NCBI GenBank assembly: GCA_031213475.1
Contig: JARUPZ010000030.1
Location: 2,663,371 to 2,727,370 of the forward strand
Origin: Nereocystis luetkeana
Lineage: Eukaryota > Sar > Phaeophyceae > Laminariales > Laminariaceae
DNA: 64,000 nt
Direction of reading: 5' to 3'
The translations under genes and the position numbers were made by a program. Below, piece after piece: positions 1 through 64,000 of the stretch; the first letter of the stretch is position 1, and each line of letters opens with the position of its first letter. The notes under the pieces are model-generated. The model was not told the DNA's origin and did not search any database. It saw only the letters and a program-made list of their open reading frames with translations.

Positions 1-29
1 TGTATTGTGGTATGTCACGGTGTATCGTG

Positions 30-577
30 GCGGGCGAATCGTGTGAAATATCAGATCGTGGCACAACATATCGTGATAAATCGTGTGAAATATCAGATCG
101 TGGCACAACATATCGTGATAAATCGTGTGAAACATCAGATCGTGGCACAACATATCGTGATAAATCGTGTGAAACATCAGATCGTGGCACAATATATCGT
201 GATAAATCGTGTGAAATATCAGATCGTGGCACAACATATCGTGATAAATCGTGTGAAACATCAACTCGTGGCACAACATATCGTGATAAATTGTGTGAAA
301 CATCAAATCGTGGCACAATATATCGTGATGAATCGTGTGGAATATCAAATCGTGGCACAATATATCGTGATACATCGTGTGGAATATCAAATCGTGGCAC
401 CATATATCGTGATGAATCGTGTGAAACATCAAATCGTGGCGCAACAAATCGTGGTAAATCGTGTGAAATATCAAATCGTGGCACAACATATCGTGATAAA
501 TCGTGTGAAATATCAGATCGTGGCACAATATATTGTGATGAATCGTGTGAAACATCAAATCGTGGTGTACTACCGCG
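30..577. repeat. 42-bp satellite array, about 13 copies
   Basis: About 13 tandem copies of a 42-bp unit made of three degenerate sub-units, each carrying ATCGTG (ATCGTGTGAAATATC / AGATCGTGGCACAACAT / ATCGTGATAA). Because 42 is divisible by 3, two forward frames stay open through the whole array and give 14-residue repeats. I treat both as artefacts, since nothing suggests a start, an intron or a domain. Copies differ by a few substitutions, with more divergence after about 300. From 580 to about 870 the DNA decays into looser CGTGGT/CGTGTG-rich sequence of the same flavour. Confidence 0.9.
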
Positions 578-1189
578 AAATAATCGTGGGATGTCGTGCG
601 GTGTGTCGTTTTGTGTGCGGTGAGAACTGGTAGCATGTCGTGTGGTATGCCGCTGTGCAGCGTGGTACTTCGTGGCTAACCGTGTGATATATCGTGTGGT
701 ATACCGTGCGGTGTATCGCGGTACTGTACGCGTTCGTGGTGTAGACGTCTCGTGGTGCATACCTGGTGCCTGGCACCTCGTCATCGTGGTATCGTACTCC
801 GTAGCACGTGCGAGGCGTTCTTGTGGTACGATACCGAAGTATTTTTGCGGTACATGGTTCATACATACCACCCTGTCCCTCAACATAAAAAACGTTTGCA
901 CATTGATATTCAATGAAAAGTTCCCTTATATTGAGCTACAGCTACAGAGTGATATAATATATATATATATATGTATAATATATGTATACCAGTATATATA
1001 AAGAGCTGAGGGTGTGATACGATGTCGGTGATGGTTTTGGGAGCACTTTTTTTTTTTTTTTTTTTTCTCTCTTATTATATATACCCCGATGACGGTGTCA
1101 TCGTATTTTTTTCATTTCATTTTTTTTTTGTGTGTGTGCTTGCTGCCCGCCTCTGCATATTCGCGCGTGTTTGTTACGACTCGACGCAG

Positions 1190-1382
1190 GCAAGGAGTGG
1201 ACCGATGCTTTTCCACGGTTGAGGCTCTGCCGGTGGTGTTCGACCTCATGCCCAACCTCGACTCCTACAACGCGCTCATGCATGTTCTGGGCAGCATGAG
1301 AACGGTCGGTGGTTGCAGCACAAGGTCTAACGGGGGGGAGGGGGAGGGGGGAGGGGAAGAGAGAGGGGGATGGCGGCGTTGT

Positions 1383-1417
<35 letters not shown>

Positions 1418-4400
1418 CGTACTCATTTGTTGCTTGCCTTAGTCATTTGAGCATTGACCACGCATCCCTTTCGAGGGGGGCGGGGGGGGGGGGGGGGGGG
1501 GTGATCGGTATCATGCATGGCCGTATCATCGTATGACCATAGACCCTCGCATCCGCGGGGGGAAGGTGAAGAGCTAAGGGAAAGGGAGAGGGGGCAAGGA
1601 AGGGAGAGGCATGAGAACGGCCAGTGGTTGGGGCACAAGGTCTAAGGAGCGGGAGGGGGGGGGGGGGTGTACTCGATGGGGGGTAAGAGAGAGGGGGTTG
1701 GCGGGGGGGGGGGGGAGGGGGTGCTCGGGTGTCATGGATGGTCGTATCATCGAATGACCATAGACCCTCGCATCCGCGGGGGGAGGTGAAGAGCTAGGGG
1801 AAAGGGAGAGGGGGCAAGAAGGGGAGAGGCATGTGGTGGACGCTTTCGAGGTATTTTTGGAGAGGCAAAACACGAGGGGAGCGGGTGGGCCAAGAGAGAA
1901 AATGGGGGATAGGGAGGGAAGACAGGGAATGGGAGACGACCTGAACAGACAAAATGAATCAAAACCAGAACAAAAGATGTCGCACGCAATAAGAAGACTG
2001 GCAGCAAGGTATACAATGTCAAAGCGGTACGAAAGACAGAAAGAAACAAACGAACAAAAAGGTCTGGCGAAGCCGCTGCAGCAGAGATACTAGAACATGG
2101 ACACCCCGTTTTTCGTGTCTCAAAACATTTAGACGATGCCCCCGACATGATACTTGCGGCCGTGCTCGCCTCCTTTCGTTGAACTCCTGACCTCTTACTG
2201 GCTGATCGCGGACCGCTTTTGTCACTCCCTCCCCGTTGCCCTTCTCCTCTCCCCCCCCGCTTCGTTCTCGCCCCCTGTATGTTTCGGTGTCTTGCTTTCT
2301 TTCGTGTTTTTGTTGTATTGAATCTGCAGCAAGACACGGAGAATGCGGCGCTAGGCATCGGCATGTCGCTGGTCGACAAGATGGAGTGAGTAGAGAACTA
2401 CAACACGAGCAGAGAAGTACTGGGGGGAGGGGGGGGGGGGGGGGGGGGCTCATTTGTTGCTTGCCCTATTACGGGGGGCCATAGTTAATAGGACCAAATA
2501 TTGTTAGTAAAAATGGTCACATATATAGATTTTTATGTATACCATAGGTCCTATTAACTATGGCCCCCCGTAGTAGTCGTTTTTCGATTGACCATGCATC
2601 CCTTTCGAGACCGAGCACCGTTCCTACACCTATTACGGGGGAGCATAGTTAATAGGACCAAATATTGTTAGTATCAATGTTTAAATCTATAGTTTTTTAT
2701 GTATACCACAGGTCCTGTTAACTATGGCCCCCCGTAATAGTAGAAGCTGCCTCCAACATTTGAGCGCTCATTACGTGTTTTCCATAGGTTGCATACCAAT
2801 TTTTTGCCTGGTGGAGAGGGGGGGGGGAAAGTGCTAGAGGGGGGCGCGTGTGTTCGTATAGATAAAAGGCGGTAGGGGAGGGGGGGGGGGGCGGCCGGGT
2901 GTATGAGGGAGGCAGGAGAGGGCTATTCATCAGCATGTCGCTGGTCGACAAGATGGTGTCAGTGTGGGCGGAGACAGGCAAAGAGGTCAACGGAGTAGAT
3001 GCCGATATACTGTAGATAGAAAAGCGGTAAGGGAGGGGGGGAGGGGGGGCGGGGGGGCGGGGGGTACTTACTCACTGTCATGCATGACCGTACTCGCTCG
3101 ATCAAACTGGACCCTCGCATCCCTACAATGCCGGGACTAAGCACTTCGGGTTTTCACCTGCCATGCAGGCATTGCTTGCACCAAGCGCGAAGCGACGTAA
3201 GGCGTTCGGCGAGTCGCATGAAGGGTAAGCTGCACCCCATTGGGGACCGCTCGCGAAGCGAGTATCGGCACCTTTTGTGCGTGCTCTGTTGCAGACGGAT
3301 GGTCAGCTTCGAATGAATATTAAAAAAAAAAATCCGGCGTGGCCACTTTCCGGATGCAGCAATTGGTGCTGTACTTGCATACGCGACTACTCACTACGTG
3401 TACGGGGTTAAAAGCTCTCCACCCCGCATGAATGACCCAACTCGACCGCCAGCCCAAGGTGGCCGTCAGCAGCAACGAAAACGGTACCATGGTTGGCCTA
3501 GCTCGCGCGGTGATTGGCGGGTTTCACAGCGCCGTTGCCAACCGGCACCAACCCAACCTATATACTATTGCGGGGGACCATAGTTAATAGGACCAAATAT
3601 TGTTAGTAAAAATGGTTAAATAACCTACTGGTATGTACTATTGCGGGGGACCATGGTTAAATAGGACCAAATATTGTTGGTAAAAATGGTCAAGTATATA
3701 GGTTTTTATGTATACCATAGGTCCTACTAACTATGGTCCCCCGTATTAGTAATAGTTGCAATATATGCATGGGCGGGGGAGGGTACATGGAGATACAAGA
3801 GAGCTCATTTTTATTATCGAAACCTTATTTATACGTACGAGCGTTCTTTGGTTTTTGTTTTTGCGGCCATGGTTGTGGTCGATTTTTTTGTGTGCTAAAA
3901 TATGATGCATACGTACGGCGGTAGCTTATGGTACACAATAAGGTTGTGCCGTCCCTCTAAGGCTTCTCGTGGGGACAAGATAGTCGATTCCCACTCGGTT
4001 ATCAAGGCCTTTCAGGACAGATATATAGATCCCTGGTCTGTATGATCTGTATGATCTAGCTCCTGTTGCCGGGCGGGAGGCGTATGATCTGTATGGTCTA
4101 AGCACACGCTTCCTGGATTAGATCTGCATATGATCTGCAGTATAGTGATGACTATGTAGCTCCTGCACAACCCTCTCCCCACGGCAGGCTAGGACCTAGA
4201 TGATCTGCTGCAGATCATGGTCCATCTGCTGCAGATCATTATCTATCTACTGCAGATCATGATGTATCTACTGCATATCATGATCTATCTACTGCATATC
4301 ATGATATATCTACTGCAGATCGTGATATATCTACTACATATCATGATCCATCTGCTGCAGATCATGATCTATCTATCATGATATATCTGCTGCAGATCAT

Positions 4401-7400
4401 GATCCATCTACTGCAGATCATGATCTATCTACTGCAGATCATGATCTATCTATCATGATATATCTGCTGCAGATCATGATCCATCTACTGCAGATCATGA
4501 TCCATCTACTGCTGATCATGATCTATCTACTGCAGATCATGATCTATCTCCTGTAGATGGTCTACTCTAGATCATGACCTGTCCGTGGCATGAAAGCGTT
4601 GCCTTCTCCTCTTTGACCCTCCCCCGCCTCCGTTCCCCTCTACTGTTGCTCTTATGAATAATGGTGATTATCAGGTTGGAGGATGTGAAGCCCAACCAGG
4701 AGACCTTCATGAGCCTCATCGACCTCGCCTGCATGTCGGACGGACTCACCGAGGTGAGCAAGCCGAGGTTGTTCCTTTTTATATTTGTTTTTCCGTTCCT
4801 TTTGCTTTGCTTTGTTTGTTTGCTTTGTTTGTTTGTTTGTTTGTTTGTTTGATTTTCCATCTGTTTGTTTGTCTGTTTGCTTGTTCGTCTGTCTTTTTTG
4901 TTGATGTGTGTTTTCACTTTTTTATTTGTTTTCCCGTTTCCTTCCCTCTTTTTGGTTGTTCTGTTTTTTTTTTTTGTTAGGTCTCTCTGGCGTACCAGCA
5001 GCAGCAAAACTTGCCGAACTCACACCGAAAACACACGTGTTTTCCCCCCGTGTTTTTCCCCGTGGTCTAAACGTCATCCATCCTTGTTTACCGTAGTCCT
5101 TGTGGTGGCGCTTACCGTTCTCGCTCTCTTACCTGGTATATCGTATTCGAACGTCGTGGTCTTTTTTGTCATTACCGTCGTCGCCGACGATATCGTTATC
5201 GTTACGGTTATCGTTTCGGTTATCGTTATTATCGTTATTGTCACGGTTATCGTTACGGTTATCATAAGTCCGTATCGTCGTCGCTATCGTTTTAGTCTTA
5301 GTCCTCGTCACCGTTTATCGTTGTCGTCATTTGACTTCGTTGTCGTTTTTTCATTCCGCGTCGTTTCCGTTGCAGACATCGTTGTCATGCAGCGTTATAT
5401 CGTTGTCGTCATCGGTATCGATATCGTCTCTGTCTTTATCGTTTGTCGATATCGTCGTCATATGTTATCGATAACATTATGCCGATATTGATAGCGTTAC
5501 CGTTGTCGTCGTCAACACGTTTTTCGTTGTCGATATCGTTATCGATATCGTCATCTACATCGATGTCGTTATCGTTTCGGATATCGTTTTCGTTTGCCGT
5601 TATCGACTTCAAAAATGCCGCTATCGATATCGATATCGTCATCTCACAATATTGTTTGCCCCTTTCGTCCGCCCCAACACTCGCGCTTGAACTGCACCGT
5701 ACCTCAAACGCCTACACGTACGTTGCTGCCTACCAGAGCGTCGCCAAGAGTCTAGTTGAACGGATGACGGGGAGACACTCCCTTCGCCTCGAGCAGGACA
5801 TCGTCGACACGCTTGCAAGGTCAGCTGTCACCCCCCCCCCCCACTCCCCCCCTTTTTTATATGTGTTGGGTTGGCGTCGGTTGGCAACGACACTGTACAA
5901 CATGCCGCTCACTACGTGAGCTAGGCAACCAGGGTACCGTTTTTTTTTTTTTTTGGCGGTCGCCCACAACTGGTTGTCGAGTTCGATCATTTGTGCGAGG
6001 CAAAGAACCTTTACTTCGCACCATTGGGAATGATCGTATCACACAGTGTTCAAGGTAAGGCACCCAAGAGGCAGTTACATAGTGCTCCCATTGCTGTCTC
6101 TGGAAATGCCTACACCGGAAATTAAATCAACTCATTGGAGCTGTCATCCCCGTGCAAGTCCGCCCCGAAGGCGGTTCTTAGTAGGATGCAGCTCACCCTT
6201 CATGCGACCCGCCAGACACCTCACGGCGCTTCACGCTTGCTTGGTGCAAGCAATGTCTGCCTGGTCGGTGAAAAGCCGACATGCTCCGTCCCGGCATTGT
6301 ACGGATGCGAGGGTCTATGGTCATACGACTACGGCCATGCATGAGATCGAGTACATCTCTCCTATCGAGTACACCCCCCCCCCCCCCCCCCCTTTCCCAC
6401 CCTCGCCCCCATATTCCCAGGGCTGTTCATCGGTCAGATAAAAACTCGCGGGTCGGGTCGGGTCGGGTTTAGGGCCGACCGTGATAATTTGAAAATCTCC
6501 TGCCCCGACCCGACTCATGCGTTATTGAAGACCTCCTGATCCGACCTACAGGTCTCGTGATCAATCCTGAGTATTTCCCTCTTGCACTCCCTCTCCCTCC
6601 CCTTTCTTTCCTTGGTACCATTCCTGTGCCGAGGGGGCTTTCTTTTTCGTATGATAATGTGGCGTATGTTGGGTTGTTTGAGGGTGTCCAGAAACAACCC
6701 TATTGTTGTAGATTTTCAGCGACGCACCGTATGCGATTGCGCACAAAACAGCGCTACTGCCGTCTCCTATAGTGTGAATGTCTCGAACCCTTTCCGCCCT
6801 CTGCCCGTCACAAGAGATGCGCTTCTTCTCCCCCTCCTCCTCCTCCTCCCCCCACCCCCACCCCCACCCCCTACCCTCCACCCCCTCTCCTCTCCCCCCT
6901 TCTTCAGCGCCTTCGAAGACCGAGGCATGAACAGCGCGGCGCAGGAGTGGGCCGACAAACTCCCCCCCCTTGACGGTGGCGCGGGTTCTTCTTCGTCTAT
7001 TTCTCTGGGAGGAGGAAGAACCCACGAGGGGGGAGTTGGAGGAAGAGAAGGGGGGGCAGGGGGAGGGGACGGGGGTTACTCGCGGATGCGAAGGGTGGCG
7101 CAGGACAGGGGGCGCTACGCAGGTTTCGACGACGGGCGGCTTGGGGGGGGGCGGCGGCCGAGGTCTGGACCGGGAGGCGACAGCTACGGCCGCGGCAGTT
7201 TCAACAGCGACCGTTATGGCTCCAGCCCTGGAGGGGACTATAACAGAGGAGGCGCGGGGCAAGGGGGGGATAGGGGTTTCTCTAGAGGAGGTGGGGCAGG
7301 GGGAGGGGGGGGAGGTTCTCAAGGAAGATGGGGGCGGGGTTGGGGAGGGGGAGGGGGAGAGAGAGGGGAGGGGGGGGGGTGGCATTCGAGTCCGAGGGGG

Positions 7401-7538
7401 GAGGCGGAGGCGAAGGAGGGAATGCCTCCTCGAGAGGGGAGAAGGGAGGGGGCGGAGGCGGCGGCGGGGGGGCGGGGGGCTGGGGGGGTTGGCGCTTCTT
7501 GGACTAGTGGTTGGGCGGACAAGATTAATCGAATTTGA
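1190..7538 (+). CDS. PPR-like protein with Gly/Arg-rich C-terminal tail (5' partial, spliced)
   Basis: I assemble five exons: 1190-1304, 2330-2385, 4675-4753, 5737-5819 and 6908-7538 (TGA). All introns are GT-AG and every junction keeps frame: phases 0, 2, 0 and 2 match on both sides. The first three exons spell pentatricopeptide-like helices: MPNLDSYNALMHVLGSM, then TENAAL...SLVDKME, then VKPNQETFMSLIDLAC. Exon 4 (KSLVERMTG...LRLEQDIVDTLA) and the start of exon 5 (FEDRGMNSAAQEWADKL) look helical. The last roughly 190 residues are low-complexity Gly/Arg/Ser with RGG, YGR and SRGGG motifs. PPR proteins bind organellar RNA, and RGG tails also bind RNA, so an RNA-processing role is a reasonable inference. 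Exon 1 enters in phase 2, so the start lies upstream, probably outside the window. No organelle-targeting peptide can be seen. The PPR call is good; the exact number of repeats is not known. Confidence 0.72.
1310..1850. repeat. Direct duplications and G-runs in PPR intron 1
   Basis: Intron 1 carries a 35-base G run (about 1383-1417) and two copies, about 227 bp apart, of a block reading CCATAGACCCTCGCATCCG followed by GGTGAAGAGCTA(A/G)GGGAAAG (about 1506-1620 and 1733-1832). The CCATAGACCCTCGCATC part is the tail of the C-tailed repeat family on the minus strand. The sequence just after the exon 1 donor (GCATGAGAACGGTCGGTGGTT) recurs at about 1610-1645, so a piece of the exon-intron boundary was copied into the intron. 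Confidence 0.7.
2467..2575. mobile_element. H1 hairpin MITE, copy 1
   Basis: Near-palindromic element with termini TTACGGGGG...CCCCCGTA flanked by TA on both sides. It interrupts a repeat whose uninterrupted copy is at 1418-1478 (CTCATTTGTTGCTTGCC...CCCTTTCGAG), so the target TA can be read directly. Internal half-sites ATAGTTAATAGGACC and GGTCCTATTAACTAT pair. No coding capacity. TA duplication plus a hairpin suggests a Stowaway/mariner-type MITE. Confidence 0.85.
2631..2740. mobile_element. H1 hairpin MITE, copy 2
   Basis: Same orientation as the copy 55 bp upstream. One arm reads GGGGGAGCATAG (a G substitution) and the other carries GGTCCTGTTAACT, so the hairpin has mismatches. It is bounded by TATTAC and GTAATAG. 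Confidence 0.8.
2938..2962 (+). pseudogene. Decayed duplicate of the end of PPR exon 2
   Basis: The sequence CATGTCGCTGGTCGACAAG followed by ATGG repeats the last 22-23 bases of exon 2 (2363-2385), preceded by CAG. The donor has changed from ATGGA|GTGAGT to ATG|GTGTCA, and nothing else of the exon is present. Skipping it keeps the 2385-to-4675 junction in frame, so it is probably a dead partial exon copy. Confidence 0.5.
3030..3567 (-). mobile_element. C-tailed dispersed repeat, full-length copy (minus)
   Basis: Read on the minus strand, it starts at about 3567 with the TAGGTTGGGTTGGTGCCGG head. It runs through the GTGAGCTAGGC(C)AACCA and ACCCAAGAGG-type middle, the AGCTCACCCTTCATGCGACT block and the CCCTCGCATC/CATGCATGA block, and ends in a C run (G run at 3025-3061 on plus). 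It has no ORF of note and lies inside PPR intron 2. See the family entry at 5860-6392. Confidence 0.75.
3563..3750. mobile_element. H1 MITE: truncated copy followed by a full copy
   Basis: A left half (3563-3620) breaks off after AAAAATGGTTAAATA and is followed at about 3637 by a complete copy with ACCATGGTTAAATAGG on the left and CTACTAACTATGG on the right. Both start TACTATTGCGGGGGACC, a shared variant that suggests local duplication. Confidence 0.75.
4195..4560. repeat. 21-bp minisatellite rich in CTGCAGATCATGAT
   Basis: About 16 imperfect units of the form ATCTACTGCAGATCATGATCT. Each unit carries CTGCAG and ATCATGAT, which are self-complementary, so the array could extrude hairpins. Shorter relatives (GATCTGTATGATCTG) precede it from 4020. 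Similar GATC-rich tracts occur at 8760-8840, 41450-41515 and 48800-49730. Confidence 0.85.
5110..5650. repeat. Degenerate CGTTATCGTTACGGT hexamer tract
   Basis: About 500 bp of imperfect TATCGT/TACGGT repeats in PPR intron 3. It keeps several frames open on both strands by chance. The reverse-complement flavour (GGTAACGGTAGT) reappears at 44740-44940 and 45350-45720. Confidence 0.75.
5860..6392 (+). mobile_element. C-tailed dispersed repeat, full-length reference copy (SINE-like?)
   Basis: About 530 bp in PPR intron 4. Blocks in order: GGGTTGGCGTCGGTTGGC head; GTGAGCTAGGCAACCAGGG; a T run; GTCGAGTTCGATCATTTG; CACCCAAGAGGCAGTTACAT; AAGTCCGCC(C/T)CGAA; CTCACCCTTCATGCGAC; GCTTGGTGCAAGCAATGTCT; GACATGCTCCGTCCCGGCA; GAGGGTCTATGGTCATACG; CCATGCATGAGATCGAGTAC; CCTATCGAGTACAC; then a run of about 20 C. 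Other copies end the same way. GAGTTCGATC vaguely recalls a pol III B box, but no good A box is seen at the right spacing, so SINE is only one option. It has no ORF. Confidence 0.75.
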
Positions 7539-8490
7539 GGGGTTGAAAGGTTTTTGGTTTTTCATGTTTTTGTCTCCGGTAAAGAAGAGCGCGCGGGTTT
7601 CTTGATTTTTGGTTGTTGGTTAGTTTATTCTCTTTTTTTTCTCAACCATGCTTCCTGGGCCCGGGGAGGGTGAAGGGGAGAGGGGGTAGGGGTGGGGGGG
7701 TATTGAGGGCTGTGACTGCGTTTGTTTGTCATGGAGCCCATTTGTTTTTGTTTTTTGGGCGTAATGAGTGTCTTGCCTTTCCTTCTCCCGAGTGCTGTCG
7801 CTTGTGTTACCTGCCTAAGAAACGAAGCCACTGCAGAGTGAAAACAGCGAACACAGCAGCAGCAGCAGCAGTCGTACTGAGTGGTCTGCCTGTGTCTCAG
7901 GTGTTGGTGTTTCTCACGTGTTTAGTCCAGAAGGACCAAGATGCGGTGAATGATGGCCGGCTATATAGGGGGAGGCAAGGGGAGCGGGGGGGGGGGGGGT
8001 GGGGGGGGGGCGATGGCGCGACAGAAGTGGGTTTCCTCTCTTAAAACGTGGAGGTGAGCGTGTTGCCTCCCAAGAGGTTGAATACTGTTTTCCCGGAAGT
8101 GCTGCTTGTTGTGGTTGCGTCCTGCTGTTTGCGCGTACTGCTCAGCCGGCAAAGACTGTTGCCAACCCCAATGAAACGCTCACTCACCGTCATCTCGAGC
8201 GCACGCGCAAAATCCACCTACCCTCGTACCCAGAACGGATTCGTAAGCCCCGTTGAAGCGGGAAAACCCTCTAGTGGGACCCAGAGGCCAATAAGCCGCC
8301 TAAAAAGCGGCAATAAGCCGCACCGACACTACTGCTATTGTAGTACCAACCTTCCACGCCCCGGCCAGGTCAAGATCTACTGTCTGTATACAGCAGTAGT
8401 AGTAGTACATAATCTACAGTAATATACTACAGTAGTTTCTCGGCTGCCGTTTGTTTGTGAGAGGTTTGCGCAGGGGTCTGTCTGCGTAGA
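7539..8490. other. PPR 3' flank, no gene recognised
   Basis: This covers the presumed 3' UTR and flank of the PPR gene: G-rich and T-rich stretches, a short AGCAGCAGC run at about 7855-7870 and a G run at 7988-8010. I found no supported exon and no clear poly(A) signal. Confidence 0.4.
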
Positions 8491-8571
8491 GTACTGATGG
8501 GACCCTCCGGAAGCAAGCACGGGCTGCTGCAGCAGTACATCACGCGGGTCATGGACGGCTCCCGCCTGCTG
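8471..8571 (+). other. Isolated exon-like segment
   Basis: Between a TTTGCGCAG acceptor-like site and a CTG|GTAAAA donor-like site there is one open frame of 33 codons containing LMGPSGSKHGLLQQYI and TRVMDGSRLL. Composition looks coding, and MGPSGS recalls an ABC-transporter P-loop start, but the Lys of a Walker A motif is absent. No partner exon was found within several kb. It may be a lone exon of an unrecognised gene, a gene fragment or chance. Confidence 0.2.
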
Positions 8572-8759
8572 GTAAAACGACGACCGATGTATACCACTCG
8601 TGTCTCTCCATAGTAATGCATGGACCGTTTGGATTGAATAGTATACTATTAATAGTAGCACACGAAGGAAGAAGAGTGACACGGATCATACACACATTGC
8701 ACAGATCAGGGATATACTGTGTCTATCTATCTGTCCACCCTGGAACACCTAGATCATCG

Positions 8760-8840
8760 GATCATCAGGTGGGAATGATCTGTACATTATCTACATGATC
8801 TGTACATGATCTGTAATGATCTGTACATGATCTGTCCGAG
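8760..8840. repeat. GATCTGTACAT tandem repeat
   Basis: Several copies of an 11-bp ATGATCTGTAC unit, related to the tracts at 4020-4090 and 48800-49730. Confidence 0.75.
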
Positions 8841-9228
8841 TTTGTGTGCAGACGTTTTATTCTTCGGGATAGATAGCGTGCACACAGCTCGTGCAAGTGT
8901 CGTTCATTGCTGCGCCTTACTACTACATGTCCTCTCTCCGCTGCACTTCGGGCCCACCCGCCTCAACTCTGTCTGTACCCAAGCAGCACGGGCGAGATTT
9001 TCTCCAGGTTTTCTGCTCCGTGTGGACGGACGATGCTGCGGTGTATGCTGTGGTATCGGTATGCTGTGATCGCCCACTGTTTTTCGAGACGTCTTCCTCC
9101 CCCCCCCCCCCTCCGAAATCCCAACAGGGTTATATAAAACCCTTTTACTACTCAGGATGTCACATCCGTTTCGATTTGTCGTATGATACTGCCGCGCTTT
9201 TGTTCTGGAGAGTTTTTCACTTTATGTT

Positions 9229-9338
9229 ATTATGGGGGACCATAGTTAGTAGGACCAAATGTTGTTGGTAAAAATGGTTAAATACATAGTTTTTTTTGTA
9301 TGCCATAGGTCATATTAACTATGGTCCCCCGTAGTAGT
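9229..9338. mobile_element. H1 hairpin MITE
   Basis: Complete copy bounded by TATTATGGGGGACC and GGTCCCCCGTAGTA. Centre variant ACATAGTTTTTTTTGTATGCC. It shows the intact ACATAG site that carries an extra CCAGG insert in the copy at 19537. Confidence 0.85.
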
Positions 9339-9506
9339 ATTCTTTTAGAATAACACTACACATTGTCGGATGGCAAGCGTGATAACAAAAAAAAATGTAA
9401 ATGTTCTACTTGGTGCCGGGTACGTAAGGAACGTTTACGGTAGACATTCACATGGAGACCGAGCGGTCCTTGCATTGGATGCCCAAACCGAGTGGTAGCA
9501 CTCTTT

Positions 9507-9619
9507 CGGGGGGGCATAGTAAATAGGAACTACGGTACACAATAAAAAACAATATACTTCCCTATTTTTACTACTTAATACAACTATTTAGTCCTGTTTA
9601 CTGTGGTCCCTCGTAATAG
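9507..9619. mobile_element. H1-related hairpin MITE, diverged
   Basis: Left arm GGGGGGGCATAGTAAATAGG and right arm CCTGTTTACTGTGGTCCCTC. The centre (ACAATAAAAAACAATAT) differs from the main family, so this is an older or separate subfamily. Confidence 0.65.
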
Positions 9620-9724
9620 GAGTGCACACTGCAGTACCTTTACATGCACACACAAAGACCTGCAGTACATCTTACTTTAATTTTAAGTGGTGTATCCCCC
9701 CACCAGGAGTGTGGTAAAAATGGG

Positions 9725-9820
9725 TTCCCTTTTAGTACAGTAGTCTCGTTTTGGGGGCAAACCAGTCTAAGCCCAAGTGGTTTGCCCCCAGACGGGACTG
9801 CAGGTGCTAGAGGGGTTAAT
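9725..9820. mobile_element. H2 hairpin MITE
   Basis: Arms TCTCGTTTTGGGGGCAAACC and GGTTTGCCCCCAGACGGGAC pair around AGTCTAAGCCCAAGT. The copy ends in AGAGGGGTTAA. Confidence 0.75.
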
Positions 9821-10124
9821 GCCAAGACCATCCAAGCAGTCCCTACCTTCCCGTTCAGGGTGGCTCCTCTATTTGTTTCGTACGCAGAACACTACAGCGA
9901 ACGATGCCTGCTGGCATGCTGCGTGCTGTTCCCTGCCGTGGGATTTACCTAATAATATACGGTCGTGTATGGTGATCGGCGTGTGGTGGGGCGGGTCGGT
10001 GTTAGGGTTAGTATGAAGGCTGGAGTTCGGTTGGGAACGGCCAAGCCGAACAGACAAAACCAACCAAAATGTGTTTGTATTGACAGCGTGCCCCCCACAA
10101 GACCAAGAAAAAAGTGGTTTTATT

Positions 10125-10412
10125 TATTACGGGGCGGACCATAGTTAATAGGACATATGGTATAAGTAAAAACCTACCAGGTATATATTTAACCATTTTT
10201 ACTGTTACGGGGGACCATAGTAAATAGGACCAAATATTGTCAGTAAATGTACGGAAATATATATATAGGTTTTTGTGTGTAACGCAGGTCCTATCAGCTA
10301 TGGTCCCCCTTTTATAGGTTTTTGTGTATAACGCAGGTCCTATCAGCTATGGTCCCCCTTATATAGGTTTTTGTGTGTAACGCAGGTCCTATCAGCTATG
10401 GTCCCCCGTAAT
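10125..10412. mobile_element. Nested H1 MITEs with triplicated right arm and a TACCAGGTA insert
   Basis: A left part (10125-10200) reads in the opposite internal orientation and carries AAACCTACCAGGTATATAT where sister copies have AAACCTATATAT. It breaks off in ATTTTTACTGT and runs into a second copy (10204 on). The right arm of the second copy (ATAGGTTTTTGTGTGTAACG...TATGGTCCCCC) is present three times at a 49-bp period (about 10265, 10314 and 10363), so one left arm faces three right arms. Confidence 0.8.
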
Positions 10413-10424
10413 AGATGATCTATC

Positions 10425-10452
10425 TGTAGATAGATAGATAGATAGATAGATC
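10425..10452. repeat. (GATA)n microsatellite
   Basis: Six to seven GATA units directly after the H1 cluster. Confidence 0.9.
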
Positions 10453-10454
10453 GC

Positions 10455-11465
10455 CCTCTGTACGACGAGTGGACGGTATCCCCTTCTCGATGGTATGGTA
10501 AATAGTCGGCCTCGTTGGATGTTTCATCTACTACTGTACACGTAGAAGAACGCATTGTTTTCCATGAGGAAAACGCCTTCCTCAAGACATTGGATGTAGC
10601 CCTTGTACCCCGCACATACATACCTGGTGTGTGGAGTAACCGATTAGTTTCTGACTGAAAAAATACCCTGCGAGGTATGTATCAATATTATTTCTCTTGA
10701 CATCCGACAGTGTGCAGCATGATTTTCAACATTGTGGTCACTCATACCTTTCCCGAAATTCCCGAAAGGAAACTTCAAAAACAAAAAGGAATCCCATGCA
10801 CCACGTCTACCTCCATTCTGTACCAACTTTAGGCTTGTCTATTCCATTTGGCACTGTCTTTGCTCCTTCCTTCTCATCACGTTCTATTCTTAAAAGGGTG
10901 GTGTGGTTAGAATAAGTACCATACACCGTCAGAAGATGGCAAATATACGAACACTACGAATCAATAGTCTGCTTCCGAGTACCGCAGAGACGTACGTAGT
11001 CCCGTCGCCCCCTCCCGATGACATTTCCCGAAGCACAGTGCAGGCTCTCTCTGCAGCACACACACCAAACACGGTGGCTGACGAACAAACTAAACCACTG
11101 CAGCAGTAGTCACGGCACTCGAACATCGTGCTGAAGGCTCGTCTATATTGCTAGAATACAACAGCACAGGTGCACGCGCACCTTCTCCAGGCACACTGCT
11201 GGCGACGGCCACTTCTTGTCCGGAGGGGACCGGCTGGAACTCAACCAGGGGTGGGTGGAGACTACAATGAGCTCCCATAAACAGGGAACCGATCACGACG
11301 GCAAACATTCTCGCGACGAACAAACCTCAAAGCGGAAACTTCCTGTACCCTGGTATATACCTGGATGTGGCAGACGTAATTTTCGGCAAGCAGCACCGGT
11401 AGAATGTCCAACAGCACGCCAAAGACAGAAGACTACCGAGCGATTACCACTGATTATACCACTAT
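10455..11465. other. Intergenic stretch, no supported gene
   Basis: Both strands have only short frames. A minus-strand frame at 11090-11323 includes PPLVEFQPVPSGQEVAV and looks mildly coding, but it has no convincing splice sites or partner exons. Confidence 0.35.
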
Positions 11466-11828
11466 CTTATCGTATCACGTAGTGTTTATGGTGAGGCACC
11501 CAAGAGGCAGTTACATGGTACTCCTCCCATTGCTGTCTCTGGAACCGCCTATGCACACCGGAAATTGAATCAACTCATTGGAGCTGTCATCCCCGTGCAA
11601 GTCCGCCTCGAAAGCGGTTCTTAGTAGGGTGCTCACCCTTCAAGCGACTCGCCGGACACCTCACGGCGCTTCGCGCTTGGTGCAATAAGCAATGTCTGCC
11701 TGGCCGGTGAGAACCCGACATGCTCCGTCCCGGCATTGTACGGATGCGAGGGTCTACGGTCATACGACTACGGCCATGCATGAGATTGATTACATATCTC
11801 CTATCGGGTACCCCCGCCCCCCCCCCCC
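11466..11828 (+). mobile_element. C-tailed dispersed repeat, head-truncated copy
   Basis: Begins at CGTATCACGTAGTGTTTATGG and runs through CACCCAAGAGGCAGTTACAT to ATCGGGTACCCCCG and a C run (11817-11828). It carries the intact ATCACGTAGTG site that is expanded by CCAGG in the copy at 37290. It is one of two copies in the intergenic block (the other is at 15877). Confidence 0.75.
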
Positions 11829-11834
11829 TCCCTC

Positions 11835-13630
11835 CCTCCCCCACCCTCTGGACTGATGAACGTACTCCATCAACATAGCGATGCGAGTAGCACACCCGCT
11901 CCCTCCCCGGGACGATTCACGCCTACACTTTTGAGGTGCGGAGAGTAGTGCCCTGCCGCTCTTCCCCTCCCTCCCCCCCCCCCGCGCGACATGCTTAACG
12001 CAGCAGGGTGTCGCTACGTAACGTATCCAGAACTAAAAAAAAAACTCATTTTAAATTGTTTTGTTGGTACGCACAGCGTAAGTAACCAAACAAATGTTTC
12101 CCTTTTCTATAACGCGAAACACTAAGAACAAGAAAAAAAGAAGTTTATACGTACTTAAAAAAAAAAGGAATAGGGTACGTACATAGAGCTACCTGCGCGA
12201 GTGACCCTGAGCACAGCTGCAATATAAGGAACACCTTCAAAGTGCTCCTCCTGTACCTTACGTTTCGCCTCACCCCCGCTCGTTGAGTGGCGAACCGCGG
12301 CGATAAACCGTGACAAAACCGGCAGCTCAAGACACCCCAAGAACGCACACCCATTTTATTGTAATACTGCAAAATTTGCGCCACTATAATTTCTCCAAGA
12401 GTTTCGCCTGCAAAAACAAAAGTTTCTAAAAGCATTGACGCGGCTCCAATCGTAGTTTATTTAGTGTACTGACTGACCCGCTGTGTTTAACCTCAATGTG
12501 TTCTAAACTCAACTTCCAACTTGTTTCAGACTTCAACTTTGAACAATGATACCAAACTCAACTTTAACATCTTTCAAAACTCAGCTCTGACAGGTGTCAT
12601 CTCATCTTCACGCAAGACCCCTTCTTTTGGCCCCCCCTACCCCCCCCCGAGCTCCGCGCTAAATCGTGGGGGGTAGCGTACAACCAGCTGACTTATCTCG
12701 ACCTCTGAGAAGAGGAACGACCAACAACGGACGCAACCAACAACGAAAACTGTGATTGCTCGACCTAAACCTATCGTTTTCACGCACAACCAAAGCACAA
12801 CAGCAACAACAACAACAACAACAACAACAACAGCAACACAATTCTTGCCATAGATCCACCGCGTCGAGTGTCGAATACTGCCGCCGCAAGTGCAACTTCT
12901 GTCATCATTTTTTTTTTGCCCTTCGATAATGTATGCAATAGTATATGCTCCACGCCGACATGAATCGAGGGCCTGGTATCCTCGAAAAAACCGCAGCACA
13001 AAGGGGGTACGAAAAAGAAAACTTAAAAGCGACACCCCCCTGCCTATTTTCGAGACCCAGACAGGGCGCGCGGGGGGAGGGGGGGGGGGGGGGGGGTACT
13101 ACAACCCCGATGAAAAAACACAAATCTGAAAAAAAAAACGTTTTTCGTAAATTTCGTCCAGAAATCCGGCCGCAACATGGTTTGTTCTTATTTTTGACAC
13201 TGCGAAGGAGTGTCGGATTTTTTTTTCTCTCTTTTTTTTTTGTCGAGCACCCTTGGCAGTATCGTAAGTCTCTCTCTCCTGTCTCTCTCTCTGAACCAAC
13301 GGAATGCCCCGCTTTCCCCTGTACTATAATAGAAGGCTCTCTTTTTACACCCCTCGATATTAGCTCCACTCCTCGTCAATACCTATGATAGGAAGAAAAA
13401 AAAAGAAAAAAGAGCGGCCTTGGTTAGAGCAGCCGCAGCCAAGTGCTCTGTTTTACACGGCAAACTGGACCGCTTGACGTATAGCGGAAGAGCAACAAAG
13501 GAGCCGCCGGAAAAGAAGCGGGCGTCGTGAGTTTAACTCATTTAGTAGTTGACCCATTCAGTACTGCAATGCACGAACGAGCCTATAATAGACTCCTACT
13601 TCCAAGAAATTTGTCCCCGGAGAAGGGGAT
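11835..13630. other. AT-richer intergenic stretch with (CAA)n and poly-G, no gene recognised
   Basis: Contains A-runs around 12030-12170, a (CAA)n tract at 12795-12838, a G run at 13079-13097 and a TTTCGTCCAGAAATCC segment (13153-13170) shared with 46465-46485. Open frames here follow simple repeats. I see no exon I can support. Confidence 0.4.
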
Positions 13631-13632
13631 GA

Positions 13633-13730
13633 GTGCAGTTAGGACCGCAGTCCCGTTTTGGGCACAGACTACTTAGAATGAGTGCAGTTTGTCCAAAAAC
13701 GGGGCGCTGCAGTCCTAAAAGGGTTGTAAG
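13633..13730. mobile_element. H2 hairpin MITE
   Basis: Arms GGACCGCAGTCCCGTTTTGG and CAAAAACGGGGCGCTGCAG, ending GTCCTAAAAGGGTTG. The loop is ACTACTTAGAATGAG. Confidence 0.75.
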
Positions 13731-15225
13731 ATGGTTGAGCGTAAAACCACAGCCGAAAAAAACACGATATGTGCTGTATATATAGCGACACTAGCCGAAA
13801 CAAAATCACGCCGAAAAAAAAGGATGCATCGCCAAGTGACAAGACGATTGCTACGCCGAACGCAAACGTGCCAATAACAACGAACCGAAGGGATGTCTGT
13901 CTGCTGCCGTAGACGGCTGGCGGCTTGCCCTGTGCACCACCCCCCCCCCGCCCGTTTGATTCAGCTCGAGACATGAACCCTGTAGCTTCAATCTCCTTTC
14001 TAAACGATACGAGATAGAAATGCTCGGAACGGCCGGTCGTCAGCGACCCCCCAAAGACATCTGAAGGATTCGGAGCCCATATCGCTGCGACATCAGCCCC
14101 GGGAGAAGCCACTACTGCACAAATAGCTGCACGCGATAGCAGTGGTATACCCACTTCAAGACTACCTCGGGACAGCCAATTCAGCAGATTCAGGCGGTCG
14201 TGTCTCTTCTAACGTGGGGTTATCTTTCACTATACTGAAAAAAAAAAAAACTAACTAATGCCGAGTAGTTTATTTTTCTCGTGACGAGCCGATTCGTCTG
14301 GCCATTTCGCCGGCCTTCAAGATGGTATCTAAACCTGCGGGATCCGACTTTGTCTTTGAGGTTCGTAGCCCACACACGCAAAAAACACGCACTATTCATA
14401 CGACGAACGCGTAACTTTTTAGGATCGCAACCACAACTGTTTTCGGGTCATATTATACCCCCGTACATGTAGAAACACATGCAGAGGGCCTAAAACTTAG
14501 CGCGAACAACAAAAACATAGCCCACACACACTTGGGAAACAAGAAAGCAAGCATGTACTCGTACTACAGATGTAAAAATTTTCAGGGTCACGGCGGTCCA
14601 TGCACCTCACCTCGCCTTGGCCATATGACATTTTTTAAGGGTCATACCCCGTGCATGTGAAAAAAAAAAAAAAAAGGCAGATGGTGAAAAGACAGCCAAC
14701 AACGAAAACCAAGAACGAGCACAACGTCCGCCTGCCTCATGCGACATACCCCGGCATAAAAAATATCGTGCATATAACACGTACCAGGTAGTCGACCACA
14801 TAGGGCCGGAACAAGCCCCCCGCTGCTCAAACATTTCCCCCACAACCGCCGCCCCGATTATAGTCCGGGTACCTCGGGAAAAAAAAAATGTTACCGTGTC
14901 CTCACTCATCGATCCCTCGCAGCCTAGAGGGAGGGTAAAAACCTCTTCCAGGCGTCTAATAAAAAGGTCAAACATCGGGCCCTGACGGCCAGCAGGAAAA
15001 GAAATAATCTACGGCAGTATGCACGAGCCGCTTACTATCAATAGTAGCTCAGACATCGACCCCCTGATGAGCCAGAAGGAAGAAGAAAAACCCACGACAA
15101 CGGTACGAGCTGTTCGCCATCGATAGCTCAAACATCGACCCCCTCATCGATCACCTCACCTATCGTCAGCAGATCGAGAAGACCTACGGTGCAGCAAAGG
15201 CGGGCAAGGACGTCGATGTGCCGCA
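13731..15225. other. Intergenic stretch with weak coding relics
   Basis: On plus, 15098-15222 has an open frame with YELFAIDSSNIDPLIDHL and YRQQIEKTYGAAKAGKDVDV. A related phrase (TCAATAGTAGCTCAGACATCGACC) lies about 80-90 bp upstream (from about 15037), so a short coding segment may have been duplicated and lost. On minus, 13669-14154 has a 161-codon frame whose first 65 residues (GIPLLSRAAICAVVASPGAD...) look coding before it decays. No family was recognised and no complete gene can be built. Confidence 0.25.
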
Positions 15226-15228
15226 CTA

Positions 15229-15339
15229 CTATTACGGGGGACCATAGTTAATAGGACCTATGGTATGCATAAAAACCTATATATTTAACCATTTTTACTA
15301 CCAATATTTGGTCCTATTAACTATGGTCCCCCGTAATAT
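15229..15339. mobile_element. H1 hairpin MITE, opposite internal orientation
   Basis: Clean copy CTATTACGGGGGACC...GGTCCCCCGTAATA with the centre ATGCATAAAAACCTATATAT. It is inserted immediately after the coding-like relic at 15098-15222. Confidence 0.87.
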
Positions 15340-15469
15340 ACCGCTGCCGGGGAGGAAGGTGTTACTTCCCTCGTTAGGGGTATTCTGTCCTGTGCGCGAT
15401 GGTACAGTAGCAGCCGCCCCCTCCACATTACAGTCCCGGCATCATATGCGCCAGGCCAACAATACCGGC

Positions 15470-15570
15470 AATATATATAATATATAAATATATATATATA
15501 TATTATATATATATATTTATATATATATATATATTATATATATATATATATTATATATATATTTATATAC
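15470..15570. repeat. (AT)n tract
   Basis: About 100 bp of TATATA with scattered TTATATATTT interruptions. Confidence 0.9.
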
Positions 15571-15876
15571 CGCCAACCGGCACCATTTACTCCGCACACT
15601 GCCATACTGGTTATTATGTTGATCCCACCCGTGCCGAGCGACTCCACAGGCACTCCCACAGCGGGCGGGATAGGCACCACTCCACCGGCACTATAGAGGG
15701 ACCACTACTCTGTATACAAAAAAAAAAAAAACACACACACACACAAACACACACAATCCCAAGAAAAATAATTATACGTGACGGACTGCCAACTGTAGCC
15801 CCAGCTCCGCAGGTCACCGGGCCGAGAAACTGCCGTAAATACAGCACCACAACAAACGCACTGAATCCACACGCGG

Positions 15877-16140
15877 GGGGGGGGGGGGCAGGGGGGGAAG
15901 GGGGGGGTGTACTCATGTCCCGCATGGCCGTAGTCGCATGCACGACCATAGAGCCGAATGCATGACCACAGACCCTCGCATCCCAACAACGCCGGGGCGG
16001 GGGACGTCGGGTTTCCACCGACCAGGCGGGCATTGCCCGCACCAAGCGCGGAAGCGCCGTGAGGTGTAGGTTGGGCGAGTCGCATGAAGGGTGAGCTGCA
16101 TCCCACTGAGAACCGCTTGTGAGGCGGACTTTCTTGCTCA
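15877..16140 (-). mobile_element. C-tailed dispersed repeat, 3' part (minus)
   Basis: G runs at about 15878-15907 are followed on plus by TGTACTCATGTCCCGCATGG, CAGACCCTCGCATCCC, GACCAGGCGGGCATTGC, GTGAGGTGTAGGTTGGGCG and AACCGCTTGTGAGGCGGAC. The head half is missing. Confidence 0.7.
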
Positions 16141-16623
16141 TGGATGCAAGGGTGGGAGTTCATCAGACCCTCCATCCAATCATACACTCCAGTGGTGCAG
16201 TTAGGGGTCAGGCCTTCCACCGATCGTCCCGTGGAACCTGGACCCGACCCCCACGCAAACACGAGCACGCGTTTCGCGCTCAGACTGAGCCGCAGTGGAC
16301 ATGAGGGTGGGCGGGCTTGGGGGCGTTGTTGGGAGCGTCGCCAGAAGCCTCTCTCTTCATTCCTGCTCCTGGCGAGATAGCGTCTGCCTCTCGTCCGTCC
16401 GCCCGTCCGTCCGTCCTCCGGAGGGTTTGCTATTTCTGTATGAGCGCGGGGAGGGGGGGGGGTGCGTTCTTCTCAGTGTGTGGTTCAACCATGAGGATGT
16501 GTTGTTGTTGTTGTTGTTGTTGCTGTTGTTGCTGCCGCTGTTGTTTTCATATCACACCTTGTTCATTCTATCCGACGTCGTCCAACACACTCACGATCCG
16601 TCCAGACTATTCACCCCACAATG

Positions 16624-16735
16624 TAACCCTCTCAGTATAGACCACAGCCCTGTTTGGGGGCCAAACCGCTCAAATTCCAAGTAATTTGTCCCCAATTGTT
16701 CCCAAAACGGGACTGCGGTCCTCAAAAGGTTAACC
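16624..16735. mobile_element. H2 hairpin MITE
   Basis: Runs TAACCCTCTCAGTATAGACC to GGTCCTCAAAAGGTTA. The right arm carries an extra AATTGTTCC. Termini TAACC/GGTTA fit a TA or TTAA target. Confidence 0.72.
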
Positions 16736-17108
16736 AGCCCCTTTGGGACACCCGATATACCGTCTGGACCAACAAATACCTGTAGTGTTAAGATCAACCG
16801 TTCACGAGCTAGCTATATAGATCAGCGTGAGCCGCACGAGCAGCACGAGCAGCACGAGCAGGATTCCATGTCGCGCCCCCGCGCCATATGCTTCTTCGCT
16901 GCATCTCAACTCTCAACTCGGGAGACCGATCCGTACGTCTATAATCTTGCGGTGATGGCCGTGTTGCTTGTAAGTCGCCACTTCTACCAGCACCAATCCC
17001 CCCCCCCCCCCTCTGCAGCCCCAAGACTGCCAACAGAGAACACCTGGTACCAAATACACCATAACAACAGCTTGCACTCAACAACGAGGTGTACGTAGGC
17101 TAATGGCG

Positions 17109-17430
17109 CTATTACGGGGGACCATAGTTAACAGGACCTATGGTGTACATAAAAACCTATATGTTTAACCATTTTTACCAACAATATTTGGTCCTGTTAA
17201 CTATGGCCCCCCGTAATATTAATAGCACCAGGCATGTAGGGACAAAGAGCATACAGGCTTGTACCACTGCACTACGTGCCTACAGTGTACGGGGCTATCA
17301 TATACTACAGCGGTGGTATTACGGGGGACCATAGTTAACAGGACCTATGGTGTACATAAAAACCAATATTTTCAACCATTTTTACTAACAATATTTGGTC
17401 CTGTTAACTATGCCCCCCCCCCCGTAATAG
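17109..17430. mobile_element. Two H1 hairpin MITEs about 100 bp apart
   Basis: 17109-17219 and 17317-17430 share GTTAACAGGACCTATGGTG and GGTCCTGTTAACTATG, a private variant, and have the same orientation. They may stem from one duplication or from the same source copy. The second has an expanded C run (TGCCCCCCCCCCCCG) in its right arm. Confidence 0.83.
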
Positions 17431-18095
17431 TACGTGTTTGTTGTACATTACCACAATGTGCCCGAATATAGAAGGACGGTTTTCATTCTAATAACTATAT
17501 AAAAATGGTGATTGTATTAAGGGACAGAGTGGAAATGTATTATTACACACCCGGTACACCTGATTTCGTGCCACCATAGGGCACGCCCTTACACCACAGG
17601 TATCACATTTCGGCCAAAATGTAAGTCACTGAGACTGACTCGGCCACTCAACGGAGGAACTGGCCTACGAGGCAATAAGGCAACGAGGCATGCCTTATAC
17701 GTTGGGGTCCCATTTTTGCATTCGACAGCGAGCATCCGAGTTGCACACACACGTGGGCAGAGCCCTCCATCGACTGTTTACTCATCGTGTCGCACAGTGG
17801 TCAACTTTTTTTTCAACACAGTCAGGCTTTATTTAGGTGGGGTACTGTTGTTTATCGTCGTTGTCGCTGTTCTTGCTGTTCTTGTTCTCAAATAAATGAT
17901 TAACTCATCGCCGAAAACCTCTGGGCCTGGAACAATATCTCAGAAACAAAACAACAGCTAAAAAACAAAAAGCTGAAGGTCCTCACGTGAGAAGCCTCAG
18001 AAAGCACCACGTACGTGCTTGCACCTCTTCGGTGGCATACGCTCACCTTGCACTGTACTTGGTATTGCCAACCCTTTTACCACTTAGAATGTGAC

Positions 18096-18300
18096 GATTA
18101 CGGGGGACCGTAGTAAATAGGACCTATGGTACACACAAAAACCCATATATTTACCTATTTTTACTGACCATATTTCGTCCTATTTACTAGGGTCCACCGT
18201 AGTAGTTTGCCCCCGAAACGGGACTGCGGTTCTAAAAAACAGTCCCGTTTTGGGGACAAGCCAGTCAAGTTTCAAGTATTAGTAGTTCTGAAGGGGTTAA
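18096..18300. mobile_element. H1 MITE (18096-18206) abutting H2 MITE (18209-18300)
   Basis: H1: GATTACGGGGGACCGTAG...TAGGGTCCACCGTAGTAG. H2 follows within 3 bp but is rearranged: its usual right arm (TTTGCCCCCGAAACGGGAC) comes first and the left arm (CAGTCCCGTTTTGGGGAC) second, ending GAAGGGGTTAA. Confidence 0.75.
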
Positions 18301-18509
18301 GAGCCCGGTGGTATTCATTTTGCCACCCAACATACAGCAGCACAAGCGTTTTGGAACGACCACTCATAAAAAAGCAGCTACATACAGCAGAGCTACATAC
18401 AGCAGTTACGGAAACACGGAAAGAAATCCCACGGGAACACTTACCAAGAGAGGGAAACCAAACGGACCCGTCAATTACAAGCCGTGGTCGATGCCTGCCG
18501 CTGTAAGAG

Positions 18510-18740
18510 ATTGTGCAGGATCTGTGCAAAAACTACAGATCCCAATCCACAAAACATGCGCTAGAGCAGTAGATCATGCGGATTGCACAGGTCTCACACC
18601 CTAAAACCACATGAGCTACAGAGTTTAGATCATCTCGACATTATCGGGAACAGATCTGCCCCGAAAGATCCCGACATGATCGGGAACACATCCATCTTCC
18701 TCGACAGATCTATTAATAGCTCGTGTACAGTGGAAACAGA
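18510..18740. repeat. Dispersed GATC-rich repeat, copy 1
   Basis: Contains CACAAAACATGCGCTAGAGC, AGTAGATCATGCGGATTGCA and CACATGAGCTACAGAG. The same order recurs at 49750-49880 (GGAAACATGCGCTTCAAAG, TAGATCATGCAGATTG, GCATGAGCTAGA). No gene was recognised. Confidence 0.65.
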
Positions 18741-18767
18741 TGATCTGTACCTGTCCGAGGTGTTAGT

Positions 18768-18860
18768 TTACCCTTTTAGGGCCGCAGTCCCGTTTTGGGG
18801 ACAACCTACCTGAAATCAGAGTGGTTTATCCCCAAAATGAGACTGCATCTCTAAAACCGC
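18768..18860. mobile_element. H2 hairpin MITE
   Basis: Left arm GGGCCGCAGTCCCGTTTTGG; right arm CCCCAAAATGAGACTGCATC with two changes; loop CTACCTGAAATCAGAG. Confidence 0.75.
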
Positions 18861-18925
18861 TGCCCTCTCTCCACCCTTCTTTGACCCGTGCCGCGGCAGT
18901 AGGGCTTCAGCTACTGTAGCAGTAA

Positions 18926-19036
18926 CATTACGGGGGATCATAGTAAATAGGACCTGCGGTACACACAACAACCTACATATTTCGCTATTATTGCTGACAA
19001 TATTTGGTCCTATTAACTCTGGCCCCCCGCAATATT
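18926..19036. mobile_element. H1 hairpin MITE, diverged
   Basis: ATTACGGGGGATCATAG on the left and ACTCTGGCCCCCCGCAATATT on the right; the centre CATATTTCGCTATTATTGC is clearly mutated. Confidence 0.78.
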
Positions 19037-19121
19037 AACAGTGCCGTTTGCCGCTACGGCAATACCGCCGCTATTACGCCACCTCGCACACAACCACGCC
19101 ATGCGATCCCACGGGCACTAC

Positions 19122-19232
19122 TATTACGGGGGGCCATAGTTAATGGGACCTATGGTATACATAAAAACCCGTACATTTACCCGTTTTCACAAACAATATT
19201 TGGTCCTATTAACTATGGCCCCCCGTAATATT
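19122..19232. mobile_element. H1 hairpin MITE
   Basis: Complete copy, CTATTACGGGGGGCCATAG to ATGGCCCCCCGTAATA. Centre ACCCGTACATTTACCCG is a private variant. Confidence 0.85.
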
Positions 19233-19427
19233 GGCCGAACCAACCGGCACTATACTGCTGCACCCGGGACTTTGGAGGGACCACCCCTACCGCCTGTGTG
19301 CCACAGTCTGACCTGTATGGCTCTTCAACTGAAGGGCTACCCGATAAGGTCGGAATTATCCGGCATGGACGTACAGCGTGATTCGCTGTACAGCAGTATA
19401 CACGCCCAAGCCATGGGGATCGGGGTC

Positions 19428-19510
19428 ACTGCAGTCCCGTTTGGGGGACAAAACTACTTAGAATTTGGCTGGTTTGTCCCCACATATAGGAGTGCGGTGC
19501 TAAAAGAGTG
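19428..19510. mobile_element. H2 hairpin MITE, partial
   Basis: Left arm CTGCAGTCCCGTTTGGGGGA. The right arm is degraded after GGTTTGTCCCCA. Confidence 0.65.
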
Positions 19511-19536
19511 TTTATCCTGTTATTTTTTTACCAGGT

Positions 19537-19660
19537 AATACGGGGGACCATAGTAAATAGGACCAAATACTGTTAGTAAAAATGATTAAATACATACCAG
19601 GTACCAGGTAGGTTTTTATGTATACCATACCTGGTAGGTAACTATGGTCCCCCGTAAATA
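19537..19660. mobile_element. H1 MITE carrying two independent CCAGG/CCTGG inserts
   Basis: Where other copies read ACATAGG, this one reads ACA-TACCAGGTACCAGGTA-GG (19595-19610). Where others read ACCATAGGTCC, it reads ACCA-TACCTGGTA-GGT (19628-19636) with a few bases lost after it. A further TACCAGGTA sits at 19529-19537, right at the left edge. Both internal events fall exactly on TA dinucleotides of the consensus. Confidence 0.85.
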
Positions 19661-20106
19661 GTTCTATCTCAAAACCATCTATTTCTGGGCGGCGGGGTAG
19701 AGACCTCGTGCGTTGGGTGGGAACCGCGAGCGATATTTGGACGTGGCCAGAACGAGCGCGGCGACGCGCAGCAAAGCACGCAAAAAAACGAGCAACAACG
19801 GGGTGCACAAACACAGCGCGGCCTCCTCGAATGAATGTCGAGGTTCTGTATCCGTTTCAACCCCTTCCAAGCCTCTTAATAATATAATGAAACAAGCACT
19901 AACAACAACAGCTGTCAACATCAAATTTTATGCCGCGGAGGGCACACGTGACCACACTGATTATGAGAGAAAAGCAAACGAAAAAAAAAAGAAGAGAAAA
20001 AAAAAAGTGTCGAACCCGATGAACTACTAGCGATTGTCTATGTAAAACGATGAACGACTATAAATACCAGTTATTTAAACACCAACAGGGTTCCACAACT
20101 ATATTG

Positions 20107-20190
20107 GGTTAACCCTTGTAGAGCAAATAGCAGTCCCGGATTGGGGATAAACCCGTCAAATTCCGAGTAGTTTTTGCCCTTAAAGAGGCG
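20107..20190. mobile_element. H2 MITE, degraded
   Basis: Left half AACCCTTGTAGAGCAAATAG...CAGTCCCGGATTGGGGA is recognisable. The right half is reduced to GTAGTTTTTGCCC. Confidence 0.5.
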
Positions 20191-20457
20191 TTCTCCGATA
20201 GAGTTTCGCCCTAATTTTTCTGAGGCTCCTCACTCATGGAGCTCCACGTCTCACCCGAACACTGAACACAGCAAAAAATCAGGTCGCACCCCGATGAATA
20301 ATCCCATGGCCCAATTGTACAAAGACGTCATTTTTGGTAACAAGATTGACATTTCGACGATTTTGGGATAAGGAGCCTCGTCCTAAAGAAAAATAAAACC
20401 CGAAATGTGCCACCTATATCGTAGTACGCGTCTAAAAACGGGACTGCAGTTTGCCCT

Positions 20458-20570
20458 GTTACGGGGGACCATGAGTAAATAGGACCTATGGTACACACAA
20501 AAACCTATATATTTACCTACCAGTATTATATTACGAACAATATTTGGTTCTATTTGCTATTGTCAGCCCC
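20458..20570. mobile_element. H1 MITE with a TACCAGTA variant insert
   Basis: The left arm has an extra G (CCATGAGTAAATAGG) and the right arm is eroded (GCTATTGTCAGCCCC). At 20518-20525 it reads TACCTACCAGTATT where sister copies read TACCTATT, a one-base-short version of the CCAGG insert. Confidence 0.72.
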
Positions 20571-20647
20571 AGCGACGGTTTCGCGGAAAAGTGCTAATAA
20601 ATACTCCCATCGTAGCACGACGCTATATATATACTCCTATACCCCCC

Positions 20648-20752
20648 CTTAACCTTTTAGGACTGCAGTCCCGTTTTGGGGACACACTACTTAAAAATTG
20701 AGTGGTTTGTCCCCCAAAAAGGGACTGCGGCACTAAAAGGGTCTTAAGACGG
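20648..20752. mobile_element. H2 hairpin MITE, well preserved
   Basis: TTAACCTTTTAGGACTGCAG...GCACTAAAAGGGTCTTAA. Flanking TTAA on both sides would fit a TTAA or TA target duplication. Confidence 0.8.
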
Positions 20753-20779
20753 TTGGTATTAGCGCACCCCGAAGTATTT

Positions 20780-20960
20780 ATCGGTCGCTGCTGCTACGGT
20801 TGATATTGTCGTTGTTGTTGTTGTTGTCACATTAACTCTTCGCCACAATACAATGCAGTCCGTGGTCGCAGGACAGGCTCCAATAACTCTGATGGGCTGG
20901 AAGAACACCTCACGGTAAAAATAAAAACGACGCAAAGAACAATATAACATGCTGCTGCTG
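20780..20960. repeat. GTTGTTG-rich dispersed repeat
   Basis: TTGTCGTTGTTGTTG followed by TCACATTAACTCTTCGCC. Relatives occur at 17855-17920 (GATTAACTCATCGCC) and 26860-26900 (TTACATTAACTCTCTG), so the TTG microsatellite is part of a larger dispersed unit. Confidence 0.5.
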
Positions 20961-21070
20961 TGTCTGTGTCTGGGGCCCCGAAAGAAAAAGCACCGGTCTT
21001 GCTATGGGCGTTATATACAGTAGGAGCGAACACGCCTGCCGTATCCAACACGCGAGACAACACAACCCTC

Positions 21071-21290
21071 TATTACGGGGGACCATAGTTAATAGAACCT
21101 ACGGTACACACAAAAACCTACCGTATATAATTACCATTTTTTACGAACAACACTTGGTCCTATTTACTATGGTCCCCCGTAATATTATTACGGGGGGCCA
21201 TAATTAATACCAGGTACCAGGTAGGACCTATGTTACACACATAACCGATATATTTGCCTCTTTTTACTAAAAACATGTTGTCCTATTTAA
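21071..21290. mobile_element. Tail-to-head pair of H1 MITEs with footprint-like inserts
   Basis: The first copy (21071-21185) is complete and carries TACCGTA at 21119-21125, where CCTATAT is expected. The second (21184-21290) starts inside the shared TAATATTATTAC junction and carries AATTAA-TACCAGGTACCAGGTA-GGACC (21208-21223), where the consensus is TTAATAGGACC. Its right arm is truncated after TTGTCCTATTTA. Confidence 0.8.
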
Positions 21291-21657
21291 GCAACAGTGG
21301 GGCCACGGAAGGTTTACACAGCAGCTGTGGCAGCGGCGCGCTTGAACTCGAGGTTCTCATCAACATGCCATACCTGGTGACACATACCGCTGCTGTGAGA
21401 CACCAGATACCTGGCAAACAACAGCGACAAACCGAAAAGTAAAAGAGGGGGAGCGGGCTGCGAGGACTGATGAACGCGTGTGCACACGAAAAAGATGGGC
21501 GTATACACGCAGAGCACATAATCAGGGGCCGAGAGTCAAGGGAAGGCCTATGCAACGTCACGGCAGCAGGGGCGCGGGCTGTCGACGATGCCCGTGGCGC
21601 CTACAACTACTATAGACAAACACACGATAGCATCAGGGTCTCTCACCGGCTTCTCTC

Positions 21658-24600
21658 TCACAGGAACCCCACAACCTTCCTGAACAGCCCAGTCTCCTCC
21701 ACCCGCAGCAGCCAAGTCGCCAAGCCCGCGAACCCGCCGAGGCCGCCAGCATCACAAGCATTCACCCGCTGTAGCCCGGCCCGCCCAGTAAGCGCCTCGC
21801 TTTCCCCACCTCCTCCTCCGCCGCTGCTGCCACCGCCACTGGTGAAGTCGTCGCTGCCCTCCCCCCTCCCAACGCCAGAGTTCCCCGCTTTCGTCTCCGG
21901 CCCCGCGCCCTTCACCCCCAGCTCCACGCCCGGCTCCACTCCCGGCTCCGCTGCCGGCTCCGCCCTTGGCTTCGCTAGCGGTACACAAATGCCGTCCGAT
22001 CCCAAGCGGACCTCCACCTTGTCTGGGCGGGCGTGAAACATCACCACCCAGCGTCGACGGCGCCACGCCCTCTCGGCCAGGGCTTGCCTCATCCGACCGG
22101 CGAGGAGCTCGCCGTACGACTGAGCGCGGTCCGCCTCGGCATCGCGTACGTCGGCGCTGGGCCTTCTCATCGTGGCGGCGAAGACAGCGGCGGCAGCAGA
22201 GGTTTCGAGGGTAACAGGGTTTCCACCCCCAGTGTCCTCGGAGCGAAGAGACACGGCGCTGTCTGGCTCTTCCTCTACCGTCGCGCTCGCGGCGGCAGCC
22301 CCGCGCGACTCCGTCTCGCTCCTTCTCCCCGCCACGGCGCCCCCTCTGTTGGCGGCGGTGCCGACGCCCCGCCTCGAGAGCGCCGCCGCCGCCCCCACAG
22401 ATCGCCGGGCCGACGCGACGTCGGCAGGCCTGCGCCCGTGGCCGTCCCGCGCGCCCACGATTGCCCCGGCAGACAGCAGGACGTCCACCGCGCCCGAGCG
22501 GTCGCAGTACGCGGCGCGGTGCAGGGCCGTCGTTCCGGAGGAGTCGGCGGCGTTAACGTCGGCCCCGCGCCGGATCAGGGCCAGCAGCACGCCCAGGTGT
22601 CCCTCGGTGACGGCCAAGTCAAGCGCCGAGCACCCGCTGTTGCCGGTGCGGAGCTCGACGTCGGCGCCGACGGAGAGGAGGCATTCCGTCGCCGCGAGGT
22701 AGCCCTTCGTCACCACCAAGTGGAGAGGCGAGCGCCCCTCGCGGTCCAGCGCGTCCTGGTCCGCCCCGTGAAGTAACAGGGCAATCACGGCCTCGGAGGA
22801 GCCTTCCGCAGAAGCGTCGTGGAGCGGAGTCCATCCAGCCTTGTCTGCCGCACCTACATCGGCACCGGCCGCGACGAGGGCGTCGACGGCGGGAGCGCTG
22901 TCAGAGAACGCGGCGCGGTGCAGCGCGGTGTAGCCGCGAGTGTCGGAGGCGTTGACGTCCGCCCCTCGGAGCAGCATCGCCCTCACGAAGCCCAGGTTGC
23001 CCTTGACGGCGGCCAGGTCGAGGGCCGACCACTCGTCGTCACCGACGCCCCGCCGATTGATATCGGCGCCGGCGTCCAGCAGGGCGGCCGCGGCTTCCAG
23101 GTGGCCGTACTCTGCCGCGAGGTGGAGCGGCGCCCTCCCTTCCTGGTCCATCGCGCTCTGGTCAGCGCCGTGGTGGGAGAGCGCGGCCACCGCGTAGGAG
23201 GACCCTTCCACGGCAGCGGCGAGGAGGGGAGTCCAGCCGCTCCCGTCTCGGGCTTCGAGGTCGGCCCCAGCCCGAACGAGGAGGTTGATGACGCCGTCCT
23301 CGTCTAAAAGGGCGGCGCGGTGGAGTGCGGCTCTTCCCGAAGCGCCGACGGCGTCCACGTCGACCCCGCTCTGGATAAGCTCCCGGACGACATCTAAGTG
23401 ACCCTCGTGCACGGCCACGTCCAGCACGGAGAGGTCGGTGTCGCCGCGGCGGAGGTCGCAATCCGCGCCAGCGGCCAGCAGGGCCTTTACCGTGCGCGAC
23501 CGGCCGGCCTGGGCGGCCAGGTGGAGGGGCGCCCGACCCTCTTCGTCGAGCGCGTCCGCGTTCGCCCCGTGTCGCAGGAGAGCTTCCACCGCCTCGGCCG
23601 AGCCTTCCGCGGAGGCGTCGAAAAGGGGCGTCCACCCGAAGGAGCTGTCTCTCGGATCGAGTTCCGCCCCAGCTTCGATGAGCAGGTCGACGGCTCCAGC
23701 TTGGTTGAAAAACGCGGCCCGATGCAGCGCGGTTCGGCCCTCGGAAGTGGTGGAAGAGTTGACGTTGGCGCCCGCCTCGATGATGGCTTTTATCACGTCC
23801 TGGTGTCCGCCGATGGTGGCGAAGTCAAGCGCCGAGCACTCGCTGCCCCCGTACCTGGGGCTGACGTCCGCGCCGGCCGCGATGAGTGCCTCCACCCCGA
23901 GGAGGTGGCCGCGCTCGGCGGCGAGGTGGAGGGGTGCGCGGCCTCGGCTGTCCATCTTGGTCTCCTTCGCGCCGTGCCCCAGCAGCCATACCACTGCGTT
24001 GGAAGAGCCTTCCGCCGCCGCGTCGTGGAGTGGGCTCCAGCCTATCGCGTCGGGTGCGTCGACGTCGGCCCCGGCCTCGGCGAGCACAGCGAGCCCGTCC
24101 GCCTGGTTGTAGAACGCGGCGCGGTGCAGCGACGTATAGCCTCGAGAGTCGGCGGCGCTCGCGTCGACTCCGTGCTGCAGCAGCAGCCTCATGATGTCCA
24201 GGTGCCCGTTGATCGCGGCCAGGTCCAGCGCCGTGCAGCCGTCCCCCGTGCACCTGAGTTCGACGTCCGCGCCGGCGGACAGCAGGGCCTGCACGGCCGG
24301 CAGGCGCCCGTGCTCGACCGCGAGGTGGAGCGGGGTGCAGCCTTCGCTGTCCAGGCAGTCTTTGTCCGCGCCTTTCTCAAGGATCAGCCTCACGACGTGC
24401 TCGTGGTCCAGGACGGCGGCAAAGTGGATGGTCGAGTCACCGCTCTTCTTGTCCTTCACGTCGACGCAAGAGAGGAGCAGGTCGGTCACGTGCTGCTCGA
24501 GGCCGATCGCGTCCGCGCCCGCTGCCATCAGCCGCTTCGCGCTGCTCAAGTCCTCCGCCTCGAGAGCGTGCTCGAGCGGACCTCGGAGCCACGTCGCCCA

Positions 24601-24693
24601 CTGCTCCGGCGTGGCCATTTTCGAGACCAGATTGAAGATGTGCTGCTCTCGGCCCCTCAACGCCGCCCTCTTGGACAGCCGGGGGTCGGACAT
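21658..24693 (-). CDS. Large ankyrin-repeat protein, single exon, 1011 aa
   Basis: An uninterrupted frame begins ATGTCCGACCCC at 24693 and ends TGA at 21658. A helical N-terminal region of about 80 residues (EQWATWLRGPLEHALEAEDL) is followed by about 21 ankyrin repeats (residues about 85-770) with TPLHLAA and LLxxGADV signatures. They form a four-repeat module of about 134 residues: S-ALDLA, then TALHRAAF, then GWTPLHDASAEGSS, then GRAPLHLAAE. The module recurs at residues 153, 286, 421, 555 and 688. After that come a disordered Ala/Arg/Glu segment, a basic patch (ALAERAWRRRRWVVMFHARP, about 871-890), an AEP/VEP stretch and a Gly/Ser run. Ankyrin stacks are protein-binding scaffolds; no enzymatic domain is visible. 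GC-rich codon use supports a live gene. TTCCTGTGAGAG at the 3' end could also be a splice donor, so an extra exon is not excluded. Confidence 0.93.
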   Translation of the reverse strand: MSDPRLSKRAALRGREQHIFNLVSKMATPEQWATWLRGPLEHALEAEDLSSAKRLMAAGADAIGLEQHVTDLLLSCVDVKDKKSGDSTIHFAAVLDHEHVVRLILEKGADKDCLDSEGCTPLHLAVEHGRLPAVQALLSAGADVELRCTGDGCTALDLAAINGHLDIMRLLLQHGVDASAADSRGYTSLHRAAFYNQADGLAVLAEAGADVDAPDAIGWSPLHDAAAEGSSNAVVWLLGHGAKETKMDSRGRAPLHLAAERGHLLGVEALIAAGADVSPRYGGSECSALDFATIGGHQDVIKAIIEAGANVNSSTTSEGRTALHRAAFFNQAGAVDLLIEAGAELDPRDSSFGWTPLFDASAEGSAEAVEALLRHGANADALDEEGRAPLHLAAQAGRSRTVKALLAAGADCDLRRGDTDLSVLDVAVHEGHLDVVRELIQSGVDVDAVGASGRAALHRAALLDEDGVINLLVRAGADLEARDGSGWTPLLAAAVEGSSYAVAALSHHGADQSAMDQEGRAPLHLAAEYGHLEAAAALLDAGADINRRGVGDDEWSALDLAAVKGNLGFVRAMLLRGADVNASDTRGYTALHRAAFSDSAPAVDALVAAGADVGAADKAGWTPLHDASAEGSSEAVIALLLHGADQDALDREGRSPLHLVVTKGYLAATECLLSVGADVELRTGNSGCSALDLAVTEGHLGVLLALIRRGADVNAADSSGTTALHRAAYCDRSGAVDVLLSAGAIVGARDGHGRRPADVASARRSVGAAAALSRRGVGTAANRGGAVAGRRSETESRGAAAASATVEEEPDSAVSLRSEDTGGGNPVTLETSAAAAVFAATMRRPSADVRDAEADRAQSYGELLAGRMRQALAERAWRRRRWVVMFHARPDKVEVRLGSDGICVPLAKPRAEPAAEPGVEPGVELGVKGAGPETKAGNSGVGRGEGSDDFTSGGGSSGGGGGGESEALTGRAGLQRVNACDAGGLGGFAGLATWLLRVEETGLFRKVVGFL

Positions 24694-24769
24694 GATGATG
24701 ATGGCGTGGAACGGACCTCTGTCTGGGCAGTGAACCGCCCAGACCCTCTCGTTCAGATGTTTTCGTGCT

Positions 24770-24960
24770 GCTCAGCTGCAGTACAGTAGCAGCTGCTGTT
24801 GATGCAGCTTTGCCTGTTTCTGTCGCTACCTCTGTTGATGCTCACCGTTGCTGCTGTTGTTGTTGTTGCTGCGACTGCTGTTGCTGTTGCTGATGCCGTT
24901 GCTGTTGCTGGTTCTGCTACTGCTGCTGGTGCTGCTGCCGCGTCTGACTACACGCTGCTA
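24770..24960. repeat. Degenerate (CTG/TTG)n upstream of the ankyrin gene
   Basis: Imperfect GCTGCTGTTG-type trinucleotides about 80-270 bp upstream of the ankyrin start codon, within what would be its promoter or 5' UTR. No TATA box or other element could be assigned. Confidence 0.75.
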
Positions 24961-26240
24961 CTCGTAGGCTTCTTGATTGATCATTCAGACTTGCGCCCTC
25001 TCAAACCATTTTCCGAATTCAGACCTTCTCCGCTTTCTCCGCTGGATTCGGACAAAACAAACGAAGCAAAGCCGTCAGCAGTCAGCACCGTGACCGCCAA
25101 GCACGAATATACTGGAAGAAAAGTGTAGTCCGCCAAATATTAGACAACCCAGCCCCAGACGGACGACTTTGACCTATGACCTATGTACGATCACCGCGAC
25201 TATACGTAACTACGGTATGTACTGACTGCTGTATACTATCGTAGCTTTTCCGTGCGCGTATCGCAAGACGACCGTCGTGTCTGTGGTCACCGAGGAGGCT
25301 GGTATTCACACATGGCAGCACTCTGATTTATCATATATTCCACGCTCTCGTACTATACTCCGACTTTCAACCTTTCAGGACCGCAGTCCCGTTTTGGGGA
25401 CAAAGTAGTTAGAATTTGAAAGGTTTGTGGCCCACAACGGGACGGCAGTTCTAGAAGGTTAAACCCTGCACAGGACACGACAGCCCGTCAAAATAGGCGG
25501 CATCAAATGTATCACACAGGTACGCAACTGAAAACATGAGTCGTTGTTCGAAAATTTACAAATTTGAAAGTTCAAATTTCATCGGATCTACCGATCATGC
25601 TGATTGGCTGCTTGGCTGAAAGCTCTTAACATATATTCATCCCAGGAACCCGGGTCATCTCGCCTCCTACTTTGCTACTAACTCTATTTTGAGAGTTTTG
25701 GTAATCTGTCGCCTTGGGCGAAGAAGGAGGTGTGCTGGTACCGAGACGAGATAGGGACATAAAACATGGTGCTTGGGTTCTCCAGAGTTGTGGACTGCCT
25801 GGTGGGCGTCGTCGCACCATGGTAAGCCCTTACGAATTTCGCGATCCAGGTTAGCCTGAAGTCGAGACATAGAAGGAGTTACAGCAGCAGTTCCTTGGGT
25901 GGGTTGTATTCCTGTCTATTCTTACCATCACCCCCACCCATCTTGCAGGCAAGCACGCATTGTTTATACCTCCCGCTCGCTCGCTGGTGCTTGCCACCAG
26001 CCAAAGGGTCGCACTAGCTGTAGCCCTCGAGGCGTTCGGGTGGCTTTTGTTGTTTTTGGCGTGGTTAGATCATGTCTGAAAGGCTTGCAGTGTGCTCTTT
26101 TCACCTCGACTATGTGCAAGGTGCGGAAGAATCGTGGCATTCTGCGCCTCAGCAGCCAGCCACCGAGGGGTGAGATACCCCGCGGCGTACGACTGCAGCT
26201 CGACGACCGCACGTCAAATCAAAATGAGCGTTATGCATGG
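24961..26240. other. Intergenic stretch with an H2 MITE and weak coding relics
   Basis: An H2 MITE lies at 25370-25466 (CCTTTCAGGACCGCAGTCCC...GTTCTAGAAGGTTAA). Minus-strand frames at 25667-25870 (SRLQANLDREIRKGLPWCDD...) and 25964-26212 (RFFRTLHIVEVKRAHCKPF...) have coding-like composition and lie in the same direction. They could be remnants of a retroelement polyprotein, but I recognise no domain. Confidence 0.3.
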
Positions 26241-26249
26241 TTTCACAGT

Positions 26250-27770
26250 TTCACAGATGTTCCCAGTACCCGCAGTACAAACATCCCAAGTACTCTGAGT
26301 ACGTACTGGTACCTAGAGTATCAAGTTTTGAACGCGTAAATACTGCCAGCACTCGCAGTATGTACGTACACTCCCCCGAAATACTGCCAGCACTCTCGAT
26401 GAAGTACTCCAGTTGCCCACCCCGAATGTAATTCGTAATTTGCTCCAACTCCCACTCGCTGGACCATCCGTGTTGCAATTACCATCCGTGCCCGTTTTGC
26501 AATAAAACGGGGATGGTATTATCGAAACGGTGCACAGATGATCGACGCCCAAAATATCCTCCGTGAACGCCTTCCCCGGGGCGCCTAAAAACCCCACGGC
26601 GAAAATTGAAAATTCCCCTTGCCGGGGTGTTACTCGTACGAGTACGAAGTCTCTTTTTTTCTGTTCGAGGCACAACTATTAATATTAATAGTCCCGCGAC
26701 GAACTCACAAAATCGCACACTTTGCCGCGGACCTCTGGCGATGGAACCCACCACGACGTCGGGCCTAGATACACAACATCTACGCACGAGAAAGCATTCA
26801 ACAAGCGGAAGGGAAGTTACGCACTTTCGGCGTTGCGCACCGGTTCACTTGTTACTTTGCTGTTGTCGTTGTTGTTGTTGTTCTTACATTAACTCTCTGA
26901 CCGTGGTCACACAAAGGTGCTGGAGCCCTATTAATAGGAAGATCCGAAAAACAAACAAAAAATCGAAAATTCGGCTGCCTAAAAATACTCGAGACGAAGA
27001 AAGCGCACACGAGCTAAAACCAATGTGCAAACTGAAGTAACATGGCCGCGGGTATATCCTCTCAACTTGTAACGTTGCAAGTCGTGTGTTTTTCGGCCGG
27101 CACGGGTCTCGAGGTGGTGCGCGATTTCGTACGTATGATAATGGGGGGATTTTTAAAATTGGAGAAATGAAAACAACGAGGCGGCCAGCAACAACAGCAG
27201 TAGCGACGACAATAACAACAGACAGCGACAACAACTATGTTGCCGGAAAATAATGCCTTGGATTAATTGGAACTCCCTGTGGGACGGCCGCCCAGGGCGT
27301 TATCAAAGTTTTTCGTGCATCCGCGGCGTTTGTTTTTCGGGGGGGGAGAGGAGCGTTCACAAGCCCCGGGGCGTCCACAGAGGATATTACATACCCTGGC
27401 ATTACGGTATACCAGGTACGTCATACTCCGAGCATACTGCGCATATATATTGAGAGTATTTTTGTACCAGTACGTACGTATTCCGAGTGTTCGCAGTACT
27501 CAAAATACCAACGGACGAAATACTGCCAGTATTATACTTGGGAATACCCGCAGTACAGAACCCTGAAATACTTGAAGTGCAGCAGTGTTCCACAGTCAGT
27601 ATTGAACCCCGAAATACTGCGAGGGGCGGTATGTATCTCCGCAGTACAGAATCTCGGAATACTGCGAAAACTCGCAGTATCTCGCAGTACATGAAGCCCA
27701 AATACTGCCGAGTGCACGGAGTACCTGAAGTAATTTCTCTCGGAAATACGTTTGCTCTACTCCCGGGTAC
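26250..27770. repeat. Fold-back-like inverted structure, about 1.5 kb
   Basis: The outer zones (26262-26440 and 27410-27770) are both made of AAATACTGC/GCAGTAC half-sites. Inside, 26530-26600 and 27330-27395 are inverted relative to each other: GCGCCCCGGGG and GCGTTCACGGAGGATATT on the complement of the left side, GCCCCGGGGCGTCCACAGA and GGATATT on the right. Further in, GTTGTCGTTGTTG faces CAACAACAGCAG. The arms are diverged. No transposase frame was found between them. Confidence 0.5.
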
Positions 27771-28261
27771 TGGGAGCTTCTGTGCATGGATTGCACCAGT
27801 ATCTACATGCCTGCTGTATACCAGGCTACCGGTAGCCCCGAGTGTATCTTCAGCCGTACCTGGTACATGCCAGAGATACCTGGTACCTCGCGCTCATCAG
27901 CGGGGTTTCGCTTTTGACTTTTCTGGTCTATGGGCGTATATCTAGCCCAGTAGAATACGGAAGAAACCGACACTATAATACCGGATTTGCCATGACAGGA
28001 TGGGCATTGGGTACAGCGGCGAACGGCAGAGTACGTAGAGAGGTGGTCGATGGGATTTTGATACTCGATCCCATAAACTTGGAGCGGTGAGTTGCCTGGG
28101 CTTCCCAGCTAGTTTTTAGTAGGCTAGCCAACCACCGCCTTTTGTCTACTACAGCAAGACATAGTCGGCTGGCGCTGGACGACTACTCGTAAGGACAGGC
28201 AAGCGAAGCGAGCCACCCCCTCTCCCCTTCTCCCCATATATATGTTGCATACATACATATA

Positions 28262-28770
28262 AAAAGGTTGGGCTGGCGTCGGTTGGCGACGACGCTGTGA
28301 AACACACCTCTCACTGCGTGAGCTAGACAACCAGGGTACCGTTTTTTTTTCGCGGACACCCCGGCTGGCGGTCGAGTTAGATCATTTGTACGGGGTGGAG
28401 AACCTTAGCTCCGCACAAGGGGAGTGGTCGTATCACCCAGTGTGTATATGGCTAAGGCACCCAAGAGGCAGATACACATTATACCCGTCGCTATCTCTAG
28501 GAGTGGCCACACCAGAAAACGGAATCAATTCATTCGAAGCTGTCAACCATACGCAAGTCCGCCTCGAAAGCGGTTCCTAGTAGGGTGCAGCTCACCCTTC
28601 ATGCGACTCACCGAACACCTCATGGGACTTTTTGCTCGGTGCAAGAAATTTCTGCCTGGTCGATGAAAAACCAACTTGCTACGTCCCAGCATCGTAGGGA
28701 TACGAAGGTCTATGGTCATACGACTACTGCCATGCATGGCATGAGGACTCCCCACCCCCCCCACCCCCCT
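28262..28770 (+). mobile_element. C-tailed dispersed repeat, full-length copy
   Basis: Starts GGTTGGGCTGGCGTCGGTTG and includes GTGAGCTAGACAACCAGGG, AAGTCCGCCTCGAAAGCGG and CCATGCATGGCATGAGG. The C tail is interrupted (CCCCACCCCCCCCACCC). A short direct repeat (GGCCAAGGTGGCCCAGCCGG, twice) follows at 28773-28840. Confidence 0.75.
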
Positions 28771-28859
28771 CCGGCCAAGGTGGCCCAGCCGGACGCGGGC
28801 CCGGCCCGGCCAAGGTGGCCCAGCCGGACGCGGGCCCGGCCCGCCCGCCTTCTGGCGCT

Positions 28860-31240
28860 CCCGCTGAAGAGGGGCGAGTCGTACGCTACGGGTATTCTGG
28901 TATTTAGCGTCATTTTTAACGCAAATCGTTAGATATACTATAGGTCGTCTCAGCTGGGCAACTTCATGTTTAGTCTTGATGCAGTATACCTGGTACACGA
29001 AACACGAAACAGGTGTATTTTATGCTAAAGTTCGTCTCAGGTTTATGCCGTCCCAGTTCAGGGGTGTCTCTTTCCTTCACGTTGTACCTTGTATATGTTA
29101 CTGGCTTTGTCGTACCGGTGCGGCAGCTGCACTCCAAACCTTTTATGTACGTACGGCAGGCAGTCCAAACCTTTATGTACGCACGGCAGGCAGTGTACTA
29201 CCAGGTACCTGGTATCGTTTAACGGCCACGGAAGTTCGAGGAACAACCGACGCTCTTTAAGTACGCGGTAGCGAACGGTGGCATTTGTCGTGTGCATTGG
29301 GCCGTGGCGGAAGGCTGCGTAGGTGCCACCATGTTGATCGGTAAAGCCCAAGCCCCTTCGTTTGACGGGTCTCGTTCGACGCCGACGGCACCATCGGCAC
29401 TCCCATCCGCGCCGGCGCCGTGGATCGCGATGGGTTGATGGGCCGTGAGGTACAGCAGATCTCTCTACTCCCACTCTCTCGTCCCGTGATATCACGGAGA
29501 AATGCGCACCCCCTACGATATCCATACGTCCGTACCGTGTGTTAAGTCTATATATAGATCGACTCGATTTGTATTGTTTGACTCGTTCTCACCGAGTACG
29601 ACGATGAAAGCTACGACGGGGCTTCGAGCTTTGTTGTTGTTGTTGTTGTCGTTGTTGTTGTCGTGGTTGTTACGTACTGGCACTGCTCCTGTCAAAGACA
29701 GCTGGTGATACTACACCCCGTTGCTGCTCACGCTATCAACACGATAAAAGCTTCACACCAATATCATATACCTGGTACCTGGTGTACTGCTGTACGGCAT
29801 GATGAGGCTTGCTCACCCCTGGAGAAGGTGAGTATCCACGGAGATGTTCGTGCTTGGCGCCTAAGGCCGACCCTCCGACTCGAACCCGAACCCCAGGCCA
29901 GTGACCGCTGCTACGATGCCGTGTGCTTGGTAAGACGCTAGGTTTGTTTCGGCCGGCTTGGATGCTGTGCTTGGAAATACTCTATATGGGTCGGTTCTGC
30001 CCGCTCCGGATGGTGTGGCCTGGAGAGACTCTGAGTCGATTGGGCCGCTTGTAGTGTACCCCTTGGCACCCCAGAGTGCGCAAATGGCTACCTTGGGAAG
30101 ATAATGCTCACTATCAGCAGGTGGCCACCTCCGGGTTTGATACACGAAGGGAGCGGCGGCAGTGTGATACCGAAGTCAAACAGCAATGCATGTTTGCGCG
30201 TCACGTTTCGTAGTAACTCCATACTTCACCTACACTAGGTACGAAACAGCAGCATGGTATGGCATGATACAGGCAGTGCCGCGTCACGGTTGGTTGGTTC
30301 GAGCACGGACAGTTAGCGCCCATACGATACAAGACGGTGGTACGGTATGTACGCTGGTGTACGGCACGAGGCAGCCGGGCTTCGAACCAAGGACCTCCAT
30401 GTATACCCGGTTTACCATACCGTGTCATGAGGGGATTGGGGATGGTACAACGTACACCACCGGGGCTACCGGGCCTCTGGATCTGCTGGAAACCCAAACG
30501 TGCACCCTGGGTATATGGTACCAGCCCTGGTGTGGTGTTGTCTGTACCACGTACGTGACACGGTGTTTCATGAATTTGTGATGGTGATTTTTCAACAGAC
30601 GTTTTGTTTTGCTCCTCACGATTCGGCGGAATCTACTGACTGTGGTTGGTGATCCACTTGTTAGTCGTGCCGACCCATAGCTCCACGGGCGCTGCTGTCG
30701 CCAGGTTGTTTGGACACGTTTATTCCCCCCAAATGGGTTAATATATTCATTCGTGCATAGTATGTCGGTAAAAAACATGCCCCACGGACGTACCAAGCTA
30801 TTCTTGAAATTTTCACACCGTGAGGATTTCCTGCCTTCCCCAATCCAACCCTCTCGGGGGTGTGTGAATGTAGGCGGCGTATCCCCCGTGTGTGAGTCTT
30901 GAGCAAAAGCGTTCGTGAGTGCCTCGAGGCGGTCACCGCTTCTGCGCCCAGTACCCACACCCTTCCCGCACGACCGAGCCGATGCCTTCGTTTGCGGCGG
31001 CGACGCTTGAAAAAAAAAAATGCAATTGGATATTCATGCTCGCCGCTACCTCTCTTGCTGTTTTTTGTGCCGCTGTTGGTGCTGGTGCTGCTGGTGCTGT
31101 TGTCGGCCATTGTTTCTGTAAACCGGATCGCAGTTCTTAATAAGCCAGCGCTCCTGAGAAGAGCTGCTGCCCTGGACAACGTTCATGGTTGGCACATCAT
31201 CCGTGCTTTCTGGACACACGTAACCCCCCCCCCCCCCTTT
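28860..31240. other. Upstream intergenic region of the hydrolase gene
   Basis: No complete gene is seen. At 29199-29214 there is the palindrome TACCAGGTACCTGGTA. A minus-strand tRNA-like phrase (TCGTAGCAGCGGTCA, then GGTTCGAGTCGG) lies near 29870-29935, and another B-box-like GGTTCGAAGCCC lies near 30390, but neither folds as a tRNA by eye. At 31035-31207 plus, a hydrophobic frame followed by NRIAVLNKPALLRR and HGWHIIRAFWTH ends at a GTAACC donor. It could be an upstream exon, but its phase does not join the exon at 31623. Confidence 0.3.
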
Positions 31241-31244
31241 CCCG

Positions 31245-31525
31245 CACACCGGAAATTAAATCGACTCATTGAAGCTGTCGTCCATATGCAAGTCCGCCTC
31301 ACAAGCGGTTCTTCGTAGGATGCAGCTCACCCCTCATGCGACTCGCCAGACACCTCGCGGCGCTTCGCGTTTGGTGCAAGCAATGTCTGCCTGGTCGGTG
31401 AAAACCAGACATGCTCCGTCCCGGCATTGTAGGGATGCGAGGGTCTATGGTCATACATACGACTCCGACCATGCATGAGATCGAGTACATCTCTCCTATC
31501 GAGTACACCCCACCCCCCCCCCTCC
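31245..31525 (+). mobile_element. C-tailed dispersed repeat, 3' half, just upstream of the hydrolase start
   Basis: From ACACCGGAAATTAAATCGAC to GATCGAGTACATCTCTCC and GAGTACACCCC with a C run. A second C run (31225-31238) precedes it, as if the copy were inserted at, or captured, a C tract. It ends about 100 bp before the first recognised coding exon. Confidence 0.75.
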
Positions 31526-31622
31526 CCTTCCCGCCACCGCCTCCACCACCTCCCTCTTGATGTCACAATCTGCTGTGTCTACGGCACCATTGCGTGAAAC
31601 TCTTAACCCTTACAGGAGCACG

Positions 31623-33725
31623 ATGACGTCCTTCGTCCTTCTGCCATCGGCGGCTGACCGCCTCCCTTTCCCCTTCGGAACCTTAGCACAGTGAGTACCT
31701 GGCGGGTAGGGGTGTGGTGTGAAGTGCTGGGGGTAGGGTAGGGTGGGGGTGGGGTGGGGCGGGCTGTGGTTGTGATCTAGGCGTGGTTGCGATGCGGCGC
31801 GGTGCGTCATGCTGTGGCGTGGCGTGTAGTGTCGGCCCTCTTTGTTCGCGCGTGTACCTGTTTTCTGTGGGGTGCTTGCAACGTAAACCCCATGGGCGCA
31901 TTCAGCTGTTGTTTGTGCGAACCTGCTAGCGTCACCGCTGGTCCTCTGTTTACCCACCTTGCCGCGCAGAGCGACCCAGCGATTTTGGGGGCAATTATAC
32001 GGTTCGGGCTGCTTTGTTACGCTGCCGCCTCCGCCGTTGGGTCGCCAGTGGCGATGGTGGTGTCGATTGTTGTGGTGTCTGTGGCGGTGTCGATGTTTTG
32101 TGGTGGTTGTGTTGATGGTGTTGGCGTGTTGGGGATGGTGGAGGCGGTGATGATGGTGATGGTTGGCGGTGGTTTTGGTGGTGGAAGTCGTGCCTACCGC
32201 GGCGCGATCGTTGCACAGTTTTCTCCTACTGTAGCTCGTGCATTTTCTGGGGTGTCCCCCCCTGTATATACAAACAGGTCTCGGTTGCGATGGGCAAACG
32301 CGCAGATGAACCGTTCACCACATATAGCCGTATAGGGGTATATGAAGGACTTAAGCACCGCCTCTCCGCAACTATTAGTAGCCTTTTGTACGCGTTTCCC
32401 CCCCCGCCCACTACAAGCCGTCATCGTCCTTAGATAAAAAAATGCACACGAAGGAGGGCCGAAAAACAAAACAAAACAAAACAAAACAAAACAAAACAAA
32501 ACAAAACAAAAGTAAAAAACGAAGAACAGTCTTGCGTGCCCATCCGCCCTTCTTCGGAATGTTTATAATGCGTACCCGGCAGGCGTTTTGGTTGTAAATC
32601 CGGGTAATAAGATAAGACACCCCCTGGGACGAACTTCGAGTAGATTCTCTGCAAACCCAGGGGGGCGGCACACACATCGATAGGGGTGGCTTTGAAAATA
32701 TCTCGACGAGAGCTTTTTATCCAGTAGATGCATCAGTCGCTCGGTGATTTGCACGTTCTCCATTCGGTCGAGAAAAAAATCAGCATTGAAATTCCTTTCG
32801 AGGAGTGGTGTTGGTGTCATATTTCCGTGTCACACGGTGTACCGGTTTCACGGTAGGCGCTTCTGTTGTAACGCCCCGCCCGCCCTCCCGTCCGGAACAC
32901 CCCGGGTGCCTTTGCCGCCGCCGCCGTGACCGCCGTGACCGCCGTGGCCGCCTTGCACGTTTTAGAACTCCGCAGCTGACGCTTGTCCTGGCCGGTGGAG
33001 GGTACGTGGTATTCTTGATCCTGTTCCTGCCCCTCTACGCGATCTCCTTCATCGTCACGGCCACGGGGGCGTGGTTGGCTCTTGCGGGAGGCGTGTACAT
33101 GGGGGGGAGGGGGCTGACACAGTACATCAGCTATCCGGGGACCTCGATGCAGATTCAGAGGAGCATCGAGAAGGAGTACTCCAAGAACGTCAGCAGCCGC
33201 CTGGTGGGTGTTGGATACGTGGGGTGTGGCGTTTGGGGAAGTGTCTTGCGTCTAGACGGGTCCTACTAGGAGGATAAGGGTGGTGCGCCTAGGCTTCCTC
33301 CTCTTCGTGTGGACGGTGTGCCCCCTATCCCCTATACAAAATGATCGTATCTCTGGAAAGCCCTTGTATATCAAGCTACGAAAACGTGTATTGTAATATA
33401 CCAGGCACCTGATATATGGGAAGACTTATCGCACAACCGGGGATTTTTCGCATGCATCCCCGTTTTTAGCCGTTGAGGCGCCCGTCTAGGTTTTTTCTGG
33501 TGGGCTATCCGTCTTGGGGGTAAAAAAGTAAAAGTGCCTTCCCCCAGCATATTTGATGGTCGGGGGGGGGAGGGGGGTGGGACTCTTCGTCAAGTTGTTT
33601 GCGCGAAGGCGCGAGCAGCGTTTCTGTCGCACTGCTGTACGCGCTGACATCACATCTATATTATGGCTTTGTTGACGGTTTTGGCATTGATTGTGTACTT
33701 TTGAGCACCCCCCCCCCCCCCTACC

Positions 33726-33756
<31 letters not shown>

Positions 33757-36112
33757 CGTTGTAGGGATGCTAGGGTCTATGGTCTTGCGACTACAGTACG
33801 GCCATGCATGATGAGGAGCACACATACCCCCCCGCCCCCCCCCCCCTCCCCCTCCTTCTCCCCCCTGGCCTGCCTAGGTTTCTTACGTGGGCGCGCTGCG
33901 TCTCTGGCTTCAGCTGGTGCGCGACCTTACCGTGGTGCCGGCGAGCATGACCCAGTTCCGCTCTCTTCACGAGGACGTACGGGAACGAGGAAAGAAGGGG
34001 GACATCTGGGTGCTTCTCAGAGCGCTCGAGGAGGTGAGAGTGGTGCGCTGAGGTAGAGGCATTGGGGGGGTTGGGGTGGAGCGGGGGTAGGAGAGGGGGT
34101 GGGGTTGGAGTTGGGAGTGGAGGGGCGGGGGGGGTGGGGGGATTCGTGGCAGGGGAAGGTTCGAGGCGCGGGTTTGGAGTTGTCGGGGTGCGTCTGGTTG
34201 TGGTGTGACCATGACACCAAAAACCAGGCCCGGTTTTATTCATCGCCGTCGATTGTTTGCTTCGCTCACGCCAATAGTCCTCCCGCCTTCCACTCCTGCT
34301 TCCCCCCCCCCCCTCCCCCCCGCCCGCCCGCCCGCCCCGCAGTGTACCCATTGCTGTCTCTAGGAGGGGTCACACCAGAAAACGAATAATTTCATTTCAA
34401 GCTGTCATCTCATATTATCAAGTCCGCCTCACAAGCGGATCGTGGTGGAATGCAGGTCGCCCTCCAGTGTGACTTGCCCCCAACACCTCACGGCGCTTAG
34501 CAAAAGTTGGTGCAGGCAATTAATATCTGCCTGGTCGGTGTGTGAACCCCGACATGCTCCGTCCCGGAATTGGATGCAAGGGTCTATTGTCATTCGACTA
34601 CTTCCGTGCAGGACATGAGTACCACCCCCCCCCCCCCCCCCCCTCCTCACCTTCTTTTCTCCGGCCGTCTGCTATCTCGCAGCTGACGGCACGCGCCAAC
34701 ATGCCAAGGGAAGGCGGCGGCGGTGGCGGCGGTGCCAGGGGCGGGCTTCCCTCCGGAGCATCCTCGGGTTCTGCGGCCGCCGCGGCTGCCGCTGCCGCCG
34801 CCGCCGCCGCCGCCGGTGCTAATGCGCTCACACCGCCAGCGTTAGCGGAGGCGGAGTCGCTGCTGGAGTGCCTGTCGGATTTTGTACCCGCCCTCGAGGA
34901 GGCCTTGGGCATGACGAGCAAGGTGGGGGGTTGGGGTTGGTGGGGGCTGGGGTAAGGCTGGGGTTGGAGGGGTAGGGTGGGGGAGTGGGGGTGGCGGTGT
35001 GGGTCGGGGGGGGGGGGATGGGGAGGGGGGTGTTGTCGTTGTGCGTGGGCGTTTACCGGTGATCGAGGATGATTGGTCTGTGTCTTTCGCCCCCCCCCCT
35101 CTTGTCCGTCGGTCACTTTTTTCTAGTGCAGCGAGGCGGATGCAATATTTAGGGGGGGGGGGTGGGTTGGCTGCGTAGCCTCCCGCCCGACTGAACCGAC
35201 TCACTAGGTGGTATGGTGAATGACTTGGGCGATGGTCGGGTACGTATACGGCTTACCTAGCTTCCTTAGGTGACTGACGGGTTTTGCTGACTGACGGGCC
35301 GACGGAATAACGGACTGACTGGCCGACCGACAAGCTGGCAGTAATTTTTCGGCCTGATTTTAATGGATTATTTTTTAAGTGAGTCAGTGAGACTGAGGGA
35401 GGGAGGGAGGGAGGGAGGGAGGGAGGGAGGGGGGGAGAGAGGGAAGGGGGGAGGGAGTAAGTGGGTACAGGAATGAGATGCAAGTGGTCGCACTGAATTT
35501 TGGGTGCCTTCCCCCCCTGCCCCCCCCCCCCCCCTTATGCCTCGCGTGTTTCTAGCTGGCGGAGTGCCTCAGCACGTACGACTTCGATCGGGCGAGACAG
35601 GCTTTGCTCATTCCGGGCGTGGGCAACAACGATCGGTGCGTTCAGGGTTGAGTGCTTCAGCGTTCAGGGTGCGGGGCGGGAGGTGGAGGGGGGAGGGGGC
35701 AGTGTAGTGCAGTAGTGCTGTGTTGGTATGAATGGGGATGCTATGGTTCGTGGCGAGGGGTGTGGGTTTGATTCTGCCCGCCGATGATGGTTCCCGCACG
35801 CCTCCCCTAGCCAGCGCCGTGAGTAGGACTACCGTCAGCTCTTCTGCAGCACTGGCACCGAGGCAATAGCGGTAGCTACAACAAACAGGTAACTGCTGTG
35901 ACGGTAACACTAGCAATAGCTGGAAGAGTATATGTTGTTGGTGGCAGTGGCAGGAGCTGTAGCAGTTGTGGTCGCGGTAGCAGGAGGAGAACTAGTACCA
36001 GCAGTAACGGCAGCGGCGACTGTAGGAGCAGCATCAGCGTCGCCAGCAACACCAACAGTGTCGGCAACACCGGCAGTGATGCCAGAGGCAAACAGTGACA
36101 ACGCCAACAGTA

Positions 36113-36145
<33 letters not shown>

Positions 36146-39100
36146 AGCAGCGATAAGGGCATCACGGCTGTACGCAGCAGTAGATGCAGCAGCAGCACTC
36201 ACAGGAACAGTGCCGTTTACAATCACCAACGTCAGTATCAGCAGAACCAACACCAGCAGCGTCAGTCATTAGCCGCGGTAACCGTATCATCAACAGCCAC
36301 GACACCAATACCAGTAGCAGCAGCCGCAGCAGCAGCAGCAGTAGTAGTAGCAGTAGTAGTAGCCGCAGTAGCAGCAGCAGCAGCAGCAGTAGTAACAGCA
36401 GCAGCGGCAATAACGAGTGCAACAGGGATAATAACGTCGTCACTAACGACGGTAACATGAACATCAACAGCTACAACGGCAACAGCAACAGCACCCAGCA
36501 CCAAAAACAGCCCAACCGGTCGCGACACAACACCAAAGCTACCCAATATCTTCCCGCCCGGTGAAAATCCGACGTGCTCCGTCCCGGCATCGTAGGGATG
36601 CAAGGGTCTACGGTCCTACGCCTACGACCATCCATGATATCGAGTACACCCCCCCCCCCTCACACCCACACACATGGAGGTACATCACCTAACACCCCCC
36701 CCCCCACACACACACACCTCCCGCCCCGCCCCAGCTTCGCGCACGTATTCGCTAGCCTCGAAGCCCTCGCCTCAACGATGATAGCGCTCTCCCGGCAACT
36801 CCATCCCCGAAGCGCCAGAAACACCGCCACCGCCACCTCCGCGACCCCATCCAGCTCCAGCGGAGACCCCGGAGCCGCCGAGGAGGAAGGCGTGGGTTTG
36901 GGCGGGGTCGACGGAGGGGGAGTACCGACGGAAGAGGAGGTTACGCCCGGGGATGCCGGGTTCCCCGGGGCGATGGTGAGGGGGTGGTGGAAGTCGGTCA
37001 GGCCGTACACTGGGGCGGCCGGATTCGGGCTGATGCGGGAGGAGATGCTCATCAAGAGCAACGCACAGCAGGTGTGATGGGGCGTTTGGGGAGGGGGGAT
37101 AGGGGGGGGTCGGAGCGGGGCGCGGGGGGGGGGGGGGTGTACTCGATAGGAGAGATGTACTCGATCTCATGCATGGCCGTAGTCGTATGACCATAGACCT
37201 TCGCATCCCTACAATGCCGGGACGGAGCATGTCGGGTTTTCACCGCGGGGGGGGGGAGGGGGAGTTGGCGGGGGGCATAGGGGAGGATCTGGGGGGGGGT
37301 GTGTGCTCGATATTATGCATGGGCGTGGTCGTATGACCATAGACCCTCGCATCAGTACAATGCCGGGACGGAGCACGTCGGGTTTTTCACCGACCAGGCA
37401 GACATCGTTTGCACCAAGCAAGCGCGAAGCGCCGTGAGGTGTTTGGCGAGCCGCATATAGGGTGAGCTGCGTCCTCCGAAGAACCGCTTGTGAGGCGGCC
37501 TTGCTGTGGATGACAGTGTCAATGAGTTGATTTAGTTTCGGGTGTAGCCACTTCCAAAGGCAGCAGTGGGGGTACTATGTGACTACCTCGTGGGTGCCTT
37601 ACCATAAACACTACCAGGTACGCGATACGACCATTCTCCCTTGCGGGGAGTAAAGATTCTCCGGTCCGCACAAATCATCTATTAATACAACTCGATCGCC
37701 ACCTGTGACCGACCAACGGCCAAAAATATAAGCGGTACCCTGATTGTTCAGCTCACGCGGAAGTGATCGCTATGTCTTACAAAGTCGTTGCCAACCATTT
37801 TGTATCAGGTAGGGGGGAGGGGGAGGTAGGCAGTCGGATAAGAGGCGAAGAGGTGTAGGTAGACCGGCAGGGTGTGGGGCTCGTGTTTTATGGCGAGGGT
37901 TTATATTGATTTGCTTGGTTTCCTAGAGAGAGAGAAGCCGAACATGAAAGTGTGCAGGGGAGAGAGTCCCCGCGCTTGCTTGGTTGTTGATCGGTTGAAT
38001 TTTGTTGTCGCCCCGCGCATGCTTCATCAGCAATCAGCCGCCTGTCGCGCCTGTTCTTTTGGTTCGCATGTCGCTGTGATCATCTCGAGGGACAGCGGGA
38101 CTGCAGCCGGGCGCTTCTGCGTCGGTCATCTTTTGTTTACCCCCGTCCCCTGCTTCGTCAGCCCCTCCCGCTAGTGCGTGGTGCGAGAGTAGAGGAAGGC
38201 TTGTGGCACCCATCTCGCTCACTTTTGTGTGGGGGGGGGAGATTTCCGTGGTGCCCCGTCCGTGTGTGCGTGCCTCCCTTGGTCGAACGCCGGCGTGTGT
38301 GTTGTTTTTGTGTATTCGCGGGACAACATCTAACCCTGCCTTGTCCTGTCCTGTCCTGTCCTGCCTTGTCCTGTCCTGTCCTTCCCCGCCCCGTCCTATC
38401 CTGTCCTTCCTCGCCTCGTCTTGTCCTGTCTTGTCTTGTCCTGTCCTTGTCCTGTCCTGCCCTTGCCCTGTCCTGTCCTGTCTTGTCCTGTCCTGTCCTG
38501 TCTTCCGTCTATTTTAGATATGGCTTGCCATGTCCGACGGCACCCTGCTGGACTGCTGCTACTGCCGCGCGTACGGGGGAAGGAACGCAAGCGTTAGCGC
38601 TAGCGGTATCGACGACGAGAGGAGCAGCACGGGGTGCGTGCTCTTCTGCAACCCGAACGCGGGTTTCTACGAGAGCATGGTGCTGGCGGGGGACGGCAGC
38701 CGCAACTGGTAAGGCGGGCTATGCCACTGTATCCGTTGATGTACACTACAGTAGTTGTACAAATTGATGGTGCGCAAAATATATAGTTACTCTCTGGTGT
38801 CGAGTAACATGTGCCCCAGCACTCGGGTGCGTATTTTGAGGGGTGATTGTAAGCCTTGGAAGTGCGTGCGTACTACAAAAAACATGGCGGTTGTAAGAAG
38901 GCATGTCAAGCCAAGGTAGGCCAACCCAGCCCAGCTCAGCCCAGCCCAGTCCAGCCAAGACCTTGTCCTTCTTCGGAGGCCCGGGAAAACCGGCAATCTG
39001 GCGTGATACAGGGTATGCGCCTAAAAAACGAAACGTGACAAATATCACCCGCCTTTTGTGAGTCCCTGCCCCCCGCCCCCGCCCCCCCCCCTCCTCTGGA

Positions 39101-42100
39101 AATGCCTACACCGGAAACTAAATTACCTCATTGAAGCTGCCATCCATATGCAAGTCCTCCTCACAAGAGGTTCTTGGTAGGATGCAGCTCACCCTTCATG
39201 CGACTCGCCGGGCCCCTCACGGCGCTTCGCGCTTGGTGCAAGCCATGTCTGCCTGGTCGGGGAAAACCCGACATGCTCCGCCCCGGCATTGTAGGGATGG
39301 GAGGGTCTATGGTCATACATACGACTACGGCCATGCATGAGATCGAGCATGTCTCTCCTATCGAGTGCACCCCCCCCTCCTCCCCCCCACGCCACCTTCC
39401 CCACCCCCCCGCGACCCTTCCCTCCTCGTGCGTTGTTTTTCCTTTGTTAGCATGGAAAAAAAAAGTTTCCGACGTTTTTTCGTTTCCTGCGCTTCTTCAC
39501 TCTTTGTCTCTGCTGTTCACTTTTGCTTTTCTGTTTTCCGTTCTTCTTTCGTGTGTTCGTGTGCGTTTTTTCTCATTTTTGTTTTTGTTTTTGGGCTCGT
39601 ACGTTCTGGCAGGGTGTCCTTCTACACGTCGGTCGGGTGCGACGTGTTTTTGTTTAACTACAGGGGGTACGCCCGATCAGGAGGAAGGGCGTCGCCCGCG
39701 GCCATCAACAAGGACGTCCAGGAGGTAACAGCTGCAGTAGAAAACGCCTGCGAGAACTGAGAGAGAGAGAGAGATGCAGGGAGCGGGGAGAGGGGAAGGG
39801 GGGGAAGGGGGGCGGAGGGGAGAACGAGAAAGGCGGACAAGGAGAGAGACCGGCACACACGTTGACAGAGAGAGCAGGGAAGAGGGAGGACGGGACAATA
39901 AGTTAGGGGGGGGGGGAGAAAATTATACAATACCTCGTGGGTGGTAAAAGCTAGTCGATAGCGTAGGTGGTGAAATAGGCGCCCGCGCCTTTCGTGCAAT
40001 GTGGTAGACCACGCTAGGAAGGGAGTTCGAGAGGCGGGGGCGCGGGGGAGGGGGGGGGGGGGGACGGTCACAGGGAGCTTCGGCGGCGGTAGTTGCGACC
40101 GGATAGTAAACAAAATCAGCAGCAGCAGCTGGAAGGAGGAATTAAGCGTAAGAGAGCGGCCTTTTCCGGCCGCTTCGAGGCCTAGTTTTTCGTCTCTTAC
40201 GCTGATTTTTTGCGACGAGGGGCCAAGCCGCGGTCTCCTCTAGGCCTCTGTGTCGCTGAGGGCCAGTATGCGTCGGTCGACCACTGGGCACGGCCATCGA
40301 CACCTCCAAATGTGTTTCGGTTCGTGATGCTGGTATCTCGAGCTGCGTTTTTTGTATACGAAAATCTCAAGAGTGATCGGGCATGGAGCGGTCGGGGCGC
40401 ACCGAGCAGTCTCGCCAAGACTATCAATAATCCCCCCCCCCCCCCCCCCCCGCCGCCTCTCCCCTCTCCCGCCACGCTCTTCCTACTTGTAACCCGCCAT
40501 TGCATCACCCGCCCCCCACATTCTTTGTCGTCTCCCCGTTCCTGACGCCGAGCCGCCCACATTCGGTCTTGCTCCGCGTTGCACGGCATGGACAGGTCGT
40601 GGCGTACTTGAGGGAGCACCTTGGAGTGACGCGGTTAGCCGTTCACGGGGAGAGCATCGGGGGAGTCGCCGCCGCTAGCGTCGCGCGCCACAGCCAGGCA
40701 AGCGGAACCCCCCCCCCCCCCCCCCCAAAAAAAAAAAAAAAAAAAGGATGGAAGGAAAAATTCCGTTGTCCCGTGGTATTTGTCAAAAGTTCGGGTGGCG
40801 TTCTCTTTGCTTGCTCGCTTATGCATCCACTCATCCACCCACCCATCCACCCACTCATCCACCCATTCATCCACCCACCCGAGCAACGAAGCAATCCCAA
40901 CCCAACCCAATCCAATCCAACCCAACCCAACCCAACACAAGCCCCGCGCCACCTTGCCCGACCCGGCTCCACCCTATCCCACCATCGTGCCGCCCGCCAT
41001 TCCCCCCCGGGATAGCAGGTGGACCTGCTCGTGCTGGACCGGTCGTTCTCGAGCCTCTCGGCTGTCGCGCAGCGGCTGTTGGGCGGGTGGACGAAGTGGG
41101 CGATTTGGGGCTTCACCGGCTGGGGCGCCGACGTCGCCGCGGACTACCTGGCCTGCCGCTGTTACAAGGTTAGCGCCTGCGGTTAGAAATAAGTAAAATC
41201 ACACCTTGGACATCCAGATCATCGATCCCCGTCCCCACTCGATGATGGTCATCTTTCCAGGGGCAGATATAGATATGATATATATATATTCCTGATCTGG
41301 TGAGCACCTTGGGTGTACTCGGGGTATTACTTGTTTGCTAGTGTTGCCCCCGTATACTCCGCATGATTTCTCTTGATATCACGGCGCGTTTCTTCTTGGG
41401 TTGGGATCTGTGTGCCGTGCAGATCCCTGCACGAACCTCTCACGAGGGGCAGATGAGGAAGTTGATGATCTAGATCATGATCTATATCTACTGCAGATGA
41501 TCTGTCCGTTCTGTGCGAGGCGTAGAAAGTGCAGGCAACGGTGGGGCGGGGATATGGGGGTGGGGGTGGAGTGAGGGTATCGGTATGAGAGTAGGTGCGG
41601 GGTGGGGGGTATAGGGGTACGGGCGGGGTGGCGGTATAGAAGCAGGGGTGGAGTGGGGGTATAGGGGTAGGGGTGGGAGTGGGGATATAAGGTTAGGGGC
41701 GGGCTGGGGGTATAGGGGTAGGGGCGGGGTTTCGTCCGCCGTCGCCTTTCACCTCTACTCGACTTTCCTCCTGTGGCTACTCCTCGATTGCTCGACCTTG
41801 TCGCGACTCCGTTCTGCCTCTGCTCGACTTACATCTCCGACCGTCTTTTTTAGTATCTCTTTTACGCGGCGTACTTCTGCTCGGCCTGTCTCCGCTCGAC
41901 TCATTGTATCTGCTCGACTTGCAATTGCCGGACCGGACCGGACCGGACCGGACCGGACTTGGCTGGGTCGTGTGTGGTGACATCGGGTGGCTTGGTCTTG
42001 ACGTGAAGGTGCTGGCATGTGATCCAGAAGACATGATTATCGCTGACGCCTCTTCCACGAAGGCTGGCGTGTCCGTGATGCTCGAGCTGGGCGCGTCTTC

Positions 42101-45100
42101 CTCCTCTCTAGACGTCTACCAGCCGCCGAAGGTGCGTGGGCGGGTGGGTCGACAAGTTGATGGAACGCAGTAACACGCACGCCCGACGTATCACACAACT
42201 TTTACCAGGTACCCGGTAGCTTGTACAGTTGAGGATCATCCGCTCGATCGATCGATCGATCGACCGACCGAACGTCGCAGCTTGACGTATTTTTGTAGTT
42301 GCTTTTTTGGAAAGGGATGGAGCGGCTGGACGATTGAACGAGCAAGCGAGCGAGTTCGAGCAACTCGTGACCCCTTCGGAATCGCACCCACGCTTTAAGG
42401 GAGACGATGCACGTGGGACGTTGTGTGGGATATGTGTGTGTGTTTTTTTCATTCAAGTCTTGCAATTTTTTTTTGTTTAGGACCGCACCCCCCCCCCCTT
42501 CTTTGGAGGCAAACGTTCTTTGAGGGTTATTTCAAGCCAAATCACGTGTTTTGTGTACATATAGCGGGGTACACAAAGGGAGTTAGCCCTTTCGTTCGTG
42601 TATACTGCAGTCCCGTGTTGGGGATAAGCCACTCCGATGTCGAAGTAGGTTTGCCCCCCCCCCCCCACCCAAAAAAAAAAACAAAAAAAACGGGCACTTC
42701 AGTTTTCGCCCCATGAATAGAAGGGTTTCTACATCCGGTGGAACGGTTGGAGGCCTTTTTTCCCGTCATTCGCCCTCTTGGGGCTTTTGAGAGAGAGAGA
42801 GTGTGTGTGTGGGGGGGGGGGTGTACTCGATAGGAGAGATGTACTCGATCTCATTCATGGCCGTAGTCGTATGACCATAGACCGGGGGGGGGGGGGATAT
42901 GAGCCGTAAGCAAGAAAAAAAAAGGATTTCAAGACTGGGGGGGGGGGATGATATAAACACAGTGGTTTCTGGAGTTATATAAATACCGGGTAATGAGGAA
43001 ACGAGTCGTGTTTTGCGTAGGGCACGGGGGTAGGATGGTCCTTTTCCGGGTACTGCTGGGGTGCGCACTCGCCCGCTCGCTACGAATTTTAAGAAGCAGC
43101 AGCGAGTTTTTTTTTTTTTTTTTTTTCTGGTCCTTGTCCGTGCGGGTCCCCGCGGAGGGGTGCTCGATGGCAACGTCTGTCACTGCAGTTGGCCCGTCTT
43201 GGGGACCCTCCCGGAGGGGCTCTTGAAGGCACGCTGAACGATTTGGCGGCTGAAATTTTATTGGCATAACTATTTTAATACCTGGTAGCTACTTTTGTGA
43301 CCGCGCGAAACGAAGAGGGAGCAAAGAAAGGGTGGGGAGAGATTCTGGCGAGTTGGATGGGTTCAGAAAAGGTATCGAGGCGAACGTACCGGGGTGGTGG
43401 TTTGGAAGGGGAAATTGAGAACGCTTGCACGGTTTCTGGAATCTGGACGAGCGGGTGACCGATTGGGCGAATGGGCGATGAAGAGGGCGCAAGGGGGGAA
43501 CATGGAAACCAGACGATTGTACAGCTGAAGGAGTTGAGTACTGAACGACTGAACCAGGTGGAGGGGTGAAAAAAAAACGAGTCCCGACCAGGGGGAAGGG
43601 ACAGGGGGAAGGGGTACGCTTGAAATCGAGTAAAAAAAACTCTTTGAGAAAACGTGCCTTTTGTAGTATTTTTTTTTTGTCCAGAAGTGTGTCCCACCGC
43701 ACTGTTGTTTTTTTTTTTAGTTTTTTTTTCTGTCTGGGCCTTTTTTTACCGGAGTGTGGTGTTGTTTTTGTCTTTTTGGTCGAAAGGTTGAAAGGTTGAG
43801 CGATGTTTTTAGCCTTTTTTTTGTTATTGATTTCGATCATCACTCTTTTTACCTCCCAGCTCATCTCGCCGGGGTCTCCCCACACGCTCGGCGATCTCCT
43901 AGTCAGGGCACAGGTGTATGTTGTTGCTGATGCAGTTGTGTTGTTGTTGTTGGTGATGTTGTTGCTGTCGGCATTTACCAAGCGCTTTAGCTAACCTTGG
44001 GTCGCGGCGACTCATGCCCCCCCCCCCCCCCCCCCTGCTCCCCCCGCTCCGTTTCTTCCCCCCTACCAGCGTGTGTTACGCCGCGACATCGACGCTTAAC
44101 ACTTGAAGCAGTCCCCGCGCGATGCCCTTCTCGTGCCCCGACGTTGCTTCGACCGACGTAACTTGTGCCTTGGACGCTTTTTGCATCGCAGGCGTACAAG
44201 CTGGCCGACCACATGAAGACATGTCCCCCCGTCGAGAGGATGTCGCTGCCCCTTTTCCCCCGGGAGAAGCTGTCGTCCCTGCAGATAACCCACTTCACGG
44301 CGTGCTTGAGGTACGGTAGGGGGAGGTGCGGTAGGGGGAGGTGCGGTAGGGGGGGGGGGGGGGGGGGTGCATTCATATCATGCATGGCCGTAGTCGTATG
44401 ACCGTAGACCCTCGCATCCCTACATTGCCGGGGCGGAGCACGTCGGGTTTCGACCGACCAGGCAGGCATTGCTTGCACGAAGCGCGAAGCGAAACGTGAG
44501 GTGTTGGGGCGAGTCGCGTGAAAGGGTGAGCTGCATCCTATTGAGAACCGCTTGTGAGGCGGATTCTTCTTACCTATGGATGATAGCGTCAATGAATTGT
44601 TTAAGTTTCTGGTGTGGCCAGTTTCCAGAGACAACAATGGGTTGACTATGTAACTGCCTCGTGGGCGCCTCACCCTAGAAACACTACGTGATACGACGGT
44701 AGGGGGGGGGGCGGGGGGGGGGGGCAAGCGGGCGGTGGCGATAGCAGCGGTACATGGCGGTTTGGGTTTGGGACCGGTCGAGGTGGCGGTGGTGGTTGCC
44801 TTCGACGGCAACGGTGACGGGAGCGGTAGTAAAAGGTAACGCTAGCGGTAATAGTAGTGACGGTTGGAATGATACGTAGCGATAGCGGTAACGATAGCGG
44901 TAACGGTAGTGAGAGGCGGCAATGGTAGTGGTATTGGGAATGCTGGAGTAGTGGGTTTATGTCGGGGGGTCCGAAATCGGTGGCTTCGGGCGACGAACGT
45001 GTTCCCAAGATTTGATGTTCTTTCATCGCTGTTGCTGCTGCTTCGGCTGCTGCTGCTGCTTCGGCTGCTGCTGCTGCTTCTGCTGCTGCTGCTGCTGCTT

Positions 45101-45101
45101 C

Positions 45102-45133
<32 letters not shown>

Positions 45134-48100
45134 CGGCTGCGGCTGCCGCTGCCGCTGTCTATGGGCTCACACATATCCCAAACGTAACCGTTTTCGGCTT
45201 CCAAAGTGAGCAAGGAGTCTCTGTTTTGCCGATTCCGGAGAATCTCAGAAATCCATGCCTCCGTCCATCCTTATCCAACGGCAACGCACGTACGGAACAA
45301 ACAACACGGCGTCGCACATCTACCGTTGGCGCTGCTCTACAGCACGTAGCGGTGGCGGGAGTGGTAGTGTTGACGATGACGATGACGATGATGATGATGA
45401 TGACAAGTATTGGCGATGGTAGCAGTACCGGAAATGGTATCGGTACCAGTAACTGTAGCGGTAATGTTGATGGTAGTGATAGCTATATATATATATATAT
45501 ATATATGTGTACATGTAACGGTATGGGCGAGGGTAACGGTAGTGATATCGATATTGGGCAGCAGTGAAGGCGGCGGTAACCGTACCGGTAATATACCTGT
45601 TACCCGTATTGGCAACAGCAACGGCAGCGGTAACGGTGATGACAACGGTAACGAGGACGGTAGAAACGCAGGTTACCTGTAACGGCGGCGGCAACAGCAG
45701 TGCCAACGGTAACGGTCTCGGCGCACGGCCACCGCGGCGGTCGCTACCGAAATAAAACAAGGGACGCGGGACTCTCTACTAATAGTGCTGACGGACAAAG
45801 TTCACCGGCCGTTCGATCCGCCCCGAGCAGAGCGGCCGCCTCAACGCACCCCCCAGCGCCGCGGCCCCGTGAAGGCATGCGTCCAATCGCGACTCGACTC
45901 AATTGTCTCCCTCTGGCTTCTTGCGGCCTTCTCGCCTGTCTGTCTGTGCGTTTTGCCTGTGTGTGTGGTTGCCTCTCTGCCTTTCTTCTTTTTTTGGCTG
46001 CTTGCCCATCTATCTGCCTATCCGTCGGTCTGCGTTGCTTTCTGCCTACCTGCCTGTCCGTCGGTCTGTACTCCTGTCTGGCTGCCTGGCTGCCTGGCTG
46101 CCTGCCTGTTTTTGCCATTTTAATTATCTGCCTCCAGGTACATAGCTCGCGGGGCACCTCGTGTGGGGCAGCCTAGCTCTGGCGGTATGGCGTCGGCTGG
46201 AGAAGCGGGCGGCAGGAGGAGACGGCGTCAGCGGCGGGGGGATGCAGGCATGGACGTAGAATCGCAAGGTGCATACGTGGTGCGCGCGAGGAACAAAATC
46301 CGTGACCCCACTCTATATACTACCCATGCCCGAGACGCAGACAGTCCTCGATACCATGCATGGCCGTAGTCATACGACCACCAGGGGAGGGGGGTATACC
46401 AACACCAAGTAAACAAGAAACTCTAAAAATGTTGCGCAAAAAGTAACAGGCGTAGCTCGTTTTTGGTAATTTCGTCCAGAAATCCTTTGTAAGACCTATC
46501 CTATGCCAATGGGACAGCGAAGTTTCAATAAAAAGTTTGAATTTTTTAAAGATATTTGCCAATTTGTTTTTTTCAGAACACGCTTCCTGTGGGCCACGTA
46601 AAAAGAAAAAAGAAAAAGTTCCTTAGCTTTTGGAAAAGCCCGAAAAAAGCAAATCTGGGGCCGATGTTGGGCCAACATCGGCTTGAGAAAAACTCAGGCC
46701 GATCTTTGGTTCGAAGCGGCGAGATTCCGAGTCCTCGACAGACATCGATCAACAAAACCAACGATTGCGTCATGAATTCTGAACGGAGTGCGCTCGTTAG
46801 GGGCTCCGACCCACCCTAGGGTCACCGTCTTCACACCATGGGCGGTGTCATGTGGCGGGAGCTGACCAGGCGCATGATAAAACAACATTGGCCGCTGGTT
46901 TGCACAAAACAGAAGACAAAATTTCTTCATCCGTCTCGAATGGCAAAAAAATATACCCCGGTATATTTTTTTCAGGTTTGGGAGGATACCGTAGGACGCC
47001 GCCGGCAAGCTCTCGCGCCCTAGACCATGGATCCACCTGATATCTTCGAGGCCGTCATCTATATTCGTTGGCCTTGCCAGATACCGAGTGGGTGGGCCGT
47101 GGGCTGAGTCTGTGTCGAGATCGAGCGTCGATCGTCGCACGAGCTGGTTTCGATCACCGTGTCGACAGTTTGCAACCAGAAAAACACAAGTTGCGCCGCC
47201 TGCAGCGGTTGGGGGAAACAAAATATAAAATAAAACTTTTTTCTCTTTTTCCCCCTCAGCGGCGGCACGTGAAATGTTTCGGCTGTTTTTTCAAAGCAAT
47301 ATTTTTGAAAAAAAAACTTTTGAACTTGGCGTTTCCATTGGCATAGGTCTAACGCACTGCTTTTTTTTTTTCGTTTGTTTTTCCACCTTTCGAGGAGTGT
47401 GTGCCTTACGTAGTTTTCATATTTTTGCCATGGCACCCCTGCTGGTGTAGTTTACAGCAGTTTTTTTTTTTTTTTTTTTTTCGTTTGGTGTTGTTGGCCT
47501 TTTAATACTACAGCGTAGAACGCCTCCACCGAGGTGTTGCGGGTTGGGTTTTTGGGTTGTGGCAGGCAGGGGTAGGGGTTGGATTGGGACGTATGAAAAA
47601 AAAGAAGGTTCCTCACTTGATTATAGTATAGGATATCTACTGCAGTAGCAGGTGCTGCTTGAAGCAAACCTCGAAACTTGATTTCGAGGGGAAAAAACGG
47701 GCGCGTCGTAACCCTTCTAAGGCGACCTGCACTCCTGTTTGTGGGGGCAAGGTACTTACTAGAATTTGCCTGGTTGGGCCCGAAAAATGGACTGCAGTTT
47801 TTTTGTTTTTTGCCCTGCAAGGGTCAACTTCGGTCCATCGTAGACATGATGATACTCTGAAAAACTGCAATGGAACCGACGAGGTTGGGCATACCTCGTG
47901 AGTTCCCAAATTGGAAAACCCCATCTATCTGTCACAAGACGTCGGAAAATATTTTGGCGAAATATTTTGATTTCGTACGGAATACTCTTACCACTATCGG
48001 GGTTGCTGTCGGTTCTTGCCATCGTTGGTGTTGGTGTTGGTGTTGGTGTGGTTTTTCTTGAAGCCGCGTAGTTGCAAGGGGCTTGAAGAAACAACGTGTA

Positions 48101-51100
48101 CATACCTGGTACGACATAGTTATGTTTTGTTTGCAATGCGCGATACTACTGCTGTGCTCCGTACTACGTTATTATGTTTTCGTCTATATCTCGGCTCGGC
48201 CCTCTCTCCCTCTCCCTCTCCCTCTCCCTCTCCCTCTCCCTCTCCCTCTCCCTCTCCCTCTCCCTCTCCTTCTTCCTCTTCCTCTCCCTCTCTCCCTCTT
48301 CCTCTCCCTCTCCCTCTCCCTCTTCCTCTTCCTCTCCCTCTCCCTCTCCCTCTCCCTCTCCCTCTCCCTCTCCCTCTCCCTCTCCCTCTCCCTCTCCCTC
48401 TCCCTCTCCCTCTCCCTCTCCCTCTCCCTCTCCCTCTCCCTCTCCCTCTCCCTCTCCCTCTCCCTCTCCCTCTCCCTCTCCCTCTCCCTCTCCCTCTCGC
48501 CCTTTGCCTCGTGTTGGGTGTTGGCGGCTTCAGAATTGGAGATGGTGTCGATGACTAGAGGCGCCGACGGTGGGAGGGGCGAGGCTAGCGGCGGAGAGGA
48601 GGAAGACGGGTCGGGGGCCGACCCGCTGACCGACGTGAGTCCGTTCAGCAGCGACACCACACTGTACATACACTCCACCGGTAGCCTTGTATTACTCGTA
48701 GTAGTACTGGTACAGCTCAGCAAGGATTTGAGCGTAGCACAGCGAAGTAGTACACCACAGCGGTATGTCACAACGCACAGCCTCGGACAGATAATGTACA
48801 GAATGATCATGCCCATATAGATCATGTACAGATAGATCATGTACATATAGATCATATACAGATATAATGTACAGATATATCATCCACAAGATAGATAATC
48901 TACAGATATATCATGTCTAGCGGCGGAGAGGAGGAAGACGGGTCGGGGGCCGACCCGCTGACCGACGTGAGTCCGTTCAGCAGCGACACCACACTGTACA
49001 TACACTCCACCGGTAGCCTTGTATTACTCGTAGTAGTACTGGTACAGCTCAGCAAGGATTTGAGCGTAGCACAGCGAAGTAGTACACCACAGCGGTATGT
49101 CACAACGCACAGCCTCGGACAGATAATGTACAGAATGATCATGCCCATATAGATCATGTACAGATAGATCATGTACATATAGATCATATACAGATATAAT
49201 GTACAGATATATCATCCACAAGATAGATAATCTACAGATATATCATGTCTAGCGGCGGAGAGGAGGAAGACGGGTCGGGGGCCGACCCGCTGACCGACGT
49301 GAGTCCGTTCAGCAGCGACACCACACTGTACATACACTCCACCGGTAGCCTTGTATTACTCGTAGTAGTACTGGTACAGCTCAGCAAGGATTTGAGCGTA
49401 GCACAGCGAAGTAGTACACCACAGCGGTATGTCACAACGCACAGCCTCGGACAGATAATGTACAGAATGATCATGCCCATATAGATCATGTACAGATAGA
49501 TCATGTACATATAGATCATATACAGATATAATGTACAGATATATCATCCACAAGATAGATAATCTACAGATATATCATGTACCAGGTACCTGGTACGTAT
49601 ATATCATCTACAGATACATCGTCTACAGATAGATACAGAGATATCATCTACAGATATATCATCTACAGACAGATCATCTACGTGTAGATCATGCACAGAT
49701 ATATCATCCACAGATAGATAATCTAGGCCCTAACCTGCCGTCATGATCTGCTTTTGTGCGGAACCTGTACAGTACAGATCCAACCCAGGAAACATGCGCT
49801 TCAAAGTAGATCATGCAGATTGTACGAGCACGGCTCCCACCCAAAAAACAGCATGAGCTAGATGGCACAGATCAGGAACCTGTCCGCCCACCAAGAATGT
49901 GTCGCACAATACAGCAGTGGGAATCGAATGTGTCGCACAATACAGCAGCAGCAGTGCGGTACCGCACATACATACAATACGGTGTGCTCTACAGCAGCAG
50001 TTGTTCACTTCTTCACAGCAGTAGATTCCGTTCATCCATCGCGTTTTGTTCGCCAGAAGCCAGAGTTGAAGGTGGAGTTGAATGTCGAATTTTATGTTCG
50101 AGTTGGAGGTTGAAGTTGGGGTTGATGTTGAAGTTGAGGTTAAAGTTGCATTTTACATTGATGTTGGAGTTGGGTTTGGATTGGATGTTGAAGTTGGCTG
50201 TTGAAGTTGTTTTCGATGTTGAAGTTGGCTGATGAAGTTGTTTTCGATGTTGAAGTTGTGAAGTTGGAGGTGGATTTTATGTTGAAGTTGAATTTGAGGC
50301 TGTACTTGGGGTTAGACTTGATGTCGGGGTTGAAGTTGAGTTTCATGTTGAAGGTGGGGGGTTGAATTTGATGTTGAAGTTGAGCTTCATCTTAATTTTG
50401 AGTTCGAACTTGAGGTTGAATTTGAAGCTTGAGTCTGCGGTTGAAGTTGAGTTTGAGCCCGAAAAAATACACCGTCGCAGATTGTTGTTCGCAACCGAAA
50501 TGCGTTGAGAAGGTCATCGCGGAAAAAAAGAAACACACAAGCGGCATGGGAAGAGTCCATACCGGTATTATACATTTAGAACGTCCGATTTTTAACCCTT
50601 TGCCCGTCCCCCTCCTCTTCCTCCTCCCTTTCTCCCGTCGCCTCACCCTCCTCCTACCCCTGTCTACCTGTGTTCACCGGGTCTTCCTCAACCACTATAA
50701 ATAGCAGAAGATGATCGACATCTCCCGCCCCCGGGGTGAGCTGTGGCTGGTCCTGGCGAGGATCGACGGCCTGTGCGGGCGGTTGCTGGGACGCGCGGTC
50801 TCTAAGGGGTTCGACGACGTCCGCGCGTGGGTGTGCTGCTTTGTGAGTGGATTTTCGCGCGTTCTGCAGGTGGCCCGGGCTGGGCTCGGGTGGGGTGGTC
50901 TGGAGTGGGCTGGGGTGGGCTGGGTTGGGCCGGAGCGGAGCGGAGTGTGCGGAGCGCTTCCGTACTGTCTGTTGGGGGCTTGAACATTTAACATTTCCAG
51001 GGCACTGACGAAGAGGCGCCTCGTGACGACGATCGCTCTAAAAGAATTATCGACCTCGCGGGTTTAGGCTGGTACCATACAGCACTCCATTTTTTTTTGT

Positions 51101-51468
51101 TTGACGTTGGAAGATAAGACCGACCGACCCCCCCCCCCCCCCCCCCCCCTCCCCGCCAAAGCGCAACTAGAAAGTACTATACAGCACGAAACACCACATA
51201 CCACGTGCTGGAATACGCTGAACGCTTTATAGCAACTGCCACGTGGTGGAGTACCAAAACACAGAGCACTACCAGCTGAACATGAAAACACAAAACGCGA
51301 GCTGCCAGTTGACACGAAACACAAAACACGAAGCACGAAACGCAATACGCACGAAACACCAACCTCTCCGTGCGCGCGTGCCTCTTGTCCTGGCCTCTTG
51401 CGAAGAGATTCCAGCCTCTCTGCACCCTGTTGATGTGTCCCGACTCTTGCCCGCTCTCTCTCTCTCTA

Positions 51469-51500
<32 letters not shown>

Positions 51501-54500
51501 CCTCTCTCCCTCTCTCTTACTCGTCGGGACAAGGCGGTGCTCGGGTCGGTGGTGCGGTCTGACGAGATCGCAAGGGCGGGACAGCAGGGGGACGCCGTGG
51601 CCACGGGGAGCTTGTCCATGGAGTCGGCCTGCCAGCGGCTGCGAACCCTTCTCGACGTGAGTGGCCGGCAATTAGTTGCGGCGGTAATCGCGGCAAATGG
51701 GTACGGCGGTAGTTGCGGCAACTACTACTAGGTACGGCGGTAGTTACGGCAATTAGTAGTAGGTACGGCGGTAGTTACGGCAATTAGTAGTAGGTACGGC
51801 GGTAGTTACGGCAATTAGTAGTAGGTACGGCGGTAGTTACGGCAATTAGTAGTAGGTACGGCAGTAGTTACGGCAACCGGTTACGGCTGTGGGTGACGGC
51901 TATTAGTTGCGGTGGTAATTTGCGGCACTCGCGTACTGTAGTTACGGCAACTAATAGTAAGTACGGCGGTAGTTACGGCAATTAGTGATAGGTACGGCGG
52001 TAGTTACGGCAATCAGTTACGGCTGTGGGTGACGGCCATTTGTTGCGGTGGTAATTTGCGGCACTCACGTACTGTAGCTGCGGCAATTGGCCGCGGCGGT
52101 AGTTGCGACAATTTACAGCAGTTACGCTGGTAAGTAGCGGCAACTACGTAATGTAGTTGCCGCAACTGGTTACGTCAATTTGTTTTACGGCGGTGGTTGC
52201 GTAATTTTGTTTTTTCGGCGGTATATAGTGAAGACCGACGGTGACATGCGGCAGTGACTTTGTGACCGACAGCGATGACGGTGAGCTGGCTCGCGCTGCT
52301 TGTCCTCAAACCCTTTCAGAACCGCAGTCCCGTTTTGTGGACAAACTACTCACTATTACGGGGGACCATAGTAAATAGAACCAAATATTGTCAGTAGAAA
52401 TAGGTAAATATTAGTTTTCGTGTGTACCGTAGGTCCTATTTACTATGGCCCCCCGTTAATAGAGATATTGACTTGGTTTGTCCCCAAAACGGACGGGACT
52501 GCAGTGCCCAGGTACCACTCTGTTGTCAACCCTCTTAAGACCGCAGTCCCGTTTCGGGGACAAATTGCTTGAAGTTTGAGGGGTATGTCCCCGAAACGGG
52601 ACTGCACTACTAAAAAGGGCCGAATAAAAAAACAATTCCAGTAGTCTGGATTCGACGTTAATGTACAAAGGCACCTTATATATATGTTCTATGTATCACC
52701 TTACATATACTAGCATGTGTATTCCTTGAAACCTTTGGGACTGCAGCCCCATTTTGGAAGCAAAGTACTTGGAAACTGAGTAGTCTGTCCCCCGAAATTA
52801 GACCGCAGTTCTTCGAAGGGTTAAAAGTAACGCTCGGGTACGACGTAACCTTGAGAGTAAAAAGTCATGAATACGGAATAACCTCAACGTGATACATGGA
52901 TAGGCCAAACGAATACGGCAAGAAATTGCCGCGAGAGCGATTACGCGAGAGTCAGAAAATGCCGCCCTGGGCGGAAGTGTAACTGTCACCGCTTGGTCTT
53001 CGTGTCGATGCCCAAACGGTCCTCGTGTTTTCCTTGGCGGACGCTGAGAAACGCGGGTCTAAGAAATCGTGCCCGGTGGCGATGGCGATACACTAAATCC
53101 TACAGCAGTACCAAATTTACACGGTGAGTAGGCTGTGTCTGGGGTTGTTTTAAGGTATGGTGTCGTATAACGTGATGAAGGTCTGGGGTTTTTGCTCATG
53201 TTGAAGTGCGCTTTTTGGTTGGCGGACCCCCCCCCCCCCCTCCCCCCCCCGTACGTTAGGTGGAAGGGTGGTGAGCTTGAGAAGTGTCAGGGGTTTGTAG
53301 TACAGTACCCATCTGCCGGGGGATTGAAGATATTGTTGAAGGAAGGAAGGAAGGAAGGAAGGAAGGAAGGAGGATAACAGACGACGGACCATTGTTGGAA
53401 GAAACGCGGCCCGTACGCTCTCGTGGGTCGCAGCTTCTGGTTGGGACTTGTTGTTTTGTTGTTTTACATCCAGCAACGGTGTAAGTTGGTGTATTTTTGT
53501 GCGATTTGCGAGGCGCAGCGGGATGGAGTTTGCGCATTGCAGATGCCGGTATGATGCAGCTATTGACAGCGGTGTAAAGGACACCAAACTTTTACGTATA
53601 CGTACACGCACACGTACACACGCACTCACATGCACACGCCCAGGCCTACGCAGAATTGTATATCAAGTAGGGTACATTCTCTTTGGGGTACCCGGGTATA
53701 TACCCGAGTATACACTGAGGGTACCCGAGTTCTTACCCGAGTATGCTCTGGGGGGGTACCCGGGTACATACCCGAGTATACTCTGGCGGATACCCGGCTT
53801 CTTACCCGAGGGTACTCTGGGTGGTACCCGGGTATATCGCCGAGTATGACGAAAACAAGCAGTTTTGATGCAAGGGGTACCCCAGAGTATTTACCCGACT
53901 AAACACACCCTTCGAATGCCCGAAGTACATAACTGCTCTCTCTCTCTGTCTGTGGGTCTGCCTGTGGGTCTCTCTCTCTGTGTGTCTCCCACAACCCATT
54001 CGCTTTGCACCCGCAGGCCCATCCGGACGAGCTTGCGTCGGATCCCTTCGTGAGCTTCGTGTACCAGATGCTCCTCTACCTGGTCAAGCGGGTCGCCGAG
54101 GGCAGCTGCTCTCAGGGGCCGCTCACGCCACCAACACCAACCCCTTTCGCGATCGCGGTGGCACGGTCTGAGAAAAACGGGAGGGGGGGGATGGGGTTCG
54201 CTGGAAATGAAGCAGGCGTTTCTGATGGTCTGGTTTCGGGGAAGGGGGCTGGCGGGGGTGGGCTGGGGCATGGGCGTGCCGCTGTGCGGGACGCTTCTGA
54301 CCTGGCTTCGCTGGAGACGAGCATCGCGGAGGGGGGGGGGGGTCGAAGGTGCGTGCGGCACATATTGCGTCAGGGGCGAAACCTACTGTGTGTTTTTTAT
54401 GTGGGGCGCTTCCCTTTTGGGCTGCTCCACGTATGTATATATATACAAGTTTTCCCTTCGGAGTGGCATGAGCGTAGCGTGTAAGAAGACTCTTGTATAT

Positions 54501-55869
54501 ATAATACCTCACCCGAGCAGTAACTTTTGAATTTAAAAAAAAAGAAGATGCAACCCGATTGGCCTAGGTGCTATTGTATTCTGACACAGCGACTACAAAG
54601 TTGGGTTGCGACGGCCAAGGAGTCGCCGGCATCGGCTCGTCAGAAATGTGTGCTGGCCAAGAAATGCAAGAAGGAGTCCTTGTGCCCTGTCGTCGTGTAT
54701 ACACCCGGTACGCGTCGTGTGCGGTGTGGTGGTACAACATACCTTCGGTGTGGTACCGTGGGCACGGCGGTGCGTGCGTGCGTGCGGGTGTGTTGTTTGC
54801 GTGTGCGTGGTTTTTAGTGCTTTTGTGGGTGTTGTTTTTCTCCTGTGGGTACGAGAGCTTGTACAGGGTACCTGGTAAGTCACGCAGATCCCTCCCGGCG
54901 AACATTGAGCTGCAGCTGGCAGATATAGGGCAGATCTCAAATGCGTGTAGATCAGGGATCTACATACCCGCCCTGACATTGAGATACCCATATATGATAT
55001 CGTCTGATATGTCTTGCATGTGTGCAAAGGTGAAAGGCCGTCACAAGAGTACTAGGTATGTGGGTACTGGCGCTGGTAGTATTTAGCTTACCGCCAGTTT
55101 ACTGCCAGTATACTGCCAGTACGCTGACAGCATCCCGCCAGCACACCGGACATATTGGACAGATAGTTCCGGTTCGCGCCCGCCATGGGCGGTCCGGGGA
55201 GAGGGGGGGGGGGGGCACGCCAGCAGTGCTGTGCGGTGGTATCGTCGACCCGGCGGTATGTATGCGTCTCCCTGTTTGCTCGTGGGTCTAACGGAAGCGA
55301 TGCGATTCCGACCAACGTGTGCGATGTACGGAGGGGGAGTCGGGGCGGGGGGCAGCGGTGGCCAGCAGGTGTGCTTGTGGTTGGAGGAAGGGGTTGGGAG
55401 GGGGGTGTTGCATGCGTTCTTAGCTGTGAGTCCAAACTTTGCGGAGGTGACAATCGTGCCGACGTCGATGTCGCCGTTCTGCTCGCGGTCGCTTCGCCTA
55501 AGTTCCCCTTGTCTCGCCTACCGCCATCGTCGTCGTTTCGTTGTTGTTCTTGCTTTTCTTTCGTTGTTTTGTTGTTGTTGTTGTTGTTGTTGTTGTTTTT
55601 TTTTTTTTTTGCTTGTTCTGTTCGTTTTCTTTCTTTTTTCGCGGGGGTGCAGCTACGACGTCGAGCCCATGGGCGGGGACGGCAACGGCCTCCTTGGGGT
55701 GGGACCTTCCTCCTCCTCGTCCCTCGCGGCGGCGGCGACCTCATCATCATCATCATCGGCATCGGGACCGTCCTTGGGGAAGCTCCTGCCGCTGCACTGC
55801 GGGCACAATAACGCCTACAGCGAGGGGGAGCGGCGCATGCTGCTCGAGCACCTTGCCCTCGAAGGGTGA
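31623..55869 (+). CDS. Membrane-anchored alpha/beta hydrolase, about 19 exons
   Basis: Assembled exons: 31623-31690, 32966-33203, 33878-34033, 34683-34922, 35556-35635, 36735-37071, 38518-38708, 39613-39724, 40596-40697, 41019-41168, 42009-42131, 43860-43913, 44192-44315, 48534-48634, 50708-50842, 51001-51071, 51534-51656, 54017-54348, 55653-55869 (TGA). All junctions keep phase except 51071/51534, which stays unresolved; the 44315/48534 pairing is the less certain of the rest. The product is about 985 aa. The N-terminus has a hydrophobic segment ([17 protein letters not shown]), then a Gly/Ala-rich linker in exon 4. The hydrolase core reads [26 protein letters not shown], nucleophile elbow HGESIGG (Ser), [20 protein letters not shown] (candidate Asp) and, in the last exon, [13 protein letters not shown] (candidate His). 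NPNAG and GESIGG resemble ABHD16-type and protist alpha/beta hydrolases. A lipid or acyl-ester substrate is inferred, not shown. The first ATG follows an acceptor-like CTTACAG, so an upstream exon may exist. Confidence 0.75.
32463..32511. repeat. (AAAAC)n microsatellite
   Basis: About ten perfect AAAAC units in hydrolase intron 1 (31691-32965). Confidence 0.95.
33715..33853 (+). mobile_element. C-tailed repeat, short 3' fragment
   Basis: Two C runs flank GGCGTTGTAGGGATGCTAGG and GGCCATGCATGATGAGGAG. Only the last roughly 80 bp of the family remain, in the intron just before exon 3; the pyrimidines continue into the TGCCTAG acceptor. Confidence 0.6.
34339..34643 (+). mobile_element. C-tailed repeat, 3' half, before exon 4
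   Basis: TGTACCCATTGCTGTCTCTA to CATGAGTACCACCCC with a 19-base C run (34625-34643). The exon 4 acceptor (TCTCGCAG) follows 39 bp later. Confidence 0.72.
35395..35440. repeat. (GGGA)n microsatellite
   Basis: GGGAGGGAGGGAGG tract in the intron before exon 5. Confidence 0.9.
35860..36540. repeat. Degenerate CAG/TAG/CAA trinucleotide tract, about 650 bp
   Basis: Imperfect GCAGCAGTAGTAGCAG-like repeats fill most of the intron between exons 5 and 6 and open frames on both strands (poly-Ser, poly-Ala, poly-Leu). They are not coding, since the 35635/36735 junction is in phase without them. Confidence 0.85.
36562..36660 (+). mobile_element. C-tailed repeat, 3' fragment
   Basis: CGTGCTCCGTCCCGGCATCG to ATGATATCGAGTACACCCC; about 100 bp, directly upstream of exon 6 with CACACACA between. 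Confidence 0.65.
37124..37810 (-). mobile_element. C-tailed repeat: fragment plus full-length minus copy with a TACCAGGTA insert
   Basis: 37124-37245 holds a 3' fragment that stops at TCGGGTTTTCACCG. A second G run at 37293 starts a full-length minus copy to about 37810, whose head is diverged (GTTGCCAACCATTTTG). At 37612-37620 it reads AACACTACCAGGTACGCG, whereas the copies at 44348 and 11466 have AACACTACGTG, so CCAGG plus TA was added at a TA. Confidence 0.7.
38336..38510. repeat. (CCTGT)n pentanucleotide at the exon 7 splice acceptor
   Basis: About 175 bp of CCTGTCCTGT with CCTTG and CCCGC variants, ending 8 bp before ATTTTAG|ATATGG. It supplies the whole pyrimidine tract of this acceptor. 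Confidence 0.92.
39098..39378 (+). mobile_element. C-tailed repeat, 3' half
   Basis: CTACACCGGAAACTAAATTA to TCGAGTGCACCCC with a C-rich tail, in the intron between exons 7 and 8. Confidence 0.7.
40698..41018 (+). other. GC-AG intron between the nucleophile exon and the DRSF exon
   Basis: The exon ends CACAGCCAG and continues GCAAGC: a GC donor with otherwise ideal consensus, the recognised minor donor type. The acceptor is GGGATAGCAG. Frame is kept (phase 0). The intron contains C and A homopolymers (40710-40745), CATCCACC repeats (40825-40880) and CAACC repeats (40895-40945). Confidence 0.7.
41530..41730. repeat. G-rich GGGGTATAGGGGTAGG minisatellite
   Basis: Imperfect 12-20 bp units of GGTATAGGGGTAGGGGTGGG. 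It could form G-quadruplexes on the plus strand. It lies in the intron between exons 10 and 11. Confidence 0.8.
42603..42660. mobile_element. H2 MITE fragment
   Basis: CTGCAGTCCCGTGTTGGGGA then GTAGGTTTGCCCCC. The outer arms are missing. Confidence 0.5.
42810..42895 (-). mobile_element. C-tailed repeat, 3' fragment (minus)
   Basis: G run, then TGTACTCGATAGGAGAGATG, TCTCATTCATGGCCGTAGTC and ACCATAGACC; it stops at a second G run. Confidence 0.65.
44348..44698 (-). mobile_element. C-tailed repeat (minus)
   Basis: G run, CATATCATGCATGGCCGTAG, GACCCTCGCATCCC, GAACCGCTTGTGAGGCGGA, TGTAACTGCCTCGTGGGCGC and ACACTACGTGATACGACGG. It starts about 30 bp after the exon 13 donor. It carries the uninserted ACACTACGTG state. 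Confidence 0.75.
44740..45730. repeat. GGTAACGGTAGT and (CTG)n tracts
   Basis: Degenerate GGTAGTGGTAACGGTAGC at 44740-44940 and 45350-45720; a (CTG)n stretch with TTCGGCTGC interruptions at 45027-45160; (AT)n at 45484-45506. All lie within the 4.2-kb intron 44316-48533. Confidence 0.85.
46420..47440. repeat. Diverged inverted-repeat element, about 1 kb
   Basis: The left end has AAAAATGTTGCGCAAAAAG...AAGACCTATCC and TATGCCAATGGGAC. The complement of the right end has GCAAAAATATGAAAACTACG...TTAGACCTATGCCAATGG. Between them is a 175-codon minus frame (46694-47221, containing [20 protein letters not shown]) with no recognised domain. It may be a non-autonomous DNA transposon or a relic. Confidence 0.4.
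47708..47826. mobile_element. H2 MITE, diverged
   Basis: ACCCTTCTAAGGCGACCTGC and GCAAGGTACTTACTAGAATT on the left; GGGCCCGAAAAATGGACTGC on the right, with a T-rich insertion before CTGCAAGGGT. Confidence 0.55.
48197..48503. repeat. (CTCTCC)n hexanucleotide before exon 14
   Basis: About 300 bp of CTCTCCCTCTCC ending 30 bp before the GGCTTCAG acceptor. It creates long Ser/Pro, Ser/Leu and Arg/Glu frames that are artefacts. Confidence 0.95.
48582..49577. repeat. 332-bp tandem triplication containing an exon end and its splice donor
   Basis: Units start at about 48582, 48914 and 49246, and appear identical base for base. Each holds the last 53 bp of exon 14 (TAGCGGCGGAGAGGAGG...CTGACCGAC), the donor GTGAGTCC, about 190 bp of intron, and a GATCATGTACAGATA-type minisatellite. 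Only unit 1 is joined to the exon start and its CAG acceptor. Units 2 and 3 begin ATGTCTAGCGG and cannot be spliced in frame. The third unit is cut at 49580 by TACCAGGTACCTGGTA. Confidence 0.92.
49750..49880. repeat. Dispersed GATC-rich repeat, copy 2
   Basis: Counterpart of 18510-18640: GGAAACATGCGCTTCAAAG, TAGATCATGCAGATTGTACG and GCATGAGCTAGATGG in the same order. Confidence 0.65.
50050..50460. repeat. Degenerate GTTGAAGTTGAG repeat
   Basis: About 400 bp of TTGAAGTTG/TTGGAGTTG units in the intron before exon 15. Frames through it are artefacts. Confidence 0.85.
51660..52150. repeat. 31-bp minisatellite, GGTACGGCGGTAGTTACGGC
   Basis: Five exact units at 51731, 51762, 51793, 51824 and 51855 (unit ends AATTAGTAGTA), then diverged copies. 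It begins only a few bases after the exon 17 donor (51657). Confidence 0.9.
52312..52519. mobile_element. H2 MITE split by an H1 MITE
   Basis: H2 left arm (ACCGCAGTCCCGTTTTGTGG) at 52312-52352, a complete H1 at 52354-52461 (CTATTACGGGGGACC...CCCCCGTTAATAG), then the H2 right arm (GGTTTGTCCCCAAAACGGAC). It shows that H1 was active after H2 had inserted. Confidence 0.85.
52528..52825. mobile_element. Two further H2 MITEs
   Basis: 52528-52622 is well paired (CCCGTTTCGGGGACAAATTG / GTCCCCGAAACGGGACTGC). 52728-52825 is diverged (AGCCCCATTTTGGAAGC / GTCCCCCGAAATTAGACC). With the split copy, this makes three H2 elements within about 500 bp. Confidence 0.78.
53337..53372. repeat. (GGAA)n microsatellite
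   Basis: GAAGGAAGGAAGG, about 8 units. Confidence 0.92.
53685..53850. repeat. 34-bp minisatellite with a two-unit higher-order pattern
   Basis: Five units of GGTACCCGGGTATATACCCG then AGTATACTCTGGG. Units alternate between a GGGTATATA/GGGTACATA form and a GAGTTCTT/GGCTTCTT form, giving a period of about 67-68 bp. Each unit has palindromic GGTACC, CCCGGG or GTATAC sites. Confidence 0.85.
55567..55610. repeat. (TTG)n and poly-T before the last hydrolase exon
   Basis: GTTGTTGTTGTTG followed by 16 T, then the GGGTGCAG acceptor of the last exon (55653). Confidence 0.9.
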
Positions 55870-56272
55870 GAGTCCGCCCTTTTCGGTATCGGCATCGTTC
55901 GCCGCCGGTCTGTCGTCAACTATAAATTTGTTGTTTCCGCTCTATAAAGTGTTGCTCTCTCTGTATGTATCTACAATTTTTGTTGTTGTTGTTGTTGTCG
56001 GCATTCTTCCACATCGTCTCCTGGAAAACAAAACAAAACAATCAGTCAGTTCACACACCACTTTCGACCGCATTGTCGACAATATATTGTGTACCGTGTG
56101 CCTGGTAAATGAAGTACCGTCTCCTGAAAAACCCCCCAACAAATTAGTTTGAAGCCATTAGTTATTTCACATTCTCCCACTACGTGCTGCTGTGTGAGTT
56201 CTATTCGGCACGCACCGTACTAAAAACGCACAATTCATTATTTTTCTGTGTTTGATCGTCCCGTTCTAAATC

Positions 56273-63927
<7,655 letters not shown>

Positions 63928-64000
63928 GTAAGCACATCATCACTCTGAGAGTGAATTGATGGTCTCTCTGACTCTGCCTATACTTGGACCCATACGCCAG

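Follow-up and report, generated by a model that had tools for sequence, protein, structure and literature searches.

Mariner elements of the Mos1 tribe target TA, and the central A/T of the footprint left by Sleeping Beauty comes from a mismatched overhang. According to the accessible sections of the papers concerned, that footprint reads TACAGTA or TACTGTA (PMC4378557), Sleeping Beauty and mariner make a 3-nt cut (PMC7827188), most of the 5′ ends listed for Mos1-tribe mariners start CCAGG (PMC3419177) and Tc1/mariner footprints are quoted as 2–4 bp (PMC7913693). In texts available to the same partial extent, the Stowaway MITEs and Osmar5 of grasses are described as leaving fragments of their terminal inverted repeats beside TA and as re-inserting at the TA that a previous footprint provides (PMC1925063), piggyBac as targeting TTAA and excising seamlessly (PMC7351741), and the brown alga Ectocarpus as carrying ~12,000 Mariner-Tc1 copies, mostly non-autonomous, with MITEs that include TcMar-N1_Ec32 (PMC12477816). 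Excision is usually known from few and varied traces. The kelp DNA analysed here, a stretch of 64 kb that we refer to as the window, carries one exact scar, TACCWGGTA (W is A or T), which leaves a palindromic remnant with a central A or T between two TAs, as in a footprint of the Sleeping Beauty type.

Insertion of CCWGG at TA sites

The window holds 27 copies of TACCWGGTA, versus a mean of 0.56 and a maximum of 4 in 100 dinucleotide shuffles, and the word is the top 9-mer of its palindromic class there, with TATA-W-TATA second (11). TA stands on both sides of 27 of the 148 CCWGG words in the window, the next flank pair accounting for 5; TACCWGG words with TA on one side number 24, where 15.2 would be expected and 200 shuffles gave at most 25. 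In a 264 kb sample, TA-bounded CCWGG was found 87 times versus 2.0 expected, and CCWGG, 5 bp, is the dominant scar remnant. The whole 465-Mb genome holds 182,395 TACCWGGTA sites, about one scar per 2.5 kb, compared with 1,744 for the single control word used at this scale, TACCWGGTA read backwards. This ~100-fold excess counters the concern, raised in the initial annotation, that TA specificity might be lacking genome-wide. That annotation had placed the phenomenon at 19595..37620, where sites do occur, but this is only part of a distribution that spans the whole window and the genome. Both CCAGG-type and CCTGG-type scars are found, and the near-equal counts of the two forms in the window (14 and 13) are weak evidence, since any strand-symmetric process predicts them.

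Sister copies of repeats were used to compare filled and empty sites. Of 84 loci tried, 21 had any match and 63 had no matching sister, so the flanks of most scars have no second copy in the sample. In 12 of the 21 matched loci, the sister repeat copies are best restored by collapsing TACCWGGTA to TA, which makes TA the best-supported empty form, the target expected of Tc1/mariner elements. The change is a gain of 7 bp, or 14 bp for double scars, at a TA already present. Spread over four repeat types, these 12 loci amount to about five distinct positions; several of them, at one H1 position or one L016 array position, may go back to one event that was then copied along with its repeat. Another empty form was equal or better at five of the 21 (L030:2260, L030:7440, L031:2110 and, in the window, 19529 and 56462), and the filled form was the sole match at four.

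The clearest cases in the window (coordinates are given without strand) lie in two repeats. In one H1 copy the TACCAGGTA scar at 10175..10183 is a 7-bp gain at ACC-TA-TAT, with 35 TA-only sister places and three filled ones, the number also found at L030:2012. The double TACCAGGTACCAGGTA at 19595..19610 is a 14-bp gain at the same TA of H1 (30 TA-only sister places), and that at 21208..21223 a 14-bp gain in H1 at TTAA-TA-GG (43 such places). In the C-tailed repeat, the TACCAGGTA scar at 37612..37620 (+7 bp) has four sister places; both aligned sisters in the window are without the TA, and the sister reading ACAC-TA-CG, L028:1650, lies outside it. Five independent TA insertion sites had been claimed from the sequence, and these four (10175, 19595/19602, 21208/21215 and 37612) are clean. 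The fifth, TACCTGGTA in H1 at 19628..19636, is not: the copies differ by a net +1 bp, and a 7-bp gain therefore requires an adjoining 6-bp loss, and the filled form also occurs in H1 at L019:3833. Nor are the sites fully independent with respect to site choice, because 10175 and 19595 share one TA of H1. Shorter versions had likewise been placed at TA. TACCGTA at 21119..21125, again at the TA used at 10175, bears this out as a TA-bounded 5-bp insertion of TACCG with two sisters, whereas TACCAGTA at 20518 falls within rearranged sequence and is unclean; a similar shorter form, a TACCAG insertion with 12 sisters, is found at L037:2225.

Two further TACCAGGTA scars have an ambiguous empty-site form, one at the edge of an H1 copy (19529..19537) and one in a TA-rich tract (56462..56470). 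Without an aligned sister in the window are the TACCTGGTA scars at 5130..5138, 28987..28995, 43279..43287, 48103..48111, 54869..54877, 60388..60396 and 60858..60866, and the TACCAGGTA scars at 14782..14790, 27410..27418 and 63768..63776. Two TACCTGGTA scars start 20 bp apart, at 27857 and 27877 (27857..27885). Mixed-orientation doubles, TACCAGGTACCTGGTA, occur at 29199..29214 and, with 22 TA-only sister places, in a 15-bp minisatellite at 49580..49595. A degenerate second unit comes after TACCTGGTA at 29769..29784 (TACCTGGTG) and after TACCAGGTA at 42203..42218 (TACCCGGTA).

The polarity of the change is from TA to the filled form. Some filled forms recur among copies (19628 and L019:3833; L032:6377 and 6557), as would be the case if the word were ancestral and the TA of the sisters a deletion, the outcome that the initial annotation had set against its own reading. 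However, the short TA form prevails among sister copies: it was found at as many as 43 places for a single locus and across four repeat types, and an identical deletion of 7 or 14 bp would have to recur in each repeat type, which leaves this explanation with almost no probability. Insertion at TA was also recovered by an indel scan not aimed at TACCWGGTA, in which four of the six 7-bp insertions with at least two sisters were bounded by TA; all four were CCWGG, at two distinct H1 positions. The event at L027:5925 appeared in this indel scan and was absent from a larger, later one. TACWGTA, which has the form of the Sleeping Beauty footprint, was represented by three sister-supported 5-bp insertion events.

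Target signature and an element with matching ends

The positions 7 bp to either side of the TA are enriched for A/T, with a frequency of 0.85 versus 0.51 for background across 83 loci. A held-out test gave W at 61 of 80 such positions (background 0.53), and W was present on both sides at 85 of 122 loci, discovery set included, compared with 0.28 expected. The TA-bounded words CCAGGG/CCCTGG have the same signature (0.83, n = 9, z 2.7), whilst it was absent for TA-bounded CWG, CGAG/CTCG, CCGG and CCAG/CTGG (z −1.2 to 0.9). A weaker excess was seen for CA/TG (z 3.6), any five nucleotides (3.0), any three (2.8), CCA/TGG (2.4) and CCG (1.8).

One candidate for the source of the scars was found at L017:5457-6454, a 998-bp element of the form TA-CCAGGGATGCGTATTTCC ... 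GGAAATACGCATCCCTGCCTGG-TA with matching terminal inverted repeats (CCAGGGATGCGTATTTCC / CCAGGCAGGGATGCGTATTTCC), as is usual for Tc1/mariner. It was recovered through recurrent sequence downstream of half sites (20 of the 34 recurring 10-mers listed), in a sample of 34 half-site pairs within 3 kb. TA is present at both ends of this single copy, a putative duplication; the two ends differ by a 4-bp duplication of CAGG, and the longest open stretch is at most 112 codons. The left flank of the element is TACCTGG-TA, such that it lies inside the TA of an older scar. In the 344 kb sampled there is one element copy to 120 scar loci, and the terminal repeat consequently rests on n = 1 together with the longer scars. 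These scars enter the inverted repeat of the element. At the sixth base, CCAGGG, which matches the L017 repeat, was counted 12 times, versus 0 for CCAGGA, 1 each for CCAGGC and CCAGGT, and 2 for CCTGGG, and the 10-bp scar CCAGGCAGGG in H1 at L019:3899 is identical to the first 10 nt of the right end of the element. Compared with two other sisters, the same locus has a 5-bp insertion, CCCTG, without TA bounds. The proposal that the word is the footprint of a TA-targeting element with CCAGG...CCTGG ends is therefore supported.

Other searches for ends were less productive. Half sites from the window alone had no common continuation. Exact 8- and 10-base end seeds, which missed the L017 element, gave among the matches listed no TA-flanked inverted repeats starting with CCWGG other than the both-arm scars of the L016 array; the remaining listed matches were mostly H1, the C-tailed repeat, minisatellites and local inverted repeats, and were rejected. 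A stretch containing TACCTGGGG is common to L013, L028 and L032 and, among the matches listed, resembles part of another dispersed repeat. The recurrences listed also include GTTGGCAGTCT, in the window and L030 at differing offsets, and the microsatellite-like GTACGTAC. The TACCWGGTACCWGGTA matches in nine viral contigs were attributed to chance, and two H1 patterns searched for in viral contigs gave no match.

A palindromic word with symmetric flanking A/T, placed 11 bp from the central W and so about one helical turn away, is what might be expected of a protein-binding site under selection, whether regulatory or chromosomal. We consider such a site very unlikely: the word arises as a 7-bp insertion in repeat copies whose sisters have largely the same flanks without it, so the flanks are older than the word; ~182,000 copies and tandem doubles are unlike selected sites; and selection would not explain why longer scars run on into an inverted repeat. 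Instead, the evidence says that most of the ~180,000 TACC(A/T)GGTA copies are scars of a TA-targeting transposon that jumped in and was then excised.

A proposed model for excision

TACCWGGTA is, very probably, the excision footprint of a cut-and-paste transposon of the Tc1/mariner type with a putative transposase. Such an element would insert at TA, best within W-N6-TA-N6-W, presumably duplicating the TA, and its terminal repeats would start CCAGG(CAGG)GATGCGTATTTCC. When the element excises, the non-transferred strand may be cut 5 nt inside each end, which would leave a CCAGG 3′ overhang on both broken chromosome ends. The overhangs could pair as C-G, C-G, an A:A mismatch, G-C and G-C, and mismatch repair would then yield CCAGG or CCTGG between two TAs, with the rarer CCG, CCAG, CCAGGG and CCAGGCAGGG reflecting trimming or extra retention. 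A DDE transposase is the probable driver. Each scar would supply new TAs, so that re-insertion there would produce tandem doubles of the same or mixed orientation.

The doubles bear on a different proposal, a 7-bp unit that is self-propagating or born of slippage, in which TACCAGG, once present, duplicates in tandem and is spread to other places through errors of repair or replication. Nine of the 120 loci in the 344 kb are double, about six times the 1.5 predicted from random re-hits, which suits such a unit and which, under excision, implies that target preference is uneven or that doubles have another origin. Five of the nine doubles are of mixed orientation (AT 4, TA 1), which weakens the case for tandem duplication, even if a single A-to-T change could make a same-orientation double mixed. 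Furthermore, 111 of the 120 loci are single, 63 of the 84 loci tried had no matching sister, slippage would not choose A/T at ±7 from the TA, and CCAGGG, CCAGGCAGGG and the L017 element would go unexplained. The 7-bp unit, which had been offered in the initial annotation as the alternative, is thus very improbable.

An excision footprint could also be generated with the usual mariner overhang of 3 nt, CCA, if the overhangs overlapped only at the mismatched terminal A and were filled in to give CCWGG. In the accessible parts of the sources, the 5′ ends of the Mos1 tribe mostly start CCAGGTGT (PMC3419177) and the cut of both Sleeping Beauty and mariner lies 3 nt in (PMC7827188), and TA-CCA-TA / TA-TGG-TA is mildly enriched here (59 versus 31.6 in 264 kb, partly H1's own sequence). 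Against this, mainly CCA or TGG would be expected between the TAs, yet it is CCWGG that stands at 87 versus 2.0, and the CCAG, CCAGGG and CCAGGCAGGG scars require sequence past the third base. We regard the 3-nt cut as improbable and favour the 5-nt cut, which leads to the prediction of a transposase with this unusual activity.

The scars record the history of an element. With a single exact scar about once per 2.5 kb, past transposition numbers, targets and re-visits become countable from one assembly, and the scars could supply a dense set of presence/absence markers for kelp populations. The question posed is why scars seem to exceed elements about a hundredfold. It is possible, at somewhat less than an even chance, that a TA-targeting putative transposase with a 5-nt cut, whose near-self-complementary CCWGG overhang forces one product, was so active in germ-line excision in a kelp lineage that scars now exceed surviving element copies by roughly a hundredfold, making the word one of the genome's commonest dispersed words. 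A system of this kind could represent a separate lineage within Tc1/mariner, or even excision under developmental regulation.

Relation to known transposons

Within the limits of our searching, the literature on brown-algal footprints and on mass footprints held nothing that appears to describe TACCWGGTA scars, and papers listed as containing the literal word TACCAGGTA look unrelated by title and the start of the abstract. Amongst described systems, piggyBac is ruled out by the TA target and by the 7 bp left behind. The pogo element Passer is similar in its TA duplication (putative here), short terminal inverted repeats and small footprints, but its footprints are 0–4 bp and the accessible text describes no CCWGG class (PMC9976928). 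Ectocarpus, also a brown alga, has Tc1/mariner MITEs that can be likened to this system by description, although the words 'footprint' and 'excision' are absent from the main text of PMC12477816. Stowaway and Osmar5 resemble it in the end fragments beside TA and in re-insertion at older footprints; their remnants, as far as the accessible account goes, are 1–4 bp and heterogeneous, in contrast to the one dominant, exact 5-bp product seen here. Mos1-tribe mariners share the TA target and, in most of the 5′ ends listed, the CCAGG start, but in Mos1 the terminal repeat goes on CCAGGTGTACAAG, versus CCAGG(CAGG)GATGCGTATTTCC here, and mariner cuts 3 nt inside. A dominant scar of 5 bp also departs from the 2–4 bp usual in Tc1/mariner, which is a usual property of the group and not a strict definition. 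The closest likeness in the sections available to us is to elements of the Sleeping Beauty/Tc1 type, with a TA target and a short end remnant that has a central A/T between two TAs (PMC4378557; PMC7827188); the differences are that the CCWGG remnant is 5 bp rather than 3 bp, and that ~180,000 perfect words are present in one genome.

Abundance of the scar word

Throughout the genome of Nereocystis luetkeana, TA plus CCWGG (W = A or T) has been inserted at pre-existing TAs, with a choice of target, and a single element whose ends are CCAGG has been identified. The resulting word, TACCWGGTA, here called a scar, occurs 27 times in the window, against a mean of 0.56 and a maximum of 4 in 100 dinucleotide shuffles of 64 kb. 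No other 9-mer that consists of four bases, a central base and the reverse complement of the four is as frequent in the window, the runner-up being TATA-W-TATA with 11. TA flanks both sides of 27 of the 148 CCWGG words in the window (0.62 expected) and one side of 24 (15.2 expected), leaving 97 with no flanking TA (143.8 expected). The whole genome (465,085,209 bases, 1,987 contigs) contains 182,395 sites, a density of about one per 2.5 kb; the word read backwards, the sole control at that scale, occurs 1,744 times. A sample of 344 kb, comprising the window and 28 ten-kb stretches (the L-numbers below, apart from the MAG contigs L010-L012), contains 129 perfect sites at 120 loci. Nine of these loci are doubles, where 1.5 would be expected were all TAs equal; uneven target preference would explain the excess. 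No perfect scar lies within an uninterrupted ankyrin-repeat ORF of 1011 aa (window 21658-24693, minus strand).

Empty and filled sites in repeat copies

For 84 scar loci, drawn from the first 264 kb, from L012 and from the initial 1.2 kb of L011, the scar was replaced by TA, nothing, TATA, TACC or GGTA, or kept in full, and ungapped matches were sought in the remainder of that same sequence set. Sister copies matched at 21 of the 84. TA was the best-supported empty form at 12 of these: window 10175 (35 sister places), 19595 (30), 21208 (43), 37612 (4) and 49580 (22), L012:2762 (42), L016:7235 (11), L016:8529 (10), L016:8820 (15), L027:5925 (38, the zero form being slightly longer at one place), L030:2012 (36) and, weakly, L014:869 (1). 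Double scars collapse to the same single TA. A non-TA form was equal or better at five (L030:2260, L030:7440, L031:2110, window 19529 and 56462), mostly with TA-rich flanks, and only the filled form was matched at four (L019:3833, L032:6377, L032:6557 and window 19628), as if these scars had been copied along with their repeat. The initial annotation had proposed CCWGG footprints at TA; its sites at window 10175, 19595, 21208 and 37612 indeed collapse best to TA, whereas 19628 matches the filled form only.

The 12 loci are not 12 independent sites: with the weak L014 locus excluded, they represent roughly five separate positions, spread over four types of repeat. Window 10175, window 19595 and L030:2012 share one TA of H1, a palindromic, TA-flanked repeat of about 110 bp with ends TTACGGGGGACC (window 2467-21287 and 52354-52462; its matches in the window, full and partial, number 21), whilst window 21208, L027:5925 and L012:2762 each lie at the inner TA in one or other arm of H1. 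H1 often hosts scars, and is perhaps itself a TA-targeting MITE. The three L016 loci are one position of an inverted, partly tandem array of AGCTATTGTTT-like units with scars on both arms (L016:6976-9572). Window 37612 lies within the C-tailed repeat, a dispersed repeat with a poly-C/G tract at its end (window 5879-6410, 11471-11842, 28281-28769, 31246-31535, 37250-37800, 39082-39410, 44319-44695 and shorter pieces), and window 49580 within a minisatellite. Three copies 332 bp apart, each with TACTGGTA and identical over the 300 nt compared, occupy window 48585-49548. Where scars share a position, either that TA is a hot spot or the scar was copied as part of its repeat; for window 10175 and L030:2012 the filled form was also matched, at three places each.

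A scan made without reference to the word looked for insertions 3-22 bp long that a repeat copy has relative to at least two sisters, and returned 49 events. Four of the six 7-bp events are TA-bounded, all four CCWGG, at two distinct H1 positions; the others are TCCCTGG, one base off the word, and a shifted reading of one CCWGG event. The TA-bounded 5-bp events carry CAG (three, giving TACWGTA, the Sleeping Beauty footprint), CCG (one) and GCA (one). The 14-bp event is a double scar, and a 12-bp event at L019:3899 is TA-CCAGGCAGGG against two sisters, or a 5-bp insertion, CCCTG, against two others. In the larger sample there were 76 events, 23 of them TA-bounded; new among them were a CCAG insertion (12 sisters) and a TAGG insertion in H1 (16 sisters), the latter of which may instead have arisen by tandem duplication. 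If CCAGG overhangs were trimmed as they are joined, this series of CCG, CCAG and CCWGG would be expected.

TACTG/TACAG insertions at TA (L019:2417, L020:3527 and window 33792; 4-8 sisters, 6-9 in the larger sample) make up another footprint class of this genome, 3 bp long and of Sleeping Beauty type. In 264 kb TACWGTA occurs 99 times, where 34 would be expected, in part within CAG-rich sequence. The dispersed words TACGAGTA/TACTCGTA (window 14556, 24959, 26631 and others; L013-L032) are 8-fold over-represented (54 against 6.5); the untargeted indel scan gave no sister-supported insertion of them, and they are perhaps a further footprint family or a different motif.

The H1 motif is also found in three public MAG contigs, JALZUL010000250.1, JALZWC010000131.1 and JALZWD010000061.1 (L010, L011 and L012). 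Since their names (g1_MAG, g3_MAG) match the naming scheme of a bull-kelp (N. luetkeana) blade study (PMC9238374), they are probably kelp host DNA within public bacterial MAG records. Three TACCWGGTA sites lie in 8 kb of L012, one a clean +7 in H1, and L010 looks chimeric, with H1 at its start and then a different kind of sequence.

Target signature and a candidate source element

In 83 scar loci the positions 7 bases to the left and right of the collapsed TA are enriched for A/T (0.85, background 0.51, z 8.7), with A at -3, -5 and -6 and T scarce at -1. In a further, held-out 80 kb, A/T stood at +/-7 in 61 of 80 positions (against 0.53); pooled, with the discovery set included, 85 of 122 loci had A/T on both sides, where 0.28 is the background. 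The 6-bp variant CCAGGG/CCCTGG has the signature (0.83, n=9), which was absent around TACWGTA, TACGAGTA/TACTCGTA and TACCGGTA; a few other words and pools have a weak excess. Because empty sisters have largely the same flanks, the signature precedes insertion, and it looks like an enzyme's choice.

Words downstream of the 134 one-sided TACCWGG sites in the 344 kb were compared, giving 34 recurring 10-mers. Among the 20 of these that were listed, one pair was conspicuous: it bounds L017:5457-6454, which measures 998 bp counting both TAs and has ends TA-CCAGGGATGCGTATTTCC ... GGAAATACGCATCCCTGCCTGG-TA. Only 34 half-site pairs in the sample lie less than 3 kb apart, so the 15-base exact inverted match is hardly due to chance. 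No open stretch above 112 codons was found in the element, nor a second copy in the 344 kb. TACCTGG directly precedes its left TA; an older scar thus supplied the TA in which the element sits, and excision of the element would leave a double. The additional CAGG at its right end looks like a tandem duplication; this variant also occurs in the 10-bp scar CCAGGCAGGG at L019:3899. Among 6-bp scars CCAGGG predominates (12, against none for CCAGGA, one each for CCAGGC and CCAGGT and two for CCTGGG), which fits a terminal repeat with G as the sixth base. With 120 scar loci and an element count of one in the 344 kb, scars would seem to outnumber elements about a hundredfold. Elsewhere, AAGTACCC-TACCTGGGG followed by GTACGTACG-like sequence, including a one-sided scar word, occurs at three places (L013 (-), L028 (+9941) and L032), and L015 encodes a NADAR domain, reported as a feature of one Ectocarpus Gypsy lineage (PMC12477816).

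A proposed overhang repair and known footprints

Were the element cut 5 nt in from each of its ends, both chromosome ends would carry CCAGG as a 3′ overhang; the two overhangs would pair save for a central A:A, and repair would give CCAGG or CCTGG. The TA of an older footprint can be re-inserted into, as reported for Osmar5 and Stowaway (PMC1925063), and such re-insertion here would produce doubles. The same overhang logic fits the TAC(A/T)GTA footprint of Sleeping Beauty, with its 3-nt overhang (PMC4378557; PMC7827188). The published cuts and footprints considered here are shorter than the proposed 5-nt cut and the 5-bp scar: a cut of 2 nt for ISY100 (PMC2170065), and footprints of 2-4 bp for Tc1/mariner (PMC7913693), 0-4 bp for Passer (PMC9976928) and 1-4 bp for Osmar5 and Stowaway (PMC1925063).
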